Source of the DNA: Komagataeibacter oboediens
GTDB taxonomy: Bacteria; Pseudomonadota; Alphaproteobacteria; Acetobacterales; Acetobacteraceae
DNA: 42,103 nucleotides
Assembly (NCBI RefSeq): GCF_003207815.1
Contig: NZ_NKTX01000022.1
Span: 1-42,103 of the forward strand
Direction: 5' to 3'
In this document: positions 1 to 42,103 of the stretch, in pieces
How positions within the stretch are numbered: the first letter of the stretch is position 1
How the letters are laid out: each line of letters opens with the position of its first letter
The notes under the pieces: model-generated
Databases searched by the model: none
What the model was told of the DNA's origin: nothing
Seen by the model: the letters and a program-made list of their open reading frames with translations, nothing else
Position numbers and translations under genes: made by a program

Positions 1-76
1 GTTCCGCTTGGAATAATCTTGCCGCCTTGCCTGACACCATTCGATCCATCGGTCTTAGAAAGTGGGCTCACACAGG

Positions 77-1300
77 TCAGTGCCCATAACCGTTGGTATA
101 ATTGGCCAGGCAGGCTTCCCCCCGTCCTTCCGCCAGCACCTGTTCCGTCAGCATCAGGCTGCGGTCAAAACGCCGGGGCAGTCCATCGGCGACATAAACG
201 GTCGCCAGCATGCCGACACCCAGCGCCAGCGCCCCACCGTACCGGAGGACGACGCCACCATCCGCCCCGCCGCCACGGCGGAAGGGCTGTTCGATGTAGC
301 GCCATGACAGCACGGCCGGAAACAGTGATACGATCCCCGCCCCAAGCAGCAGCAGTGGCGCGGGCGGCTGGGGCGAACACACCCAGATGAACGCCATGAG
401 CGGCCAGTGCCACAGGTACCATGAATAGGATATGCGCCCGATCCATATGAATGGCCGCGTGGACAGGATGGCGCGGTTGACAAAGCTGCCATCGGACAGC
501 AGCAGCGCCAGCGTGCCACCGACAGGCAGCAGCGCCGCGATACCCGGAAACGGCGTATGTTCGTCAAATACGAATATGGACAGCCCGATAAGAAAAAGCC
601 CCATCCAACCAATGAAATGATTGACGGGGCGGGGAAAGGACAAAGTATAATTTGATTTTGCCACAGCAAGGAATGTGCCCATGCCCAGTTCCCACGCCCG
701 CGTGGGCAGCAGGTAGAACGCGGCGGCAGGCCACCGGCCCACGCCGATCTGGGCAATGCACAACGACCCGATGCACAGCGCACCAAGCATGCAGAGCACA
801 TAAATCCCCCGCAACTGGCGAAACGCAAGTATCAGCAGGGGAAAGAACAGATAGAACTGTTCCTCCACCCCCAGGGACCACGTCATGAGGAATGGATTGA
901 GGTGCGCATCGGGGGAAAAGTAACTGATCTGTTTCCACAGCAGGACGTTCGACCATCCAAGTAGCGCGCTAATGGCCCCCAGACTGTTCTGACGTAATTC
1001 CGTCGGGCTTGAAAGTAACAGCCCGAGCAGCATGACACAGATGACAGTGAGCATGAGCGCGGGCAGGATACGCCGGGCCCGGCGGGCGTAAAACCCAAGG
1101 AAACTGAATGTGCCCAGGCTGACATCCCTGTAAACGATGCCGCCGATCAGGAAACCGGAAATAACGAAGAATATATCCACCCCGACAAATCCGGACTGCA
1201 CGGGGTAAAGATTGGCATGGAAAAGTACCACGGCGGTGACTGCGATTGCACGTAGTCCATCAATATCGCGCCGGTAATCGGCGTGTAAATTCAGGCTCAT
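77..1300 (-). CDS. Acyltransferase-3 family membrane protein (OafA/YrhL type), possibly truncated
   Basis: A 407-residue polytopic membrane protein. The N-terminus carries the acyltransferase-3 signature RDIDGLRAIAV (residues 11-21) followed by H28, the likely catalytic histidine, and then GVDIFFVISGFLI. About ten hydrophobic segments follow. The family transfers acetyl or other acyl groups to surface polysaccharides or lipids. Many members with this kind of C-terminus continue into a periplasmic SGNH domain of about 250 residues. Here the frame stops soon after the last membrane segment (ending NGYGH), and the remaining 76 bases stay open in another frame, so a frameshifted or naturally short protein are both possible. 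Family assignment is firm; the acceptor is unknown. Confidence 0.85.
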   Translation of the reverse strand: MSLNLHADYRRDIDGLRAIAVTAVVLFHANLYPVQSGFVGVDIFFVISGFLIGGIVYRDVSLGTFSFLGFYARRARRILPALMLTVICVMLLGLLLSSPTELRQNSLGAISALLGWSNVLLWKQISYFSPDAHLNPFLMTWSLGVEEQFYLFFPLLILAFRQLRGIYVLCMLGALCIGSLCIAQIGVGRWPAAAFYLLPTRAWELGMGTFLAVAKSNYTLSFPRPVNHFIGWMGLFLIGLSIFVFDEHTPFPGIAALLPVGGTLALLLSDGSFVNRAILSTRPFIWIGRISYSWYLWHWPLMAFIWVCSPQPPAPLLLLGAGIVSLFPAVLSWRYIEQPFRRGGGADGGVVLRYGGALALGVGMLATVYVADGLPRRFDRSLMLTEQVLAEGRGEACLANYTNGYGH

Positions 1301-1408
1301 GGGATCACCCTACAGAAGCTGCATGACAACAGATTGGGGGTGACCTTGCGATCCCGCACAATTTGTCAACTGTAATAAAATGTAAAATTAACGCTGGTTT
1401 CACCGGGC

Positions 1409-1426
1409 TTGTAAAATTTTTTACAA
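1409..1426. promoter_or_regulatory. Perfect AT-rich inverted repeat in a divergent intergenic region
   Basis: TTGTAAAA and TTTTACAA are separated by TT and form a perfect 8-2-8 palindrome. It lies between the minus-strand acyltransferase gene and the plus-strand esterase gene, in an AT-rich patch with a further TGTAAAAT copy at 1381. It fits an operator for a dimeric regulator; the protein is not identified. Confidence 0.4.
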
Positions 1427-1589
1427 ATAAAAGCCGTGTGTCTGTTTTGCATCAGCCCACGATATGGCGCGGCGGGGCGACACCGACCTGCGGCATCGCG
1501 CGGACCCCACAATCTTATGAAAAGCCTGGCAGGCCCGACCCGCCTAATATGCCCCGACATCTGCCGCAGAAACCGGAGCGTACGACCCC

Positions 1590-2375
1590 ATGCTGCTCAA
1601 TACCATCGAACTTGGTCCTGAAAACGGTGACCTGTCCCTGCCACCTGTTGTATTCCTGCATGGACTGTTCGGGCGGGCGCGCAATTTCGGCTTTTTCCAG
1701 CGCCGCATTGCCGCAACCCGCCGCACGCTGGCGCTGGACCTTCGCAACCACGGGCAGAGCCCACATGGCCCCATGGATTATCCGTCCCTTGCGGCGGATG
1801 TGTGCGAAACACTGGCCACCCATGGCGCATTGCCCGCGACCGTGGTGGGGCATTCAATGGGGGGCAAGACCGCCATGATGCTTGCGCTCAGCTTTCCTGC
1901 AGACGTGCATTCGCTGATGGTAGTGGATATTGCGCCGGGCGAGGGCGGTTTTTCGCAATCCCACCAACTGGCACGGAAGCTTGCGGCACTTCCCCTGCCG
2001 GATTTCCTTGACCGGGCAGGGGCGGAATCATGGCTGGGTCAGGTCATTTCTGAAAAGCCCGTGCGTGACCTCATGCTGATGAACCTGGAACTGGGGGAAA
2101 AGCCACACTGGACGATCGGGCTGAAGGACATAGCGGCCGCGATGCCAGCGATTATCGGCTGGCCTGACGTGCTGCCCGGCGTTCACTATGACGGGCCAAC
2201 CCTGTTTGTGGCCGGGGGACGCTCCCATTATATCCAGCCGGACAACTATCCTGCCATGCGCAGGCTTTTTCCGCATTATCGACTGGACGTCATACCGGAT
2301 GCAGGACATTGGGTGCATGCGCAGGCGCCACAGGCGTTTCTGGAGACGCTGGAGTATTTCCTGCACGTTGCCTGA
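1590..2375 (+). CDS. Alpha/beta hydrolase, YbfF/ABHD11-type esterase
   Basis: A 261-residue cytoplasmic serine hydrolase of normal length for the family. The oxyanion-hole motif HGLFG lies at residues 24-28, the nucleophile elbow G-H-S-M-G-G places the serine at 89, and the histidine is H240 in the GHWVHAQ motif. VVDIAPG at 111-117 holds the probable acid D113, as in YbfF-like enzymes. Members hydrolyse short acyl esters and acyl-CoA thioesters; the natural substrate is not evident. The ATG at 1590 starts directly at the conserved N-terminus. It is convergent with a small lipoprotein gene that ends 21 bases further on. Confidence 0.88.
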   Translation: MLLNTIELGPENGDLSLPPVVFLHGLFGRARNFGFFQRRIAATRRTLALDLRNHGQSPHGPMDYPSLAADVCETLATHGALPATVVGHSMGGKTAMMLALSFPADVHSLMVVDIAPGEGGFSQSHQLARKLAALPLPDFLDRAGAESWLGQVISEKPVRDLMLMNLELGEKPHWTIGLKDIAAAMPAIIGWPDVLPGVHYDGPTLFVAGGRSHYIQPDNYPAMRRLFPHYRLDVIPDAGHWVHAQAPQAFLETLEYFLHVA

Positions 2376-2396
2376 TGGCGCGACGTTTACTGGTGG

Positions 2397-2555
2397 TCAG
2401 TGGTCGGTATGGGGACCGCGGCTCCAGTGCTGGTGGGGGTTGCGGTAATCATCCGCCAGGTTCTGGTCGGTGTCGGGACGATCATGGGCATGGTGGTGAC
2501 ATCCCGCGACTGACAGGATGACAAGGGTGGCGAAAATCCTGCTGGCGTGACGCAT
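2397..2555 (-). CDS. Small His-rich lipoprotein, 52 residues
   Basis: A short gene encoding a type II signal peptide, MRHASRIFATLVILSVAGC, with lipobox L-S-V-A-G-C. Immediately after the lipid-modified cysteine come HHHAH and then a hydrophilic tail rich in Asp, Asn and His, ending HTDH. A strong ribosome binding site, GGGAGG, sits 7 bases upstream of this ATG, which fixes the start and argues that the gene is real. The mature peptide would have only about 34 residues anchored to a membrane. Clustered histidines suggest metal binding, but that is inference; I recognise no family. Confidence 0.6.
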   Translation of the reverse strand: MRHASRIFATLVILSVAGCHHHAHDRPDTDQNLADDYRNPHQHWSRGPHTDH

Positions 2556-2900
2556 CTGTGGCCTCCCGTATTGGTGCGGGCTGAACGTGCATGGCACGGG
2601 AAAGTTCAGGGGCCTGTATATTTAGGCTGTCTGAAATTTCTATCCGGGAAAATCCAGAAATTATAAGTAAGATTCGGAAGTCGTTGCCTTGACATACATG
2701 AAATCCGAGAGCGTGTTCCCTCGTATCATGTAAAAAATTAAGTTCAGTTGATGATGTGTTTTTAATACCCTGCCGCAATTAAATAGATCACTAACAAGAC
2801 ATTACGGAGATTGATAATACCCGCAATGGCTGATCAGAAGATATGGATTCCAGAATTTGCGCGACCTGCCCGCATGCACGCGGGCAGGAACGTGTCGGGG
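2556..2900. other. Intergenic region without a recognised gene
   Basis: About 345 bases between two minus-strand genes. The part from 2610 to 2830 is AT-rich and probably carries the promoter of the small lipoprotein gene. The part near 2865-2888 holds a hairpin downstream of the methyltransferase gene. No convincing coding sequence with a ribosome binding site was seen. Confidence 0.5.
2865..2888 (-). terminator. Hairpin downstream of the thiopurine methyltransferase gene
   Basis: CCTGCCCGC (2865-2873) and GCGGGCAGG (2880-2888) form a perfect 9-bp GC-rich stem with a 6-base loop, 12 bases after the stop codon of the minus-strand methyltransferase gene. There is no clear U-tract after it, so it may be a weak terminator or a 3'-end stabilising structure. 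Confidence 0.45.
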
Positions 2901-3560
2901 CTACGCTTTTGTGCGCATACCGTCACGCGGCATCATGATCCATACGCTTTCCACCGCCGGGCAGACGCCCTTCAGGCCGCCCGGTATGGGTTGACGGGCT
3001 ATGCAGGTCAGGCTGAACGTCTGGGCATAATAGTGCCGTAGCGCCTGTTCATCGACGCAAAATGGTGGGCCCGCCTTGCGGGACTGGTCATATTCCATGC
3101 AGACCACAAGTTCTGGGGCGGCTCGGGTAATGGACACCAGATGCACGGCGTATTGCGCGCGGACGAGGGCAGGCAGGGCAATCAGCGCCGCGCGGTCGTA
3201 TACGGCATCGACCGGCCCCAGTTCTTCACGCGTCAGGTCGAAGATATTGCCGACGAAAATACATAGCCCCGCAGCCTCAAACCGCTGCAGCTGCCCGACG
3301 GTGGAGATGCGCGGCGTCAGATCAAGTTCGGCAAAAAGCTGTGTGACGGCAATGGGACTCAGTTCAATGCCGACCACCTGATACCCGCGTTCCAGCAGCC
3401 AGTGGATATCTCGGCTTTTCCCACATAACGGCACAAAGACCCGTGCCCGCGCAGGCAGATGCAGTGCCGCGAAATGATTGGTCAGCAGCGGGTTGGGTTG
3501 TGGTTCGTGAAAACCGATTTCGTTGCGCTGCCATTTGGCATGCCAGAAGGCTTCATCCAT
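2901..3560 (-). CDS. tpm: Thiopurine S-methyltransferase (TPMT family)
   Basis: A 219-residue SAM-dependent methyltransferase. The N-terminus MDEAFWHAKWQRNEIGFHEP is the family signature and decides the start at 3560; the frame is open further upstream but without family similarity or a ribosome binding site. The SAM-binding motif VFVPLCGKSRD follows, then VVGIELSPIAV, DLTREELGPVDAVYDRAAL and the C-terminal VESVWIM. Bacterial members methylate thiopurines and also selenium and tellurium oxyanions, so the physiological role may be metalloid detoxification. It stands alone, with a hairpin after its stop. Confidence 0.9.
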   Translation of the reverse strand: MDEAFWHAKWQRNEIGFHEPQPNPLLTNHFAALHLPARARVFVPLCGKSRDIHWLLERGYQVVGIELSPIAVTQLFAELDLTPRISTVGQLQRFEAAGLCIFVGNIFDLTREELGPVDAVYDRAALIALPALVRAQYAVHLVSITRAAPELVVCMEYDQSRKAGPPFCVDEQALRHYYAQTFSLTCIARQPIPGGLKGVCPAVESVWIMMPRDGMRTKA

Positions 3561-3724
3561 CGCGTTGTATTTCCATTTCCCTGTGCCCGCGTCCTGTCCA
3601 GACTGGCGCGGCCACGATACCGGCATTGGCAACGCAGCGAAAGGTGGGGGATGACCGGGCCCGGTCGCCTGCCGGGCGGGTTGTGCCAGACGGGGAATAA
3701 TGATTTCTGGGGCCCGTCAACCCT

Positions 3725-4810
3725 GTGTTCGAAGCTGATGGATCGGTGCGGATATACAAGAAAAATATTTGGTATCGGTTCTGCAGTATATTTCTGGCCA
3801 CAATCGGGGCTGCTGGCGGGGGTCTTTATCTGTTCGTGGTAATGGTTGACCCATGGGGTGGACTGCCGCTGTCGTTGCCTCTGCACCGGTGGCCGGTCAC
3901 GGGCAATGTGCGGTTCACCATGCCCATGCTGGCGCGCGACGGGCGTTTTGATTCCGTCATGCTGGGGACATCCACGGGCCGGTTGATGCAGCCGGCGGTG
4001 CTGGACGGCCGGCTCAACGCGCATTTCCTGAACATGTCGATGAACAATGCCCAGCCGCATGAACAGTATCGCCTGCTGCGTGAATTCCTGCGCCACCATC
4101 CGGACCCGAAGGTCATGATGGTGGACATTGACCGTTCATGGTGCCTGTATGGTCCCAAGCAGGTTCCCCTGAACCCCGAACCGTGGCCTGACTGGATGTA
4201 TCGGGGGACGCCATGGATGGGTTACCTGCAGATGGCCAACCTGTATGCGCTGCAGGAAGCGGCCAACCAGTTCATGCTGCAGATCGGCCTGCGCCATGAC
4301 CATTACGGGGCCGATGGCTACACCAGCTTCGTCGGTGCGGACAGTACCTATACCCGTGCGCGCGCCGACAGGCTGTTTGTGCACTGGGGACCGGACCACA
4401 TGCGTCCGCCATCGGGTGGTGTCGCAGCCGCCCCCGTCATGCAGGCATACCTGCCGCTGGTCCTGCATGCCGTGCCCGACACCACATTGCGCATTGTCTG
4501 GTTCCCGCCGGTACAGGCCATACGGCATAACCCGCAGGGGTCGATGTATGACAGCATGTTCGCCGCCTGCCACCGTTATGTGGCGTCCTTGGCGGGACAT
4601 ATGCCCAATACGCTGGTGATCGATTTCGATATTCCCGGCCCGATTGTCGATAACCGTGACATGTTCTGGGACCCGATCCATTACCGGCTCATGACGGCGG
4701 ACCGCATCATGGGTGATATTATCGCGGCCGTTCATGACCGGACGCAGCCATCGCCGGATTATGTCGTCATTCCGCCCCCTGATCCGGTCAGGCCTGCTCC
4801 CGTTCATTAA
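3725..4810 (+). CDS. Membrane-anchored SGNH/DltD-like protein
   Basis: A 361-residue protein with one N-terminal membrane segment (about residues 16-41) and an extracytoplasmic domain. LGTSTGR near residue 80 sits where SGNH hydrolases carry the nucleophile block (here the candidate is Ser in GTST). NMSMNNAQPHEQYRLLREFL and VMMVDIDRSWC follow the Rossmann-like pattern of DltD/AlgJ-type proteins. DPIHYR near residue 319 supplies a candidate Asp-His pair. Such proteins often act with membrane acyltransferases on cell-surface polysaccharides. The start is uncertain: GTG at 3725 gives the longest frame and GTG at 3746 is also possible; neither has a strong ribosome binding site. Family placement is by pattern only. 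Confidence 0.6.
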   Translation: MFEADGSVRIYKKNIWYRFCSIFLATIGAAGGGLYLFVVMVDPWGGLPLSLPLHRWPVTGNVRFTMPMLARDGRFDSVMLGTSTGRLMQPAVLDGRLNAHFLNMSMNNAQPHEQYRLLREFLRHHPDPKVMMVDIDRSWCLYGPKQVPLNPEPWPDWMYRGTPWMGYLQMANLYALQEAANQFMLQIGLRHDHYGADGYTSFVGADSTYTRARADRLFVHWGPDHMRPPSGGVAAAPVMQAYLPLVLHAVPDTTLRIVWFPPVQAIRHNPQGSMYDSMFAACHRYVASLAGHMPNTLVIDFDIPGPIVDNRDMFWDPIHYRLMTADRIMGDIIAAVHDRTQPSPDYVVIPPPDPVRPAPVH

Positions 4811-4942
4811 AGGGGCGACATCCTGTTTTATCGTGATATTTAAAACAGGTAACCCGGCAGCATATCAGGCCGTCCCATCCGGTTTGGGTGGCGGCTTCTT
4901 TTGCATCCATAACTATATGTCCTTTGGCTACAGGCAGTGCAG

Positions 4943-5884
4943 ATGAACATGTCTTTCCTTACATCGGGTATGATGCTGGCCTTTGCCGCGTTTTCCTCGT
5001 TTTCGATCAGTGATGCGTATTCCAAGCTGCTGGCCGGTCAGCTTGACCCCTTCGAGGTCGCTTTTTCGGGCGGAATATTCGGTTTCCTGATCATTCCATT
5101 CATCCGCAGGCCGGACGAATCCTACCGTGACATTTTCTCCCCCCAGCGACCGGGCATGTGGCTGGTGCGGGCGGTCGCCACCTTTGCCTCCACCGCCGCC
5201 AGTGTCGAAGCCTTCATGCTGCTGCCGATGCCCGAGGCGCTTTCGCTCATGTTTCTCATGCCGTTTTTCGTGACGGTCCTGTCGGTCACGCTGCTGCATG
5301 AAAAGGTGTCCGGCTGGGCATGGCTGTCCGTTATTCTGGGTTTCATCGGTGTGCTGATTGTGCTGCGGCCGGGCATGCGGGAGCTGCATCTGGGGCATCT
5401 GTGCGCGGTGATCGCGGCGGTGGCCAATGCTGTGGGGGTCATTGCCTACCGGCTGGCGGGCAATGATACGCCGCGGCTGTCGCTGTTCGGGTCCAGCCTG
5501 TTTGGCCCGCTGGTGGGCGATGGCCTGCTTATGCTGGCGCATGCGCACTGGCCGCATGGGCTGAAGACCTGGCTGTTCCTGTTCGGTTACGGGTTTCTGG
5601 CGGCGCTGGGGCAGTTGCTGATGATGATGGCGACAGCCCGCGCACCGGCCAACCGGGTTGCCCTGCCGCAGTACAGCCAGATGTTATGGGCCGTGGCGTT
5701 CAGCTACTTCCTGTTTCACCAGCCGCTGGATAACTGGACGATTGCGGGCATTATCGTCGTGACCCTGTCGGGCATGCTGAACTGGATCCGACAGCGTATC
5801 AGCTTTGAACGCCTTGCCATGCGGGAAAGGCGGGAGCGGCGGCGGCATCTGCACGATCCGCAGGCATCGACAGGACGGGGGTGA
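4943..5884 (+). CDS. EamA/DMT-superfamily transporter
   Basis: A 313-residue protein with about ten membrane helices arranged as two EamA repeats, the usual drug/metabolite transporter layout. The first repeat covers roughly residues 5-140 and contains SVEAFMLLPMPEALSLMFLMPFF; the second covers about 150-280 and ends in GIIVVTLSGMLNWIRQ. A basic tail (RERRERRR) follows on the cytoplasmic side. The ATG at 4943 is preferred because AGG lies 8 bases upstream; a GTG at 4937 is in frame. The family mostly exports amino acids, nucleosides or small metabolites; the substrate cannot be told from sequence. Confidence 0.85.
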   Translation: MNMSFLTSGMMLAFAAFSSFSISDAYSKLLAGQLDPFEVAFSGGIFGFLIIPFIRRPDESYRDIFSPQRPGMWLVRAVATFASTAASVEAFMLLPMPEALSLMFLMPFFVTVLSVTLLHEKVSGWAWLSVILGFIGVLIVLRPGMRELHLGHLCAVIAAVANAVGVIAYRLAGNDTPRLSLFGSSLFGPLVGDGLLMLAHAHWPHGLKTWLFLFGYGFLAALGQLLMMMATARAPANRVALPQYSQMLWAVAFSYFLFHQPLDNWTIAGIIVVTLSGMLNWIRQRISFERLAMRERRERRRHLHDPQASTGRG

Positions 5885-5952
5885 GCGCCGCCGTAAAACC
5901 ACATGGCCCGTGCGGGGTCAGGCGCGCATGATGGCCATCGCCGGGCACGCGG

Positions 5953-6543
5953 TCAGTCAGGCCACGCCCGCACCATCGGTCCCTGCGCCCCCATGACCGG
6001 GTCAGAACGGGGAAAGGGCAGGGACGCCAGCCTTGCCCGCTGCACGCCATCGGGGGCGCTGCGCACGATGTCGAAATCCTGTCCCGGCGGATACGCGCCC
6101 ACCACCGCGAAATCAGCACTGCCGGACAGCTTCATATGTCCCGTTCCGGCGGGAAGCAGGACAATGTCCCCGGCCAAGACATCAACCACCCGCGCATCCG
6201 GCCCACCCAGCATCAGCCGGGCCTGACCGCCATAAAAGCCCAGAACCTCGTGCCCCATGGTGTGGTAATGGTGGAAGGAATAGACACCGTTGCGCCATTG
6301 CGGCGGCCAGCCATTATGCTGGAACATCGCTTCGAACACGGCTGCAGGGTCGTCGCCGGAAGGGGGCAGGACGTTGCGGTAGATGATGACCGGCAGCTTC
6401 GGGTTGTTGGGAACCCAGCCATTGGCCCGCAGGACAAAGCTTTCGGTCCGCGCTGGTGTCGCCCCGGCAGCCTGCACACGGCCTGCGCCAAGTGAAAGGC
6501 CCAGCCCGGCAAGGATGGAATTGAACGAACGTCGTTCCATCAT
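5953..6543 (-). CDS. Secreted cupin protein, YjlB type
   Basis: A 196-residue protein with an N-terminal export signal (MMERRSFNSILAGLGLSLGA, with two arginines that could serve Tat or Sec). The mature part matches the YjlB-like cupin family: NNPKLPVIIYRNVL near residue 45, then a WRNGVYSFHHYHTMGHE metal-binding motif near residues 83-99, and the second cupin motif LPAGTGHM near 130. The histidines and glutamate are those that bind a divalent metal in cupins. The enzymatic activity of the family is not established to my knowledge. A GGGGGAG ribosome binding site lies just upstream of two adjacent ATG codons. It is convergent with the EamA gene. Confidence 0.78.
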   Translation of the reverse strand: MMERRSFNSILAGLGLSLGAGRVQAAGATPARTESFVLRANGWVPNNPKLPVIIYRNVLPPSGDDPAAVFEAMFQHNGWPPQWRNGVYSFHHYHTMGHEVLGFYGGQARLMLGGPDARVVDVLAGDIVLLPAGTGHMKLSGSADFAVVGAYPPGQDFDIVRSAPDGVQRARLASLPFPRSDPVMGAQGPMVRAWPD

Positions 6544-6717
6544 GTTGCTCCCCCAAATATCAACGTCCCATGGTTGGTCGGACGGGATGGATGACGGATA
6601 TGACCCGCAGGTGCACTATAGCCGGTTCATGCCTCCGTTTCATTGCGTCACTGTTCAAGATACCGTCGTGCCGTCTGCCCTATGGGGCCAGGGTGGCATG
6701 AAACTGAAAGGATTAAG

Positions 6718-7305
6718 ATGATCATACTTTACGGCATGCCGTTATCGGGCCATGTGCATCGCGTCCGGCTGCTGCTGTCCATGCTGGACCTTGAATACCG
6801 CTTCGAGGTCGTGGGTGCATCCGCGCCCGAACTGCTGCGCCTGAATCCGCTGGGGCAGGTTCCGGTCCTGCGTGATGGGGACCTGGTGCTGGCGGACAGC
6901 AACGCCATTCTTGTGTATCTGGCGAAAGCCTATGGTGCCGGCACGCACTGGCTGCCGGATGATGCGGTCGGCGCGGCACATGTGCAGCGGTGGCTGTCGA
7001 TTGCGGCGGGTGAACTGCGGCAGGGACCGGCAGCAGCCCGCATGGTAGCGTTGTTTGGCAAGGCAGGCGAACCGGCGGATGCACGCGCGCGGGCGGCAGG
7101 ACTGCTGACCTTCATGGATCGCTGGCTGGATGGCCGTGCGTATCTGGCGGCAGCCTGCCCCACGCTGGCCGATCTTGCCTGTTATGGATACACCGCCCAT
7201 GCCCCGGAAGGGAGCGTTTCCCTTGAACCCTACCCGCATGTCAGGGCATGGCTGGAACGGATCGAGGCATTGCCGCGCTTTGTGCCCCTGCCGTGGTGGG
7301 ACTGA
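6718..7305 (+). CDS. Glutathione S-transferase family protein
   Basis: A 195-residue protein of usual length. The thioredoxin-like domain (residues 1-78) starts MIILYGMPLSGHVHRVRLLL and contains NPLGQVPVL and the glutathione-binding ADSNAILVYL. The helical domain follows and ends with the typical YPHVRAWLERIEALPRF. The start at 6718 is chosen because the domain begins there and AAAGG lies about 7 bases upstream; the frame is open further upstream without similarity. The likely role is glutathione-dependent detoxification; the electrophile is unknown. It is convergent with the Crp/Fnr gene. Confidence 0.88.
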   Translation: MIILYGMPLSGHVHRVRLLLSMLDLEYRFEVVGASAPELLRLNPLGQVPVLRDGDLVLADSNAILVYLAKAYGAGTHWLPDDAVGAAHVQRWLSIAAGELRQGPAAARMVALFGKAGEPADARARAAGLLTFMDRWLDGRAYLAAACPTLADLACYGYTAHAPEGSVSLEPYPHVRAWLERIEALPRFVPLPWWD

Positions 7306-7362
7306 TACATTGCAGACCGTATCGCGCGACCGTCCCGCAGCCTGATGGCCGGGACAGGGTGT

Positions 7363-8004
7363 TCAGACGAAGGCTCCGATCCTGTCGCGGTCGATTTTTA
7401 TCCGCTGGGAGGACAGTCGCTGGATCAGGCCCATATCCTCCAGTTCCTTCAGGGTGCGGCTGGTGGTCTCGATGGCAAAGCCCAGATAGTCGGCAATATC
7501 CTTACGGTCCATGGCCAGTGTCAGGATATTGGACTGCCGGTCAAAAAAATCCTTCTGCCGGGTGCATTCCAGCAGGAATCCCGCCAGCCTTTTGATCACA
7601 AGCGGACAGGTCGCCAGCAGCAGGTGGCGCTCTGCCGTTTTGGCGTAGTCCAGTGCCTGCTGTAAGAACAGCGCCTGGATGCGGGGATACACCTCCACCA
7701 GTCCTTTCAGCGCGGAACACGAAATCTGGAACAGGTAGGTGTCCACCAGCGTGATGGCGGACGTGTGGTACAGCCCATCTTCCAGCGTGCCAAACATATC
7801 ATCCGCCCATAAAAAGGCAAAAATCTGGTTGCGTCCGTCTTTCATATGATGTTCCAGACGCACGGCGCCGGAACGGATACGATAGATGTGATTTCCCGGT
7901 TCACCCTGTGTGTAGACACGGCGCTTTGCCGGCCGGTGTATCCGGGTCGAGATCGCATTCAGCGCCTCGCGTTCCGCATCGGTCAGTTTGAAACTACTGA
8001 ACAT
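7363..8004 (-). CDS. Crp/Fnr-family transcription regulator without FNR-type iron-sulfur cysteines
   Basis: A 213-residue regulator. The cyclic-nucleotide-binding-like beta-roll covers about residues 20-120 (QGEPGNHIYRIRSGAVRLEHHMKDGRNQI). The C-terminal winged helix contains DRKDIADYLGFAIETTSRTLKELEDMGLI; E-T-T-S-R in the recognition helix resembles the Fnr/FixK group, which reads TTGAT-N4-ATCAA sites. The N-terminal cysteine cluster of true Fnr is absent, so direct oxygen sensing by an FNR-type 4Fe-4S cluster is unlikely, as in FixK. The start at 8004 is preferred by family alignment; ATG at 8034 is in frame and neither has a strong ribosome binding site. Confidence 0.85.
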   Translation of the reverse strand: MFSSFKLTDAEREALNAISTRIHRPAKRRVYTQGEPGNHIYRIRSGAVRLEHHMKDGRNQIFAFLWADDMFGTLEDGLYHTSAITLVDTYLFQISCSALKGLVEVYPRIQALFLQQALDYAKTAERHLLLATCPLVIKRLAGFLLECTRQKDFFDRQSNILTLAMDRKDIADYLGFAIETTSRTLKELEDMGLIQRLSSQRIKIDRDRIGAFV

Positions 8005-8471
8005 TATGACAATCGGTTTCTCTATCGTAATCATTCATGACGTAGTGGCCATAGGGGGTCCACGCGCACCACGCTGTTGAACCGATCCATCTCCGCTGAA
8101 CCAAGCGGGGAACAGACTGGTTAGCATGAATTATATATACGATACTGTTTCGTATCGAAATATGCATATAAATGCCCGATGCCGGGAACGCGCCGCCTGA
8201 ACAGGGGGGCGGATGGCATGAAATCCGTAAAGAACCGGACGGTTTCCCGTGCTGGCATCCTCTCGCAGCATATGTCTGGCGCCAGACCTGCGGTATGTTG
8301 TGGGGCCCGTTCGGCGGAAAACACAGCATAAGCCTGTTTTATGGCGAGGGTAGGGCAAAGTGGCGGCAGGCACATGCCGGTCCGACCTTACCGACGGGTG
8401 CGGGCATGCCCCGCAGCAGGTCGGAAACCCGGCATCGCCCTACCGGGATAACGATTTCGTTCAGGCGGCCA
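8005..8471. other. Intergenic region upstream of the Crp/Fnr gene with a palindrome at 8140-8157
   Basis: About 470 bases with no recognised gene. CGATAC (8140-8145) and GTATCG (8152-8157) are exact inverted repeats with a 6-base spacer, inside an AT-rich stretch (8131-8175) that is the likely promoter of the Crp/Fnr gene. It does not match the Fnr consensus, so the cognate regulator is unknown. Confidence 0.45.
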
Positions 8472-8930
8472 TCATGAATGGATGGGATCAAGCAGGCGGA
8501 AGGACAGCCGCCCCACCTGACCCGACAGCTGCGCGCCACGGGTCTGTGCATGCAGGTTGATATCAACGCCACGGGCATTTTCCATGACAACACCCGTCGT
8601 GCCATGGTGGATTGTGGCAGTGCCCCCTGCGGTCCAGTAGGTGCCGTTGAAATCCTGCACCCGCGCAAGGTTGCGCACGCAGCCCCGACCCGACAGGGCT
8701 ATGCCCCCAATGTTCAGCGCGCCGCCGCCGCGCACGCGGAAACGATAGTGATTCGTGCCGTCATGTAATGTGCCCTGTCCCCACAGGTAACCGATCCCTG
8801 CGCCAACCTGATGGGCGGACATGTCAATCCATGCGTCCGTATCTGCACATCCTGTCTGTGCGTGGGCCGTGCCATGACTGGCAAGAAAGCCTGCAAGGGC
8901 CAGAAGACCCAGATGCCTGAAGCAGATCAT
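8472..8930 (-). CDS. Small secreted protein resembling DUF1134/EipA envelope proteins
   Basis: A 152-residue protein with a signal peptide (about 25 residues, ending GTAHAQ). The mature part is rich in Gly: VGAGIGYLWGQGTLHDG, then FRVRGGGALNIGGIALSGRG, VRNLARVQDFNGTYWTAGGTATI and NARGVDINLHAQTRGAQLSGQVGRL. This repeating pattern of G-x-L-x-F/Y strands, with the L-x-DFNGTY motif, resembles the DUF1134 family that includes the cell-envelope protein EipA. The resemblance is by eye. The shorter ATG (8930) starts directly at the signal peptide; a start at 8972 is also in frame. Function unknown. Confidence 0.55.
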   Translation of the reverse strand: MICFRHLGLLALAGFLASHGTAHAQTGCADTDAWIDMSAHQVGAGIGYLWGQGTLHDGTNHYRFRVRGGGALNIGGIALSGRGCVRNLARVQDFNGTYWTAGGTATIHHGTTGVVMENARGVDINLHAQTRGAQLSGQVGRLSFRLLDPIHS

Positions 8931-8967
8931 GGTGTGTCCAGTACGAAAATGGATATGACATATTCGC

Positions 8968-8981
8968 TTCATTTAAATGAA
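8968..8981. promoter_or_regulatory. 14-base perfect palindrome upstream of the secreted protein gene
   Basis: TTCATTTAAATGAA is perfectly self-complementary and sits about 40 bases upstream of the preferred start at 8930. It is in an AT-rich stretch that contains further TTCGTT-like repeats (8990-8996). It could be an operator, but the regulator is unknown. Confidence 0.35.
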
Positions 8982-9210
8982 CGAACCCGTTTCGTTTAAT
9001 TTGAAAAAAAAGCTCCGTCAATTCCAAAACCGGTGCCCGACCGGATCGGGATCAAGGTCCATTCCGGACAGGCGCAGAGGATCGGGTTCCGAAAGAATGA
9101 AGACGTTTCCGGTCAGACCTTTCCGGATGGGACAGGACACCCGGCCTTTTCAAAAAATCGAATTGACTGAAATATGTATTTTTTATCGATGAATATTCTG
9201 AAGCATCCGT

Positions 9211-10284
9211 TCAGCCATGGAACGCGACCCGCACCAGCATCATACTCGCACCCACCAGACCGCACAGCGACAGCATGACGGTCAGGGCCAGCGGCCGTCC
9301 CGCCCCCATGACGGAGCGTATGTCGACACTCAGCCCCAGCGCCGCCATCGCCAGAACGGTCAGCACGGTTGTGACATTGCCAAGCGGTTCCACAATGCCC
9401 GGCGGCACAAGGTTCAGGGAACGCACGACCATCATGCCCATGAAGCCCGTGATATACCACGGCACCAGGCGGGCAGGGGCACGCACCCCAGCCCCGTGCC
9501 CACCACCGGTCATGCCGCGGCCGGACCGCGCGGTCAGTATGGACAGCACGACGCAGACAGGCCCGAGCATCAGCACCCGTACCAGTTTGACCAGCATGCC
9601 GATATGGACTGCCGCAGGGCCAAACGGCGCGGTCGCGGCCACCACCTGCGGCACGGCATAAACGGTCAGCCCCGCCAGTGCGCCATGCGCCCACGCCCCC
9701 ATGTCCAGCAGCGGACCAGACAGCGCAAGCCCGATGACCACCACCAGCCCGCCAGCCGCGGTGAACGCAATGGTGGTGCCGACGTCTTTATCGCGGGCCT
9801 GAATGACGGGGGCCGCCGCCATGATGGCGGAATTGCCGCAGATGGAATTGCCACAGGCCACCAGCAGGGTCCGACTGGTATCCAGTCCGCATATCCGCCC
9901 GATACAGCATGTAAAGGTCAGGCTGAGGATCGCCATGCCGGTGACGGCGGCCAGCACCCACGGCCCGACGGACAGGACGGCATCAAGGCTGAACGATGCC
10001 CCCAGCAGGACAATGGCAATATTCAGCAGCGTGCGTGAACACAACCGGATACCCGGCGTCCATGCCGGGCCGGGATTGCGCATGGCGCGGCAGGCGACAC
10101 CAGCCAGCAGGGCAAGGTTCAGGCTTTCCAGCCATGCTTTTCCCAGCACACGCACCTCCATGCGTTCCAGCAGGCAGGCGAAGCCCGTTATCGCAAGGCA
10201 CAGCCCGATACCCGGTACCTGCCGTATCCAGTGGGGCCGGGTCCGCTGCATCTGGCGAAACGGAACGTGAAGCAGTGTTGTCAC
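9211..10284 (-). CDS. yeiH: YeiH/UPF0324-family membrane protein, putative sulfur-anion exporter
   Basis: A 357-residue protein with about ten membrane helices. Family landmarks include GIRLCSRTLLNIAIVLLGAS near residue 80, the GNSICGNSAIMAAAPVI motif near 145, and the C-terminal half with GLSVDIRSVMGAG. Relatives are predicted exporters of sulfate, sulfite or related anions. The start is GTG at 10284 with AAGGAAGAG 7 bases upstream. A LysR gene is divergently transcribed from the adjacent 110-base region, the same arrangement as yeiE/yeiH in enterobacteria, which supports control by that regulator. Confidence 0.88.
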   Translation of the reverse strand: MTTLLHVPFRQMQRTRPHWIRQVPGIGLCLAITGFACLLERMEVRVLGKAWLESLNLALLAGVACRAMRNPGPAWTPGIRLCSRTLLNIAIVLLGASFSLDAVLSVGPWVLAAVTGMAILSLTFTCCIGRICGLDTSRTLLVACGNSICGNSAIMAAAPVIQARDKDVGTTIAFTAAGGLVVVIGLALSGPLLDMGAWAHGALAGLTVYAVPQVVAATAPFGPAAVHIGMLVKLVRVLMLGPVCVVLSILTARSGRGMTGGGHGAGVRAPARLVPWYITGFMGMMVVRSLNLVPPGIVEPLGNVTTVLTVLAMAALGLSVDIRSVMGAGRPLALTVMLSLCGLVGASMMLVRVAFHG

Positions 10285-10355
10285 GATACTCTTCCTTTCG
10301 CCCGGCAGGGTAGGAGGAGCGCGTTACATCATTCCAACTCATAGTTTTTCTTATT

Positions 10356-10376
10356 CCAATCGAAAATCATGATTGG
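10356..10376. promoter_or_regulatory. Candidate LysR operator between yeiH and its regulator gene
   Basis: CCAATC (10356-10361) and GATTGG (10371-10376) form an exact inverted repeat with a 9-base spacer in the divergent intergenic region. Its 21-base span is about the size of a LysR recognition site. It ends 18 bases upstream of the regulator's start codon, so it could serve autoregulation as well as yeiH control. Confidence 0.45.
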
Positions 10377-10394
10377 TTGTGTTATGCGCGGTGC

Positions 10395-11273
10395 ATGACC
10401 CTGGAACAGCTCCGTCTTTTTATCGCTGTCGCGGAACGTGAACACGTTACGGCCGCCAGCCGTGTCCTGAACGTGACCCAGTCTGCCGTATCTGCGGCCA
10501 TTGCCACGTTGGAAGAACGACATGGCGTGAAGCTGTTTCATCGTGTCGGGCGTGGTATCCGGCTGACGGAGGCCGGCCGGCTGTTCCTGCCGGAAGCCCG
10601 CGCGGTCCTTGCCCGTGCCGCCGTGGCGGAAAACGTACTGGAGGAATTCAGCGGGCTGAAGCGCGGTACGCTGCGTGTTGTCGCCAGCCAGACCATCGCG
10701 GCATACTGGCTGCCCGTGACACTGGTGGCTTTCCGGCGCGCATATCCGCATATTGCGATCGAACTGGCGATCACCAATACGGAAGAAGCCGCAACGCGCG
10801 TCCGCGATGGGGATGTGGATCTGGGTATTGTCGAGGCGATTGTGGATGATCCGGCCCTGGCGCAATGGCCGGTCGGGACGGATCGTCTGACCATCATACA
10901 GGCTGATCCCTGCCTGCCCGGCGTGGTGGATACGCACTGGCTGCGCGCCGCAAGCTGGGTCATGCGCGAACCCGGATCTGGCACCCGCGCCACGCTGGAA
11001 GACAGCCTGCGCCAGCTGGGGATTGATCCGGCGGACCTGAATGTCAGCCTTGTACTGCCATCCAACGAAGGCGTACGGACCGCGATCGAGGCCGGGGCCG
11101 GCATTGGCGCGCTGTCATCGCTGGTGGTCGCGCCCGCGTTGCAGGCCGGCACGTTGCACGCCGTGCCACAGGCACTGGGCACCCGGTCGTTCTATGGATT
11201 GCGGCACAAGGAACGGCACCGCAGCCCGGCGGCGGAAGCCCTGCTGGATCTTGTCGCCCGCCGGGGACGCTGA
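10395..11273 (+). CDS. LysR-family regulator, YeiE/CysB-like, divergent from yeiH
   Basis: A 292-residue LysR protein. The winged helix at the N-terminus reads MTLEQLRLFIAVAEREHVTA, then SRVLNVTQSAVSAAIATLEERHGVKLFHRVGRG. The co-inducer domain (about 90-290) includes the substrate-site pattern GTLRVVASQTIAAYWLP seen in CysB/YeiE-type regulators, and MREPGSGTRATLE, typical of anion-sensing members. ATG at 10395 starts at the conserved N-terminus; the frame is open 18 bases further upstream. Divergence from the putative anion exporter suggests it senses a sulfur anion, which is inference. Confidence 0.88.
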   Translation: MTLEQLRLFIAVAEREHVTAASRVLNVTQSAVSAAIATLEERHGVKLFHRVGRGIRLTEAGRLFLPEARAVLARAAVAENVLEEFSGLKRGTLRVVASQTIAAYWLPVTLVAFRRAYPHIAIELAITNTEEAATRVRDGDVDLGIVEAIVDDPALAQWPVGTDRLTIIQADPCLPGVVDTHWLRAASWVMREPGSGTRATLEDSLRQLGIDPADLNVSLVLPSNEGVRTAIEAGAGIGALSSLVVAPALQAGTLHAVPQALGTRSFYGLRHKERHRSPAAEALLDLVARRGR

Positions 11274-11335
11274 CCCGCCGTCTGCACGGACGCGGGGCAA
11301 ATGCCCCACCCGGTCAGGCAGGGCATCCGGTCGGT

Positions 11336-11641
11336 TTACGCGACGCGTAGCGTGATCTTGTGCAGGTCCTTTTCAGCCTTGGCGTCGGGGTGGCCGACAT
11401 GGAAGGCTTCGCCCGGTAGCAGGCGGATGTCGCTGATGTTGGCCAGCGGCAGCACGCTCCATTCGCCCATGGGGGGCACGCGCTTTTCATGGGCGTCCTC
11501 GCCACGGTAGATCATGACCTGTGTCGTGCCGTCGCGCTCACCCAGCGCGTGGGGGGAGCCGATGTAGTTCTTGCCATCGAAGGTAAAGCCGACAACGACC
11601 TTTTTCTGGATGGCGTCACGAAGCGTGCTTTCAACTGACAT
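11336..11641 (-). CDS. Small WYL-like hypothetical protein
   Basis: A 101-residue protein: LRDAIQKKVVVGFTFDGKNYIGSPHALGERDG, then VMIYRGEDAH, a central GEWSVLPLANISDIRLLPGEAF and a short tail. The layout (LR.AI....V.F.Y.G, PH.LG, W....L..I.D...L....F) is that of the sensory half of WYL-domain proteins, here without any DNA-binding domain. Such single-domain versions are found as stand-alone small proteins in Alphaproteobacteria. It lies alone, convergent with the LysR gene. A GGAAC motif lies about 9 bases upstream of the start. Function unknown. Confidence 0.65.
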   Translation of the reverse strand: MSVESTLRDAIQKKVVVGFTFDGKNYIGSPHALGERDGTTQVMIYRGEDAHEKRVPPMGEWSVLPLANISDIRLLPGEAFHVGHPDAKAEKDLHKITLRVA

Positions 11642-11972
11642 GCATATGTTCCATTCTGGTTGAACCCGGTGCGGGTTGCCGCATGTTATAACGGACCCGG
11701 CAGGTTATACCCTGTCTGGCGCTATACAGAAGTGCGGAAGGATATTTATTGATGCAATACTGCCCTGCATTATGCTGTTCCTCGTCAGAATTGGCATAGG
11801 CCTGCGCTGATTTTGTTTCGATAAAGTAAATATCAGCCCTGTATGGAGCAGGCCGCATGGCAGGTTTGACCTGTGTCACTGTCGGGGGCGGTTATCGGTT
11901 CCAGAATTCGCAGCACAGGGCGGCCATGTTCCCAAACGGGCCGCCCCGGTTACGTAATTCAGGAGAATGACC
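11642..11972. other. Intergenic region and 5' leader of hsp20
   Basis: About 330 bases separate the WYL-like gene and hsp20. The last 75 bases hold the leader structure described separately. TTGACC (11866-11871) and GGTTAT (11890-11895), spaced by 18 bases, could be a promoter, but the implied start point near 11902 would cut into the 5' arm of the leader structure, so this assignment is weak. No other gene was seen. Confidence 0.4.
11899..11965 (+). promoter_or_regulatory. Predicted RNA thermometer in the hsp20 leader
   Basis: The Shine-Dalgarno AGGAG (11961-11965) of hsp20 can pair with upstream bases. TTCCAGAATT (11899-11908) pairs with AATTCAGGAG (11956-11965) as 5 base pairs, an A-A mismatch, then 4 pairs including one U-G. 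Inside this helix lies an 8-bp GC stem, GGGCGGCC (11918-11925) with GGCCGCCC (11939-11946). An imperfect, low-stability helix that masks the ribosome binding site of a small heat-shock gene is the design of ROSE-type thermometers in Alphaproteobacteria. The pairing is read from sequence; temperature control is inference. Confidence 0.55.
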
Positions 11973-12443
11973 ATGATTGCTCGACCGACATTTGTTGCAA
12001 CCCCGGTTCGTGCGACCACGGCGCGGGTGGCAGACCCGTTTGCCGTACTGCAGCGTCAGGTGGGCAGGCTGATTGATGATTATCGTGCACCCGACACGTT
12101 CGGGTCGGGCCGTATCGGGGCCACCGATATTACCGAGGACGCGACAGGATACCATATCTATATTGAAGTACCCGGCTGCTCCGAAAAGTACATCACGCTT
12201 AATGCAAGTAATGGCGTGCTGAGCATTTCGGGCGAGAAAAAAAGTCCCATGGCGGAAACCGACCACAAGATGCATGTCTCCACCCGTAGCTTCGGTGCGT
12301 TTTCCGAGCATTTCAATCTGCCGGAAGGCGTGGATGAGGATAAAATCACCGCCCGTATCAAAGATGGGGTGCTGAAGGTCACACTGCCGCGCCGCGAACC
12401 GGCCAAGCCGACCGAACGCAGGATCGATATTCAGCCCGGCTAG
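11973..12443 (+). CDS. Hsp20 small heat-shock protein
   Basis: A 156-residue molecular chaperone of the alpha-crystallin family. The N-terminal arm (about 1-45) is followed by the alpha-crystallin domain (about 48-140), with GYHIYIEVPGCSEKYITL, GVLSISGEKK and the strand DGVLKVTLPR. The C-terminal I-x-I motif is present as IDI in the RRIDIQPG tail. ATG at 11973 lies 7 bases after AGGAG; the in-frame ATG at 11967 is only 1 base away and is unlikely. It holds unfolding proteins in the cytoplasm during heat stress. The leader structure suggests translational control by temperature. Confidence 0.93.
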   Translation: MIARPTFVATPVRATTARVADPFAVLQRQVGRLIDDYRAPDTFGSGRIGATDITEDATGYHIYIEVPGCSEKYITLNASNGVLSISGEKKSPMAETDHKMHVSTRSFGAFSEHFNLPEGVDEDKITARIKDGVLKVTLPRREPAKPTERRIDIQPG

Positions 12444-12834
12444 GTCTGTCGTGTGCATTGTCCCACAGCCGCATGTCAGGTCCGGGCATGCGGTTGCGGG
12501 ACGTCGATGCCATCTGTGCGCCCATGTCCCGTAACGTGCCGCCATGGCGGGCCTGCGGTGGGGTGGCGTAATGGTGTGCATGCTTGTCAGGCACGGGAAC
12601 GGGGGCAGGCTTTCTTGGCCGCTCGGTCTCGTGCATTTTGCGGGACTGGATCGCTGCCGTTACTTCAAGGGGGCCGTAAATGGCCCCACGCCCGGCTTTC
12701 CGCCCAACTTTCGCAGTGCAACTGAGTGATATGACCCCGGGCCGATAGGTCATTGCGCCGAGCCCGTCAGTTCAGCACAGTCGGGCATGGAAATGGTGCA
12801 GCGTGCTACTGCCTGATTGTGGCGGCGCGTGTCC
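12444..12834. other. Intergenic region after hsp20 with a strong hairpin
   Basis: About 390 bases between the plus-strand hsp20 and the end of the minus-strand secreted protein gene. Apart from the hairpin at 12460-12502, no gene or clear regulatory site was seen; open frames here lack ribosome binding sites and family similarity. Confidence 0.45.
12460..12502 (+). terminator. Hairpin downstream of hsp20
   Basis: GTCCCACAGCCGCATG (12460-12475) pairs with CATGCGGTTGCGGGAC (12487-12502), a 16-position stem with one mismatch and one wobble, starting 17 bases after the hsp20 stop. No U-tract follows, so it may end transcription with help from other factors or stabilise the mRNA 3' end. Confidence 0.5.
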
Positions 12835-13359
12835 CTAACGGAAATCACCGCGGAATTTCGTGACCGCCGCCTGCGCACAGGCTTCGTCCTTTTCCCCACC
12901 GGGCGCGCCCGATACGCCAATGCCCTCCAGCACGGTCTGATCCGATGCCCGACGCAGCGTGACGCCCCCAGGCACGAACAGTACTTCCGGAATGGTATTG
13001 AGCGCACCATTGGCCGGCCCCGTGACCTTGGCGGCGATCAGTTCGCTCGTGGTGTTCATGTTGAAGGCAAGGCCATAGGAATAGGCCGTATAGGCCTTGC
13101 GATAGGACACCGACAGGGACTGCAGTGGAACACTGTCCCCCTTGATGACAGCCTGCTGGTGGCCGGTCGTGTCCACGACGGTGGCGGTCACGGAATATCC
13201 CTGTCCGGCGCAGGCCGCTACGGCCTCCATCGCCAGATGCGCGGCCGTGGTCCAGTCCAGCTTGGGCATCAGGACCACATGGCCCTGTGCGCAGACCGGG
13301 GAACTCATGAACAGTCCACCTGCGATAATGGCATGCTGCATGACCCTGTTCATATCCAT
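12835..13359 (-). CDS. Secreted HbpS/GlcG-family protein
   Basis: A 174-residue protein with a signal peptide ending SSPVCAQG and a single HbpS/GlcG (DUF336) domain: LDWTTAAHLAMEAVAACAG, the central strand YSVTATVVDTTGHQQAVIKGD, then SYRKAYTAYSYG and the C-terminal LEGIGVSGAPGGEKDEACAQAA. The family includes an extracellular heme-binding protein of Streptomyces and proteins linked to glycolate metabolism; the function here is unknown. The start is uncertain among ATG codons at 13371, 13368, 13359 and 13353; AGGGA at 13372-13376 leaves 12 bases to 13359. Two further members lie at the other end of the window. Confidence 0.78.
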   Translation of the reverse strand: MDMNRVMQHAIIAGGLFMSSPVCAQGHVVLMPKLDWTTAAHLAMEAVAACAGQGYSVTATVVDTTGHQQAVIKGDSVPLQSLSVSYRKAYTAYSYGLAFNMNTTSELIAAKVTGPANGALNTIPEVLFVPGGVTLRRASDQTVLEGIGVSGAPGGEKDEACAQAAVTKFRGDFR

Positions 13360-13864
13360 TGCGTGCATCATTCCCTGCTGCGGACAGGCCCCATGATGCA
13401 GACCGGGGGGAAAGCCGCGCAATCGGAAAAGCGGGCGGTCACACGATGGTGTTGGGTCACGCGGCAGCGAAGGGCGATGCGTTCCGGATCGTCTTTCCGC
13501 CCGGTCATGCCCTGCGTTCAGGGGCAGGGCGGAAACGGGCGATTGCGACCGTCCTGCCCGCCTTTCGGGGATAAGCCGCGCGGCGGTCGGCCATGGCAGG
13601 TGAGTTGCACTATCGGCCATCCGCGTTACGATGGAACCGGAACGATCGTGTGCCGTCAGGGCAGGGTGGGCATTCTGCCCGGTCGTGACGCGAACGGGCG
13701 GCGGGTGCGGAACGTGTCATCATGCCATGCCGCTCCTTCCGGACCGGAGAGTGGTACGATCATGGGGTGGCCTGCGCGCGGAACTGTCCCGTGCGGGTGG
13801 TCGAAACGTTGGGCCAGGGGAACCGCTCCGGGTCATGTCGTTCAGGATGGATGGTCAGGAAACG
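13360..13864. other. Divergent intergenic region upstream of the RpiR gene
   Basis: About 500 bases between two divergently transcribed genes; it should hold both promoters. The plus-strand frame is open through much of it, but without family similarity before the RpiR domain, so I do not call it coding. I saw no convincing palindrome of the TATATGTT type found elsewhere in the cluster. Confidence 0.4.
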
Positions 13865-14764
13865 ATGAAGGTATCGGAAAAGAAGCAGGCGGCGACCACA
13901 CAGGTTCCCCCCGCCACGTATGAGGAACTGATCCGTGTTATCCATGACCGATATGCCCGGCTGAGCAATTCCTACCAGAAGATCGCCCTGTACATGACGC
14001 AGAACCCGAATGATGTGGCCGTTGATTCGGTCCATGTCGCCGCCGGGAAATGCGGCGTGCATGCGTCGGGCTGCGTCAGGTTTGCGCAGTCTTTCGGGTA
14101 TCAGGGATACAGGGACCTGCAGACCATATTCCGTCATCGCCTGTCCACGGCGGCCCTTGGGTTCAGCGCACGTGTCAAGGCGCTGGAGGAGGAACTTGAT
14201 ACGCGTGAGGACCGGAGCGAGATGGGATTCATGCGCGACCTGATCGTGCGCGATATCTCATCATTGCAGGAACTGCTGGCCAATGTAACCGCACAACAGA
14301 TCGCCCGGGCGGTTGACCTTATGGAACAGGCCGATACGATTTACCTGATCGGTCAGCTACGTTCCGCACCTGTGGTTGAACTGCTGCGCTATATGCTGAC
14401 CATGCTTGGAAAACGCGCGGTGCTGCTTGATGCGGCGGGTGGCCTTGCCACCCATATGGCCCGGGTGATGCTGCCGACAGACATGCTGTTTGCGGTTTCA
14501 TTCCGCTTTTATGCCAGTGAGGTCGTCAATATCGTGGAGGAAACCGTTACCCGGAACATTCCGGTGGTGGCGATCAGCGACAGTACCCTGTCCCCCCTGG
14601 CGCGCAACGCGGATGTGCTGTTTTCCGTACCGGAACATGAATATACGTTTTCGCGCTCCCTGGCTGCGCCCATGTGCCTGACACAGGCGCTGGTCGTGGC
14701 GCTGGCATCACGGTTGCAAAATGAATCCCGCAAGCCCCGGATTCCGGTCGCAACACAGAAGTGA
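13865..14764 (+). CDS. MurR/RpiR-family regulator of the inositol-type cluster
   Basis: A 299-residue regulator. The N-terminal helix-turn-helix domain (about 10-90) includes RLSNSYQKIALYM and KCGVHASGCVRFAQSFGYQGYRDLQ, the family's DNA-reading region. The SIS sugar-phosphate-binding domain (about 130-280) includes ADTIYLIGQLRSAPVVELLRY, LAVSFR-like strand MLFAVSFRFYASEVV and IPVVAISDSTLSPLARNADVLF. ATG at 13865 follows AGGAA by about 4 bases. In rhizobia an RpiR-type protein, IolR, represses inositol genes, so this protein is the natural candidate to control the divergent iol operons that start 3.7 kb further on. Confidence 0.87.
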   Translation: MKVSEKKQAATTQVPPATYEELIRVIHDRYARLSNSYQKIALYMTQNPNDVAVDSVHVAAGKCGVHASGCVRFAQSFGYQGYRDLQTIFRHRLSTAALGFSARVKALEEELDTREDRSEMGFMRDLIVRDISSLQELLANVTAQQIARAVDLMEQADTIYLIGQLRSAPVVELLRYMLTMLGKRAVLLDAAGGLATHMARVMLPTDMLFAVSFRFYASEVVNIVEETVTRNIPVVAISDSTLSPLARNADVLFSVPEHEYTFSRSLAAPMCLTQALVVALASRLQNESRKPRIPVATQK

Positions 14765-14862
14765 GGGGCCGCCTGAAAATACGTCCCTGACGGGAACCAC
14801 TTTGAAAAAAGCACCCTCACAAATGTCCCGATGACCTGCGGGAAATGTCATACGCTGCTTTG

Positions 14863-15684
14863 TCAGGCTGGCCAGCGCATCGGCCCGTCCGGCGTGGGCA
14901 TGCTGCGGGCGGTCGCCCCCCAGACGGACTGATCGAAATTCACGATCGCGCCGGTCATGAGACCAGCATCATCCGAAACAAGGAAGTTCACGGCACGGGC
15001 CGCTTCCTCGGGTGCGACTAGTCGTCCGAACGGAAGCTTTGCCGCCGCCTTTTCCATCCAGTCGGGATCGTTCGTCTCGGCCATCTGGATTTCGCGTTCC
15101 TTATCCGATGCCATCCAGCCGATATTAAGCTGGTTGACACGGATCCGGTTGCCCATGACGGAAAAGGCCGTATTTGCGGTCAGCGTGGCCAGCGCGCCCT
15201 TGGACGCGCAGTAGGCACTGATGAACGGCTGTCCCGACAGGGCGGAAATGGAGCCGATATTACAGATTGCCCCTTCAATCCCGTCGCGGATCATATGCCT
15301 GATCGCTGCCTGCATCAGGAAATACGGCCCGCGCACGTTGGTCGCGAAAATGCGGTCAAACAGGTCGGGGTCGGTATCCAGTATGGTGCCCCGCTGCGTC
15401 AGTGCCCCGGCGTTCACCAGCACATGCACATGGCCAAAGTGGTCATGTGTCCGGGCGATTACCGTCCGGCAGTCCGCGACCGATTCAAGATCGGCGCGGA
15501 TGAAGATGACGGGCACGCCGCAACTGTCCGAAATCTCGCGCGCGACTGCCGTGCCGCGTGCCTCGCTCCGTCCCGTAATGGCAATGCCCGCGGCACCCGC
15601 CGCGGCAAGGCGGCGCGCAATGGCCGCCCCAAGGCCCTGCGTGGCGCCCGTGACCACGCATACCCTGTCATCCATCCGGTTCAT
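14863..15684 (-). CDS. Short-chain dehydrogenase/reductase
   Basis: A 273-residue classical SDR. The cofactor motif TGATQGLG lies at 12-19, NAG at 91-93, N116, and the catalytic set S145, Y158 and K162 (YCASK). It is the third gene of the minus-strand iolD-iolE-SDR operon and its ATG overlaps the iolE stop by 4 bases (ATGA), so translation is coupled. The likely role is NAD(P)-dependent oxidation or reduction of a cyclitol, keto-inositol or a later intermediate. SDR substrates are hard to predict and I assign none. Confidence 0.88.
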   Translation of the reverse strand: MNRMDDRVCVVTGATQGLGAAIARRLAAAGAAGIAITGRSEARGTAVAREISDSCGVPVIFIRADLESVADCRTVIARTHDHFGHVHVLVNAGALTQRGTILDTDPDLFDRIFATNVRGPYFLMQAAIRHMIRDGIEGAICNIGSISALSGQPFISAYCASKGALATLTANTAFSVMGNRIRVNQLNIGWMASDKEREIQMAETNDPDWMEKAAAKLPFGRLVAPEEAARAVNFLVSDDAGLMTGAIVNFDQSVWGATARSMPTPDGPMRWPA

Positions 15685-16586
15685 GACGCCACCCTGTATT
15701 CCGCCTGCGTCATAAGCTGCAGCAGGGCGGCATGTCCCTTGCGCGCCATGTCCAGCGGCGGGTTGAGGGCCGGGTCCTGCTCGGCCTCCACCACAAACCA
15801 GCCTTCATAGCCATAGGATGCAAGGCGTTCGATAATGGGCAGGAAATCGATCGACCCGTCCCCCGGCACGGTAAAGGCACCCTTTACGACCGCGTCAAGG
15901 AAGCTTTCGCTGCTGCGGTCAAGGCTGTCGATGACAGCGTTGCGCACATCCTTGGTGTGTACGTGGCTTATGCGGGCATGGTGTCTGTCGATTACCCGCA
16001 ACAGGTTGCCCCCCGCAAAATACATGTGCCCGGTATCAAACAGCAGGTGCAGCGCCGGGCCCGAATGCTTCATCAGCAGGTCAAGCTCGGCCTCGGTCTC
16101 GATCGGGGCGGCCATATGGTGGTGATAGGCGAGGGGCATGCCTTCATCGGCACACCATTCGGCAAAGGCCGTCATCCTGCGGCCATAGATCCGTATGTCC
16201 TCTTCCGACAGGCGCGGCTTGGTCGCGAGTGGTGCGGAGCGGATTCCCTGGATCGACCGCGCGGTTTCGCCGTAGACAATGCACGGCGCGCGGGCGGCGA
16301 TGAAAAAATCCATCTGGGCACGGATACGGTCCTTCTCCGCCTCCATGTCCCCATCCAGCAGCAGGCCCGAAAACCATCCCCCGCACACCGAAATGCCGTA
16401 GCGTTTCAGGATTGGCCCCAGTTCGTTCATGTCCATGGGAAAGCGGCGTCCGGTTTCCATGCCGGTAAAGCCCGCCTCACTGGCCTGACGCAGGCATTCC
16501 TCCAGGCTGACATCGTCTGACAGTTCCGCAAGGTCGTCATTCCACCATGCAATCGGCGCGATACCCAGTTTTGCCTTCATGGCCAT
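15681..16586 (-). CDS. iolE: Myo-inosose-2 dehydratase (IolE)
   Basis: A 301-residue TIM-barrel metalloenzyme of the family's usual length. The N-terminus reads MAMKAKLGIAPIAWWNDDL, then SLEECLRQASEAGFTGMETG, and YHHHMAAPIETEAELDLL near residue 150, and the DTGHMYFAGG motif; these are typical of IolE. It dehydrates 2-keto-myo-inositol to 3D-3,5/4-trihydroxycyclohexane-1,2-dione in the cytoplasm. Its ATG (16586) overlaps the iolD stop codon in TAATG, and its own stop overlaps the SDR start, so the three genes form one operon in pathway order reversed from IolD. Confidence 0.9.
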   Translation of the reverse strand: MAMKAKLGIAPIAWWNDDLAELSDDVSLEECLRQASEAGFTGMETGRRFPMDMNELGPILKRYGISVCGGWFSGLLLDGDMEAEKDRIRAQMDFFIAARAPCIVYGETARSIQGIRSAPLATKPRLSEEDIRIYGRRMTAFAEWCADEGMPLAYHHHMAAPIETEAELDLLMKHSGPALHLLFDTGHMYFAGGNLLRVIDRHHARISHVHTKDVRNAVIDSLDRSSESFLDAVVKGAFTVPGDGSIDFLPIIERLASYGYEGWFVVEAEQDPALNPPLDMARKGHAALLQLMTQAEYRVAS

Positions 16587-18457
16587 TACACTCCCACACG
16601 CTGTTTCGCGCGGATTTCTTCCTGTTGTTTTCTTGCCGCCTGTACCGATGCGCGGGTCGAGACCTCCGGCACCCCCACATCCCAGTCCGCATCGCCCGGC
16701 GTCCAGGCATGGGCGTCCGTGGTGATGGCAAGGATGGTGGTCCGGTCCGTGGTTTTTGCCCATTCGAGGGCCGCGGCCAGTTCGGCCATGCTGTCGCACC
16801 TGCGGCCCAGCGCGCCCATGGATTCGGCATGTTTGACAAAATCGACATGCAGCGGCCGGTCGGGATGCTGCACGTGGCAGTCAACCAGCAGGTTGTTGAA
16901 ACCGGGCACGCCCTTGGCCTGCTGCAGGCGGTTGATAACCGCGAAGCCACCGTTGTCACAGACCACGACAATCATCTTGTGGCCCGTCAGCACGGTGGAA
17001 TAGATGTCGGAGTTCATCATCATGTAGGTGCCGTCACCAATCATGACGATGGGCGTGCCGCCTGTCCCGCCCGGTCCCTCGCTGGCCATGGCGTGGCCCC
17101 AGCCCGCCGCGATTTCGTACCCCATGCATGAAAAGCCGAATTCAAGGTCAAAGGTATTGGGGGCCTTGACCCGCCAGCCCTTGCACACTTCGCCCGGCAG
17201 GCCGCCTGCGGCGGTAATGATGGTGTCGCATTCCCCTGCCGCGTCATTGACCGCATGCACGACCTGCGCATAGGTCGGAACGGGCGCATTCGTGGGGGCC
17301 TGCAGTTTTGTCAGCAGGTTGTCCCATTCACCAAACAGGTGCCTGGCGCGCTGCATCTGTCGCGGGTCCGCCGCCCAGTCATCCAGCAGCGCGTCGAATT
17401 CGGTCATGGTTTCCAGCGCGTCGCCCACAACCGCCAGAGCACGGTGCTTGACCGCGTCAAACCGGGCGGTGTTGATGGAAATGAACCGTGCCGTCTGGCT
17501 GAACAGCGTCCATGACCCGGTGGTGAAATCCTGCAGCCGCGTGCCGATCGCCACGATCACATCGGCATCTCCCGCCAGAGCGTTGGCCGAGGTGGAGCCG
17601 ATAATGCCGATCGGCCCCGCATGCGCTTCATGGTAATGTGTTACACTGCCCTTGCCCGCGATCGTTTCCACGATCGGGATGCCGCGTTTTAGCGCGAATG
17701 CGGCGACGGCCTCCTCTGCCTGTGAATACCGCACCCCGCCGCCTGCGATCAGCAGCGGCTTTCTGGCCGTTTTCAGCAGGTCCACCGCCTGCGCCAGCCT
17801 GCGGCGGTCCGGCCGCGGGCGGGGAATGACCCACAGTTTTTCTTCAAAGAAGGTAACGGGATAATCAAAGGCGATTTCCTGCACATCCTGTGGCAGGGAT
17901 ACAAAGGCCGGCCCGCAATCGCCCGGATCAAGCATTGTTGCCGCAGCCTGTGGCAGGGATGACAGGATCTGTGCCGGGTGCATGATCCGGTCCCAGTACC
18001 GGGTCACGGCGCGGAATGCATCATTGACCGTTATTGTGGGATTACTGAAATGTTCGACCTGCTGCAGGACGGGATCGGGCAGGCGCGTGGCGAAGGTATC
18101 GCCCGCCAGCAGCAGCAGCGGCAGGCGATTCGCATGCGCGGTGCCGGCGGCTGTCACCATATTCAGCGCGCCCGGCCCGATGGAGGACGCGGCAACCATG
18201 ATCTGCCGCCGCCGCCGGGCTTTGGCAAAACCTGTTGCGGCCAGCGCCATGGACTGTTCATTCTGCCCGCGCCATGTGGGCAGCCTGTCCTGCACGGCCT
18301 CGAGTGCTTCGGACAGGCAACTGACGTTGCCATGGCCAAAAATGCCGAAGACACCGGGAAAAAGCGGAACGCGCTGACCTTCGATTTCCGTGAACTGATT
18401 AACCAGCCAGTGCACGATGGCCTGTGCGGTCGTGAGGCGGATTGTCGCCTGTGTCAT
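16586..18457 (-). CDS. iolD: 3D-(3,5/4)-trihydroxycyclohexane-1,2-dione acylhydrolase (IolD)
   Basis: A 623-residue thiamine-diphosphate enzyme. The N-terminal domain carries GVFGIFGHGNVSCLSEAL and QNEQSM, in which E67 is the ThDP-activating glutamate. The central domain (about 200-340) and the C-terminal ThDP-binding motif GDGTYMMMNSDIYSTV...CDNGGFAVINRLQ follow. It hydrolytically opens the cyclitol dione ring to 5-deoxyglucuronate. The ATG at 18457 is set by AAGGGAGGAAAC a few bases upstream; the frame is open to 18529. First gene of the iolD-iolE-SDR operon, divergent from the aldehyde dehydrogenase operon. Confidence 0.93.
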   Translation of the reverse strand: MTQATIRLTTAQAIVHWLVNQFTEIEGQRVPLFPGVFGIFGHGNVSCLSEALEAVQDRLPTWRGQNEQSMALAATGFAKARRRRQIMVAASSIGPGALNMVTAAGTAHANRLPLLLLAGDTFATRLPDPVLQQVEHFSNPTITVNDAFRAVTRYWDRIMHPAQILSSLPQAAATMLDPGDCGPAFVSLPQDVQEIAFDYPVTFFEEKLWVIPRPRPDRRRLAQAVDLLKTARKPLLIAGGGVRYSQAEEAVAAFALKRGIPIVETIAGKGSVTHYHEAHAGPIGIIGSTSANALAGDADVIVAIGTRLQDFTTGSWTLFSQTARFISINTARFDAVKHRALAVVGDALETMTEFDALLDDWAADPRQMQRARHLFGEWDNLLTKLQAPTNAPVPTYAQVVHAVNDAAGECDTIITAAGGLPGEVCKGWRVKAPNTFDLEFGFSCMGYEIAAGWGHAMASEGPGGTGGTPIVMIGDGTYMMMNSDIYSTVLTGHKMIVVVCDNGGFAVINRLQQAKGVPGFNNLLVDCHVQHPDRPLHVDFVKHAESMGALGRRCDSMAELAAALEWAKTTDRTTILAITTDAHAWTPGDADWDVGVPEVSTRASVQAARKQQEEIRAKQRVGV

Positions 18458-18936
18458 TTTTGTTTCCTCCCTTGACGGGTTATGGCCACCATATCCAAAT
18501 GCAATATATGTTGACAACCAAATAAACACGCAACATTAATTGCAAATACAAAAAAGGAAGAAAAGAACCTGCTGACCCATCCCGATGACCGGGGACGCCG
18601 TCATGTGGACGCAGGGGACAGATGGTGTGCCGGTGATGAACGCCGCAACGCTTGCACGGTTCATGACACCATCATGTCACGACCACGACTGTTCATCTGT
18701 GTTCAGGTGTCCCGGTGCCAGCAGTGGCGCGGTGGATGGCCAAACCGCCACCGAATGCGCGGAAAGGACGGTCCCGGTACCGGCACGGCCGACGGATATG
18801 TGCCGGATAACAGGGCCAGGACGGACTGGTGGGCAGCTTTACCTGCGGGATGCATGTCGGTCCGACTGCCGTCAACAGAAGGGGCGATCAGGTCAATCGC
18901 CATATGTCGTGTCACAAGAATAATGGGGACCCAATA
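18458..18936. other. Divergent promoter region of the two inositol-type operons
   Basis: About 480 bases between iolD and the aldehyde dehydrogenase gene. The AT-rich part nearest iolD (18490-18560) contains the inverted repeat described separately and a TTGACA (18511-18516) with ATTAAT (18535-18540) spaced by 18 bases, which could be the plus-strand promoter. The long remainder (18570-18930) would then be an unusually long leader; I see no gene in it. Confidence 0.45.
18501..18543. promoter_or_regulatory. Candidate operator in the iolD/aldehyde dehydrogenase divergent region
   Basis: GCAATATATGTTG (18501-18513) and CAACATTAATTGC (18531-18543) are inverted repeats matching at 11 of 13 positions with 17 bases between. 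They bracket and overlap a possible -35/-10 pair (TTGACA at 18511, ATTAAT at 18535), so a bound repressor would block that promoter. The half-site TATATGTT recurs in the palindrome at 25107-25137 upstream of the transporter gene, which points to a shared regulator, possibly the RpiR protein. Confidence 0.5.
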
Positions 18937-20373
18937 ATGTACACGAATTTCGGGTTGTTTATTGACGGCGCATGGCGTCAGGCATCGGAAGGAAAAACCG
19001 AGCCGGTCATAAGTCCCGTATCGGAAAGTCCGCTTGGCGACGTGCCCAGTGCGGGTGCCGCGGATACGCAGGCGGCCATTGATGCGGCGCATGGTGCGCT
19101 GGCGCGATGGTCGACCACGCCCGCCCATGACCGCGCCGAAGCCCTGCATGCGATTGCCAATGAAATGATCCGCCGCACGGAGGAAGCCGCCCGGATGATT
19201 TCCAGCGAGACAGGCAAGCCGCTGATGCAGGCACGTCGTGAATGGGGGCTGAGTATTGACCAGTTCCGCTGGTATGCCGAAGAAGCACGCCGTATCTACG
19301 GGCGCATTATCGAAAGCCGTGTCCCGTCTGGCCGTTTCGAAGTCAGCCATGAACCGGTTGGCGTCGTCGCGGCGTTTACGGCGTGGAATTTTCCCGCATC
19401 CCTGCTGGCGCGCAAGCTGGCGCCCGCGCTGGCGGCGGGCTGTCCGGTCATTGCCCGCCCGTCTTCGCAGACACCGGGCACCGCGATGGTCATGATTGCC
19501 TGCTGCCGCGCGGGCAACCTGCCGCCGGGCACTGTCAATTTGGTCGTAGGCTCCACGGATGCGACCTACAGGCCGATCATGGCATCCGGGATCGTGCGCA
19601 AGGTTTCGCTGACCGGGTCCACGCGTGTCGGTCAGCAGATGATCCGTGACGCGGCAGATACGATGAAAAAGGTGTCGATGGAACTGGGCGGGAATGCCCC
19701 GCTTATCGTTTATGATGATGCCGATCTGGATATGGCCCTGAATACGGCGGCACAGGCTAAATTCGCCAATACGGGCCAGGTCTGCGTGGCGCCTGACCGT
19801 TTCTTTATCCATGACCGCCTGCATGACGCGTTTGTGGAAGGGTTCGTGACCCGCGCGAAGGCGATCAGGCTGGGGAACGGGCTGGATGACGGCGTGGGCA
19901 TGGGCCCGCTGATCAACGCGCACCGGCTGGCGGAAATGGAAACCATTGTTGCCGATGCCGTGGCCGGTGGCGCGAAAGTGATGACAGGCGGCCAGCGGCC
20001 ACCGGGGTTCAATAGCGGCTATTTCTATGAACCGACGGTCCTGACCGATGTCACGGATGACATGCGTGTGATGGCGGATGAAAATTTCGGGCCGATTGCC
20101 GCCATTACCCGTTTTTCAAGTGATGATGAAGTCCTGACCCGTGCCAATGCATCGGACATGGGGCTTGCGGCGTATGCCTTTACCCGTTCGCCCGCGCGTG
20201 CGCGCCGCACGGTGGCCGAACTGCAGGCGGGTATGGTCGGTATCAATTCCACGGCCCTTGCTGCGGCGGAAGCACCGTTCGGGGGCACCCGTTTTTCCGG
20301 CATGGGCCGGGAAGGGGGCAGCGAGGGCATTCTTGATTATCTGGATGTAAAACTGGCACAGGTGGTATTCTGA
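18937..20373 (+). CDS. NAD(P)-dependent aldehyde dehydrogenase, GabD-like
   Basis: A 478-residue member of the aldehyde dehydrogenase superfamily. Landmarks are AWNFPASLLARK (N151), MELGGNAP with general base E249, and the nucleophile C283 in TGQVCVAPDR. The cofactor site lysine usually found in K-P-A/S is an arginine here (R174 in VIARPSSQTP), which is unusual. The ATG at 18937 begins at the conserved N-terminus with GGGGA upstream. First gene of the six-gene plus-strand operon; the aldolase begins 1 base after its stop. It might oxidise 5-deoxyglucuronate or the semialdehyde released by the aldolase; both are inference. Confidence 0.87.
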   Translation: MYTNFGLFIDGAWRQASEGKTEPVISPVSESPLGDVPSAGAADTQAAIDAAHGALARWSTTPAHDRAEALHAIANEMIRRTEEAARMISSETGKPLMQARREWGLSIDQFRWYAEEARRIYGRIIESRVPSGRFEVSHEPVGVVAAFTAWNFPASLLARKLAPALAAGCPVIARPSSQTPGTAMVMIACCRAGNLPPGTVNLVVGSTDATYRPIMASGIVRKVSLTGSTRVGQQMIRDAADTMKKVSMELGGNAPLIVYDDADLDMALNTAAQAKFANTGQVCVAPDRFFIHDRLHDAFVEGFVTRAKAIRLGNGLDDGVGMGPLINAHRLAEMETIVADAVAGGAKVMTGGQRPPGFNSGYFYEPTVLTDVTDDMRVMADENFGPIAAITRFSSDDEVLTRANASDMGLAAYAFTRSPARARRTVAELQAGMVGINSTALAAAEAPFGGTRFSGMGREGGSEGILDYLDVKLAQVVF

Positions 20374-20374
20374 C

Positions 20375-21187
20375 ATGATCCCCAATCGTCTCAAGCAGCT
20401 CTGGGCCGAGGGGAAACCCACGCTCAATGGCTGGTGTTCCATCGGTAACCCCTTCACCGCTGAAATCATGGCAGCCCAGGGGTATGATTCCGTCACGATA
20501 GATGTGCAGCATGGTGCGCTGGATTATTCCGGTGCGCTGCCCATGATGCAGGCCATGCGTGCATCGGGCGTCGTGCCCATGGCACGGGTCCCGTGGCTGG
20601 AGCCCGGCATCATTATGAAAATGCTCGACGCCGGCGCGTATGGCATTATCTGCCCCATGGTGAATACGGCGGCACAGGCGGCCGAATTCGTAAGCTATGT
20701 CCGCTATCCCCCCTATGGACAGCGCAGTTTTGGCCCGACGCGCGTTGCATTCGCAGCAGGCAGCAATTACGCCAGCCAGGCCAATGACGAACTCCTCGCC
20801 TTCGCCATGATCGAGACGCAGCAGGGCATGGACAATCTGGCTGAAATTGCCGCGACCCCGGGGCTTGATGGCATTTATGTCGGGCCTGCCGATCTGATGC
20901 TCAGCCTTGCAGGTGGACGTCTGTCCCCCGGTTTTGACCGGGAAGAGGCGGAGATGATCGACCGGCTGCACGAGATCATTGCCGCCTGTCAGGACAGTGG
21001 CATTCGTGCCGCCCTTCATTGTGGCACGCCGGAATATGCCGCGCGCGCCATTGGCTGGGGGTTCAACATGACCACCGTGTCGGGGGATTCCCGCCTGCTG
21101 GCCGCGGCTGCGGGTGCCAGTGTCGCGCAGTTCCGCAGGCTTGTCAGCCGCGACAGCGTGACGGTGATGCAGGGAGGGGCGTACTGA
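20375..21187 (+). CDS. HpcH/HpaI-family class II aldolase
   Basis: A 270-residue metal-dependent pyruvate aldolase. The catalytic site is intact: H46 in DVQHG, R71 in ARVP, and metal ligands E147 (MIETQQG) and D173 (GPADL). The family reversibly cleaves 4-hydroxy-2-oxo acids to pyruvate and an aldehyde, as in HpaI (4-hydroxy-2-oxoheptanedioate) and GarL (2-keto-3-deoxyglucarate). The DVQHG form belongs to a subgroup whose substrates are poorly known. It is tightly coupled: 1 base after the aldehyde dehydrogenase and overlapping the next gene in TGATG. In this cluster 4-hydroxy-2-oxoadipate is a chemically sensible substrate. Confidence 0.88.
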   Translation: MIPNRLKQLWAEGKPTLNGWCSIGNPFTAEIMAAQGYDSVTIDVQHGALDYSGALPMMQAMRASGVVPMARVPWLEPGIIMKMLDAGAYGIICPMVNTAAQAAEFVSYVRYPPYGQRSFGPTRVAFAAGSNYASQANDELLAFAMIETQQGMDNLAEIAATPGLDGIYVGPADLMLSLAGGRLSPGFDREEAEMIDRLHEIIAACQDSGIRAALHCGTPEYAARAIGWGFNMTTVSGDSRLLAAAAGASVAQFRRLVSRDSVTVMQGGAY

Positions 21188-22149
21188 TGCCCCACATACT
21201 GGTCGCGGGGCGCCTGCATTCTGCGGGTCTTGCGCTGCTCGACCATGCTCCCGGTGTGACCTATGACTATGTCGAGGAGATATCGGAGGACAGCTACGCC
21301 CCCCTTGTTTCCCGTGCCGATGCCCTGATCCTGCGCACCCAGCCGCTTTCGGCCGCAACGGTGGAAAAGGCGTCGCGGCTCAGGGTCGTGTCCCGGCATG
21401 GCGTGGGCTATGACGGCATTGACCTGCCCGCGCTGGACCGGCGCGGCATTACCCTGTGTGTCGTGGGGAATGTTAATGCGGTGTCCGTCGCCGAGCACGC
21501 AATGACCCTCATACTCGCCTGCGCCAAGCATCTGCTCCAGGCGGACCGGTCCGTGCGTCAGGGGCAGTGGGAGTGGCGCAACCGGCTTATGGCGGGCGAG
21601 GTAGGGGGCAGGCGGCTGCTGATATTGGGGTATGGCCGCACCGGGCGGCATCTTGCCACCATGGCTGCGGGCTTTGGCATGAAGATCCGCGCCTATGATC
21701 CCTACCTGTCCGCCAGGGGAAAATGGCCCGCAGGCCCGGTGGGCGAGGTGGCGGATCTGTACGACGGGCTGGAATGGGCCGATATCATCTCGGTCAACGT
21801 GCCGAAGGGCGACCAGCCGTTGATTGGCGCGGCCGAACTGCGCCACGTCAGGCCGGGTGCGATCATCGTCAATACCGCACGTGGCGGCGTGGTGGATGAG
21901 GCCGCGCTGGCCACGGCCATCGTGAACGGGCATGTCGCGGCGGCAGGGGTGGATGTATTCGACCCCGAACCACCTTCCGCCCACAATCCATTGATCGATC
22001 TGGATCGTGTCATCCTGACGCCCCATGTCGCCGGGCTGACCGCACAGGCGGCGGAGCGCATGGCGGTCGGCTGCGTGCAGAATGTTCTGGATTTCTTTGC
22101 GGGCACACTTGATCCCGCCCTTATCGTGAACAGGGAATTCGTCAAATGA
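21187..22149 (+). CDS. D-isomer-specific 2-hydroxyacid dehydrogenase (SerA-like, short form)
   Basis: A 320-residue NAD-dependent dehydrogenase lacking the C-terminal ACT domain of 3-phosphoglycerate dehydrogenase. The Rossmann motif GYGRTG is at 148-153 with D171 selecting NAD. The catalytic set is R232 (NTARGGVVDE), E261 and H280 (TPHVAG). The start is the ATG in TGATG that overlaps the aldolase stop, and the stop overlaps the next gene in ATGA. It would interconvert a 2-oxo acid and a 2-hydroxy acid; which one is not visible, though an oxo acid produced by the neighbouring dehydration and aldol steps is plausible. Confidence 0.87.
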   Translation: MPHILVAGRLHSAGLALLDHAPGVTYDYVEEISEDSYAPLVSRADALILRTQPLSAATVEKASRLRVVSRHGVGYDGIDLPALDRRGITLCVVGNVNAVSVAEHAMTLILACAKHLLQADRSVRQGQWEWRNRLMAGEVGGRRLLILGYGRTGRHLATMAAGFGMKIRAYDPYLSARGKWPAGPVGEVADLYDGLEWADIISVNVPKGDQPLIGAAELRHVRPGAIIVNTARGGVVDEAALATAIVNGHVAAAGVDVFDPEPPSAHNPLIDLDRVILTPHVAGLTAQAAERMAVGCVQNVLDFFAGTLDPALIVNREFVK

Positions 22150-23324
22150 CCAGACGTAAGCTGCGTATCGGCCTGATTGGCAGCGGTTTCATGGGCCGGA
22201 CCCATGCTTTTGGCTATTCAACCGCATCGAAGGTATTCGACCTGCCGTTCCAGCCGGAACTGGCGTGCTTGGCCGATATTTCGGAAGACGCGGCGGCACG
22301 GGCGGCCGGCGCGCTGGGGTTTGCCCGGTGGACGGATGACTGGCGCGCCCTTGTGGCCGATCCCGACATCGACGTGATCAACATCACCGCTCCCAACGCC
22401 CTGCACAAGGAAATGGCGCTTGCTGCCATAGCGGAGGGCAAGCACGTCTATTGTGAAAAACCCCTGGCCCCCCTTGCCGCGGATGCGCGTGAAATGGCCG
22501 AAGCGGCGGAGGCGCGGGGTGTGAAGACACAGGTCGGCTTCAATTACCTGTGCAACCCCATGTTCGCGCTGGCACGCGAGATGATCGCGGCGGGCGAACT
22601 GGGTGAAATCCGTGGGTACCGCGGCCTGCATGCGGAAGACTATATGGCGGATGCCGCATCCCCCTTCACCTTCCGCCTGGACCCGGTGGGGGGCGGCGCG
22701 CTGGCCGATATCGGCAGCCATGCGCTGGCCACCGCCGAATTCCTGATGGGACCGGCAGCAGGCGCGATTACGCAGGTCATGGGTGACTGTGTCACGGTAA
22801 TCGGGTCACGGCCGGACGGGAAAGGGGGTACCCGCGCGGTGCAGGTGGACGATATCGGCCGCGCCTTCCTGCGTTTCGAGAACGGGGCGACAGGTTCGGT
22901 CGAAGGAAACTGGATCGCGACCGGGCGCACCATGCAGCATGATTTCGAGGTTTATGGCACGAAGGGCGCGCTGGCCTTCAGTCAGCAGCGGTTCAATGAA
23001 CTGCATTTCTTCTCGACCGCGGATGCGCGGGGCCGCAAGGGGTTCCGCCGTATCGAATCCGGCCCGGACCATGCGCCCTACGGGCTGTTCTGTGTGGCGC
23101 CGGGGCATCAGCTTGGGTTCAATGACCTTAAGGCGATAGAAGTCGCACGCTATCTGGATGCACTGGCCGGCAATCAGCCCGAACCGTTCAACTTCCGCGC
23201 GGGCCTGCGTATCCAGACGCTGGTGGAAGCCATTCATGACTCAAGCCGTGCCGCCGCATGGCGTGACGTACCGACGGACAGGATCGGACACCGTCACGAA
23301 CACCGGCAGCACGAACAGGCATGA
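22146..23324 (+). CDS. Gfo/Idh/MocA-family oxidoreductase (first of two)
   Basis: A 392-residue NAD(P)-dependent dehydrogenase. The N-terminal Rossmann motif is GLIGSGFMG (9-17), K105 lies in CEKPL, and D188 with H192 (GGALADIGSH) match the catalytic D-x3-H of inositol dehydrogenases. The C-terminal domain includes FNDLKAIEVARYLDALAG. This pattern is shared by inositol, glucoside and other sugar dehydrogenases, so it could oxidise a cyclitol isomer such as scyllo- or chiro-inositol. It overlaps the preceding gene by 4 bases (ATGA), and the next gene starts 36 bases after it. Confidence 0.87.
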   Translation: MTRRKLRIGLIGSGFMGRTHAFGYSTASKVFDLPFQPELACLADISEDAAARAAGALGFARWTDDWRALVADPDIDVINITAPNALHKEMALAAIAEGKHVYCEKPLAPLAADAREMAEAAEARGVKTQVGFNYLCNPMFALAREMIAAGELGEIRGYRGLHAEDYMADAASPFTFRLDPVGGGALADIGSHALATAEFLMGPAAGAITQVMGDCVTVIGSRPDGKGGTRAVQVDDIGRAFLRFENGATGSVEGNWIATGRTMQHDFEVYGTKGALAFSQQRFNELHFFSTADARGRKGFRRIESGPDHAPYGLFCVAPGHQLGFNDLKAIEVARYLDALAGNQPEPFNFRAGLRIQTLVEAIHDSSRAAAWRDVPTDRIGHRHEHRQHEQA

Positions 23325-23360
23325 CGGTCCCATATCCTGCCATTTTATGGAGGAAACACC

Positions 23361-24485
23361 ATGACCCAGCCGACCCATGACCGGAAGATCCGCTACGCCG
23401 TGATCGGATGTGGGCAGATTTCCCTGCAATCCTTTATTCCCGGTCTCGAACGGGCTGCCAATTCCACCCTGGCGGCCCTTGTTACGGGCGATATGCACAA
23501 GGGGCAGGCCCTTGAAACCCGCTATGGCGTGCGGGTCTGGCATTATGATGACCTGCCGGATCTTCTGGCATCGGGCGAGGTTGATGCCGTGTATCTGGCA
23601 ACGCCAAATGCGTTGCACCGGCGCTATGCCGTGCCCGTGCTGGAGGCGGGGCTGCACCTGCTTCTGGAAAAACCCATGGCCACAAGCGTGGAAGACTGCG
23701 AGGCGATCCTGCAGGCCCGGCGCAGGGGGGGCGGCAGGCTGATGATTGCCTACCGCCTGCATTGCGAACCGGGGACGGTGGAACTGGTTTCACGCTGCCG
23801 CAATGGGGATTTCGGCGCACCTGTCGGGTTCAGTTCGGTCTTTGGGCAGGACGTGCCGCAGTCGAATCATCGCGCCCATGGCGGGTACTGGTCGGGTCCC
23901 GTGCCGGATCTGGGCAATTATCCGATCAATGCGGTGCGCCACATGTTCGGGGCCGAACCGGTGGAGGTCACGGCCACAGGCACGCGCACGCCGGGCCGGA
24001 CCTTCAATTTTGATGATACGGTGTCGGTCGTGCTGCGGTTTGCTGATGGCCGGATCGCGGATTTCATGGTCAGCTATGCCTGCGCACCGGTTGAGGGGCT
24101 GACCCTGTTTGGCAGCCGGGGCAGTGTCAGGGCCATGCCCTGCTATACCTTCGGCCCGTCCGTCGCCATTACCTACACCACGCTGATTGACGGCAAGGAA
24201 GACAGGCGCAGCCATGGCCCGGTCGAGCAGTTCGGGGGGGAAGCCTTCTATTTTTCGGAATGTATCCTCAATAACCGCGATCCCGAACCCGATGGCGAGG
24301 ACGGGCTGCGTGATGTCCGTGTGCTGGTCGCGGTGGAAGCGGCCCTGCGCACCGGGAAACCGCAGTCCCTGCCGCCGCTTGCCGGGCGCGAGGGAATACG
24401 TGAGGATCAGGTCGTCATCCTGCCACCCCTGGCCGAAGCATGTGAAAGTGACCTGACCGGCGTGATGCCGCAGGCCGTTTCATGA
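23361..24485 (+). CDS. Gfo/Idh/MocA-family oxidoreductase (second of two)
   Basis: A 374-residue protein of the same fold as its neighbour but only distantly alike. It has Rossmann motif VIGCGQIS (14-21), K104 in LEKPM, and in the active site D-L-G-N-Y-P-I-N-A in place of D-x3-H, which is the pattern of glucose-fructose oxidoreductase-like members where a tyrosine replaces the histidine. No signal peptide is present, so it is cytoplasmic. GGAGG lies 9 bases upstream of the ATG. The two divergent paralogues in one operon probably act on different substrates or carry out successive oxidation and reduction. Confidence 0.86.
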   Translation: MTQPTHDRKIRYAVIGCGQISLQSFIPGLERAANSTLAALVTGDMHKGQALETRYGVRVWHYDDLPDLLASGEVDAVYLATPNALHRRYAVPVLEAGLHLLLEKPMATSVEDCEAILQARRRGGGRLMIAYRLHCEPGTVELVSRCRNGDFGAPVGFSSVFGQDVPQSNHRAHGGYWSGPVPDLGNYPINAVRHMFGAEPVEVTATGTRTPGRTFNFDDTVSVVLRFADGRIADFMVSYACAPVEGLTLFGSRGSVRAMPCYTFGPSVAITYTTLIDGKEDRRSHGPVEQFGGEAFYFSECILNNRDPEPDGEDGLRDVRVLVAVEAALRTGKPQSLPPLAGREGIREDQVVILPPLAEACESDLTGVMPQAVS

Positions 24486-24525
24486 CCCGCGACCGCGCGG
24501 CTTCATCCATGCAGGGACGGACATC

Positions 24526-25047
24526 ATGACATTCACGACCTGTCCCCGGCCCCTGAACCATATCGGGATCAGCGTGCCCGATATCGACCGTGCCATTGCG
24601 TGGTACGGCGAGGTTCTGGGCTACCGGCTGTTCAGCGGCCCGTTCGACCTGGTCGCCAGCCCGCCCGCACTGGCGCAGTTTCAGGACGCGTTGGGGGAGC
24701 GGTGCCAGCATGTGCGCATCGCGCACCTTTCAACAGGTGGGGGCGTGGGAATTGAACTGTTCCAGCCCGTTCTGCCGGCTACCCAGCCCGGAACCACGGA
24801 TATCCGTTTCGATCAGCCCGGTCCCTTTCACATATGCGTCACGGACCCGGATATAGAAGGGCTGATCGGCAGGATTGTTGCGACAGGGGGCACCCAGACG
24901 TCCCGCATATGGGACGATCGCCCCCCATCGGGCATATACCGGATGGTGTACTGCCGCGACCCGTTTGGCACCGTTATCGAAATCCATACGCATTCCTGTG
25001 AAATCGTTCAGGGATGGCGGAACGGAAAGCAGGAAGCGGGCCAGTAG
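24526..25047 (+). CDS. VOC-superfamily protein (glyoxalase/dioxygenase fold)
   Basis: A 173-residue two-module vicinal oxygen chelate protein. The four metal ligands of the fold are all present: H12 (NHIGISV), E77 (GIELFQ), H102 (FHICVTD) and E152 (GTVIEIHTH). Family members isomerise, epimerise or cleave substrates through a metal-bound enediolate. It ends the plus-strand operon, 40 bases after the second Gfo/Idh/MocA gene. In this context an isomerase of a keto-sugar acid is possible, and it might even replace the missing IolB isomerase, but this is speculative. Confidence 0.83.
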   Translation: MTFTTCPRPLNHIGISVPDIDRAIAWYGEVLGYRLFSGPFDLVASPPALAQFQDALGERCQHVRIAHLSTGGGVGIELFQPVLPATQPGTTDIRFDQPGPFHICVTDPDIEGLIGRIVATGGTQTSRIWDDRPPSGIYRMVYCRDPFGTVIEIHTHSCEIVQGWRNGKQEAGQ

Positions 25048-25501
25048 AGCTGCCCTGCTGTATTCACAATGCCCATGTTCTTTCGAAAAGCATCAGTCTG
25101 GACGTTTCAGTATATGTTTCCTGTAAACATATACTGACCTGAGAACCATGAATGTACATGAGCGTTGAATGCATTATTCGATGCCTGTCCTATCCGGTTT
25201 TATTTCGTTTTCATTCTGGTTTTCTGTCCTGGGCGTTCGTGGCGCGGGATATGAGGCCATTCCTGTATCTGGTCCCGGCGCATGTCGTGGCCGTCGTATC
25301 CTGCGGGAGCGGCTGCACATACGGCACCGGGCAACGGATACAGGCCAAGACCGCAGGGACAGGCCTGCAGGCATGGTGACCGGGGCAGCCTGCCACCGCG
25401 CCATGCACCTTACGACTGGATTCATTTAAAGACGCGGACTGTCGTCCCGCGTCACTCTGCTGAAACAGAACAACAAGAACAAATGACTGCTGGAGTGGTA
25501 A
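25048..25501. other. Intergenic region upstream of the MFS transporter gene
   Basis: About 450 bases with no recognised gene. It separates the end of the six-gene operon from the transporter and contains the strong inverted repeat at 25107-25137, described separately. The downstream portion (25250-25400) is GC-rich and may be transcribed leader. Confidence 0.45.
25107..25137. promoter_or_regulatory. Perfect 13-base inverted repeat, candidate operator
   Basis: TCAGTATATGTTT (25107-25119) and AAACATATACTGA (25125-25137) are exact inverted repeats around CCTGT. The stem is AT-rich and has no U-tract after it, so an operator is more likely than a terminator. The TATATGTT half-site is the same as that in the iolD divergent region (18506-18513). 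It lies 365 bases upstream of the transporter start. Confidence 0.55.
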
Positions 25502-26989
25502 ATGATGAAAGAATCCATAAAAAACGCCATGTTTGTCCGGTCGGACCGGCATGACGTGGGCTACGTGCTGCGAATATGTGCGATCGCGGCATTGGGTGGT
25601 ATTCTGTTCGGGTATGATACGGCGGTCATTTCGGGCGCTGTCGGGTCGCTGCAGGCCTATTTCCACCTTTCGCCGGCGGAAATAGGCTGGGCAGTTTCCA
25701 ACGTGCTGCTGGGCTGTATCCTTGGGGCCGGGGTTTCGGGCTGGCTGGCGGACCGCTTTGGCCGTCGCCCGACACTGGCTGTGTCCGCCGTACTGTTTAC
25801 CGCATCGGCCATCGGGGCGGCGCTGGCGACGGGTTTTACATCCTTCGTCGTGTATCGCTTCATTGGCGGGGTTGCAGTGGGGGTGGCGTCCTCGATTTCG
25901 CCCATGTACATGTCGGAGGTCTCGCCAAAAGACATGCGCGGGCGGGCGCTGTACATGGAATCCTTCGCCATTGTGGGCGGGCAGCTGACTGTCTTCATCG
26001 TCAATTACCTGATTGCCCGCAGTGCGAGTGATGTGTGGCTCATGAACGTGGGCTGGCGGTGGATGCTGGGGTCGGAAGTCATACCGTGCATTGTTTTCTG
26101 CATCGCGATCTTCTTCATGCCGGAATCACCGCGCTGGCACGTGCTGCGTGGGCGCGATGCCGACGCGATGCGGACCCTGACCCGCATTTCCAATGAACAT
26201 CATGCCCGCTCGGTCCTGACGGAAATCAAGGAATCACTGGAACATAAGATCGAGACATCCGACCTTGGCCGGGCCGTGGCCTCACGCGGGGCGCGGTGGA
26301 TCATCTTTGTGGGGGCCACGGTCGCCATGCTGCAGCAGCTGACCGGCGTGAACAGCATGATGTACTACGCGCCGCTGGTGCTGGGTTCGGTCAGTGGCAG
26401 CGTGCAGAACGCCCTGTTCCAGACCATATGGATCGGGGTGGCGTCCGTATCGGGCGCGGTGCTGGGCAGCTGGGTGATTGACCATAAGGGCCGGCTGCCG
26501 CTGTTTCGTTTTGGCTCGATCGGCATGATTATCGGCCTGCTGGCTGCATCATGGGCGCTGTATACCCAGACGCACGGGTATTCCGCCCTGGTGGGCATGC
26601 TGGTTTACATGCTGCTGTTCGGCCTGTCGTGGGGGCCGCTGACATGGGTGCTGATTGCGGAAATCTTCCCTAACCGGATCCGCGGCGTGGGCATGAGCAT
26701 TGCGGTGTCGGCCAACTGGGTGATGAACTTCATCGTCAGCCAGCTTTTCCCGATGATGGCGCAGAACCACAGGCTGGACGCGCTTTTTCATGGCGCGCTG
26801 CCGATGTGGCTTTTCGCGCTCTTTACACTGTTTTCATGGTGGTTCGTTGAACGGTATGTGCCGGAAACGAAAGGCATCGCGCTGGAAAAGATCGAAAGCG
26901 TCATGCTGGCCCCGAAGCGCCGCCGACGCGGGGCCGGCACGCCAACGGTCCCGACAGATGGCCTGACGGATATGGTCGGGCGGAAATGA
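25502..26989 (+). CDS. MFS sugar-porter family transporter, probable polyol/inositol proton symporter
   Basis: A 495-residue transporter with twelve membrane helices. All sugar-porter signatures are present: GYDTAVISGA near residue 38, DRFGRRP, PESPRW, QQLTGVNSMMYYAP and PETKG before the basic C-terminal tail. Families with this set include IolT, XylE and GalP. Its place between the iol operons supports inositol or a related cyclitol as substrate, but the sequence alone does not prove it. GGAG lies 6 bases before ATG 25502; an ATG at 25505 follows directly. A GC-rich hairpin lies after the stop. Confidence 0.88.
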   Translation: MMKESIKNAMFVRSDRHDVGYVLRICAIAALGGILFGYDTAVISGAVGSLQAYFHLSPAEIGWAVSNVLLGCILGAGVSGWLADRFGRRPTLAVSAVLFTASAIGAALATGFTSFVVYRFIGGVAVGVASSISPMYMSEVSPKDMRGRALYMESFAIVGGQLTVFIVNYLIARSASDVWLMNVGWRWMLGSEVIPCIVFCIAIFFMPESPRWHVLRGRDADAMRTLTRISNEHHARSVLTEIKESLEHKIETSDLGRAVASRGARWIIFVGATVAMLQQLTGVNSMMYYAPLVLGSVSGSVQNALFQTIWIGVASVSGAVLGSWVIDHKGRLPLFRFGSIGMIIGLLAASWALYTQTHGYSALVGMLVYMLLFGLSWGPLTWVLIAEIFPNRIRGVGMSIAVSANWVMNFIVSQLFPMMAQNHRLDALFHGALPMWLFALFTLFSWWFVERYVPETKGIALEKIESVMLAPKRRRRGAGTPTVPTDGLTDMVGRK

Positions 26990-27007
26990 CCCTGTCGGGG
27001 AAAAGGG

Positions 27008-27036
27008 GGGCGCGCGGCGGGTCCCGCCGCGCGCCC
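27008..27036 (+). terminator. GC-rich hairpin between the transporter and tautomerase genes
   Basis: A perfect 13-bp stem (27008-27020 with 27024-27036) of GGGCGCGCGGCGG type with a 3-base loop, followed by ATTT. The stem is very stable but the U-tract is short, so it may act as a partial terminator that lets some transcripts continue into the tautomerase gene. Confidence 0.55.
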
Positions 27037-27105
27037 ATTTGTGGGAACAGGTTGTACAGGAAAGAAAACTGCGCCTGTTTCTTTTTGTTTACAGGGAGAA
27101 AACTG

Positions 27106-27516
27106 ATGCCACTTTTACATTTCCACATGCTTGAAGGGCGCACGGATGAAGAAATCCGCACCCTTCTCGATGCGGCGCACGAAGCCATGCTGGAAGCATT
27201 CGCCGTGCCGCGTCGCGACCGTTACCAGCTTGTATCGGAATACAAGCCATCGCGCATGATTGTCGAGGATACGGGGCTTGATATCCCCCGGACGGACCGG
27301 GTCCTGGTCGTGCAGATGTTCAGCCGCCCCCGTGGGGCGGACAAGACAGCCGAGTTTTATCGCCTGCTGACCGAACGGCTGGAACGCGAATGCGGGATCG
27401 CACCGTCCGACGTCATGGTGTCGGTTGTCGAGAATGAAGACGCCCACTGGTCCTTCGGGAACGGGCGCGCGCAGTTTCTGACAGGCGAACTTGGCGGGGG
27501 TAGGCCGGTTCACTGA
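27106..27516 (+). CDS. Tautomerase-superfamily protein
   Basis: A 136-residue protein of the 4-oxalocrotonate tautomerase fold, longer single-chain type. It begins M-P-L-L-H-F, so Pro2 becomes the N-terminal catalytic proline after Met removal. The family motifs EGRTDEEIRTLLDAAH, VEDTGLDIPRTDRV and the C-terminal SVVENEDAHWSFGNGRAQFLTGE are present. Such enzymes catalyse keto-enol tautomerisation or hydration of unsaturated oxo acids. The start at 27106 is fixed by the catalytic proline and GGGAGAAAACTG upstream. In this cluster it could act on an enol produced by a dehydratase or an aldolase, which is inference. Two hairpins end the transcript. Confidence 0.83.
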   Translation: MPLLHFHMLEGRTDEEIRTLLDAAHEAMLEAFAVPRRDRYQLVSEYKPSRMIVEDTGLDIPRTDRVLVVQMFSRPRGADKTAEFYRLLTERLERECGIAPSDVMVSVVENEDAHWSFGNGRAQFLTGELGGGRPVH

Positions 27517-27521
27517 CGCAT

Positions 27522-27583
27522 ACGTTGTCATTACCGTGGGGGCGTTATTATGCCCCCACGGAACAACGTCACGAACGTTTTTT
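27522..27583 (+). terminator. First of two tandem terminators after the tautomerase gene
   Basis: An outer stem ACGTTGT (27522-27528) with ACAACGT (27563-27569) encloses an inner 10-bp stem CCGTGGGGGC (27534-27543) with GCCCCCACGG (27552-27561). A T6 run follows at 27578-27583, nine bases after the stem. It begins 5 bases after the tautomerase stop codon. Confidence 0.6.
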
Positions 27584-27588
27584 ACAGA

Positions 27589-27624
27589 AGATGGCACCCG
27601 TGAAACGGGTGCCATCTATTTTAT
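27589..27624 (+). terminator. Second of two tandem terminators after the tautomerase gene
   Basis: AGATGGCACCCG (27589-27600) pairs exactly with CGGGTGCCATCT (27606-27617) around TGAAA, a 12-bp stem, followed by ATTTTAT. This is a good Rho-independent terminator and should end the plus-strand transcript. Confidence 0.75.
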
Positions 27625-28397
27625 CAGGCTGTGTTTGAAAACGGTTTCCGGCCTGCCATCCGGGCATGCCATATGCATGGTCTGCTGCTATTCATCAGCG
27701 CCCACGTCCTGCCTGCGGAATACACTAAACTGTATTTGCCGCATCCGGTCTGTAATGCGACAGCATGAATATACAAACCTGAGTATGAGCCAGATTACAT
27801 ATAATGGGTACAGGACAGGAATGGCGGAACATGTCACAATGCGCCTGGTGACAGCAGTGAACGGGCTTTTGGGTGGGTTGGCCAGCCATCAGTACAGTGC
27901 GGTTGACCCGGCCATGCCAATTGCCACATAGATCGGTATTCTGGCGCAGACAAAAGCAACGTGTTCAGGCCGTTTCATCCAGTCCATGCCTTTCTGTCCG
28001 GAACGTGACATGAAGTATTCAGACGGTTTTTCTGTAATTCTGTTCCCTATATTCGGACTGCGTGGTATTCGGTCAATCCTGAGGATGTTTTTTACTGGAG
28101 GTTTTTTCAAAGAACTTCAGAAATGCCGTGTTTCAGAAAAGACGATAATCGAACATTTCTACTTTTCCATCAATGAATTATTTCAATTTCGATGACATCG
28201 GGACCTGTGCTGCGGGTGAGCTGATTGCAATTATTATTTTCCGCCGCGGCATGTCGGACCGGCAACGCGACCAGATCGGACGCATATGTCGGAATACAAG
28301 AAAATCTTACGCAGAATAGCGGCAGTTATGACGCGTACGACCCGTGCAATCTCATCTGCGCGGCCTGACAGGATGATGGTATCCGTCAGCACCTTTA

Positions 28398-28423
28398 CGG
28401 GCGATGTCACGTGACATCGCCCG
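28398..28423. repeat. 26-base perfect palindrome
   Basis: The half CGGGCGATGTCAC (28398-28410) is followed directly by its reverse complement GTGACATCGCCCG (28411-28423). As a hairpin it has an 11-bp stem and an ACGT loop. It lies downstream of iolG on the minus strand with no U-tract on either side. It may be a bidirectional 3'-end structure or a protein-binding site. Confidence 0.5.
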
Positions 28424-28437
28424 ATATGCAGGTAAAT

Positions 28438-28486
28438 GCAGGCCATGTGCCCGGCAGCCTGCGGGGGCACCGGGCGCATGGCCTGC
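28438..28486 (-). terminator. Long hairpin immediately after iolG
   Basis: GCAGGCCATGTGCCCGG (28438-28454) and CCGGGCGCATGGCCTGC (28470-28486) are inverted repeats with one non-matching position out of 17. The structure begins 7 bases after the iolG stop codon on the minus strand. No U-tract follows; with the neighbouring palindrome it probably forms the 3' end of the iolG transcript. Confidence 0.5.
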
Positions 28487-28492
28487 GCGGCG

Positions 28493-29500
28493 TTACCCGA
28501 TTTCGTCTGTGGTCACGATACGGCTTTCCTTCAGCGATTTCAGGGCTGCTTCGGCAAGGAGCAGCGCCTGCCGTCCGTCATGATAGCTGACGGCAACCGG
28601 GCTGCCGTTTTCAACGGCATCGACAAAGGCGTCGATTTCCGCATCGAACGCCTCACGGTAGCGTTCGATGAAAAAGTTCAGCAGCGGGGCGGCATGTTCG
28701 GTAAACGTGCTGCCCGACAGCACCATGTGGTGCGGACGACGGTTTTCCGAAACCGCCATACCCAGGCTGCCAAAGGCTTCGACCCGCTGGTCGTAGCCAT
28801 ATGTCGCTTCACGCGAGTTGATGAGGATCGCCTGCCTGCCCGTATCCGTCGTCATCACCACCGTGATGGTGTCCTCATCCCCCAGCGCGTCCATAAGGGC
28901 AGGGGCCACCAGGCGCGATCCCACGGCGAATACCCGGGTCGGCTCCTCGCCCAGAATGTAGCGGGCCATGTCAAAATCATGGATCGTCATGTCCCGCAGG
29001 ATCCCGCCGGATTTTTCCAGATAGGCTTCCGGCGGCAGGCCCGGATCGCGCGATGTGATGACAAGCTGGTGCAGATCCCCGATCGTCCCGTCATGAACCG
29101 CCTCGAACACCGCCCGGTGTCCGGGGTCGAAGCGCCGCACGAACCCGATCTGGACCGGCAGGGTCGTGTTGGCAATGGTCGCGGCACAACGGTCCACCCG
29201 TGCAAGGCTGAGGTCGATCGGTTTTTCGCATAGTACAGGCCTGCCCGCCGCGATTGCCTGTTCTAGCAGGTCGGCATGGGTATCGGTCGCGGTTGCGATC
29301 AGCACCGCGTCCACATCGGGCGCGGCAAGCACCTCGGCCGCGGATGTCATGACCGGGGCACCCGTCGCCCTGGATAGGGCCTGCGCCGCAGCAACGTTGA
29401 TGTCATATACCGCCGCGACGCGCGCGCGTGGATGGGCGGCAATATTGGCAGCATGCATGGCGCCAATACGCCCACAGCCCAGAACGCCAATTCCAAGCAT
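28493..29500 (-). CDS. iolG: Inositol 2-dehydrogenase (IolG)
   Basis: A 335-residue NAD-dependent dehydrogenase of the Gfo/Idh/MocA family with the IolG look: MLGIGVLGCGRIGAMHAANIAAHPRA, K93 in CEKPIDL, and the catalytic pair D170 and H174 in GGILRDMTIHDFDMARYI. It oxidises myo-inositol at C2 to 2-keto-myo-inositol, the substrate of IolE, in the cytoplasm. AGGGAGACC lies upstream of the ATG at 29500. It follows the cytochrome c gene on the same strand, 137 bases apart with a hairpin between, so it may have its own promoter. Family evidence is strong; the preferred stereoisomer is not certain. Confidence 0.9.
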   Translation of the reverse strand: MLGIGVLGCGRIGAMHAANIAAHPRARVAAVYDINVAAAQALSRATGAPVMTSAAEVLAAPDVDAVLIATATDTHADLLEQAIAAGRPVLCEKPIDLSLARVDRCAATIANTTLPVQIGFVRRFDPGHRAVFEAVHDGTIGDLHQLVITSRDPGLPPEAYLEKSGGILRDMTIHDFDMARYILGEEPTRVFAVGSRLVAPALMDALGDEDTITVVMTTDTGRQAILINSREATYGYDQRVEAFGSLGMAVSENRRPHHMVLSGSTFTEHAAPLLNFFIERYREAFDAEIDAFVDAVENGSPVAVSYHDGRQALLLAEAALKSLKESRIVTTDEIG

Positions 29501-29596
29501 GATTAAGGTCTCCCTGACCTGTATGATCTGTGGTGAGGTGATCCCGGCGTCGGCCGTCCTTCAGCATGGGCCAGTGACAGCCGGCGCGTATTTTTT

Positions 29597-29629
29597 CCCC
29601 TTTCCTGCCCGGTGCGGGCAGGAAAGGGG
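29597..29629 (-). other. Perfect 14-bp hairpin between cytochrome c and iolG genes
   Basis: CCCCTTTCCTGCCC (29597-29610) and GGGCAGGAAAGGGG (29616-29629) are exact inverted repeats, starting 8 bases after the cytochrome c stop on the minus strand. In the minus-strand RNA the stem is followed by A6, not U6, so it is not a standard terminator. It could stabilise the dehydrogenase mRNA or adjust expression of iolG. Confidence 0.5.
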
Positions 29630-29636
29630 ACAGAGG

Positions 29637-30902
29637 TCAGTGCCAGACGGGCTGTTCTGCGCCGATGGCCTTGCGCGCCCTGGCGACATCGGCAGGCTGG
29701 ACCGCCGGGGCAGCGTTGCCCATGCTGTTGCGGATATAGGTCAGGATAGCCGCGATCTGGTCATCATGCAGTTTCCAGCCAAAGGCCGGCATTGCCGCGC
29801 CGGTGGGGTTCGCGGCCGTCATGGGGCCATTGGTGCCACGCAGCACGATGTTCAGCAGGCTGTCCGGATCGGGCGCGTTGACCGCCGGATTGTCCTGCAA
29901 TGTCGGGATCATGTTGCGGATTCCCGCGCCGCTGCTGACATGGCAGGCGCTGCACTGCACGATGAATTCCCGTGCGCCTGTCACCATCTGCGCGTTGGTG
30001 GCAGGCAGTGGCGCGGGTGCGGCCGCCGCCCGGGGCGGCAGGGATTTGAAATACGCCGCGATGGCCTGCAGGTCCACATCGCTCAGGTGTTGCGTGGAGT
30101 TCTCGATCGTTTCCGTCATGGGGCCGGATGCTGCAGTAAAGCGGTTTGTGCCGCTGCGCAGGTAGGTGACAAGGTCATCCGCGCTCCATCTGCCCAGGCC
30201 CGTATGGGGGTTGTTGCTCAGGTCCGGGGCATACCATCCCTGCAGGGATGTGCCCTGGTAGGTGGCACGGGTATCGCCGCCAAGAAAATTCTTGGTGGTG
30301 TGGCATGTGCCGCAATGTTCCAGCCCTTCAACCAGATATGCCCCCCGGTTGACCTGTGCGCTTTTGGACGGATCGGGCGCAAAGGGGGTGCGGTCAAGGA
30401 ACAGCAGGTTCCACCCGATCATGAGGGCGCGGATATTATACGGAAATGGCAGTTTGTTGGTAACTGCCGCGTTGCGGACAGGCGGGATGGTACGGATGTA
30501 TTCCCACAGGTCCGCAAGGTCGGTATCCGTGATTTTGGCATAGGCGGGATAGGGCATGGCGGGATAGAGGTACCCCTTCGGGCTTTTGCCATGCCGGACT
30601 GCGCTGTCGAACTGCTGCAGCGTCCATGATCCGATCCCCGTTTCCCTGTCCGAGGTAATGTTGCTTGTCGTGATGATGCCAAAGGGCGTTTTCAGGTCCA
30701 GCCCCCCCGCGAATGGCTTCCCGCCCGGCGTGGTATGGCAGGCAAGGCAGTCGCCCGCGATTGCAAGGTACCGCCCGCGTTCGATCCGCGCGCCCCGGTC
30801 ATCCTGTGCCTTTGCGCCATGGGCCAGAAACGCCATGGCGGAAAAGACCATGCCGCCACGCATGCAGGTGCGTAGTGCAGTGCGAAACAGGTTCTTTGCC
30901 AT
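29637..30902 (-). CDS. Triheme cytochrome c subunit of an FAD-dependent membrane dehydrogenase
   Basis: A 421-residue periplasmic cytochrome with a signal peptide ending AHGAKA. Three heme-attachment motifs, CLACH (C52-H56), CGTCH and CSACH, lie in three cytochrome domains, the layout of the cytochrome subunit of gluconate, 2-ketogluconate and sorbitol dehydrogenases. It accepts electrons from the FAD subunit and passes them to ubiquinone or the oxidase. The ATG at 30902 has AAGG 8 bases upstream and begins 2 bases after the large-subunit stop; an ATG at 30908 overlaps that stop but lies too near the AAGG. Third gene of the small-large-cytochrome operon. Confidence 0.9.
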   Translation of the reverse strand: MAKNLFRTALRTCMRGGMVFSAMAFLAHGAKAQDDRGARIERGRYLAIAGDCLACHTTPGGKPFAGGLDLKTPFGIITTSNITSDRETGIGSWTLQQFDSAVRHGKSPKGYLYPAMPYPAYAKITDTDLADLWEYIRTIPPVRNAAVTNKLPFPYNIRALMIGWNLLFLDRTPFAPDPSKSAQVNRGAYLVEGLEHCGTCHTTKNFLGGDTRATYQGTSLQGWYAPDLSNNPHTGLGRWSADDLVTYLRSGTNRFTAASGPMTETIENSTQHLSDVDLQAIAAYFKSLPPRAAAAPAPLPATNAQMVTGAREFIVQCSACHVSSGAGIRNMIPTLQDNPAVNAPDPDSLLNIVLRGTNGPMTAANPTGAAMPAFGWKLHDDQIAAILTYIRNSMGNAAPAVQPADVARARKAIGAEQPVWH

Positions 30903-30904
30903 GA

Positions 30905-32680
30905 TCATAGCCTTACCAGCGGGCCGGGGTTCCTGATGTACTGATCGATGATCGCTTTCGCGGTCCATAGGGTCGTCGCCCCCACGACGACCGTCGGGTT
31001 GTATCCGGCATTGTTGGGGAAGGAAGATGCGCCAATGACAAACAGGTTGGGAATGTCCCAGTTCTGCTGGTAGCGGTTCTGCACGCTGGTCCGTGGGTCT
31101 TCGCCCATGGTCACGCCGCCCTGCACGTGCGATGAATCCCATGGTGTATAACCGGAATAGGGACGGTCGGCGAAGGAATCCCCGCCGACCTCGGTGGCAC
31201 CCATTTCACGCGCGATTTCAACGCATCTGTCACGGATGAACCTGCCGGAACGCCGGTCATTCTCGTTATAATCGAAGGTGATGCGCAGCAGGGGACGGCC
31301 GTAACGGTCCTTGTATGTCGGATCAAGGTCAAGGAACTGTTCGCGATGCGCGAAGCTTGTGCCCTGTCCCTGTATCTGGGCGTAATTCTGGTATCCACGC
31401 TGAAACGCCTGTTTCCAGCCCTTGCCCCATTGCGGACTACCCTTGGGCAGCAGTCCGGCCATGCCGATCGGCAGGCCCTGGTTGCTGAGCGACTGGATAC
31501 CCGCCCCCCCGATAAAGCCCAGACCCGTATGGTCGAAGTTGTCGCCATTGAAATCATCGATCTGCGTAGCCAGCGCACCAGTATTCATGAAGGGGTTCAT
31601 GTATTCGTTTTCAAAGAACATGAACGCCCATGACAGGGTCTGGAATGTAAACGCCCGGCCAACCACGCCCTGTCCCGATGCGACATCATAGGGCGTGCTG
31701 ATGCCCGACAGCAGCATGAGACGCGTATTGTCCAGCGTAAAGGTCGCGGTTATGACAATATCGGCAGGCTGTTCACCAGTATTGCCGTCGGAGTCAATGA
31801 ACGTCACGCCAGTGGCCATTTTTTTGTCCGGCGTGGTGTTGATGCGCAGGACCTCGCACTCGGTGACCAGCGTGAAATTCGTGCGCTGCATCAGGACCGG
31901 CAGGATACAGATGTTCGGGCTGGATTTGGACCAGTTGCCACATCCGTATAGCTGGCAGTACCCGCAATAGGTGCATGGGGCCAGATTCAGGCCCAGCGCA
32001 TTGGTATAGGGCGCGCCGATCATGGCTGATGGCACGGGGAAGGGGTTGTAGCCCAGCCGGGTCGCGGCCTGGGTAAACAGCACGTTGGCGCGGGAGCGTT
32101 CCAGCGCGGGCGTGGGAAACGGGCCGCTGCGCGATCCCTCGAACGGGTTGCCGCCGGGCTGGCGCTGTCCGTTTATGACGCCTGCCGTGCCGGACGTGCC
32201 TGCGATCTTCTCGAACCTGTCATAAAAGGGTTCAAGATCGTCATACGTCACGCCCCAGTCCTGCAGGATCAGCCCGTCCACCAGCTGTCCCGCGCCATAG
32301 CGCTGCATAACATGGGTATGGGGCTGATGGTCGAATGGCAGCCACCGCCAGCTTGCACCCGCCCAGTGCGTACCCGCGCCGCCAACATTGTTGCCCAGTG
32401 TCAGGTTATGGTATTTGCGCAAGGGCAGGGCGGTCTGTCCGACTTTGTTGCGCACGGTATAGGTTTCCGTCACCGGCGCCTGAAGGATCTCCTTGCGTAC
32501 GGACCCGCTAAGTTCATCAGGGTCACGTGTGGTTGGGAAGCTGGTGGAGGTCTCGCGCCATGCGCCCCGTTCGATCGCGACGACATTCAGCCCCGCGCGG
32601 GTCAGTTCCTCCGCCATTGTGGAACCGGACCAGCCCAGCCCGATAATGACCACGTCGGCCTTTGGCCTTTTGTAATTCAT
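30905..32680 (-). CDS. GMC-family FAD large subunit of a membrane-bound polyol/sugar-acid dehydrogenase
   Basis: A 591-residue flavoprotein. The ADP-binding fold VVIIGLGWSGSTMAEEL (GLGWSG at 14-19, E37) is followed by the FAD-contact segment NNVGGAGTHWAGASWRW. C236, C239, C242 and C247 (PCTYCGYCQLYGC) resemble the iron-sulfur ligands reported in related FAD dehydrogenases. The C-terminal catalytic His and Asn are in SSHVQGG and GYNPT. The closest look is to the large subunit of gluconate 2-dehydrogenase and related enzymes; which polyol or sugar acid it oxidises is not determined. It lacks its own signal peptide and would be exported with the Tat-carried small subunit. AAGGTG lies 8 bases upstream. 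Confidence 0.9.
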   Translation of the reverse strand: MNYKRPKADVVIIGLGWSGSTMAEELTRAGLNVVAIERGAWRETSTSFPTTRDPDELSGSVRKEILQAPVTETYTVRNKVGQTALPLRKYHNLTLGNNVGGAGTHWAGASWRWLPFDHQPHTHVMQRYGAGQLVDGLILQDWGVTYDDLEPFYDRFEKIAGTSGTAGVINGQRQPGGNPFEGSRSGPFPTPALERSRANVLFTQAATRLGYNPFPVPSAMIGAPYTNALGLNLAPCTYCGYCQLYGCGNWSKSSPNICILPVLMQRTNFTLVTECEVLRINTTPDKKMATGVTFIDSDGNTGEQPADIVITATFTLDNTRLMLLSGISTPYDVASGQGVVGRAFTFQTLSWAFMFFENEYMNPFMNTGALATQIDDFNGDNFDHTGLGFIGGAGIQSLSNQGLPIGMAGLLPKGSPQWGKGWKQAFQRGYQNYAQIQGQGTSFAHREQFLDLDPTYKDRYGRPLLRITFDYNENDRRSGRFIRDRCVEIAREMGATEVGGDSFADRPYSGYTPWDSSHVQGGVTMGEDPRTSVQNRYQQNWDIPNLFVIGASSFPNNAGYNPTVVVGATTLWTAKAIIDQYIRNPGPLVRL

Positions 32681-32754
32681 TCAGCTGCACCTTGTTTTTA
32701 TTATAATTGTGCGCAGGACACCCTGATCGTACCGCCCTGCCGGGTGCGTCGGAA

Positions 32755-33480
32755 TCAGGCGCGGCCCAGCAGGCTGACGGGATGGACATCAATCTTTTTG
32801 CCCCGTTTTGATACGATCCAGTCCCGGTAGTCGTAAATCGCGCCGGGAAACCCGACCAGTTTCCAGCCCACCATGTCGCGGTTGCCGCCATACATGGGAT
32901 CGGCCAGATAGCCTTCACGGACATTTTGCAGCATCAGTACAAAAAACTGGTCGGATTTCAGGGTGTCGAAAGAAATGGTGCCGCCTTCGACACCCTTCAG
33001 GAAAGTAATCTTCTGTTCTTCGGACAGATCAAGAAACGATTTGTTGAATTCTGCATGTGCGGCATGTTCCAGTTCAGCCAGTCCCGTGCGATACATTTCC
33101 GCAGGCGTCATGATGCCCTGCGGCCCCTGCTGGGGCAGTCCTTCAACAACGGGGCCAAGCCTGTAATCCTTTGCCGCCGATCCGTACGGACCGGCCAGCT
33201 GGTGGTCCAGAAAGGTCACGCATCCTGCTTCGGTCGCGCCCATTCCCAGTTCATCCGCAGGGATCAGGATATCGAACACGGCGCCCACCAGGCGTGCTTC
33301 CTGCGGTGTCAGATAGACAAGGCGCGTGGGGTCGACCACAGACAGCGGTGGTGGCGGGGCGGCCTTCCACATGCCCGTGCCACCAACATATGTGCGCGAA
33401 TAGGCCGGTTTATAGATGGAGGCCAGCGTGGTGGTCGCCAACAGCACCAGACCACCCTTCATGACATCACGCCGCTTCAT
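32755..33480 (-). CDS. Small subunit of FAD-dependent dehydrogenase (gluconate 2-dehydrogenase subunit 3 family)
   Basis: A 241-residue protein with a twin-arginine signal (MKRRDVMKGGLVLLATTTLA). The mature part has YLTPQEARLVGAVFDILIPAD and the C-terminal MYGGNRDMVGWKLVGFPGA, characteristic of the small subunit of gluconate and related dehydrogenases. It helps export the large subunit through the Tat pathway in a folded state. The ATG at 33480 has AGGAG 7 bases upstream. First gene of the small-large-cytochrome operon; the large-subunit gene begins 75 bases later. Confidence 0.9.
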   Translation of the reverse strand: MKRRDVMKGGLVLLATTTLASIYKPAYSRTYVGGTGMWKAAPPPPLSVVDPTRLVYLTPQEARLVGAVFDILIPADELGMGATEAGCVTFLDHQLAGPYGSAAKDYRLGPVVEGLPQQGPQGIMTPAEMYRTGLAELEHAAHAEFNKSFLDLSEEQKITFLKGVEGGTISFDTLKSDQFFVLMLQNVREGYLADPMYGGNRDMVGWKLVGFPGAIYDYRDWIVSKRGKKIDVHPVSLLGRA

Positions 33481-33666
33481 GACTTTACTCCTGATATACG
33501 CCGGGTGAGGGATGCCGTGTTGGACGGATGCTTTTTTCCGGGCGCGACCTGCGTTACCTGAAAAAAAGACCTGTCTGAATCCGATCCGTGCCATGGCATC
33601 ACGTCACCCCCGCAGCATGGCCGCGGGTACATGTTTTTGTGGTTTACGAATGATCGGGGTGCCGCC

Positions 33667-34866
33667 TTACAGGCTGCTGACGACATCACCCAGCCTGTGC
33701 CCCTCCAGCGTGTCCGGTAACGCAAATCCCAGGGTTATGAAGGGCAGCCGCACCGCGTTGACGCCCGCGTTGTTTGCCGGCAGCCGTTCCGTCTGGGCAA
33801 CCGGCACCAGCATGTGGCGGTCGGTTGTGATGAACAGGGCGTCGCCATCAACCAGCCGGTCATCTTCAAGTAACGTAAGCTGCTTTTTTTCGGGTGTAAG
33901 CACCATGATCCGTCCGTGTTCGGTATCGGCAAAATAGAAATTGCCCAGCGTATCAATGGCCGTGCCCATGATTGTCGGTATGTCGATCACCGTTTCGATC
34001 CGGCCGGCGCGCTGGTCATCCGTCAGGCTGGAATCCAGCAGGATGTCGGTCGGAATCCGTCGCAGCGGACCGGAAGGGGTGGAGAAATAGAACCATTTGC
34101 GGTCTGCCGTGATTTCCAGCATGTCCGAATGTACCAGTGGTCGCTTGCCCGTCCTGTCCTGCAGTATGTGCCCGTCGCGCCCGCGCAGCGGCTTGGCGGC
34201 GGTTGCGCGCAGCAGGGGGTGTTCCGACAGGCGGCGCACGGTCTCTCCGCTACGCATGTTATGGATGATGATCCCGCCCAGACCGGAATCGGTCACGAAC
34301 AAAAGATCACCCGCAATGCGCAGGTCATTCATTGCTGAACCCGGTGGCAGGATGTCCTCGCCCCATCGCAGCACCTGCATGACCCTGCCATCGCGCGGGT
34401 CCAGCTGTACCAGTTTCTGGCCATCCGGCACGGATGCGCCCTTTGTCGGGTCAATGCCCTGATCGACGATCCACAGCGTGTCGTCACTGAATATATGCAG
34501 GCCGTTGACCATCAGGAAGGCATTGCGCGGGTCATCGCCCGGTTTCCATGCGTTCCAGCTTCCACCCGGAAAGGGATGCAGCGCGCCATCGGACGCCACG
34601 CGAAAAACGCTGGGCGTATCGGCCATCAGATCCCATCGCGGCGCACCAAGGAAGAGCGTACCGTCGCGTGTGGCGGCGACGGCATTGCACAGGTAATGCG
34701 GCGAGGACGCGATAACGGTGGCCTGAATGGCCGCGGCATGCCGGGACGCCGCGGCAGCGCGCGGCATGCGGGATTCCAGTCCTGCCAGCGCTAGCCCCCC
34801 CGTCAGTCCCCACAGGGTGGCGCGGCGCGACAGGCCGTGGCCACATGCATCGGTAATGTGTGTCAT
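33667..34866 (-). CDS. Exported MRJP/Yellow-family beta-propeller protein
   Basis: A 399-residue protein with a twin-arginine signal, SRRATLWG (residues 13-20). The mature part matches the major royal jelly protein/Yellow family: FRVASDGALHPFPGGSWNAW, LWIVDQGIDPTKG, KLVQLDPRDGRVM, SAMNDLRIAGDLLFVTDSG and SGETVRRLSEHPLL. Bacterial members are periplasmic and of unknown activity; the fold is related to sugar lactonases. Placed between a GudP-type permease and an FAD dehydrogenase, a role in handling the oxidised sugar product, such as lactone opening, is possible but not proven. Confidence 0.82.
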   Translation of the reverse strand: MTHITDACGHGLSRRATLWGLTGGLALAGLESRMPRAAAASRHAAAIQATVIASSPHYLCNAVAATRDGTLFLGAPRWDLMADTPSVFRVASDGALHPFPGGSWNAWKPGDDPRNAFLMVNGLHIFSDDTLWIVDQGIDPTKGASVPDGQKLVQLDPRDGRVMQVLRWGEDILPPGSAMNDLRIAGDLLFVTDSGLGGIIIHNMRSGETVRRLSEHPLLRATAAKPLRGRDGHILQDRTGKRPLVHSDMLEITADRKWFYFSTPSGPLRRIPTDILLDSSLTDDQRAGRIETVIDIPTIMGTAIDTLGNFYFADTEHGRIMVLTPEKKQLTLLEDDRLVDGDALFITTDRHMLVPVAQTERLPANNAGVNAVRLPFITLGFALPDTLEGHRLGDVVSSL

Positions 34867-34952
34867 GAAGATGTTCTCTTGATTATTGTTTATTATTATG
34901 ACTGCCGGTCTGTACTTGCGACGTGGCCTGTAACGAACACCGTGCGCGCCCT

Positions 34953-36329
34953 TCATTCTGGCAGGGACAGACGCCTTATCTTGCCCACCACGAACAGGTA
35001 GAGCAGGATCGCAACGCCACAATGCGCGGCGACGAATACCAGCGCCCCGTCATAAGACTTCGTGATCGCAACGATGTATCCGATCACGATGGGCGTCACG
35101 ATGCCGGCAATATTGCCGATCCCGTTGAAAATGCCCGCGGCCAGACCCGGCGCTTCCCGGGGCGCAATATCGGATATGACGGCCCAGCCAATGGCAGCGA
35201 CCCCCTTGCCAAAAAAGGCGAAGGACATGATGAGCACGATCACCCAGGCCGAGTGTACGAAGTTGCACAGGCAGATGGTCGAGGCAATCGCCATGCCAAC
35301 GACATAGGGTGTCTTGCGCGCGATGTTTTCCGACCGTCCCGATCGCAGCAGCATGTCCGAAAGCGCCCCCCCGGCGATCGCACCGGCCAGTCCGCACAGC
35401 GCGGGCACGCTGGCGGCCAGTCCGGTCTGCGTCAGGGACAGCCCGCGTGACTGATGCAGGTAAAGCGGAAACCAGGTCAGGAAGAAATACAGGATGGCGG
35501 TAATGCAGTACTGCCCGCCATACACGCCCACCAGCGTCCGGTCGGTCAGCATGAAGCGGACCTGCCGCCATGTCAGCGGCCTGCGCACCCGCATGGCGCG
35601 GTCGTCAATATCCACCAGCGCGCCACCGGCGCGGATGAAGGCCAGTTCGGCGGCGTTGACCGCCGGATGGGTGGCGGGCGGCCGCATGCGCAGGAGCCAT
35701 ATCCCCGCCAGGACCACGCCTGCAATCCCCATCACGGCAAAGATGTATTCCCACCCGAATGCCTGGGTAATCCATCCCATAAGCGGCGCGAAGAACGCCA
35801 CCACCACGTACTGGGCCGAATTGAAGATGGAGGTGGCAAGACCGCGTTCAGCCGTGGGAAACCAGCTTGATACGATGCGGCTGTTGGCGGGAAAGGTGGG
35901 GGCTTCCACCAGTCCCAGCCCGGCCCACAGGATGAACAGCACGGGAAAGGCGATGGCGTGCGGGACATGGCCCATTCCCGCAATGCACAACGTACACACC
36001 GACCATGCAAACAGGCTGACACCGTACACACGGATGGAACCGAACCGGTCCAGCAGCCAGCCGCCGGGCACCTGGTTGATGACATAGGCCCAGCCGAAGG
36101 CGGAAAAGACGTAGCCCATCGCAACCGGGCTCAGCCCCAGATCATGCGAAATGGACGATCCCGCGATCCCGAGTGTCGCGCGATCACCATAGTTGATCGC
36201 GGTGATGATGAACAGGAATGCAAGAACGCTGTAGCGGACGGCGCTGCGTGGCATGGCGCGGGATGCCCCGGTGGCGATTGACGGATGCGTGGTGGCGGGG
36301 CCTGCTGTGCGCCCTCTTGTTATGGTCAC
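34953..36329 (-). CDS. MFS permease of the GudP/ExuT type (sugar acids)
   Basis: A 458-residue transporter with twelve helices. The anion:cation symporter signature is clear: FIITAINYGDRATLGIAGSSI near residue 42, FSAFGWAYVINQVPGGWLLDRFG, LVEAPTFPANSRIVSSWFP and ERGLATSIFNSAQYV. This family imports glucarate, galactarate, galactonate or hexuronates. A GTG start at 36329 has GGGAG 8 bases upstream; the ATG at 36254 is also in frame but lacks a ribosome binding site. It lies 86 bases upstream of the MRJP gene on the same strand, so the acid made by the periplasmic dehydrogenase could be imported by it. Confidence 0.88.
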   Translation of the reverse strand: MTITRGRTAGPATTHPSIATGASRAMPRSAVRYSVLAFLFIITAINYGDRATLGIAGSSISHDLGLSPVAMGYVFSAFGWAYVINQVPGGWLLDRFGSIRVYGVSLFAWSVCTLCIAGMGHVPHAIAFPVLFILWAGLGLVEAPTFPANSRIVSSWFPTAERGLATSIFNSAQYVVVAFFAPLMGWITQAFGWEYIFAVMGIAGVVLAGIWLLRMRPPATHPAVNAAELAFIRAGGALVDIDDRAMRVRRPLTWRQVRFMLTDRTLVGVYGGQYCITAILYFFLTWFPLYLHQSRGLSLTQTGLAASVPALCGLAGAIAGGALSDMLLRSGRSENIARKTPYVVGMAIASTICLCNFVHSAWVIVLIMSFAFFGKGVAAIGWAVISDIAPREAPGLAAGIFNGIGNIAGIVTPIVIGYIVAITKSYDGALVFVAAHCGVAILLYLFVVGKIRRLSLPE

Positions 36330-36504
36330 CCTGTTTTCTCCCTCGATGGCGGGACCGGTGCGGCGGGCCGGGTTGTGTCGACTGTCCTCTGGCCGCATCT
36401 GGTCCTGTGCGGAAGGGAACGCAGCGCGATGGCACAAGTCAAAATCAAACTTCGTATGGAGTGATGCAGTACGGGCATCGTTCACGGCATGGCAGTGAAC
36501 GGCG

Positions 36505-37419
36505 TCATGCAGGGCGGGTGCCGGGGCCATCCGTTGCGGTGATCTGGTCCGCGATAGCCATGACACTGCCAAGGACCGGGCTGGCATCATCGGTGCGGTG
36601 GACCATGTACAGTTCCGCCAGGATCGCGTCGCCAAACGCCAGCGGGCGGCAGATGACATTTTCGATACCGAGCCGCGAGGCTGATTCGGGAATAAGGGCA
36701 ATGCCGACCCCTGTCCTGACCATGGACAGGAGGGCATGGATCTGGGTCAGGTGATGGACAAGTCGGGGCTGGATGTTCGCGCTGACCAGCAGGCGGCGGA
36801 CAAGGTCGTGAAAATAGCCGCCACCCAGTATGGAATACATGATCAGGTCCTGTCCCTCCATATCCGCAGGCGTCAGGGCGGCGCGCGTTGCCAGCGGGTG
36901 GGTGTGGGGCAGGGCGGCCACCATGGGTTCGCTGCGGACCAGCCGGGCACGGGTATCCCGTGCGTCAAACGGGGGCCGCACGAAAGCAAGGTCGATACGG
37001 TGCGACGCAAGGGCGGCAAGCTGGTCGCGGGTGATCATTTCCTCCAGCGTCAGTTCAATATCGGGATAGGTCGCCCGCAGCGCATGGATCAGGCGTGGCA
37101 GGAAATCGTAACTGCTGGCGGGCGTGAACCCGATCGCCACCTGCCCCAGCGCGCCGCGGCCTGCGCGGCGGGCCATCAGCATCGCATCTTCCGCGTTGCG
37201 CAGCAGGCGTCGTGCCTCGGGCAGGAATATGGCGCCTGCTGCCGTCAGCCGCACGCTGCGGCTGTTGCGTTCCAGCAATTCAACGCCCAGCGCATGTTCC
37301 AGCAACTGGACCTGTCGGCTTAACGGGGGCTGGGTCATGTTCAGCCGCGCGGCCGCGCGCCCGAAATGCAGTTCCTCCGCGACGGTGACAAAGCACCGGA
37401 CCTGGGTAAGCTGAAGCAT
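36505..37419 (-). CDS. LysR-family regulator, divergent from the dehydratase gene
   Basis: A 304-residue LysR protein: MLQLTQVRCFVTVAEELHFG, then AAARLNMTQPPLSRQVQLLEHALGVELLERNSRSVRLTAAG, followed by a co-inducer domain with VAIGFTPASSYDFLPRLI and GVGIALIPESASRLG. It belongs to the group that controls catabolism of aromatic and sugar acids, often with an acid as co-inducer. ATG at 37419 begins at the conserved N-terminus. It is divergent from the IlvD/Edd dehydratase (135 bases apart) and upstream of the permease gene on its own strand, so it probably controls both. Confidence 0.87.
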   Translation of the reverse strand: MLQLTQVRCFVTVAEELHFGRAAARLNMTQPPLSRQVQLLEHALGVELLERNSRSVRLTAAGAIFLPEARRLLRNAEDAMLMARRAGRGALGQVAIGFTPASSYDFLPRLIHALRATYPDIELTLEEMITRDQLAALASHRIDLAFVRPPFDARDTRARLVRSEPMVAALPHTHPLATRAALTPADMEGQDLIMYSILGGGYFHDLVRRLLVSANIQPRLVHHLTQIHALLSMVRTGVGIALIPESASRLGIENVICRPLAFGDAILAELYMVHRTDDASPVLGSVMAIADQITATDGPGTRPA

Positions 37420-37553
37420 CAATATCAATCCTGTCTCAATCCATGCCGTATCTGGTCTGGACACCCCTGAATGCCCTTGCCCTTACTGCAACACGCAGCG
37501 CCCATTCCATCAGGCTATCGTGACCGGTCCGGGCGCGCAGGGAGAACAGAGGA

Positions 37554-39335
37554 ATGTCAGAAGAAGCCGGAACACGGCCAGAAGGCGGAAATATGGAAGG
37601 GAAGGAAAAACGTACCCTGCGCAGTGAACGCTGGTTTGGTCCCGCCGACCTGCGCAGTTTCGGCCACCGTTCCCGCGCGATGCAGATGGGGTACGACCCG
37701 CAGGACTGGGAAGGGAAGCCGGTTATCGCCATCCTGAATACCTGGTCGGACATCAACCCCTGTCACATGCATTTTCGCCAGCGTGTCGAAGATGTGAAGC
37801 GTGGGGTGCTGGAAGCGGGGGGATTTCCGATGGAACTGCCCGCGATCTCGTTGTCCGAAAACTTCATGAAGCCGACCACCATGCTGTACCGCAACATGCT
37901 GGCGATGGAGGCAGAAGAACTGCTGCGTGCCTATCCGGCGGATGGCGCGGTGCTGATGGGGGGATGCGACAAGACCACGCCCGGCCTGCTGCTGGGGGCG
38001 ACCAGCATGGATATTCCTGCGATCTATGTCCCTGCGGGTCCGATGCTGCGCGGGAACTGGCAGGGAAAGACGCTGGGTTCAGGGTCGGATTCATGGAAAT
38101 ACTGGGATGAGCTGCGCGCGGGCAAGATCACGCCAGAGGACTGGCGCGGGGTCGAGGCCGGAATTGCCCGCAGCGCGGGCACCTGCATGACCATGGGCAC
38201 GGCAAGCACCATGACCGCCGTTGCCGAGGCGATCGGCCTGTCCCTGCCGGGGGCCAGTTCCATTCCGGCGGTTGATTCCAACCATATCCGCATGGCCAAA
38301 AGCTCCGGGCGGCGGATTGTCGATATGGTGTGGGAAGACCTGAAACCGTCAAGAATCCAGACCCCGGCCGCCTTCCGCAACGCGATTGCCGTGGCAATGG
38401 CGATGGGGTGTTCGACCAATGCCATCATACATGTGATTGCCATGGCACGACGCGCGGGCGTGCCTATCGGGCTGGATGATTTTGACCGTGCCAGCCGCGA
38501 AATCCCGGTCATTGCCAATGTCCGGCCGACGGGCACGACCTACCTTATGGAAGATTTTTACTATGCCGGGGGCATTGCGGCGCTGATGAACCGGATTTCG
38601 GGTTTTCTGGACCTCGACTGCCTGACGGTGACGGGGCGCAGCGTGGGGGAAAACATCCGCGATGCAAAGGTGTGGAATGACGATGTCATAAGGCCCCTCG
38701 ACAAACCGATGTTTACAGGTGAGGCAGGGGGGGCGCTGACGGTGCTGCGGGGCAATCTTGCGCCGGATGGGTGCGTAATGAAGCCCGCCTGCTGCGATCC
38801 GAAATTTCATAAGCATCGCGAACCGGCACTGGTGTTTGATGATTATCCCACCATGAAGAAGGCGCTGGATGACGTGACGCTGGATGTCACGCCCGATCAC
38901 GTGCTTGTGCTGCGTAACGCGGGTCCACTGGGCGGGCCCGGCATGCCGGAATGGGGGATGCTGCCCATGCCCAGACGCCTGGTGCAGGAAGGATATCGCG
39001 ATATGCTGCGTCTGTCCGATGCCCGGATGAGCGGCACGAGCTATGGCGCGTGCGTGCTGCATATCGCGCCGGAAAGTTATGTGGGTGGCCCGCTGGGGTT
39101 GCTGAAGACGGGGGATATCGTCGCGGTGGATGTAGAAGAGCGCACGATCCGCATGGAAGTGTCCGATGAGGAACTCGCCCGCCGCCGCGCGGCATGGAAG
39201 CCACCTGCGCCGCGTTATGAACGGGGATATGGCTGGATGGCGGCCCACCACATGCGGCAGGCGAATGAAGGATGTGATTTCGATTTTCTGCAGACCGATT
39301 TCGGGGCGCCGGTGCCTGAACCTGTCATCTACTAA
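37554..39335 (+). CDS. Sugar-acid dehydratase of the IlvD/Edd family (L-arabonate/D-xylonate type)
   Basis: A 593-residue iron-sulfur dehydratase closely following L-arabonate dehydratase. C70 (NPCHMHFR), C138 (GGCDKT) and C211 (GTCMTMG) are the [2Fe-2S] ligands, each offset by 11 residues from the known rhizobial enzyme as I recall it, and SDARMSGTSYG carries the catalytic serine. It dehydrates aldonic acids to 2-keto-3-deoxy acids. GGGAG lies 9 bases before the ATG at 37554; ATG 37593 with AAGG upstream is also possible and would remove most of the 11-residue offset. Substrate could be a pentonate, hexonate or hexarate. A terminator follows 87 bases later. Confidence 0.9.
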   Translation: MSEEAGTRPEGGNMEGKEKRTLRSERWFGPADLRSFGHRSRAMQMGYDPQDWEGKPVIAILNTWSDINPCHMHFRQRVEDVKRGVLEAGGFPMELPAISLSENFMKPTTMLYRNMLAMEAEELLRAYPADGAVLMGGCDKTTPGLLLGATSMDIPAIYVPAGPMLRGNWQGKTLGSGSDSWKYWDELRAGKITPEDWRGVEAGIARSAGTCMTMGTASTMTAVAEAIGLSLPGASSIPAVDSNHIRMAKSSGRRIVDMVWEDLKPSRIQTPAAFRNAIAVAMAMGCSTNAIIHVIAMARRAGVPIGLDDFDRASREIPVIANVRPTGTTYLMEDFYYAGGIAALMNRISGFLDLDCLTVTGRSVGENIRDAKVWNDDVIRPLDKPMFTGEAGGALTVLRGNLAPDGCVMKPACCDPKFHKHREPALVFDDYPTMKKALDDVTLDVTPDHVLVLRNAGPLGGPGMPEWGMLPMPRRLVQEGYRDMLRLSDARMSGTSYGACVLHIAPESYVGGPLGLLKTGDIVAVDVEERTIRMEVSDEELARRRAAWKPPAPRYERGYGWMAAHHMRQANEGCDFDFLQTDFGAPVPEPVIY

Positions 39336-39421
39336 ATGCCCCCATGGCCGGGTGGACACGCGGAGGAGGCAGTGCTGCGGTACTGATCGAATGTGGGAAT
39401 GCGTGACGGCACTTCCCGGAC

Positions 39422-39445
39422 CGGTTTTGGGAAAACTGCTTTTTT
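39422..39445 (+). terminator. Rho-independent terminator after the dehydratase gene
   Basis: CGGTTTT (39422-39428) pairs with AAAACTG (39432-39438) around GGG, with one G-U pair, and the stem is followed by C and a T6 run (39440-39445). It is 87 bases downstream of the dehydratase stop. Confidence 0.65.
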
Positions 39446-39598
39446 AATCTGCACGACAGTCCGCCAGCGGGCTTCTGCAACAGTGTCCAGGGGAGCGGAA
39501 AGGAACAGACAGGTGACCATCGGGACGGGAACACGCCCCGTTTCATCAACACACATATCTGCAATACGGTTCGACACTCTGTAAAGAAGAAAAACAAG

Positions 39599-40474
39599 AT
39601 GTTCATGAAGTCGAATGCGGTTCCATCGTCATATGTGACATTGCGCCCGCGCTACATACCTTACTGGCCGTTATGGCTGGGACTGGCCGCCTGCGTGGTG
39701 GCCATGGTCTGGTCGTCCTTTATTGTTCCGGTCATACCGGACTTTGCCTGTCTTTCAACAATCGGGCTGGATGGTCTTGCGCTGGCCATGACCGTCATGG
39801 TCATGCCACGGCATTTCGTCATTGGTTTTCTGGCCTCACTCCTGCCCTTCATGATCAGCTGGCGGGTGGCGGCCATCCATGGATCGGTGCCGGGCATGGC
39901 CACATCCACGGTCGCGTTCATGATTTACCTTATGCTGTATGTGGATTGCATGGTCCATGACCGGGCAGCGGGCTGGAATGACCATTTACAGTGGCAGACG
40001 GCGACAATCCGCATATATTTCGGGTTCGACATGGTCGGGCATTTCGCGGAAAAACTTTTCGCAGGTGTTCATTCCTTCCACCACATGGAACAGGTATTTG
40101 TCGGTTTCGGTTTTCCGCCGGATGGACAGGCCGTTATTGCCGGCGGGCTGTGTGAACTGTCCGTTGCAATCGGGGTGGGGATGGGCGTCCTGACCCGGCT
40201 TGCCGGGATTGGTGGCACCCTCTATTACCTGATTGCCAATCATTATGGACGGCATTTTGGCGACGGGTTTACCTGGAACAACGCCCCTGTGGGTGGTTGG
40301 GAATATCCGATGCTCATGATCGTGGCCTTTGCCAGCTTTGCGATTGCAGGGGCGGGGAAGTTCTCGATTGATGGCTGGCTGATCGCCCATGGCTGGATGC
40401 CGCGGTTCCTGCTGCCCCTGTGCGTGTCCGACGCATGCACCCATATCCAGCGCGATGCCCGGCGAAGTGCTTGA
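39599..40474 (+). CDS. DoxX-like integral membrane protein with an N-terminal extension
   Basis: A 291-residue protein with about seven or eight membrane helices. The C-terminal half (about residues 135-265) shows the DoxX pattern: RIYFGFDMVGHFAEKLFAG, FGFP, GGLCELSVAIGVGMGVLTRLAGIGG, YYLIANHYGRHFGDGFTW and FASFAIAGAGKFSIDGWL. The first half has additional helices without a recognised match. DoxX proteins are linked to quinone or thiosulfate oxidation in some organisms, but many have no known role. AAGAAG lies about 8 bases upstream of the ATG. It stands alone between the dehydratase and the HbpS/GlcG-like pair. Confidence 0.78.
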   Translation: MFMKSNAVPSSYVTLRPRYIPYWPLWLGLAACVVAMVWSSFIVPVIPDFACLSTIGLDGLALAMTVMVMPRHFVIGFLASLLPFMISWRVAAIHGSVPGMATSTVAFMIYLMLYVDCMVHDRAAGWNDHLQWQTATIRIYFGFDMVGHFAEKLFAGVHSFHHMEQVFVGFGFPPDGQAVIAGGLCELSVAIGVGMGVLTRLAGIGGTLYYLIANHYGRHFGDGFTWNNAPVGGWEYPMLMIVAFASFAIAGAGKFSIDGWLIAHGWMPRFLLPLCVSDACTHIQRDARRSA

Positions 40475-40747
40475 CCAATACTTGTCCTGTTTGGCAGGCG
40501 TTCATGTAACACATGCTTTCTTCATGAAAAATAGTAAGAGGATCTGTCACGTAAGCGCGAGGGTTTTAATTGTTATTTGTCTGCATGGCAAAGACTGTAA
40601 TAGAATCCTTCGTGCGATATGAGACCAATTCTATCGTATGATCTGAACTGAACGACGGCTTTATTTTTCCCGGCATGTATTGGCCTGCGGGACATAAGGC
40701 GTCGTCAGGGGTTCAATAATAACATCCAGAATAAGGTAACCCTTGAA

Positions 40748-41221
40748 ATGAAGCAGATGCTTGGAGTTCTTGCATTGCTGGCGTCGTTCGCCACCCCGGC
40801 ATTCGCACAGACATCATCCACCGCGCCGCAGCTCAACATCACGACGGCGGCCGCAATGGACATGGCGCATTATGCGGTCGGGCTGGCGGAAAACCGACAC
40901 CTCAGGCTGTGCATAGCGGTCGAGGATACGGATGGAAACCTGGTTGCGTTCATCCGCATGCAGGGCGCTTACGCGGGATGCGTGGAAGCCTCGATCGCCA
41001 AGGCGAAATCAGCGGCACGATTTGCCCGCAATACGATTGAATTCTTTGACGCCGTGCGCACGCAGAACCTGCCCATCGGTTTTGTTCCGGGTATCCTGCC
41101 ATCTGCAGGGGGGGCTGTGTTCAAGCAGGGTGATACCGTAGTGGGCAGCATTGGCACCAGCGGCGATACCAACGAAAACGAACAGGCGCTGGTGATTGAT
41201 ACGGCCAAGCATTTTCATTGA
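40748..41221 (+). CDS. Secreted HbpS/GlcG-family protein
   Basis: A 157-residue protein with a signal peptide ending TPAFAQ. The HbpS/GlcG domain follows: LNITTAAAMDMAHYAVGLAEN, LRLCIAVEDTDGNLVAFIRMQGAY, IAKAKSAARFARNT and a C-terminal VVGSIGTSGDTNENEQALVIDTA. Length and layout are standard. The family is exported and binds heme or small molecules in known cases, but function in acetic acid bacteria is not established. AAGG lies about 11 bases upstream of the ATG. A second member follows 72 bases later, so they may be co-transcribed. Confidence 0.82.
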   Translation: MKQMLGVLALLASFATPAFAQTSSTAPQLNITTAAAMDMAHYAVGLAENRHLRLCIAVEDTDGNLVAFIRMQGAYAGCVEASIAKAKSAARFARNTIEFFDAVRTQNLPIGFVPGILPSAGGAVFKQGDTVVGSIGTSGDTNENEQALVIDTAKHFH

Positions 41222-41293
41222 TGCAGATGGACCGGTCGAGATTTCTTTATAAATAAAACCACGTATCCAGACACCCTTGTTTCAGGATATCCC

Positions 41294-41779
41294 ATGAAAA
41301 TCACACATATCGGGCCGCTGGCCCTTCTGGCGTGCCTTCCGGCGTTATTCAGCGCACGCGCCGATGATGCCAAATTGCTGACACGGCCGCAGTTGAGCAG
41401 TGCCGGTGCAAAAAGCCTGCTGAACGCAGCGGAAGCCGAGGCAAAGCAACGCGGCATGCAGGTCAGCATCGCGGTGGTGGATGCATCAGGTAGGTTGCTG
41501 GCCTTTACGCGCATGGATGATTCACAGACCGGCACCGACGAAACCGCCATAAAAAAGGCCCGGACGGCCGCGCTGTATCATTCACCGGGCAAGGTGCTGG
41601 CACAGCGGATCAGCCAGAACCAGGCGTTTCTGGCGACACTGCCGGGGATTACGGCCGTACCGGGATCCTGTCCGGTCATGGAGGGGAAATACCTGATCGG
41701 GGCGGTCGGGGTCAGCGGTGCGACGGATGATCTGGATAATGCCGTTGCGACGGATACGGCAACCGGTTTCCATTCCTGA
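41294..41779 (+). CDS. Secreted HbpS/GlcG-family protein
   Basis: A 161-residue protein with a signal peptide ending LFSARA. The same domain as its neighbour: QLSSAGAKSLLNAAEAEAKQRG, VSIAVVDASGRLLAFTRMDDSQTG, IKKARTAALYHSPGKVL and LIGAVGVSGATDDLDNAVATDTA. It differs from its neighbour enough to be an old duplication. AGGAT lies 7 bases upstream of the ATG. A long hairpin follows 22 bases after the stop, so the pair probably ends there. Confidence 0.82.
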   Translation: MKITHIGPLALLACLPALFSARADDAKLLTRPQLSSAGAKSLLNAAEAEAKQRGMQVSIAVVDASGRLLAFTRMDDSQTGTDETAIKKARTAALYHSPGKVLAQRISQNQAFLATLPGITAVPGSCPVMEGKYLIGAVGVSGATDDLDNAVATDTATGFHS

Positions 41780-41800
41780 AGACGCCAGTTCCTGACAGAA

Positions 41801-41847
41801 ACGGACAGATCCGGTTGCATGCAGGACATGCGGTCGGGTCTGTCCGT
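41801..41847 (+). terminator. Hairpin after the HbpS/GlcG-like pair
   Basis: ACGGACAGATCCG (41801-41813) pairs with CGGGTCTGTCCGT (41835-41847), 13 positions with one G-U pair, and the loop can form a small inner hairpin GCATG/CATGC. There is no U-tract after the stem; it probably marks the end of the transcript. Confidence 0.5.
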
Positions 41848-42006
41848 ATCATAGCACACGAAGGGAGGAATCTGAGGAGTTGCCGGGCCAGCCGCATTAT
41901 TATGCTGATCGGGCAAAGTGAATTTATTTATAATAAAGGCTGAACAGACATAACCGTTTCCAGGGCTATATTTTTTCAAAAGGGGTTATGAAAACAGGCT
42001 TTAGCA

Positions 42007-42103
42007 CTACTTTGGCAGAATATGTTGCGAGGTCTGGAGTAGAAGGTTTCCACAGTGCGGGCATTGCCCGATAGGTGGTCGTAGGATGCGATCAAGAATG
42101 GCC
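42007..42103 (-). CDS. Possible C-terminal end of a gene cut by the window edge
   Basis: The minus strand is open from the window end to a TAG at 42007 and encodes about 31 residues, with the metal-binding-type motif C-P-H-C-G in the middle. The gene would start outside the window. The motif occurs in zinc-ribbon proteins and in some transposases, but the fragment is too short to assign. Confidence 0.2.
   Translation of the reverse strand, partial: AILDRILRPPIGQCPHCGNLLLQTSQHILPK

Follow-up and report, generated by a model that had tools for sequence, protein, structure and literature searches.

The stretch analysed here, which we call the window, comprises 42,103 nucleotides of Komagataeibacter oboediens (GCF_003207815.1, contig NZ_NKTX01000022.1). 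It carries an inositol-type island in which iolD, iolE and an SDR gene diverge from an operon opened by the adjacent genes for an aldehyde dehydrogenase (ALDH) and an HpcH/HpaI-family aldolase (Table 1). The original prediction, made from this DNA alone, had named iolG, iolE, iolD, the ALDH, the aldolase and an IlvD/Edd dehydratase, and all of them are present. Its inventory lacked the D-2-hydroxyacid dehydrogenase (HADH), the malonate-semialdehyde decarboxylase (MSAD) homologue, the SDR and two Gfo/Idh/MocA genes.

Table 1. Features of the window, with positions counted from its first nucleotide.
Feature	Position	Strand	Basis or remark
RpiR/MurR-family regulator (IolR-like)	13865..14764	+	Pfam HTH_6, SIS; start approximate, since the ORF opens at 13631 and the HTH begins at residue 101
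SDR oxidoreductase	14863..15684	-	NF004847, 386.7 bits
iolE, inosose dehydratase	15681..16574	-	TIGR04379; ORF opens 16799, model match from ~16574
iolD, trihydroxycyclohexanedione hydrolase, cassette clade	16586..18439	-	TIGR04377; ORF opens 18529, match from ~18439
Palindrome GCAACATTAATTGC, candidate RpiR operator, interval between iolD and ALDH operon	18530..18543	.	GCAA-N6-TTGC motif
Aldehyde dehydrogenase (ALDH), predicted 5-deoxyhexuronate to 5-deoxyhexarate	18937..20373	+	Pfam Aldedh
HpcH/HpaI-family aldolase, hydroxyketoacid-aldolase branch	20375..21187	+	nearest solved structures SwHKA
D-2-hydroxyacid dehydrogenase (HADH), predicted C2 oxidation	21190..22149	+	Pfam 2-Hacid_dh
Gfo/Idh/MocA oxidoreductase 1	22146..23324	+	present in 53/80 loci
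Gfo/Idh/MocA oxidoreductase 2	23361..24485	+	
Glyoxalase/VOC-family protein	24526..25047	+	
Sugar-porter MFS transporter, candidate inositol importer	25502..26989	+	
Malonate-semialdehyde decarboxylase (MSAD) homologue, tautomerase superfamily	27106..27516	+	2aag, E 5.8e-46
iolG, inositol 2-dehydrogenase	28493..29500	-	TIGR04380
Membrane dehydrogenase module adjoining island: cytochrome c, GMC oxidoreductase, gluconate-2-dehydrogenase-subunit-3-like protein	29637..33594	-	
MFS transporter, neighbouring module	34953..36737	-	
LysR regulator, neighbouring module	36505..37464	-	
IlvD/Edd dehydratase, second candidate for 2-oxo acid formation	37554..39335	+	

The three upper inositol proteins all exceed the curated cut-offs of their models: IolD with 798.5 bits (cut-off 715), IolE with 388.2 (290) and IolG with 401.7 (355). 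For the lower part of the canonical pathway we searched all 278 contigs of the genome (3.78 Mb, completeness score 100%), and none of its genes that we looked for (iolB, iolC, the DUF2090 aldolase, iolA) passed the cut-off there. The iolB model (TIGR04378), which does find matches in Bacillus, Caulobacter and Corynebacterium, gave none. The best score for iolC (TIGR04382) was 115.9 against 300 bits, and that for iolA/MMSDH (TIGR01722) was 290 against 448.5 bits; iolA is over its cut-off in none of the 19 Komagataeibacter genomes, this one included. DUF2090, which in alphaproteobacteria is the aldolase domain fused to IolC, had no match. The lack of iolB and iolC, first noticed in the window, thus extends to the genome, and the earlier reservation that they might lie elsewhere falls away at these cut-offs.

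The cassette to which the island belongs, as its Komagataeibacter form, is iolD-iolE-SDR plus ALDH-aldolase-HADH; it is conserved in alpha-, beta- and gammaproteobacteria and is partly plasmid-borne. Among the 80 loci retrieved with an alignment of the aldolase, HADH is present, directly 3′ of the aldolase, in 71; IolD was counted in 69, ALDH and SDR in 67 each, IolG in 63, IolE in 57 and RpiR in 56. Of the 69 loci with IolD, 68 have HADH right behind the aldolase; in L110, which is counted among the 69, the only IolD is of the canonical type. HADH is missing from 8 of the 11 loci that lack IolD. The cassette IolD proteins form a single separate clade with support 100. Among 50 cassette genomes searched, 45 also carry iolB and 44 carry iolC over the cut-off, which makes the cassette a parallel system outside the acetic acid bacteria. 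In five Komagataeibacter/Acetobacter genomes bearing it (G000, G207, G232, G131 and G246) the cassette IolD is the sole IolD over the cut-off. Other Acetobacteraceae with IolD and no iolB were not used as evidence because their loci fall outside the cassette clade.

Close relatives of the aldolase also occur without iol genes within the stretch examined. Ten ORFs at L162 and L140 (aldolase without IolD) and at L160 encode transporters, regulators, SDRs, a HAD hydrolase, a kinase-like protein and molybdenum-dehydrogenase subunits; no dehydratase was found among these ten, which speaks for neither partner of the aldolase.

The palindrome GCAA-N6-TTGC was found upstream of iolD in 80 of 92 regions, against 0.53 expected, and it is probably here that the RpiR regulator controls the two divergent operons. 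The rhizobial IolR binds GGAA-N6-TTCC. This second motif has no match in the window.

What could these genes do together? We infer every substrate and every reaction from the protein families and their neighbourhood. In our reading, to which we give a probability of about 0.5, the island would be a self-contained, phosphorylation-free system of inositol catabolism with ALDH, HADH and aldolase as its core. IolG would oxidise, IolE dehydrate and IolD open the inositol ring to a 5-deoxyhexuronate; from myo-inositol this would be 5-deoxyglucuronate. The ALDH, whose closest solved structures are succinate-semialdehyde dehydrogenases, would convert the aldehyde to a 5-deoxyhexarate. HADH would then oxidise the (R)-2-hydroxyl to give 3,4-dihydroxy-2-oxoadipate, in the way that GhrB-type D-2-hydroxyacid dehydrogenases work on D-gluconate at C2, and the aldolase would split this product into hydroxypyruvate and malonate semialdehyde. 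Finally, decarboxylation by MSAD would yield acetaldehyde, a compound that acetic acid bacteria are able to use; in some relatives a CoA-acylating dehydrogenase may take its place. We favour this oxidation by HADH as the core route. The original idea of a non-phosphorylated route is supported, as is the lack of iolB and iolC across the genome; its choice of the dehydratase is not supported as the general step. That a dehydratase-free oxidative pathway with these two end products is widespread in the three proteobacterial classes, partly on plasmids, is a more tentative proposal.

The aldolase groups with the hydroxyketoacid aldolases. Its closest solved structure is SwHKA of Sphingomonas wittichii (PDB 6r62, 8adq), which scores 195 bits where the next (1dxe) reaches 131.6 and, in profile comparison, 260 against 159; the catalytic residues D43, H46, R71, E147 and D173 are conserved. 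According to PMC10099721, hydroxyketoacid aldolases convert hydroxypyruvate; in the main text of that paper the words "physiological" and "natural substrate" are absent, and no natural role was found there. His215 of the cassette aldolase aligns with Phe210 of SwHKA, and it also occurs in the Acetobacter copy beside IlvD and in relatives beside a mandelate-racemase-family gene. Since dehydratase-linked relatives have this histidine as well, we no longer take it to indicate hydroxypyruvate use, and it does not discriminate between the HADH and IlvD lanes.

By our own stereochemical derivation the D-gluco route needs S at C3, which agrees with the exclusively S configuration at C3 in products of the HpcH/HpaI aldolase family as given in PMC7610986. 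At C4 there is a point against the HADH route: myo-inositol would need the (3S,4R) form, whereas SwHKA makes (3S,4S) products (PMC10099721, PMC7610986). The (3S,4R) form is reported for GarL (Burkholderia phytofirmans; PMC7610986).

The substrate may be a different isomer. The cassette could serve another cyclitol, such as scyllo- or chiro-inositol or an O-methyl inositol like pinitol, with a ring-opened acid that IolB cannot isomerise; the chemistry would otherwise follow the core route, and this possibility, which we hold at well under even odds, is compatible with the other explanations. It would account for cassettes that bring their own iolG, iolD and iolE into genomes mostly equipped with iolB and iolC, and for the separate IolD clade. 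Some cassettes also lie beside genes of the MocE-type ferredoxin, desaturase or phytanoyl-CoA-dioxygenase families, whose products could demethylate inositol ethers. However, no IolD other than that of the cassette passes the cut-off in the five acetic acid bacteria named above, and the cut-offs exceeded by the window IolE and IolD are equivalog cut-offs of myo-inositol enzymes.

A serious alternative for the acetic acid bacteria is that IlvD, whose closest solved structures are dihydroxyacid/L-arabinonate dehydratases, would lead to pyruvate. It would dehydrate the deoxyhexarate (5-deoxyglucarate) to 4-hydroxy-2-oxoadipate, which an aldolase of the same type would cleave to pyruvate and malonate semialdehyde; in Komagataeibacter and Acetobacter such a step may form a second lane. 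Taken as the whole explanation, with HADH working elsewhere, for example in by-product reduction, we consider it rather unlikely. Of 19 Komagataeibacter genomes, 7 hold the aldolase, and exactly these 7 hold IlvD. In one of them, G232, the two genes are on separate contigs and the IlvD module is found at a LysR-cytochrome c junction without the island, so adjacency fails to explain the co-occurrence there; shared descent or linkage could account for it in most of the seven. Three of the seven keep the aldolase, beside cytochrome c-GMC, as the only window island gene found between the conserved flanks. It is intact there (dN/dS ~0.06-0.09), IlvD is kept too, and HADH was not found beside the aldolase. 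Acetobacter senegalensis (L192) has IlvD, a second HpaI (HpaI2) and MMSDH in succession on a single strand, and in G246 (L193) IlvD is followed by MMSDH, likewise on a single strand. The pyruvate carboxylase near three IolD loci and the PEP synthase near two Klebsiella loci are easier to reconcile with pyruvate than with hydroxypyruvate. Near the Paracoccus alcaliphilus cassette, a glycerate kinase (DUF4147) had been considered in support of hydroxypyruvate and was set aside, with no second case in the loci scanned.

Linkage of dehydratase and aldolase is thus found in acetic acid bacteria, but the dehydratase does not belong to the conserved cassette. Only 3 of the 80 loci, all from Komagataeibacter, have an IlvD gene within 10 kb of the aldolase (the window IlvD, at 16 kb, is beyond this reach). 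Of 45 cassette genomes outside Komagataeibacter and Acetobacter, 11 have a window-type IlvD (at least 60% identity), never near the cassette: it is on another contig in ten and ~270 kb away in one. Eight of the 45 have no IlvD match at E<=1e-130. Two loci with IlvD beside IolD (L053, L054) were rejected, having housekeeping neighbours and no iolE match. The IlvD route also leaves without a role the HADH that follows the aldolase so regularly. We therefore gave up IlvD as a universal dehydration step and kept it as possible in acetic acid bacteria.

Both HADH and IlvD routes would release malonate semialdehyde, and the earlier proposal of this cleavage product finds support in the neighbouring genes. 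The MSAD homologue of the operon keeps Pro1, Asp37, Arg73 and Arg75, which we take to be the catalytic positions of malonate semialdehyde decarboxylase, and its presence supports malonate semialdehyde as the predicted product. It matches the decarboxylase 2aag over its full length, differing in that it sits in an inositol-type operon. The homologue recurs in the other cassette-bearing Komagataeibacter loci examined and in two Mesorhizobium loci. It is not an island-only gene: 11 of 19 Komagataeibacter genomes have a homologue, and the K. oboediens genome has a second copy. MMSDH, found next to IlvD in Acetobacter, stands behind the cassette in Acidisoma, at a contig edge in G229 and ~10 kb or less from the aldolase on a Klebsiella plasmid.

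It can also be asked whether the ALDH-aldolase-HADH set merely adjoins iolGDE and serves the breakdown of an unrelated sugar acid, with 5-deoxyglucuronate as a dead end or excreted. The aldolase relatives without iol genes would fit, but the constancy of HADH behind the aldolase in IolD loci, the palindrome conserved in the divergent promoter region and the recurring malonate-semialdehyde enzymes make this improbable.

If the phosphorylation-free reading is true, iolB and iolC are dispensable for the use of inositol or related cyclitols, and some proteins annotated as succinate-semialdehyde dehydrogenase, aldolase or hydroxyacid dehydrogenase gain a concrete pathway. Cyclitol use would also become linked to plasmids in bacteria that live in soil or in association with plants. 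Genomic calls of inositol use commonly rest on the iolBCDE core, and surveys leaning on iolB and iolC would miss the cassette. For example, the survey PMC9430895 defines an iol cluster by at least three of iolB, iolC, iolD and iolE, and under this definition an island free of iolB and iolC would escape. Hydroxypyruvate-accepting HpcH/HpaI aldolases, treated as synthesis catalysts in PMC10099721 and PMC7610986, would acquire a natural role, as would malonate-semialdehyde decarboxylase. Among the literature matches listed (titles and abstracts, with most subscription journals outside coverage) the route is not described, and the name of this decarboxylase is absent from the best 15 of 172 matches.

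The canonical inositol pathway of Bacillus and Caulobacter runs IolG-IolE-IolD-IolB-IolC-IolJ-IolA; IolJ of the Bacillus type is related to class II fructose-bisphosphate aldolases. The island shares with it IolG, IolE and IolD, the predicted end product malonate semialdehyde and a nearby RpiR-family regulator gene; its genome differs in having no IolB, IolC, DUF2090 aldolase or IolA over the cut-off. Where the canonical pathway proceeds by isomerisation, phosphorylation and release of DHAP, the island would use oxidation and a 2-oxo-acid aldolase. In this it resembles the non-phosphorylated sugar-acid pathways, Weimberg/Dahms and that of D-glucarate via GarD/GarL, with a predicted oxidation to the acid, a 2-oxo-acid intermediate, an aldolase of the HpaI/GarL type and no kinase. 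Unlike them, it would act on a ring-opened cyclitol, and in the loci examined outside the acetic acid bacteria the conserved partner within the cassette is a 2-hydroxyacid dehydrogenase instead of a dehydratase.

The genes named in the original prediction (iolG, iolE and iolD, and those for an aldehyde dehydrogenase, an HpcH/HpaI-family aldolase and an IlvD/Edd dehydratase) were all found in the window, and its IolD, IolE and IolG passed the curated inositol-family cut-offs in a profile search. Between the aldolase gene and iolG, on the aldolase strand, lie genes missed earlier, for a D-2-hydroxyacid dehydrogenase (HADH), two Gfo/Idh/MocA proteins, a glyoxalase-like protein, a sugar-porter MFS transporter and a "tautomerase". 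The absence of iolB and iolC from the genome, left earlier as a check, was borne out: whole-genome searches of the 3.78 Mb assembly (278 contigs, completeness score 100%) gave no iolB, no iolC over the profile cut-off and no DUF2090 aldolase. An iolA-type dehydrogenase (MMSDH) over cut-off was found in none of 19 Komagataeibacter genomes, including this one. The closest aldolase in the named genome collection belongs to Komagataeibacter intermedius (97%).

Coordinates of the features discussed
Stretch	Position	Feature
Window	20375-21187 (+)	Aldolase
Window	37554-39335 (+)	IlvD
Window	29637-33594	Cytochrome c, GMC and gluconate-2-dehydrogenase-subunit-3-like genes: membrane dehydrogenase separating island from IlvD
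Window	40748-41779	Two adjoining HbpS-like (haem-degrading family) genes, preceded by a DoxX gene
Own genome, contig C177 (G000)	7582-7971	Second homologue of malonate-semialdehyde decarboxylase (67%)
L089, L090, L093		Lone intact aldolase: Komagataeibacter sp. FXV3, K. europaeus, K. swingsii
L194 (G232)	1629-4174	LysR-cytochrome c junction without island; island on another contig (L043)
L192 (G131, Acetobacter senegalensis)	7181-11386	IlvD, second HpaI aldolase and MMSDH, consecutive, one strand
L053, L054 (G088, G090)	3733-7431; 6574-10815	IolD-like gene opposite IlvD 59-61% like the window's; no iolE match in these stretches; metallo-beta-lactamase-fold gene nearby
L078, L079 (Agrobacterium, Mesorhizobium plasmids)	8889-10837; 8889-10819	Close aldolase relatives overlapping a mandelate-racemase-family gene; iol genes absent from the stretch examined; putative, unassigned sugar-acid pathway

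Plasmid searches with IolD and the aldolase as queries gave annotated loci with most of the core cassette (iolD-iolE-SDR plus aldehyde dehydrogenase-aldolase-HADH) in Rhizobium, Paracoccus, Acidiphilium, Qingshengfaniella, Shinella, Jiella, Pantoea and Klebsiella. Here, aldehyde dehydrogenase, aldolase and hydroxyacid dehydrogenase genes lie near iolG, with iolD-iolE-SDR opposite or nearby and an RpiR gene. Neither iolG nor SDR is annotated in the stretch from R. leguminosarum, the Shinella WSC3-e cassette is without iolE, and in Jiella iolD is split in two pieces. Ten cassette aldolases served as queries against the genome collection, a choice that biases the set toward the cassette, and the best 80 of 328 loci were kept; within 10 kb per side (36 of the 80 are shorter than 20 kb), the partners were HADH in 71, IolD in 69, aldehyde dehydrogenase and SDR in 67 each, IolG in 63, IolE in 57, RpiR in 56, IlvD and IolC in 3 each and IolB in 1. 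Cassette IolD forms a single clade with SH-aLRT support of 100, separate from canonical IolD, in a quick, midpoint-rooted tree of 95 of 142 sequences; its 46 rows comprise 43 from cassettes and 3 without an aldolase within 9 kb. The palindrome GCAA-N6-TTGC occurs 5′ of iolD in 80 of the 92 regions, where single-base shuffles predict 0.53; the cases are not all independent, because at least five loci were entered twice and the motif was first spotted in an alignment of seven of the same loci.

The strongest pattern bearing on the 2-oxo-acid step is the coupling of HADH to IolD. In the same best 80 of 328 loci, HADH is present in 68 of 69 IolD-bearing loci (in one, L110, the sole IolD is of canonical type) but in only 3 of 11 without IolD, and it starts within 200 bp after the aldolase in 71. 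HADH would convert 5-deoxyglucarate to 3,4-dihydroxy-2-oxoadipate, for cleavage to hydroxypyruvate and malonate semialdehyde. By stereochemical derivation, C2 of 5-deoxyglucarate is R, the configuration needed by the HADH family, of which GhrB acts on gluconate. Structure-database and profile comparison place the aldolase on the branch of SwHKA, the Sphingomonas wittichii hydroxyketoacid aldolase, which according to passages of PMC10099721 binds and converts hydroxypyruvate. Aldolase-family products are described in parts of the review PMC7610986 as exclusively S at C3, the configuration demanded by the D-gluco route; the fit is partial, because SwHKA products are given there as 4S whereas the myo-inositol route requires 4R.

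The IlvD dehydration of the original prediction, leading through 4-hydroxy-2-oxoadipate to pyruvate and malonate semialdehyde, holds up in part. Among 19 Komagataeibacter genomes, aldolase and IlvD occur in the same seven. Three of these have the aldolase as the sole island gene of the window detected between conserved flanks (dN/dS about 0.06, 0.08 and 0.09); in one of the three, G210, the IlvD side of the locus is on a different contig, the break falling inside the GMC gene. In G232 island and IlvD are on separate contigs, and its island-free junction indicates that the island moved or was separately gained. The A. senegalensis row (MMSDH 675.7 bits) lies 8 kb from iolG, and in G246 IlvD and MMSDH are consecutive on one strand. 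Pyruvate as the product is also indicated by the neighbourhood of some cassettes, three of which have pyruvate carboxylase nearby and two PEP synthase. Against this step, IlvD is rare in the 80 loci and remote elsewhere: the window's IlvD has a match at E≤1e-130 in 39 of 47 cassette genomes, but with the two Acetobacter genomes left out, 8 of 45 have none and 11 of 45 have one of at least 60% identity, 10 of these on a different contig from the cassette and one about 270 kb distant. We judge, with real doubt, that HADH would perform the core step and that acetic acid bacteria would have IlvD as an additional route.

Malonate semialdehyde as the predicted product of the cassette is also supported. 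The "tautomerase", trimmed to its likely start, matches malonate-semialdehyde decarboxylase 2aag over its full length (E 5.8e-46), with the catalytic Pro1, Asp37, Arg73 and Arg75 at the same numbers. Its gene follows the operon's transporter gene in the cassette-bearing Komagataeibacter loci examined, and two Mesorhizobium cassette loci carry a homologue (50-51%). MMSDH follows the cassette in Acidisoma, scoring 654 bits against a cut-off of 448.5. A fragment of the same enzyme sits at the edge of a contig in G229, and on a Klebsiella plasmid the genes for MMSDH and PEP synthase both lie about 10 kb or less from the aldolase. The recurrence of two unrelated enzymes that both dispose of malonate semialdehyde supports this product, though the MMSDH query matched 1 of the 80 loci and most have neither enzyme. 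The decarboxylase is not exclusive to the island, as 11 of 19 same-genus genomes have at least one homologue.

Among 50 cassette genomes picked by hand from the 80 loci, iolB was over cut-off in 45 and iolC in 44, and Komagataeibacter and Acetobacter account for all five that lack iolB. Seven distinct cassette-bearing genomes of these genera searched lack iolB (the window's own, G207, G232, G246, G131, G250 and G252). Outside these two genera the cassette is therefore additional to iolB and, in most genomes searched, iolC, and may act on a different cyclitol. Some plasmid cassettes are neighboured by MocE-type, desaturase-family or dioxygenase-family genes, a hint of methylated inositols as substrate. 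Separately, of 67 Acetobacteraceae genomes with an IolD over cut-off, 31 (including G184, G206, G052 and G081) have an IolD outside the window's score class and no iolB match; 20 were inspected (L055-L074), with iolG near iolD in 18 and ABC transporters in the three loci examined for them.

No published description of the cassette route was found in the literature among the matches listed. In the inositol cluster survey PMC9430895, a cluster needs at least three of iolB, iolC, iolD and iolE, so an island free of iolB and iolC would escape it. Compared with the canonical inositol pathway, the island's upper half is identical in kind, whereas its lower half lacks the defining iolB, iolC, DUF2090 and iolA. 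That predicted lower half would work like the non-phosphorylated sugar-acid pathways, but differs from them in that no IlvD-type dehydratase was found close to the cassette outside acetic acid bacteria. Judged from sequence, the upper half is thus the known pathway and the lower half a predicted departure from it.
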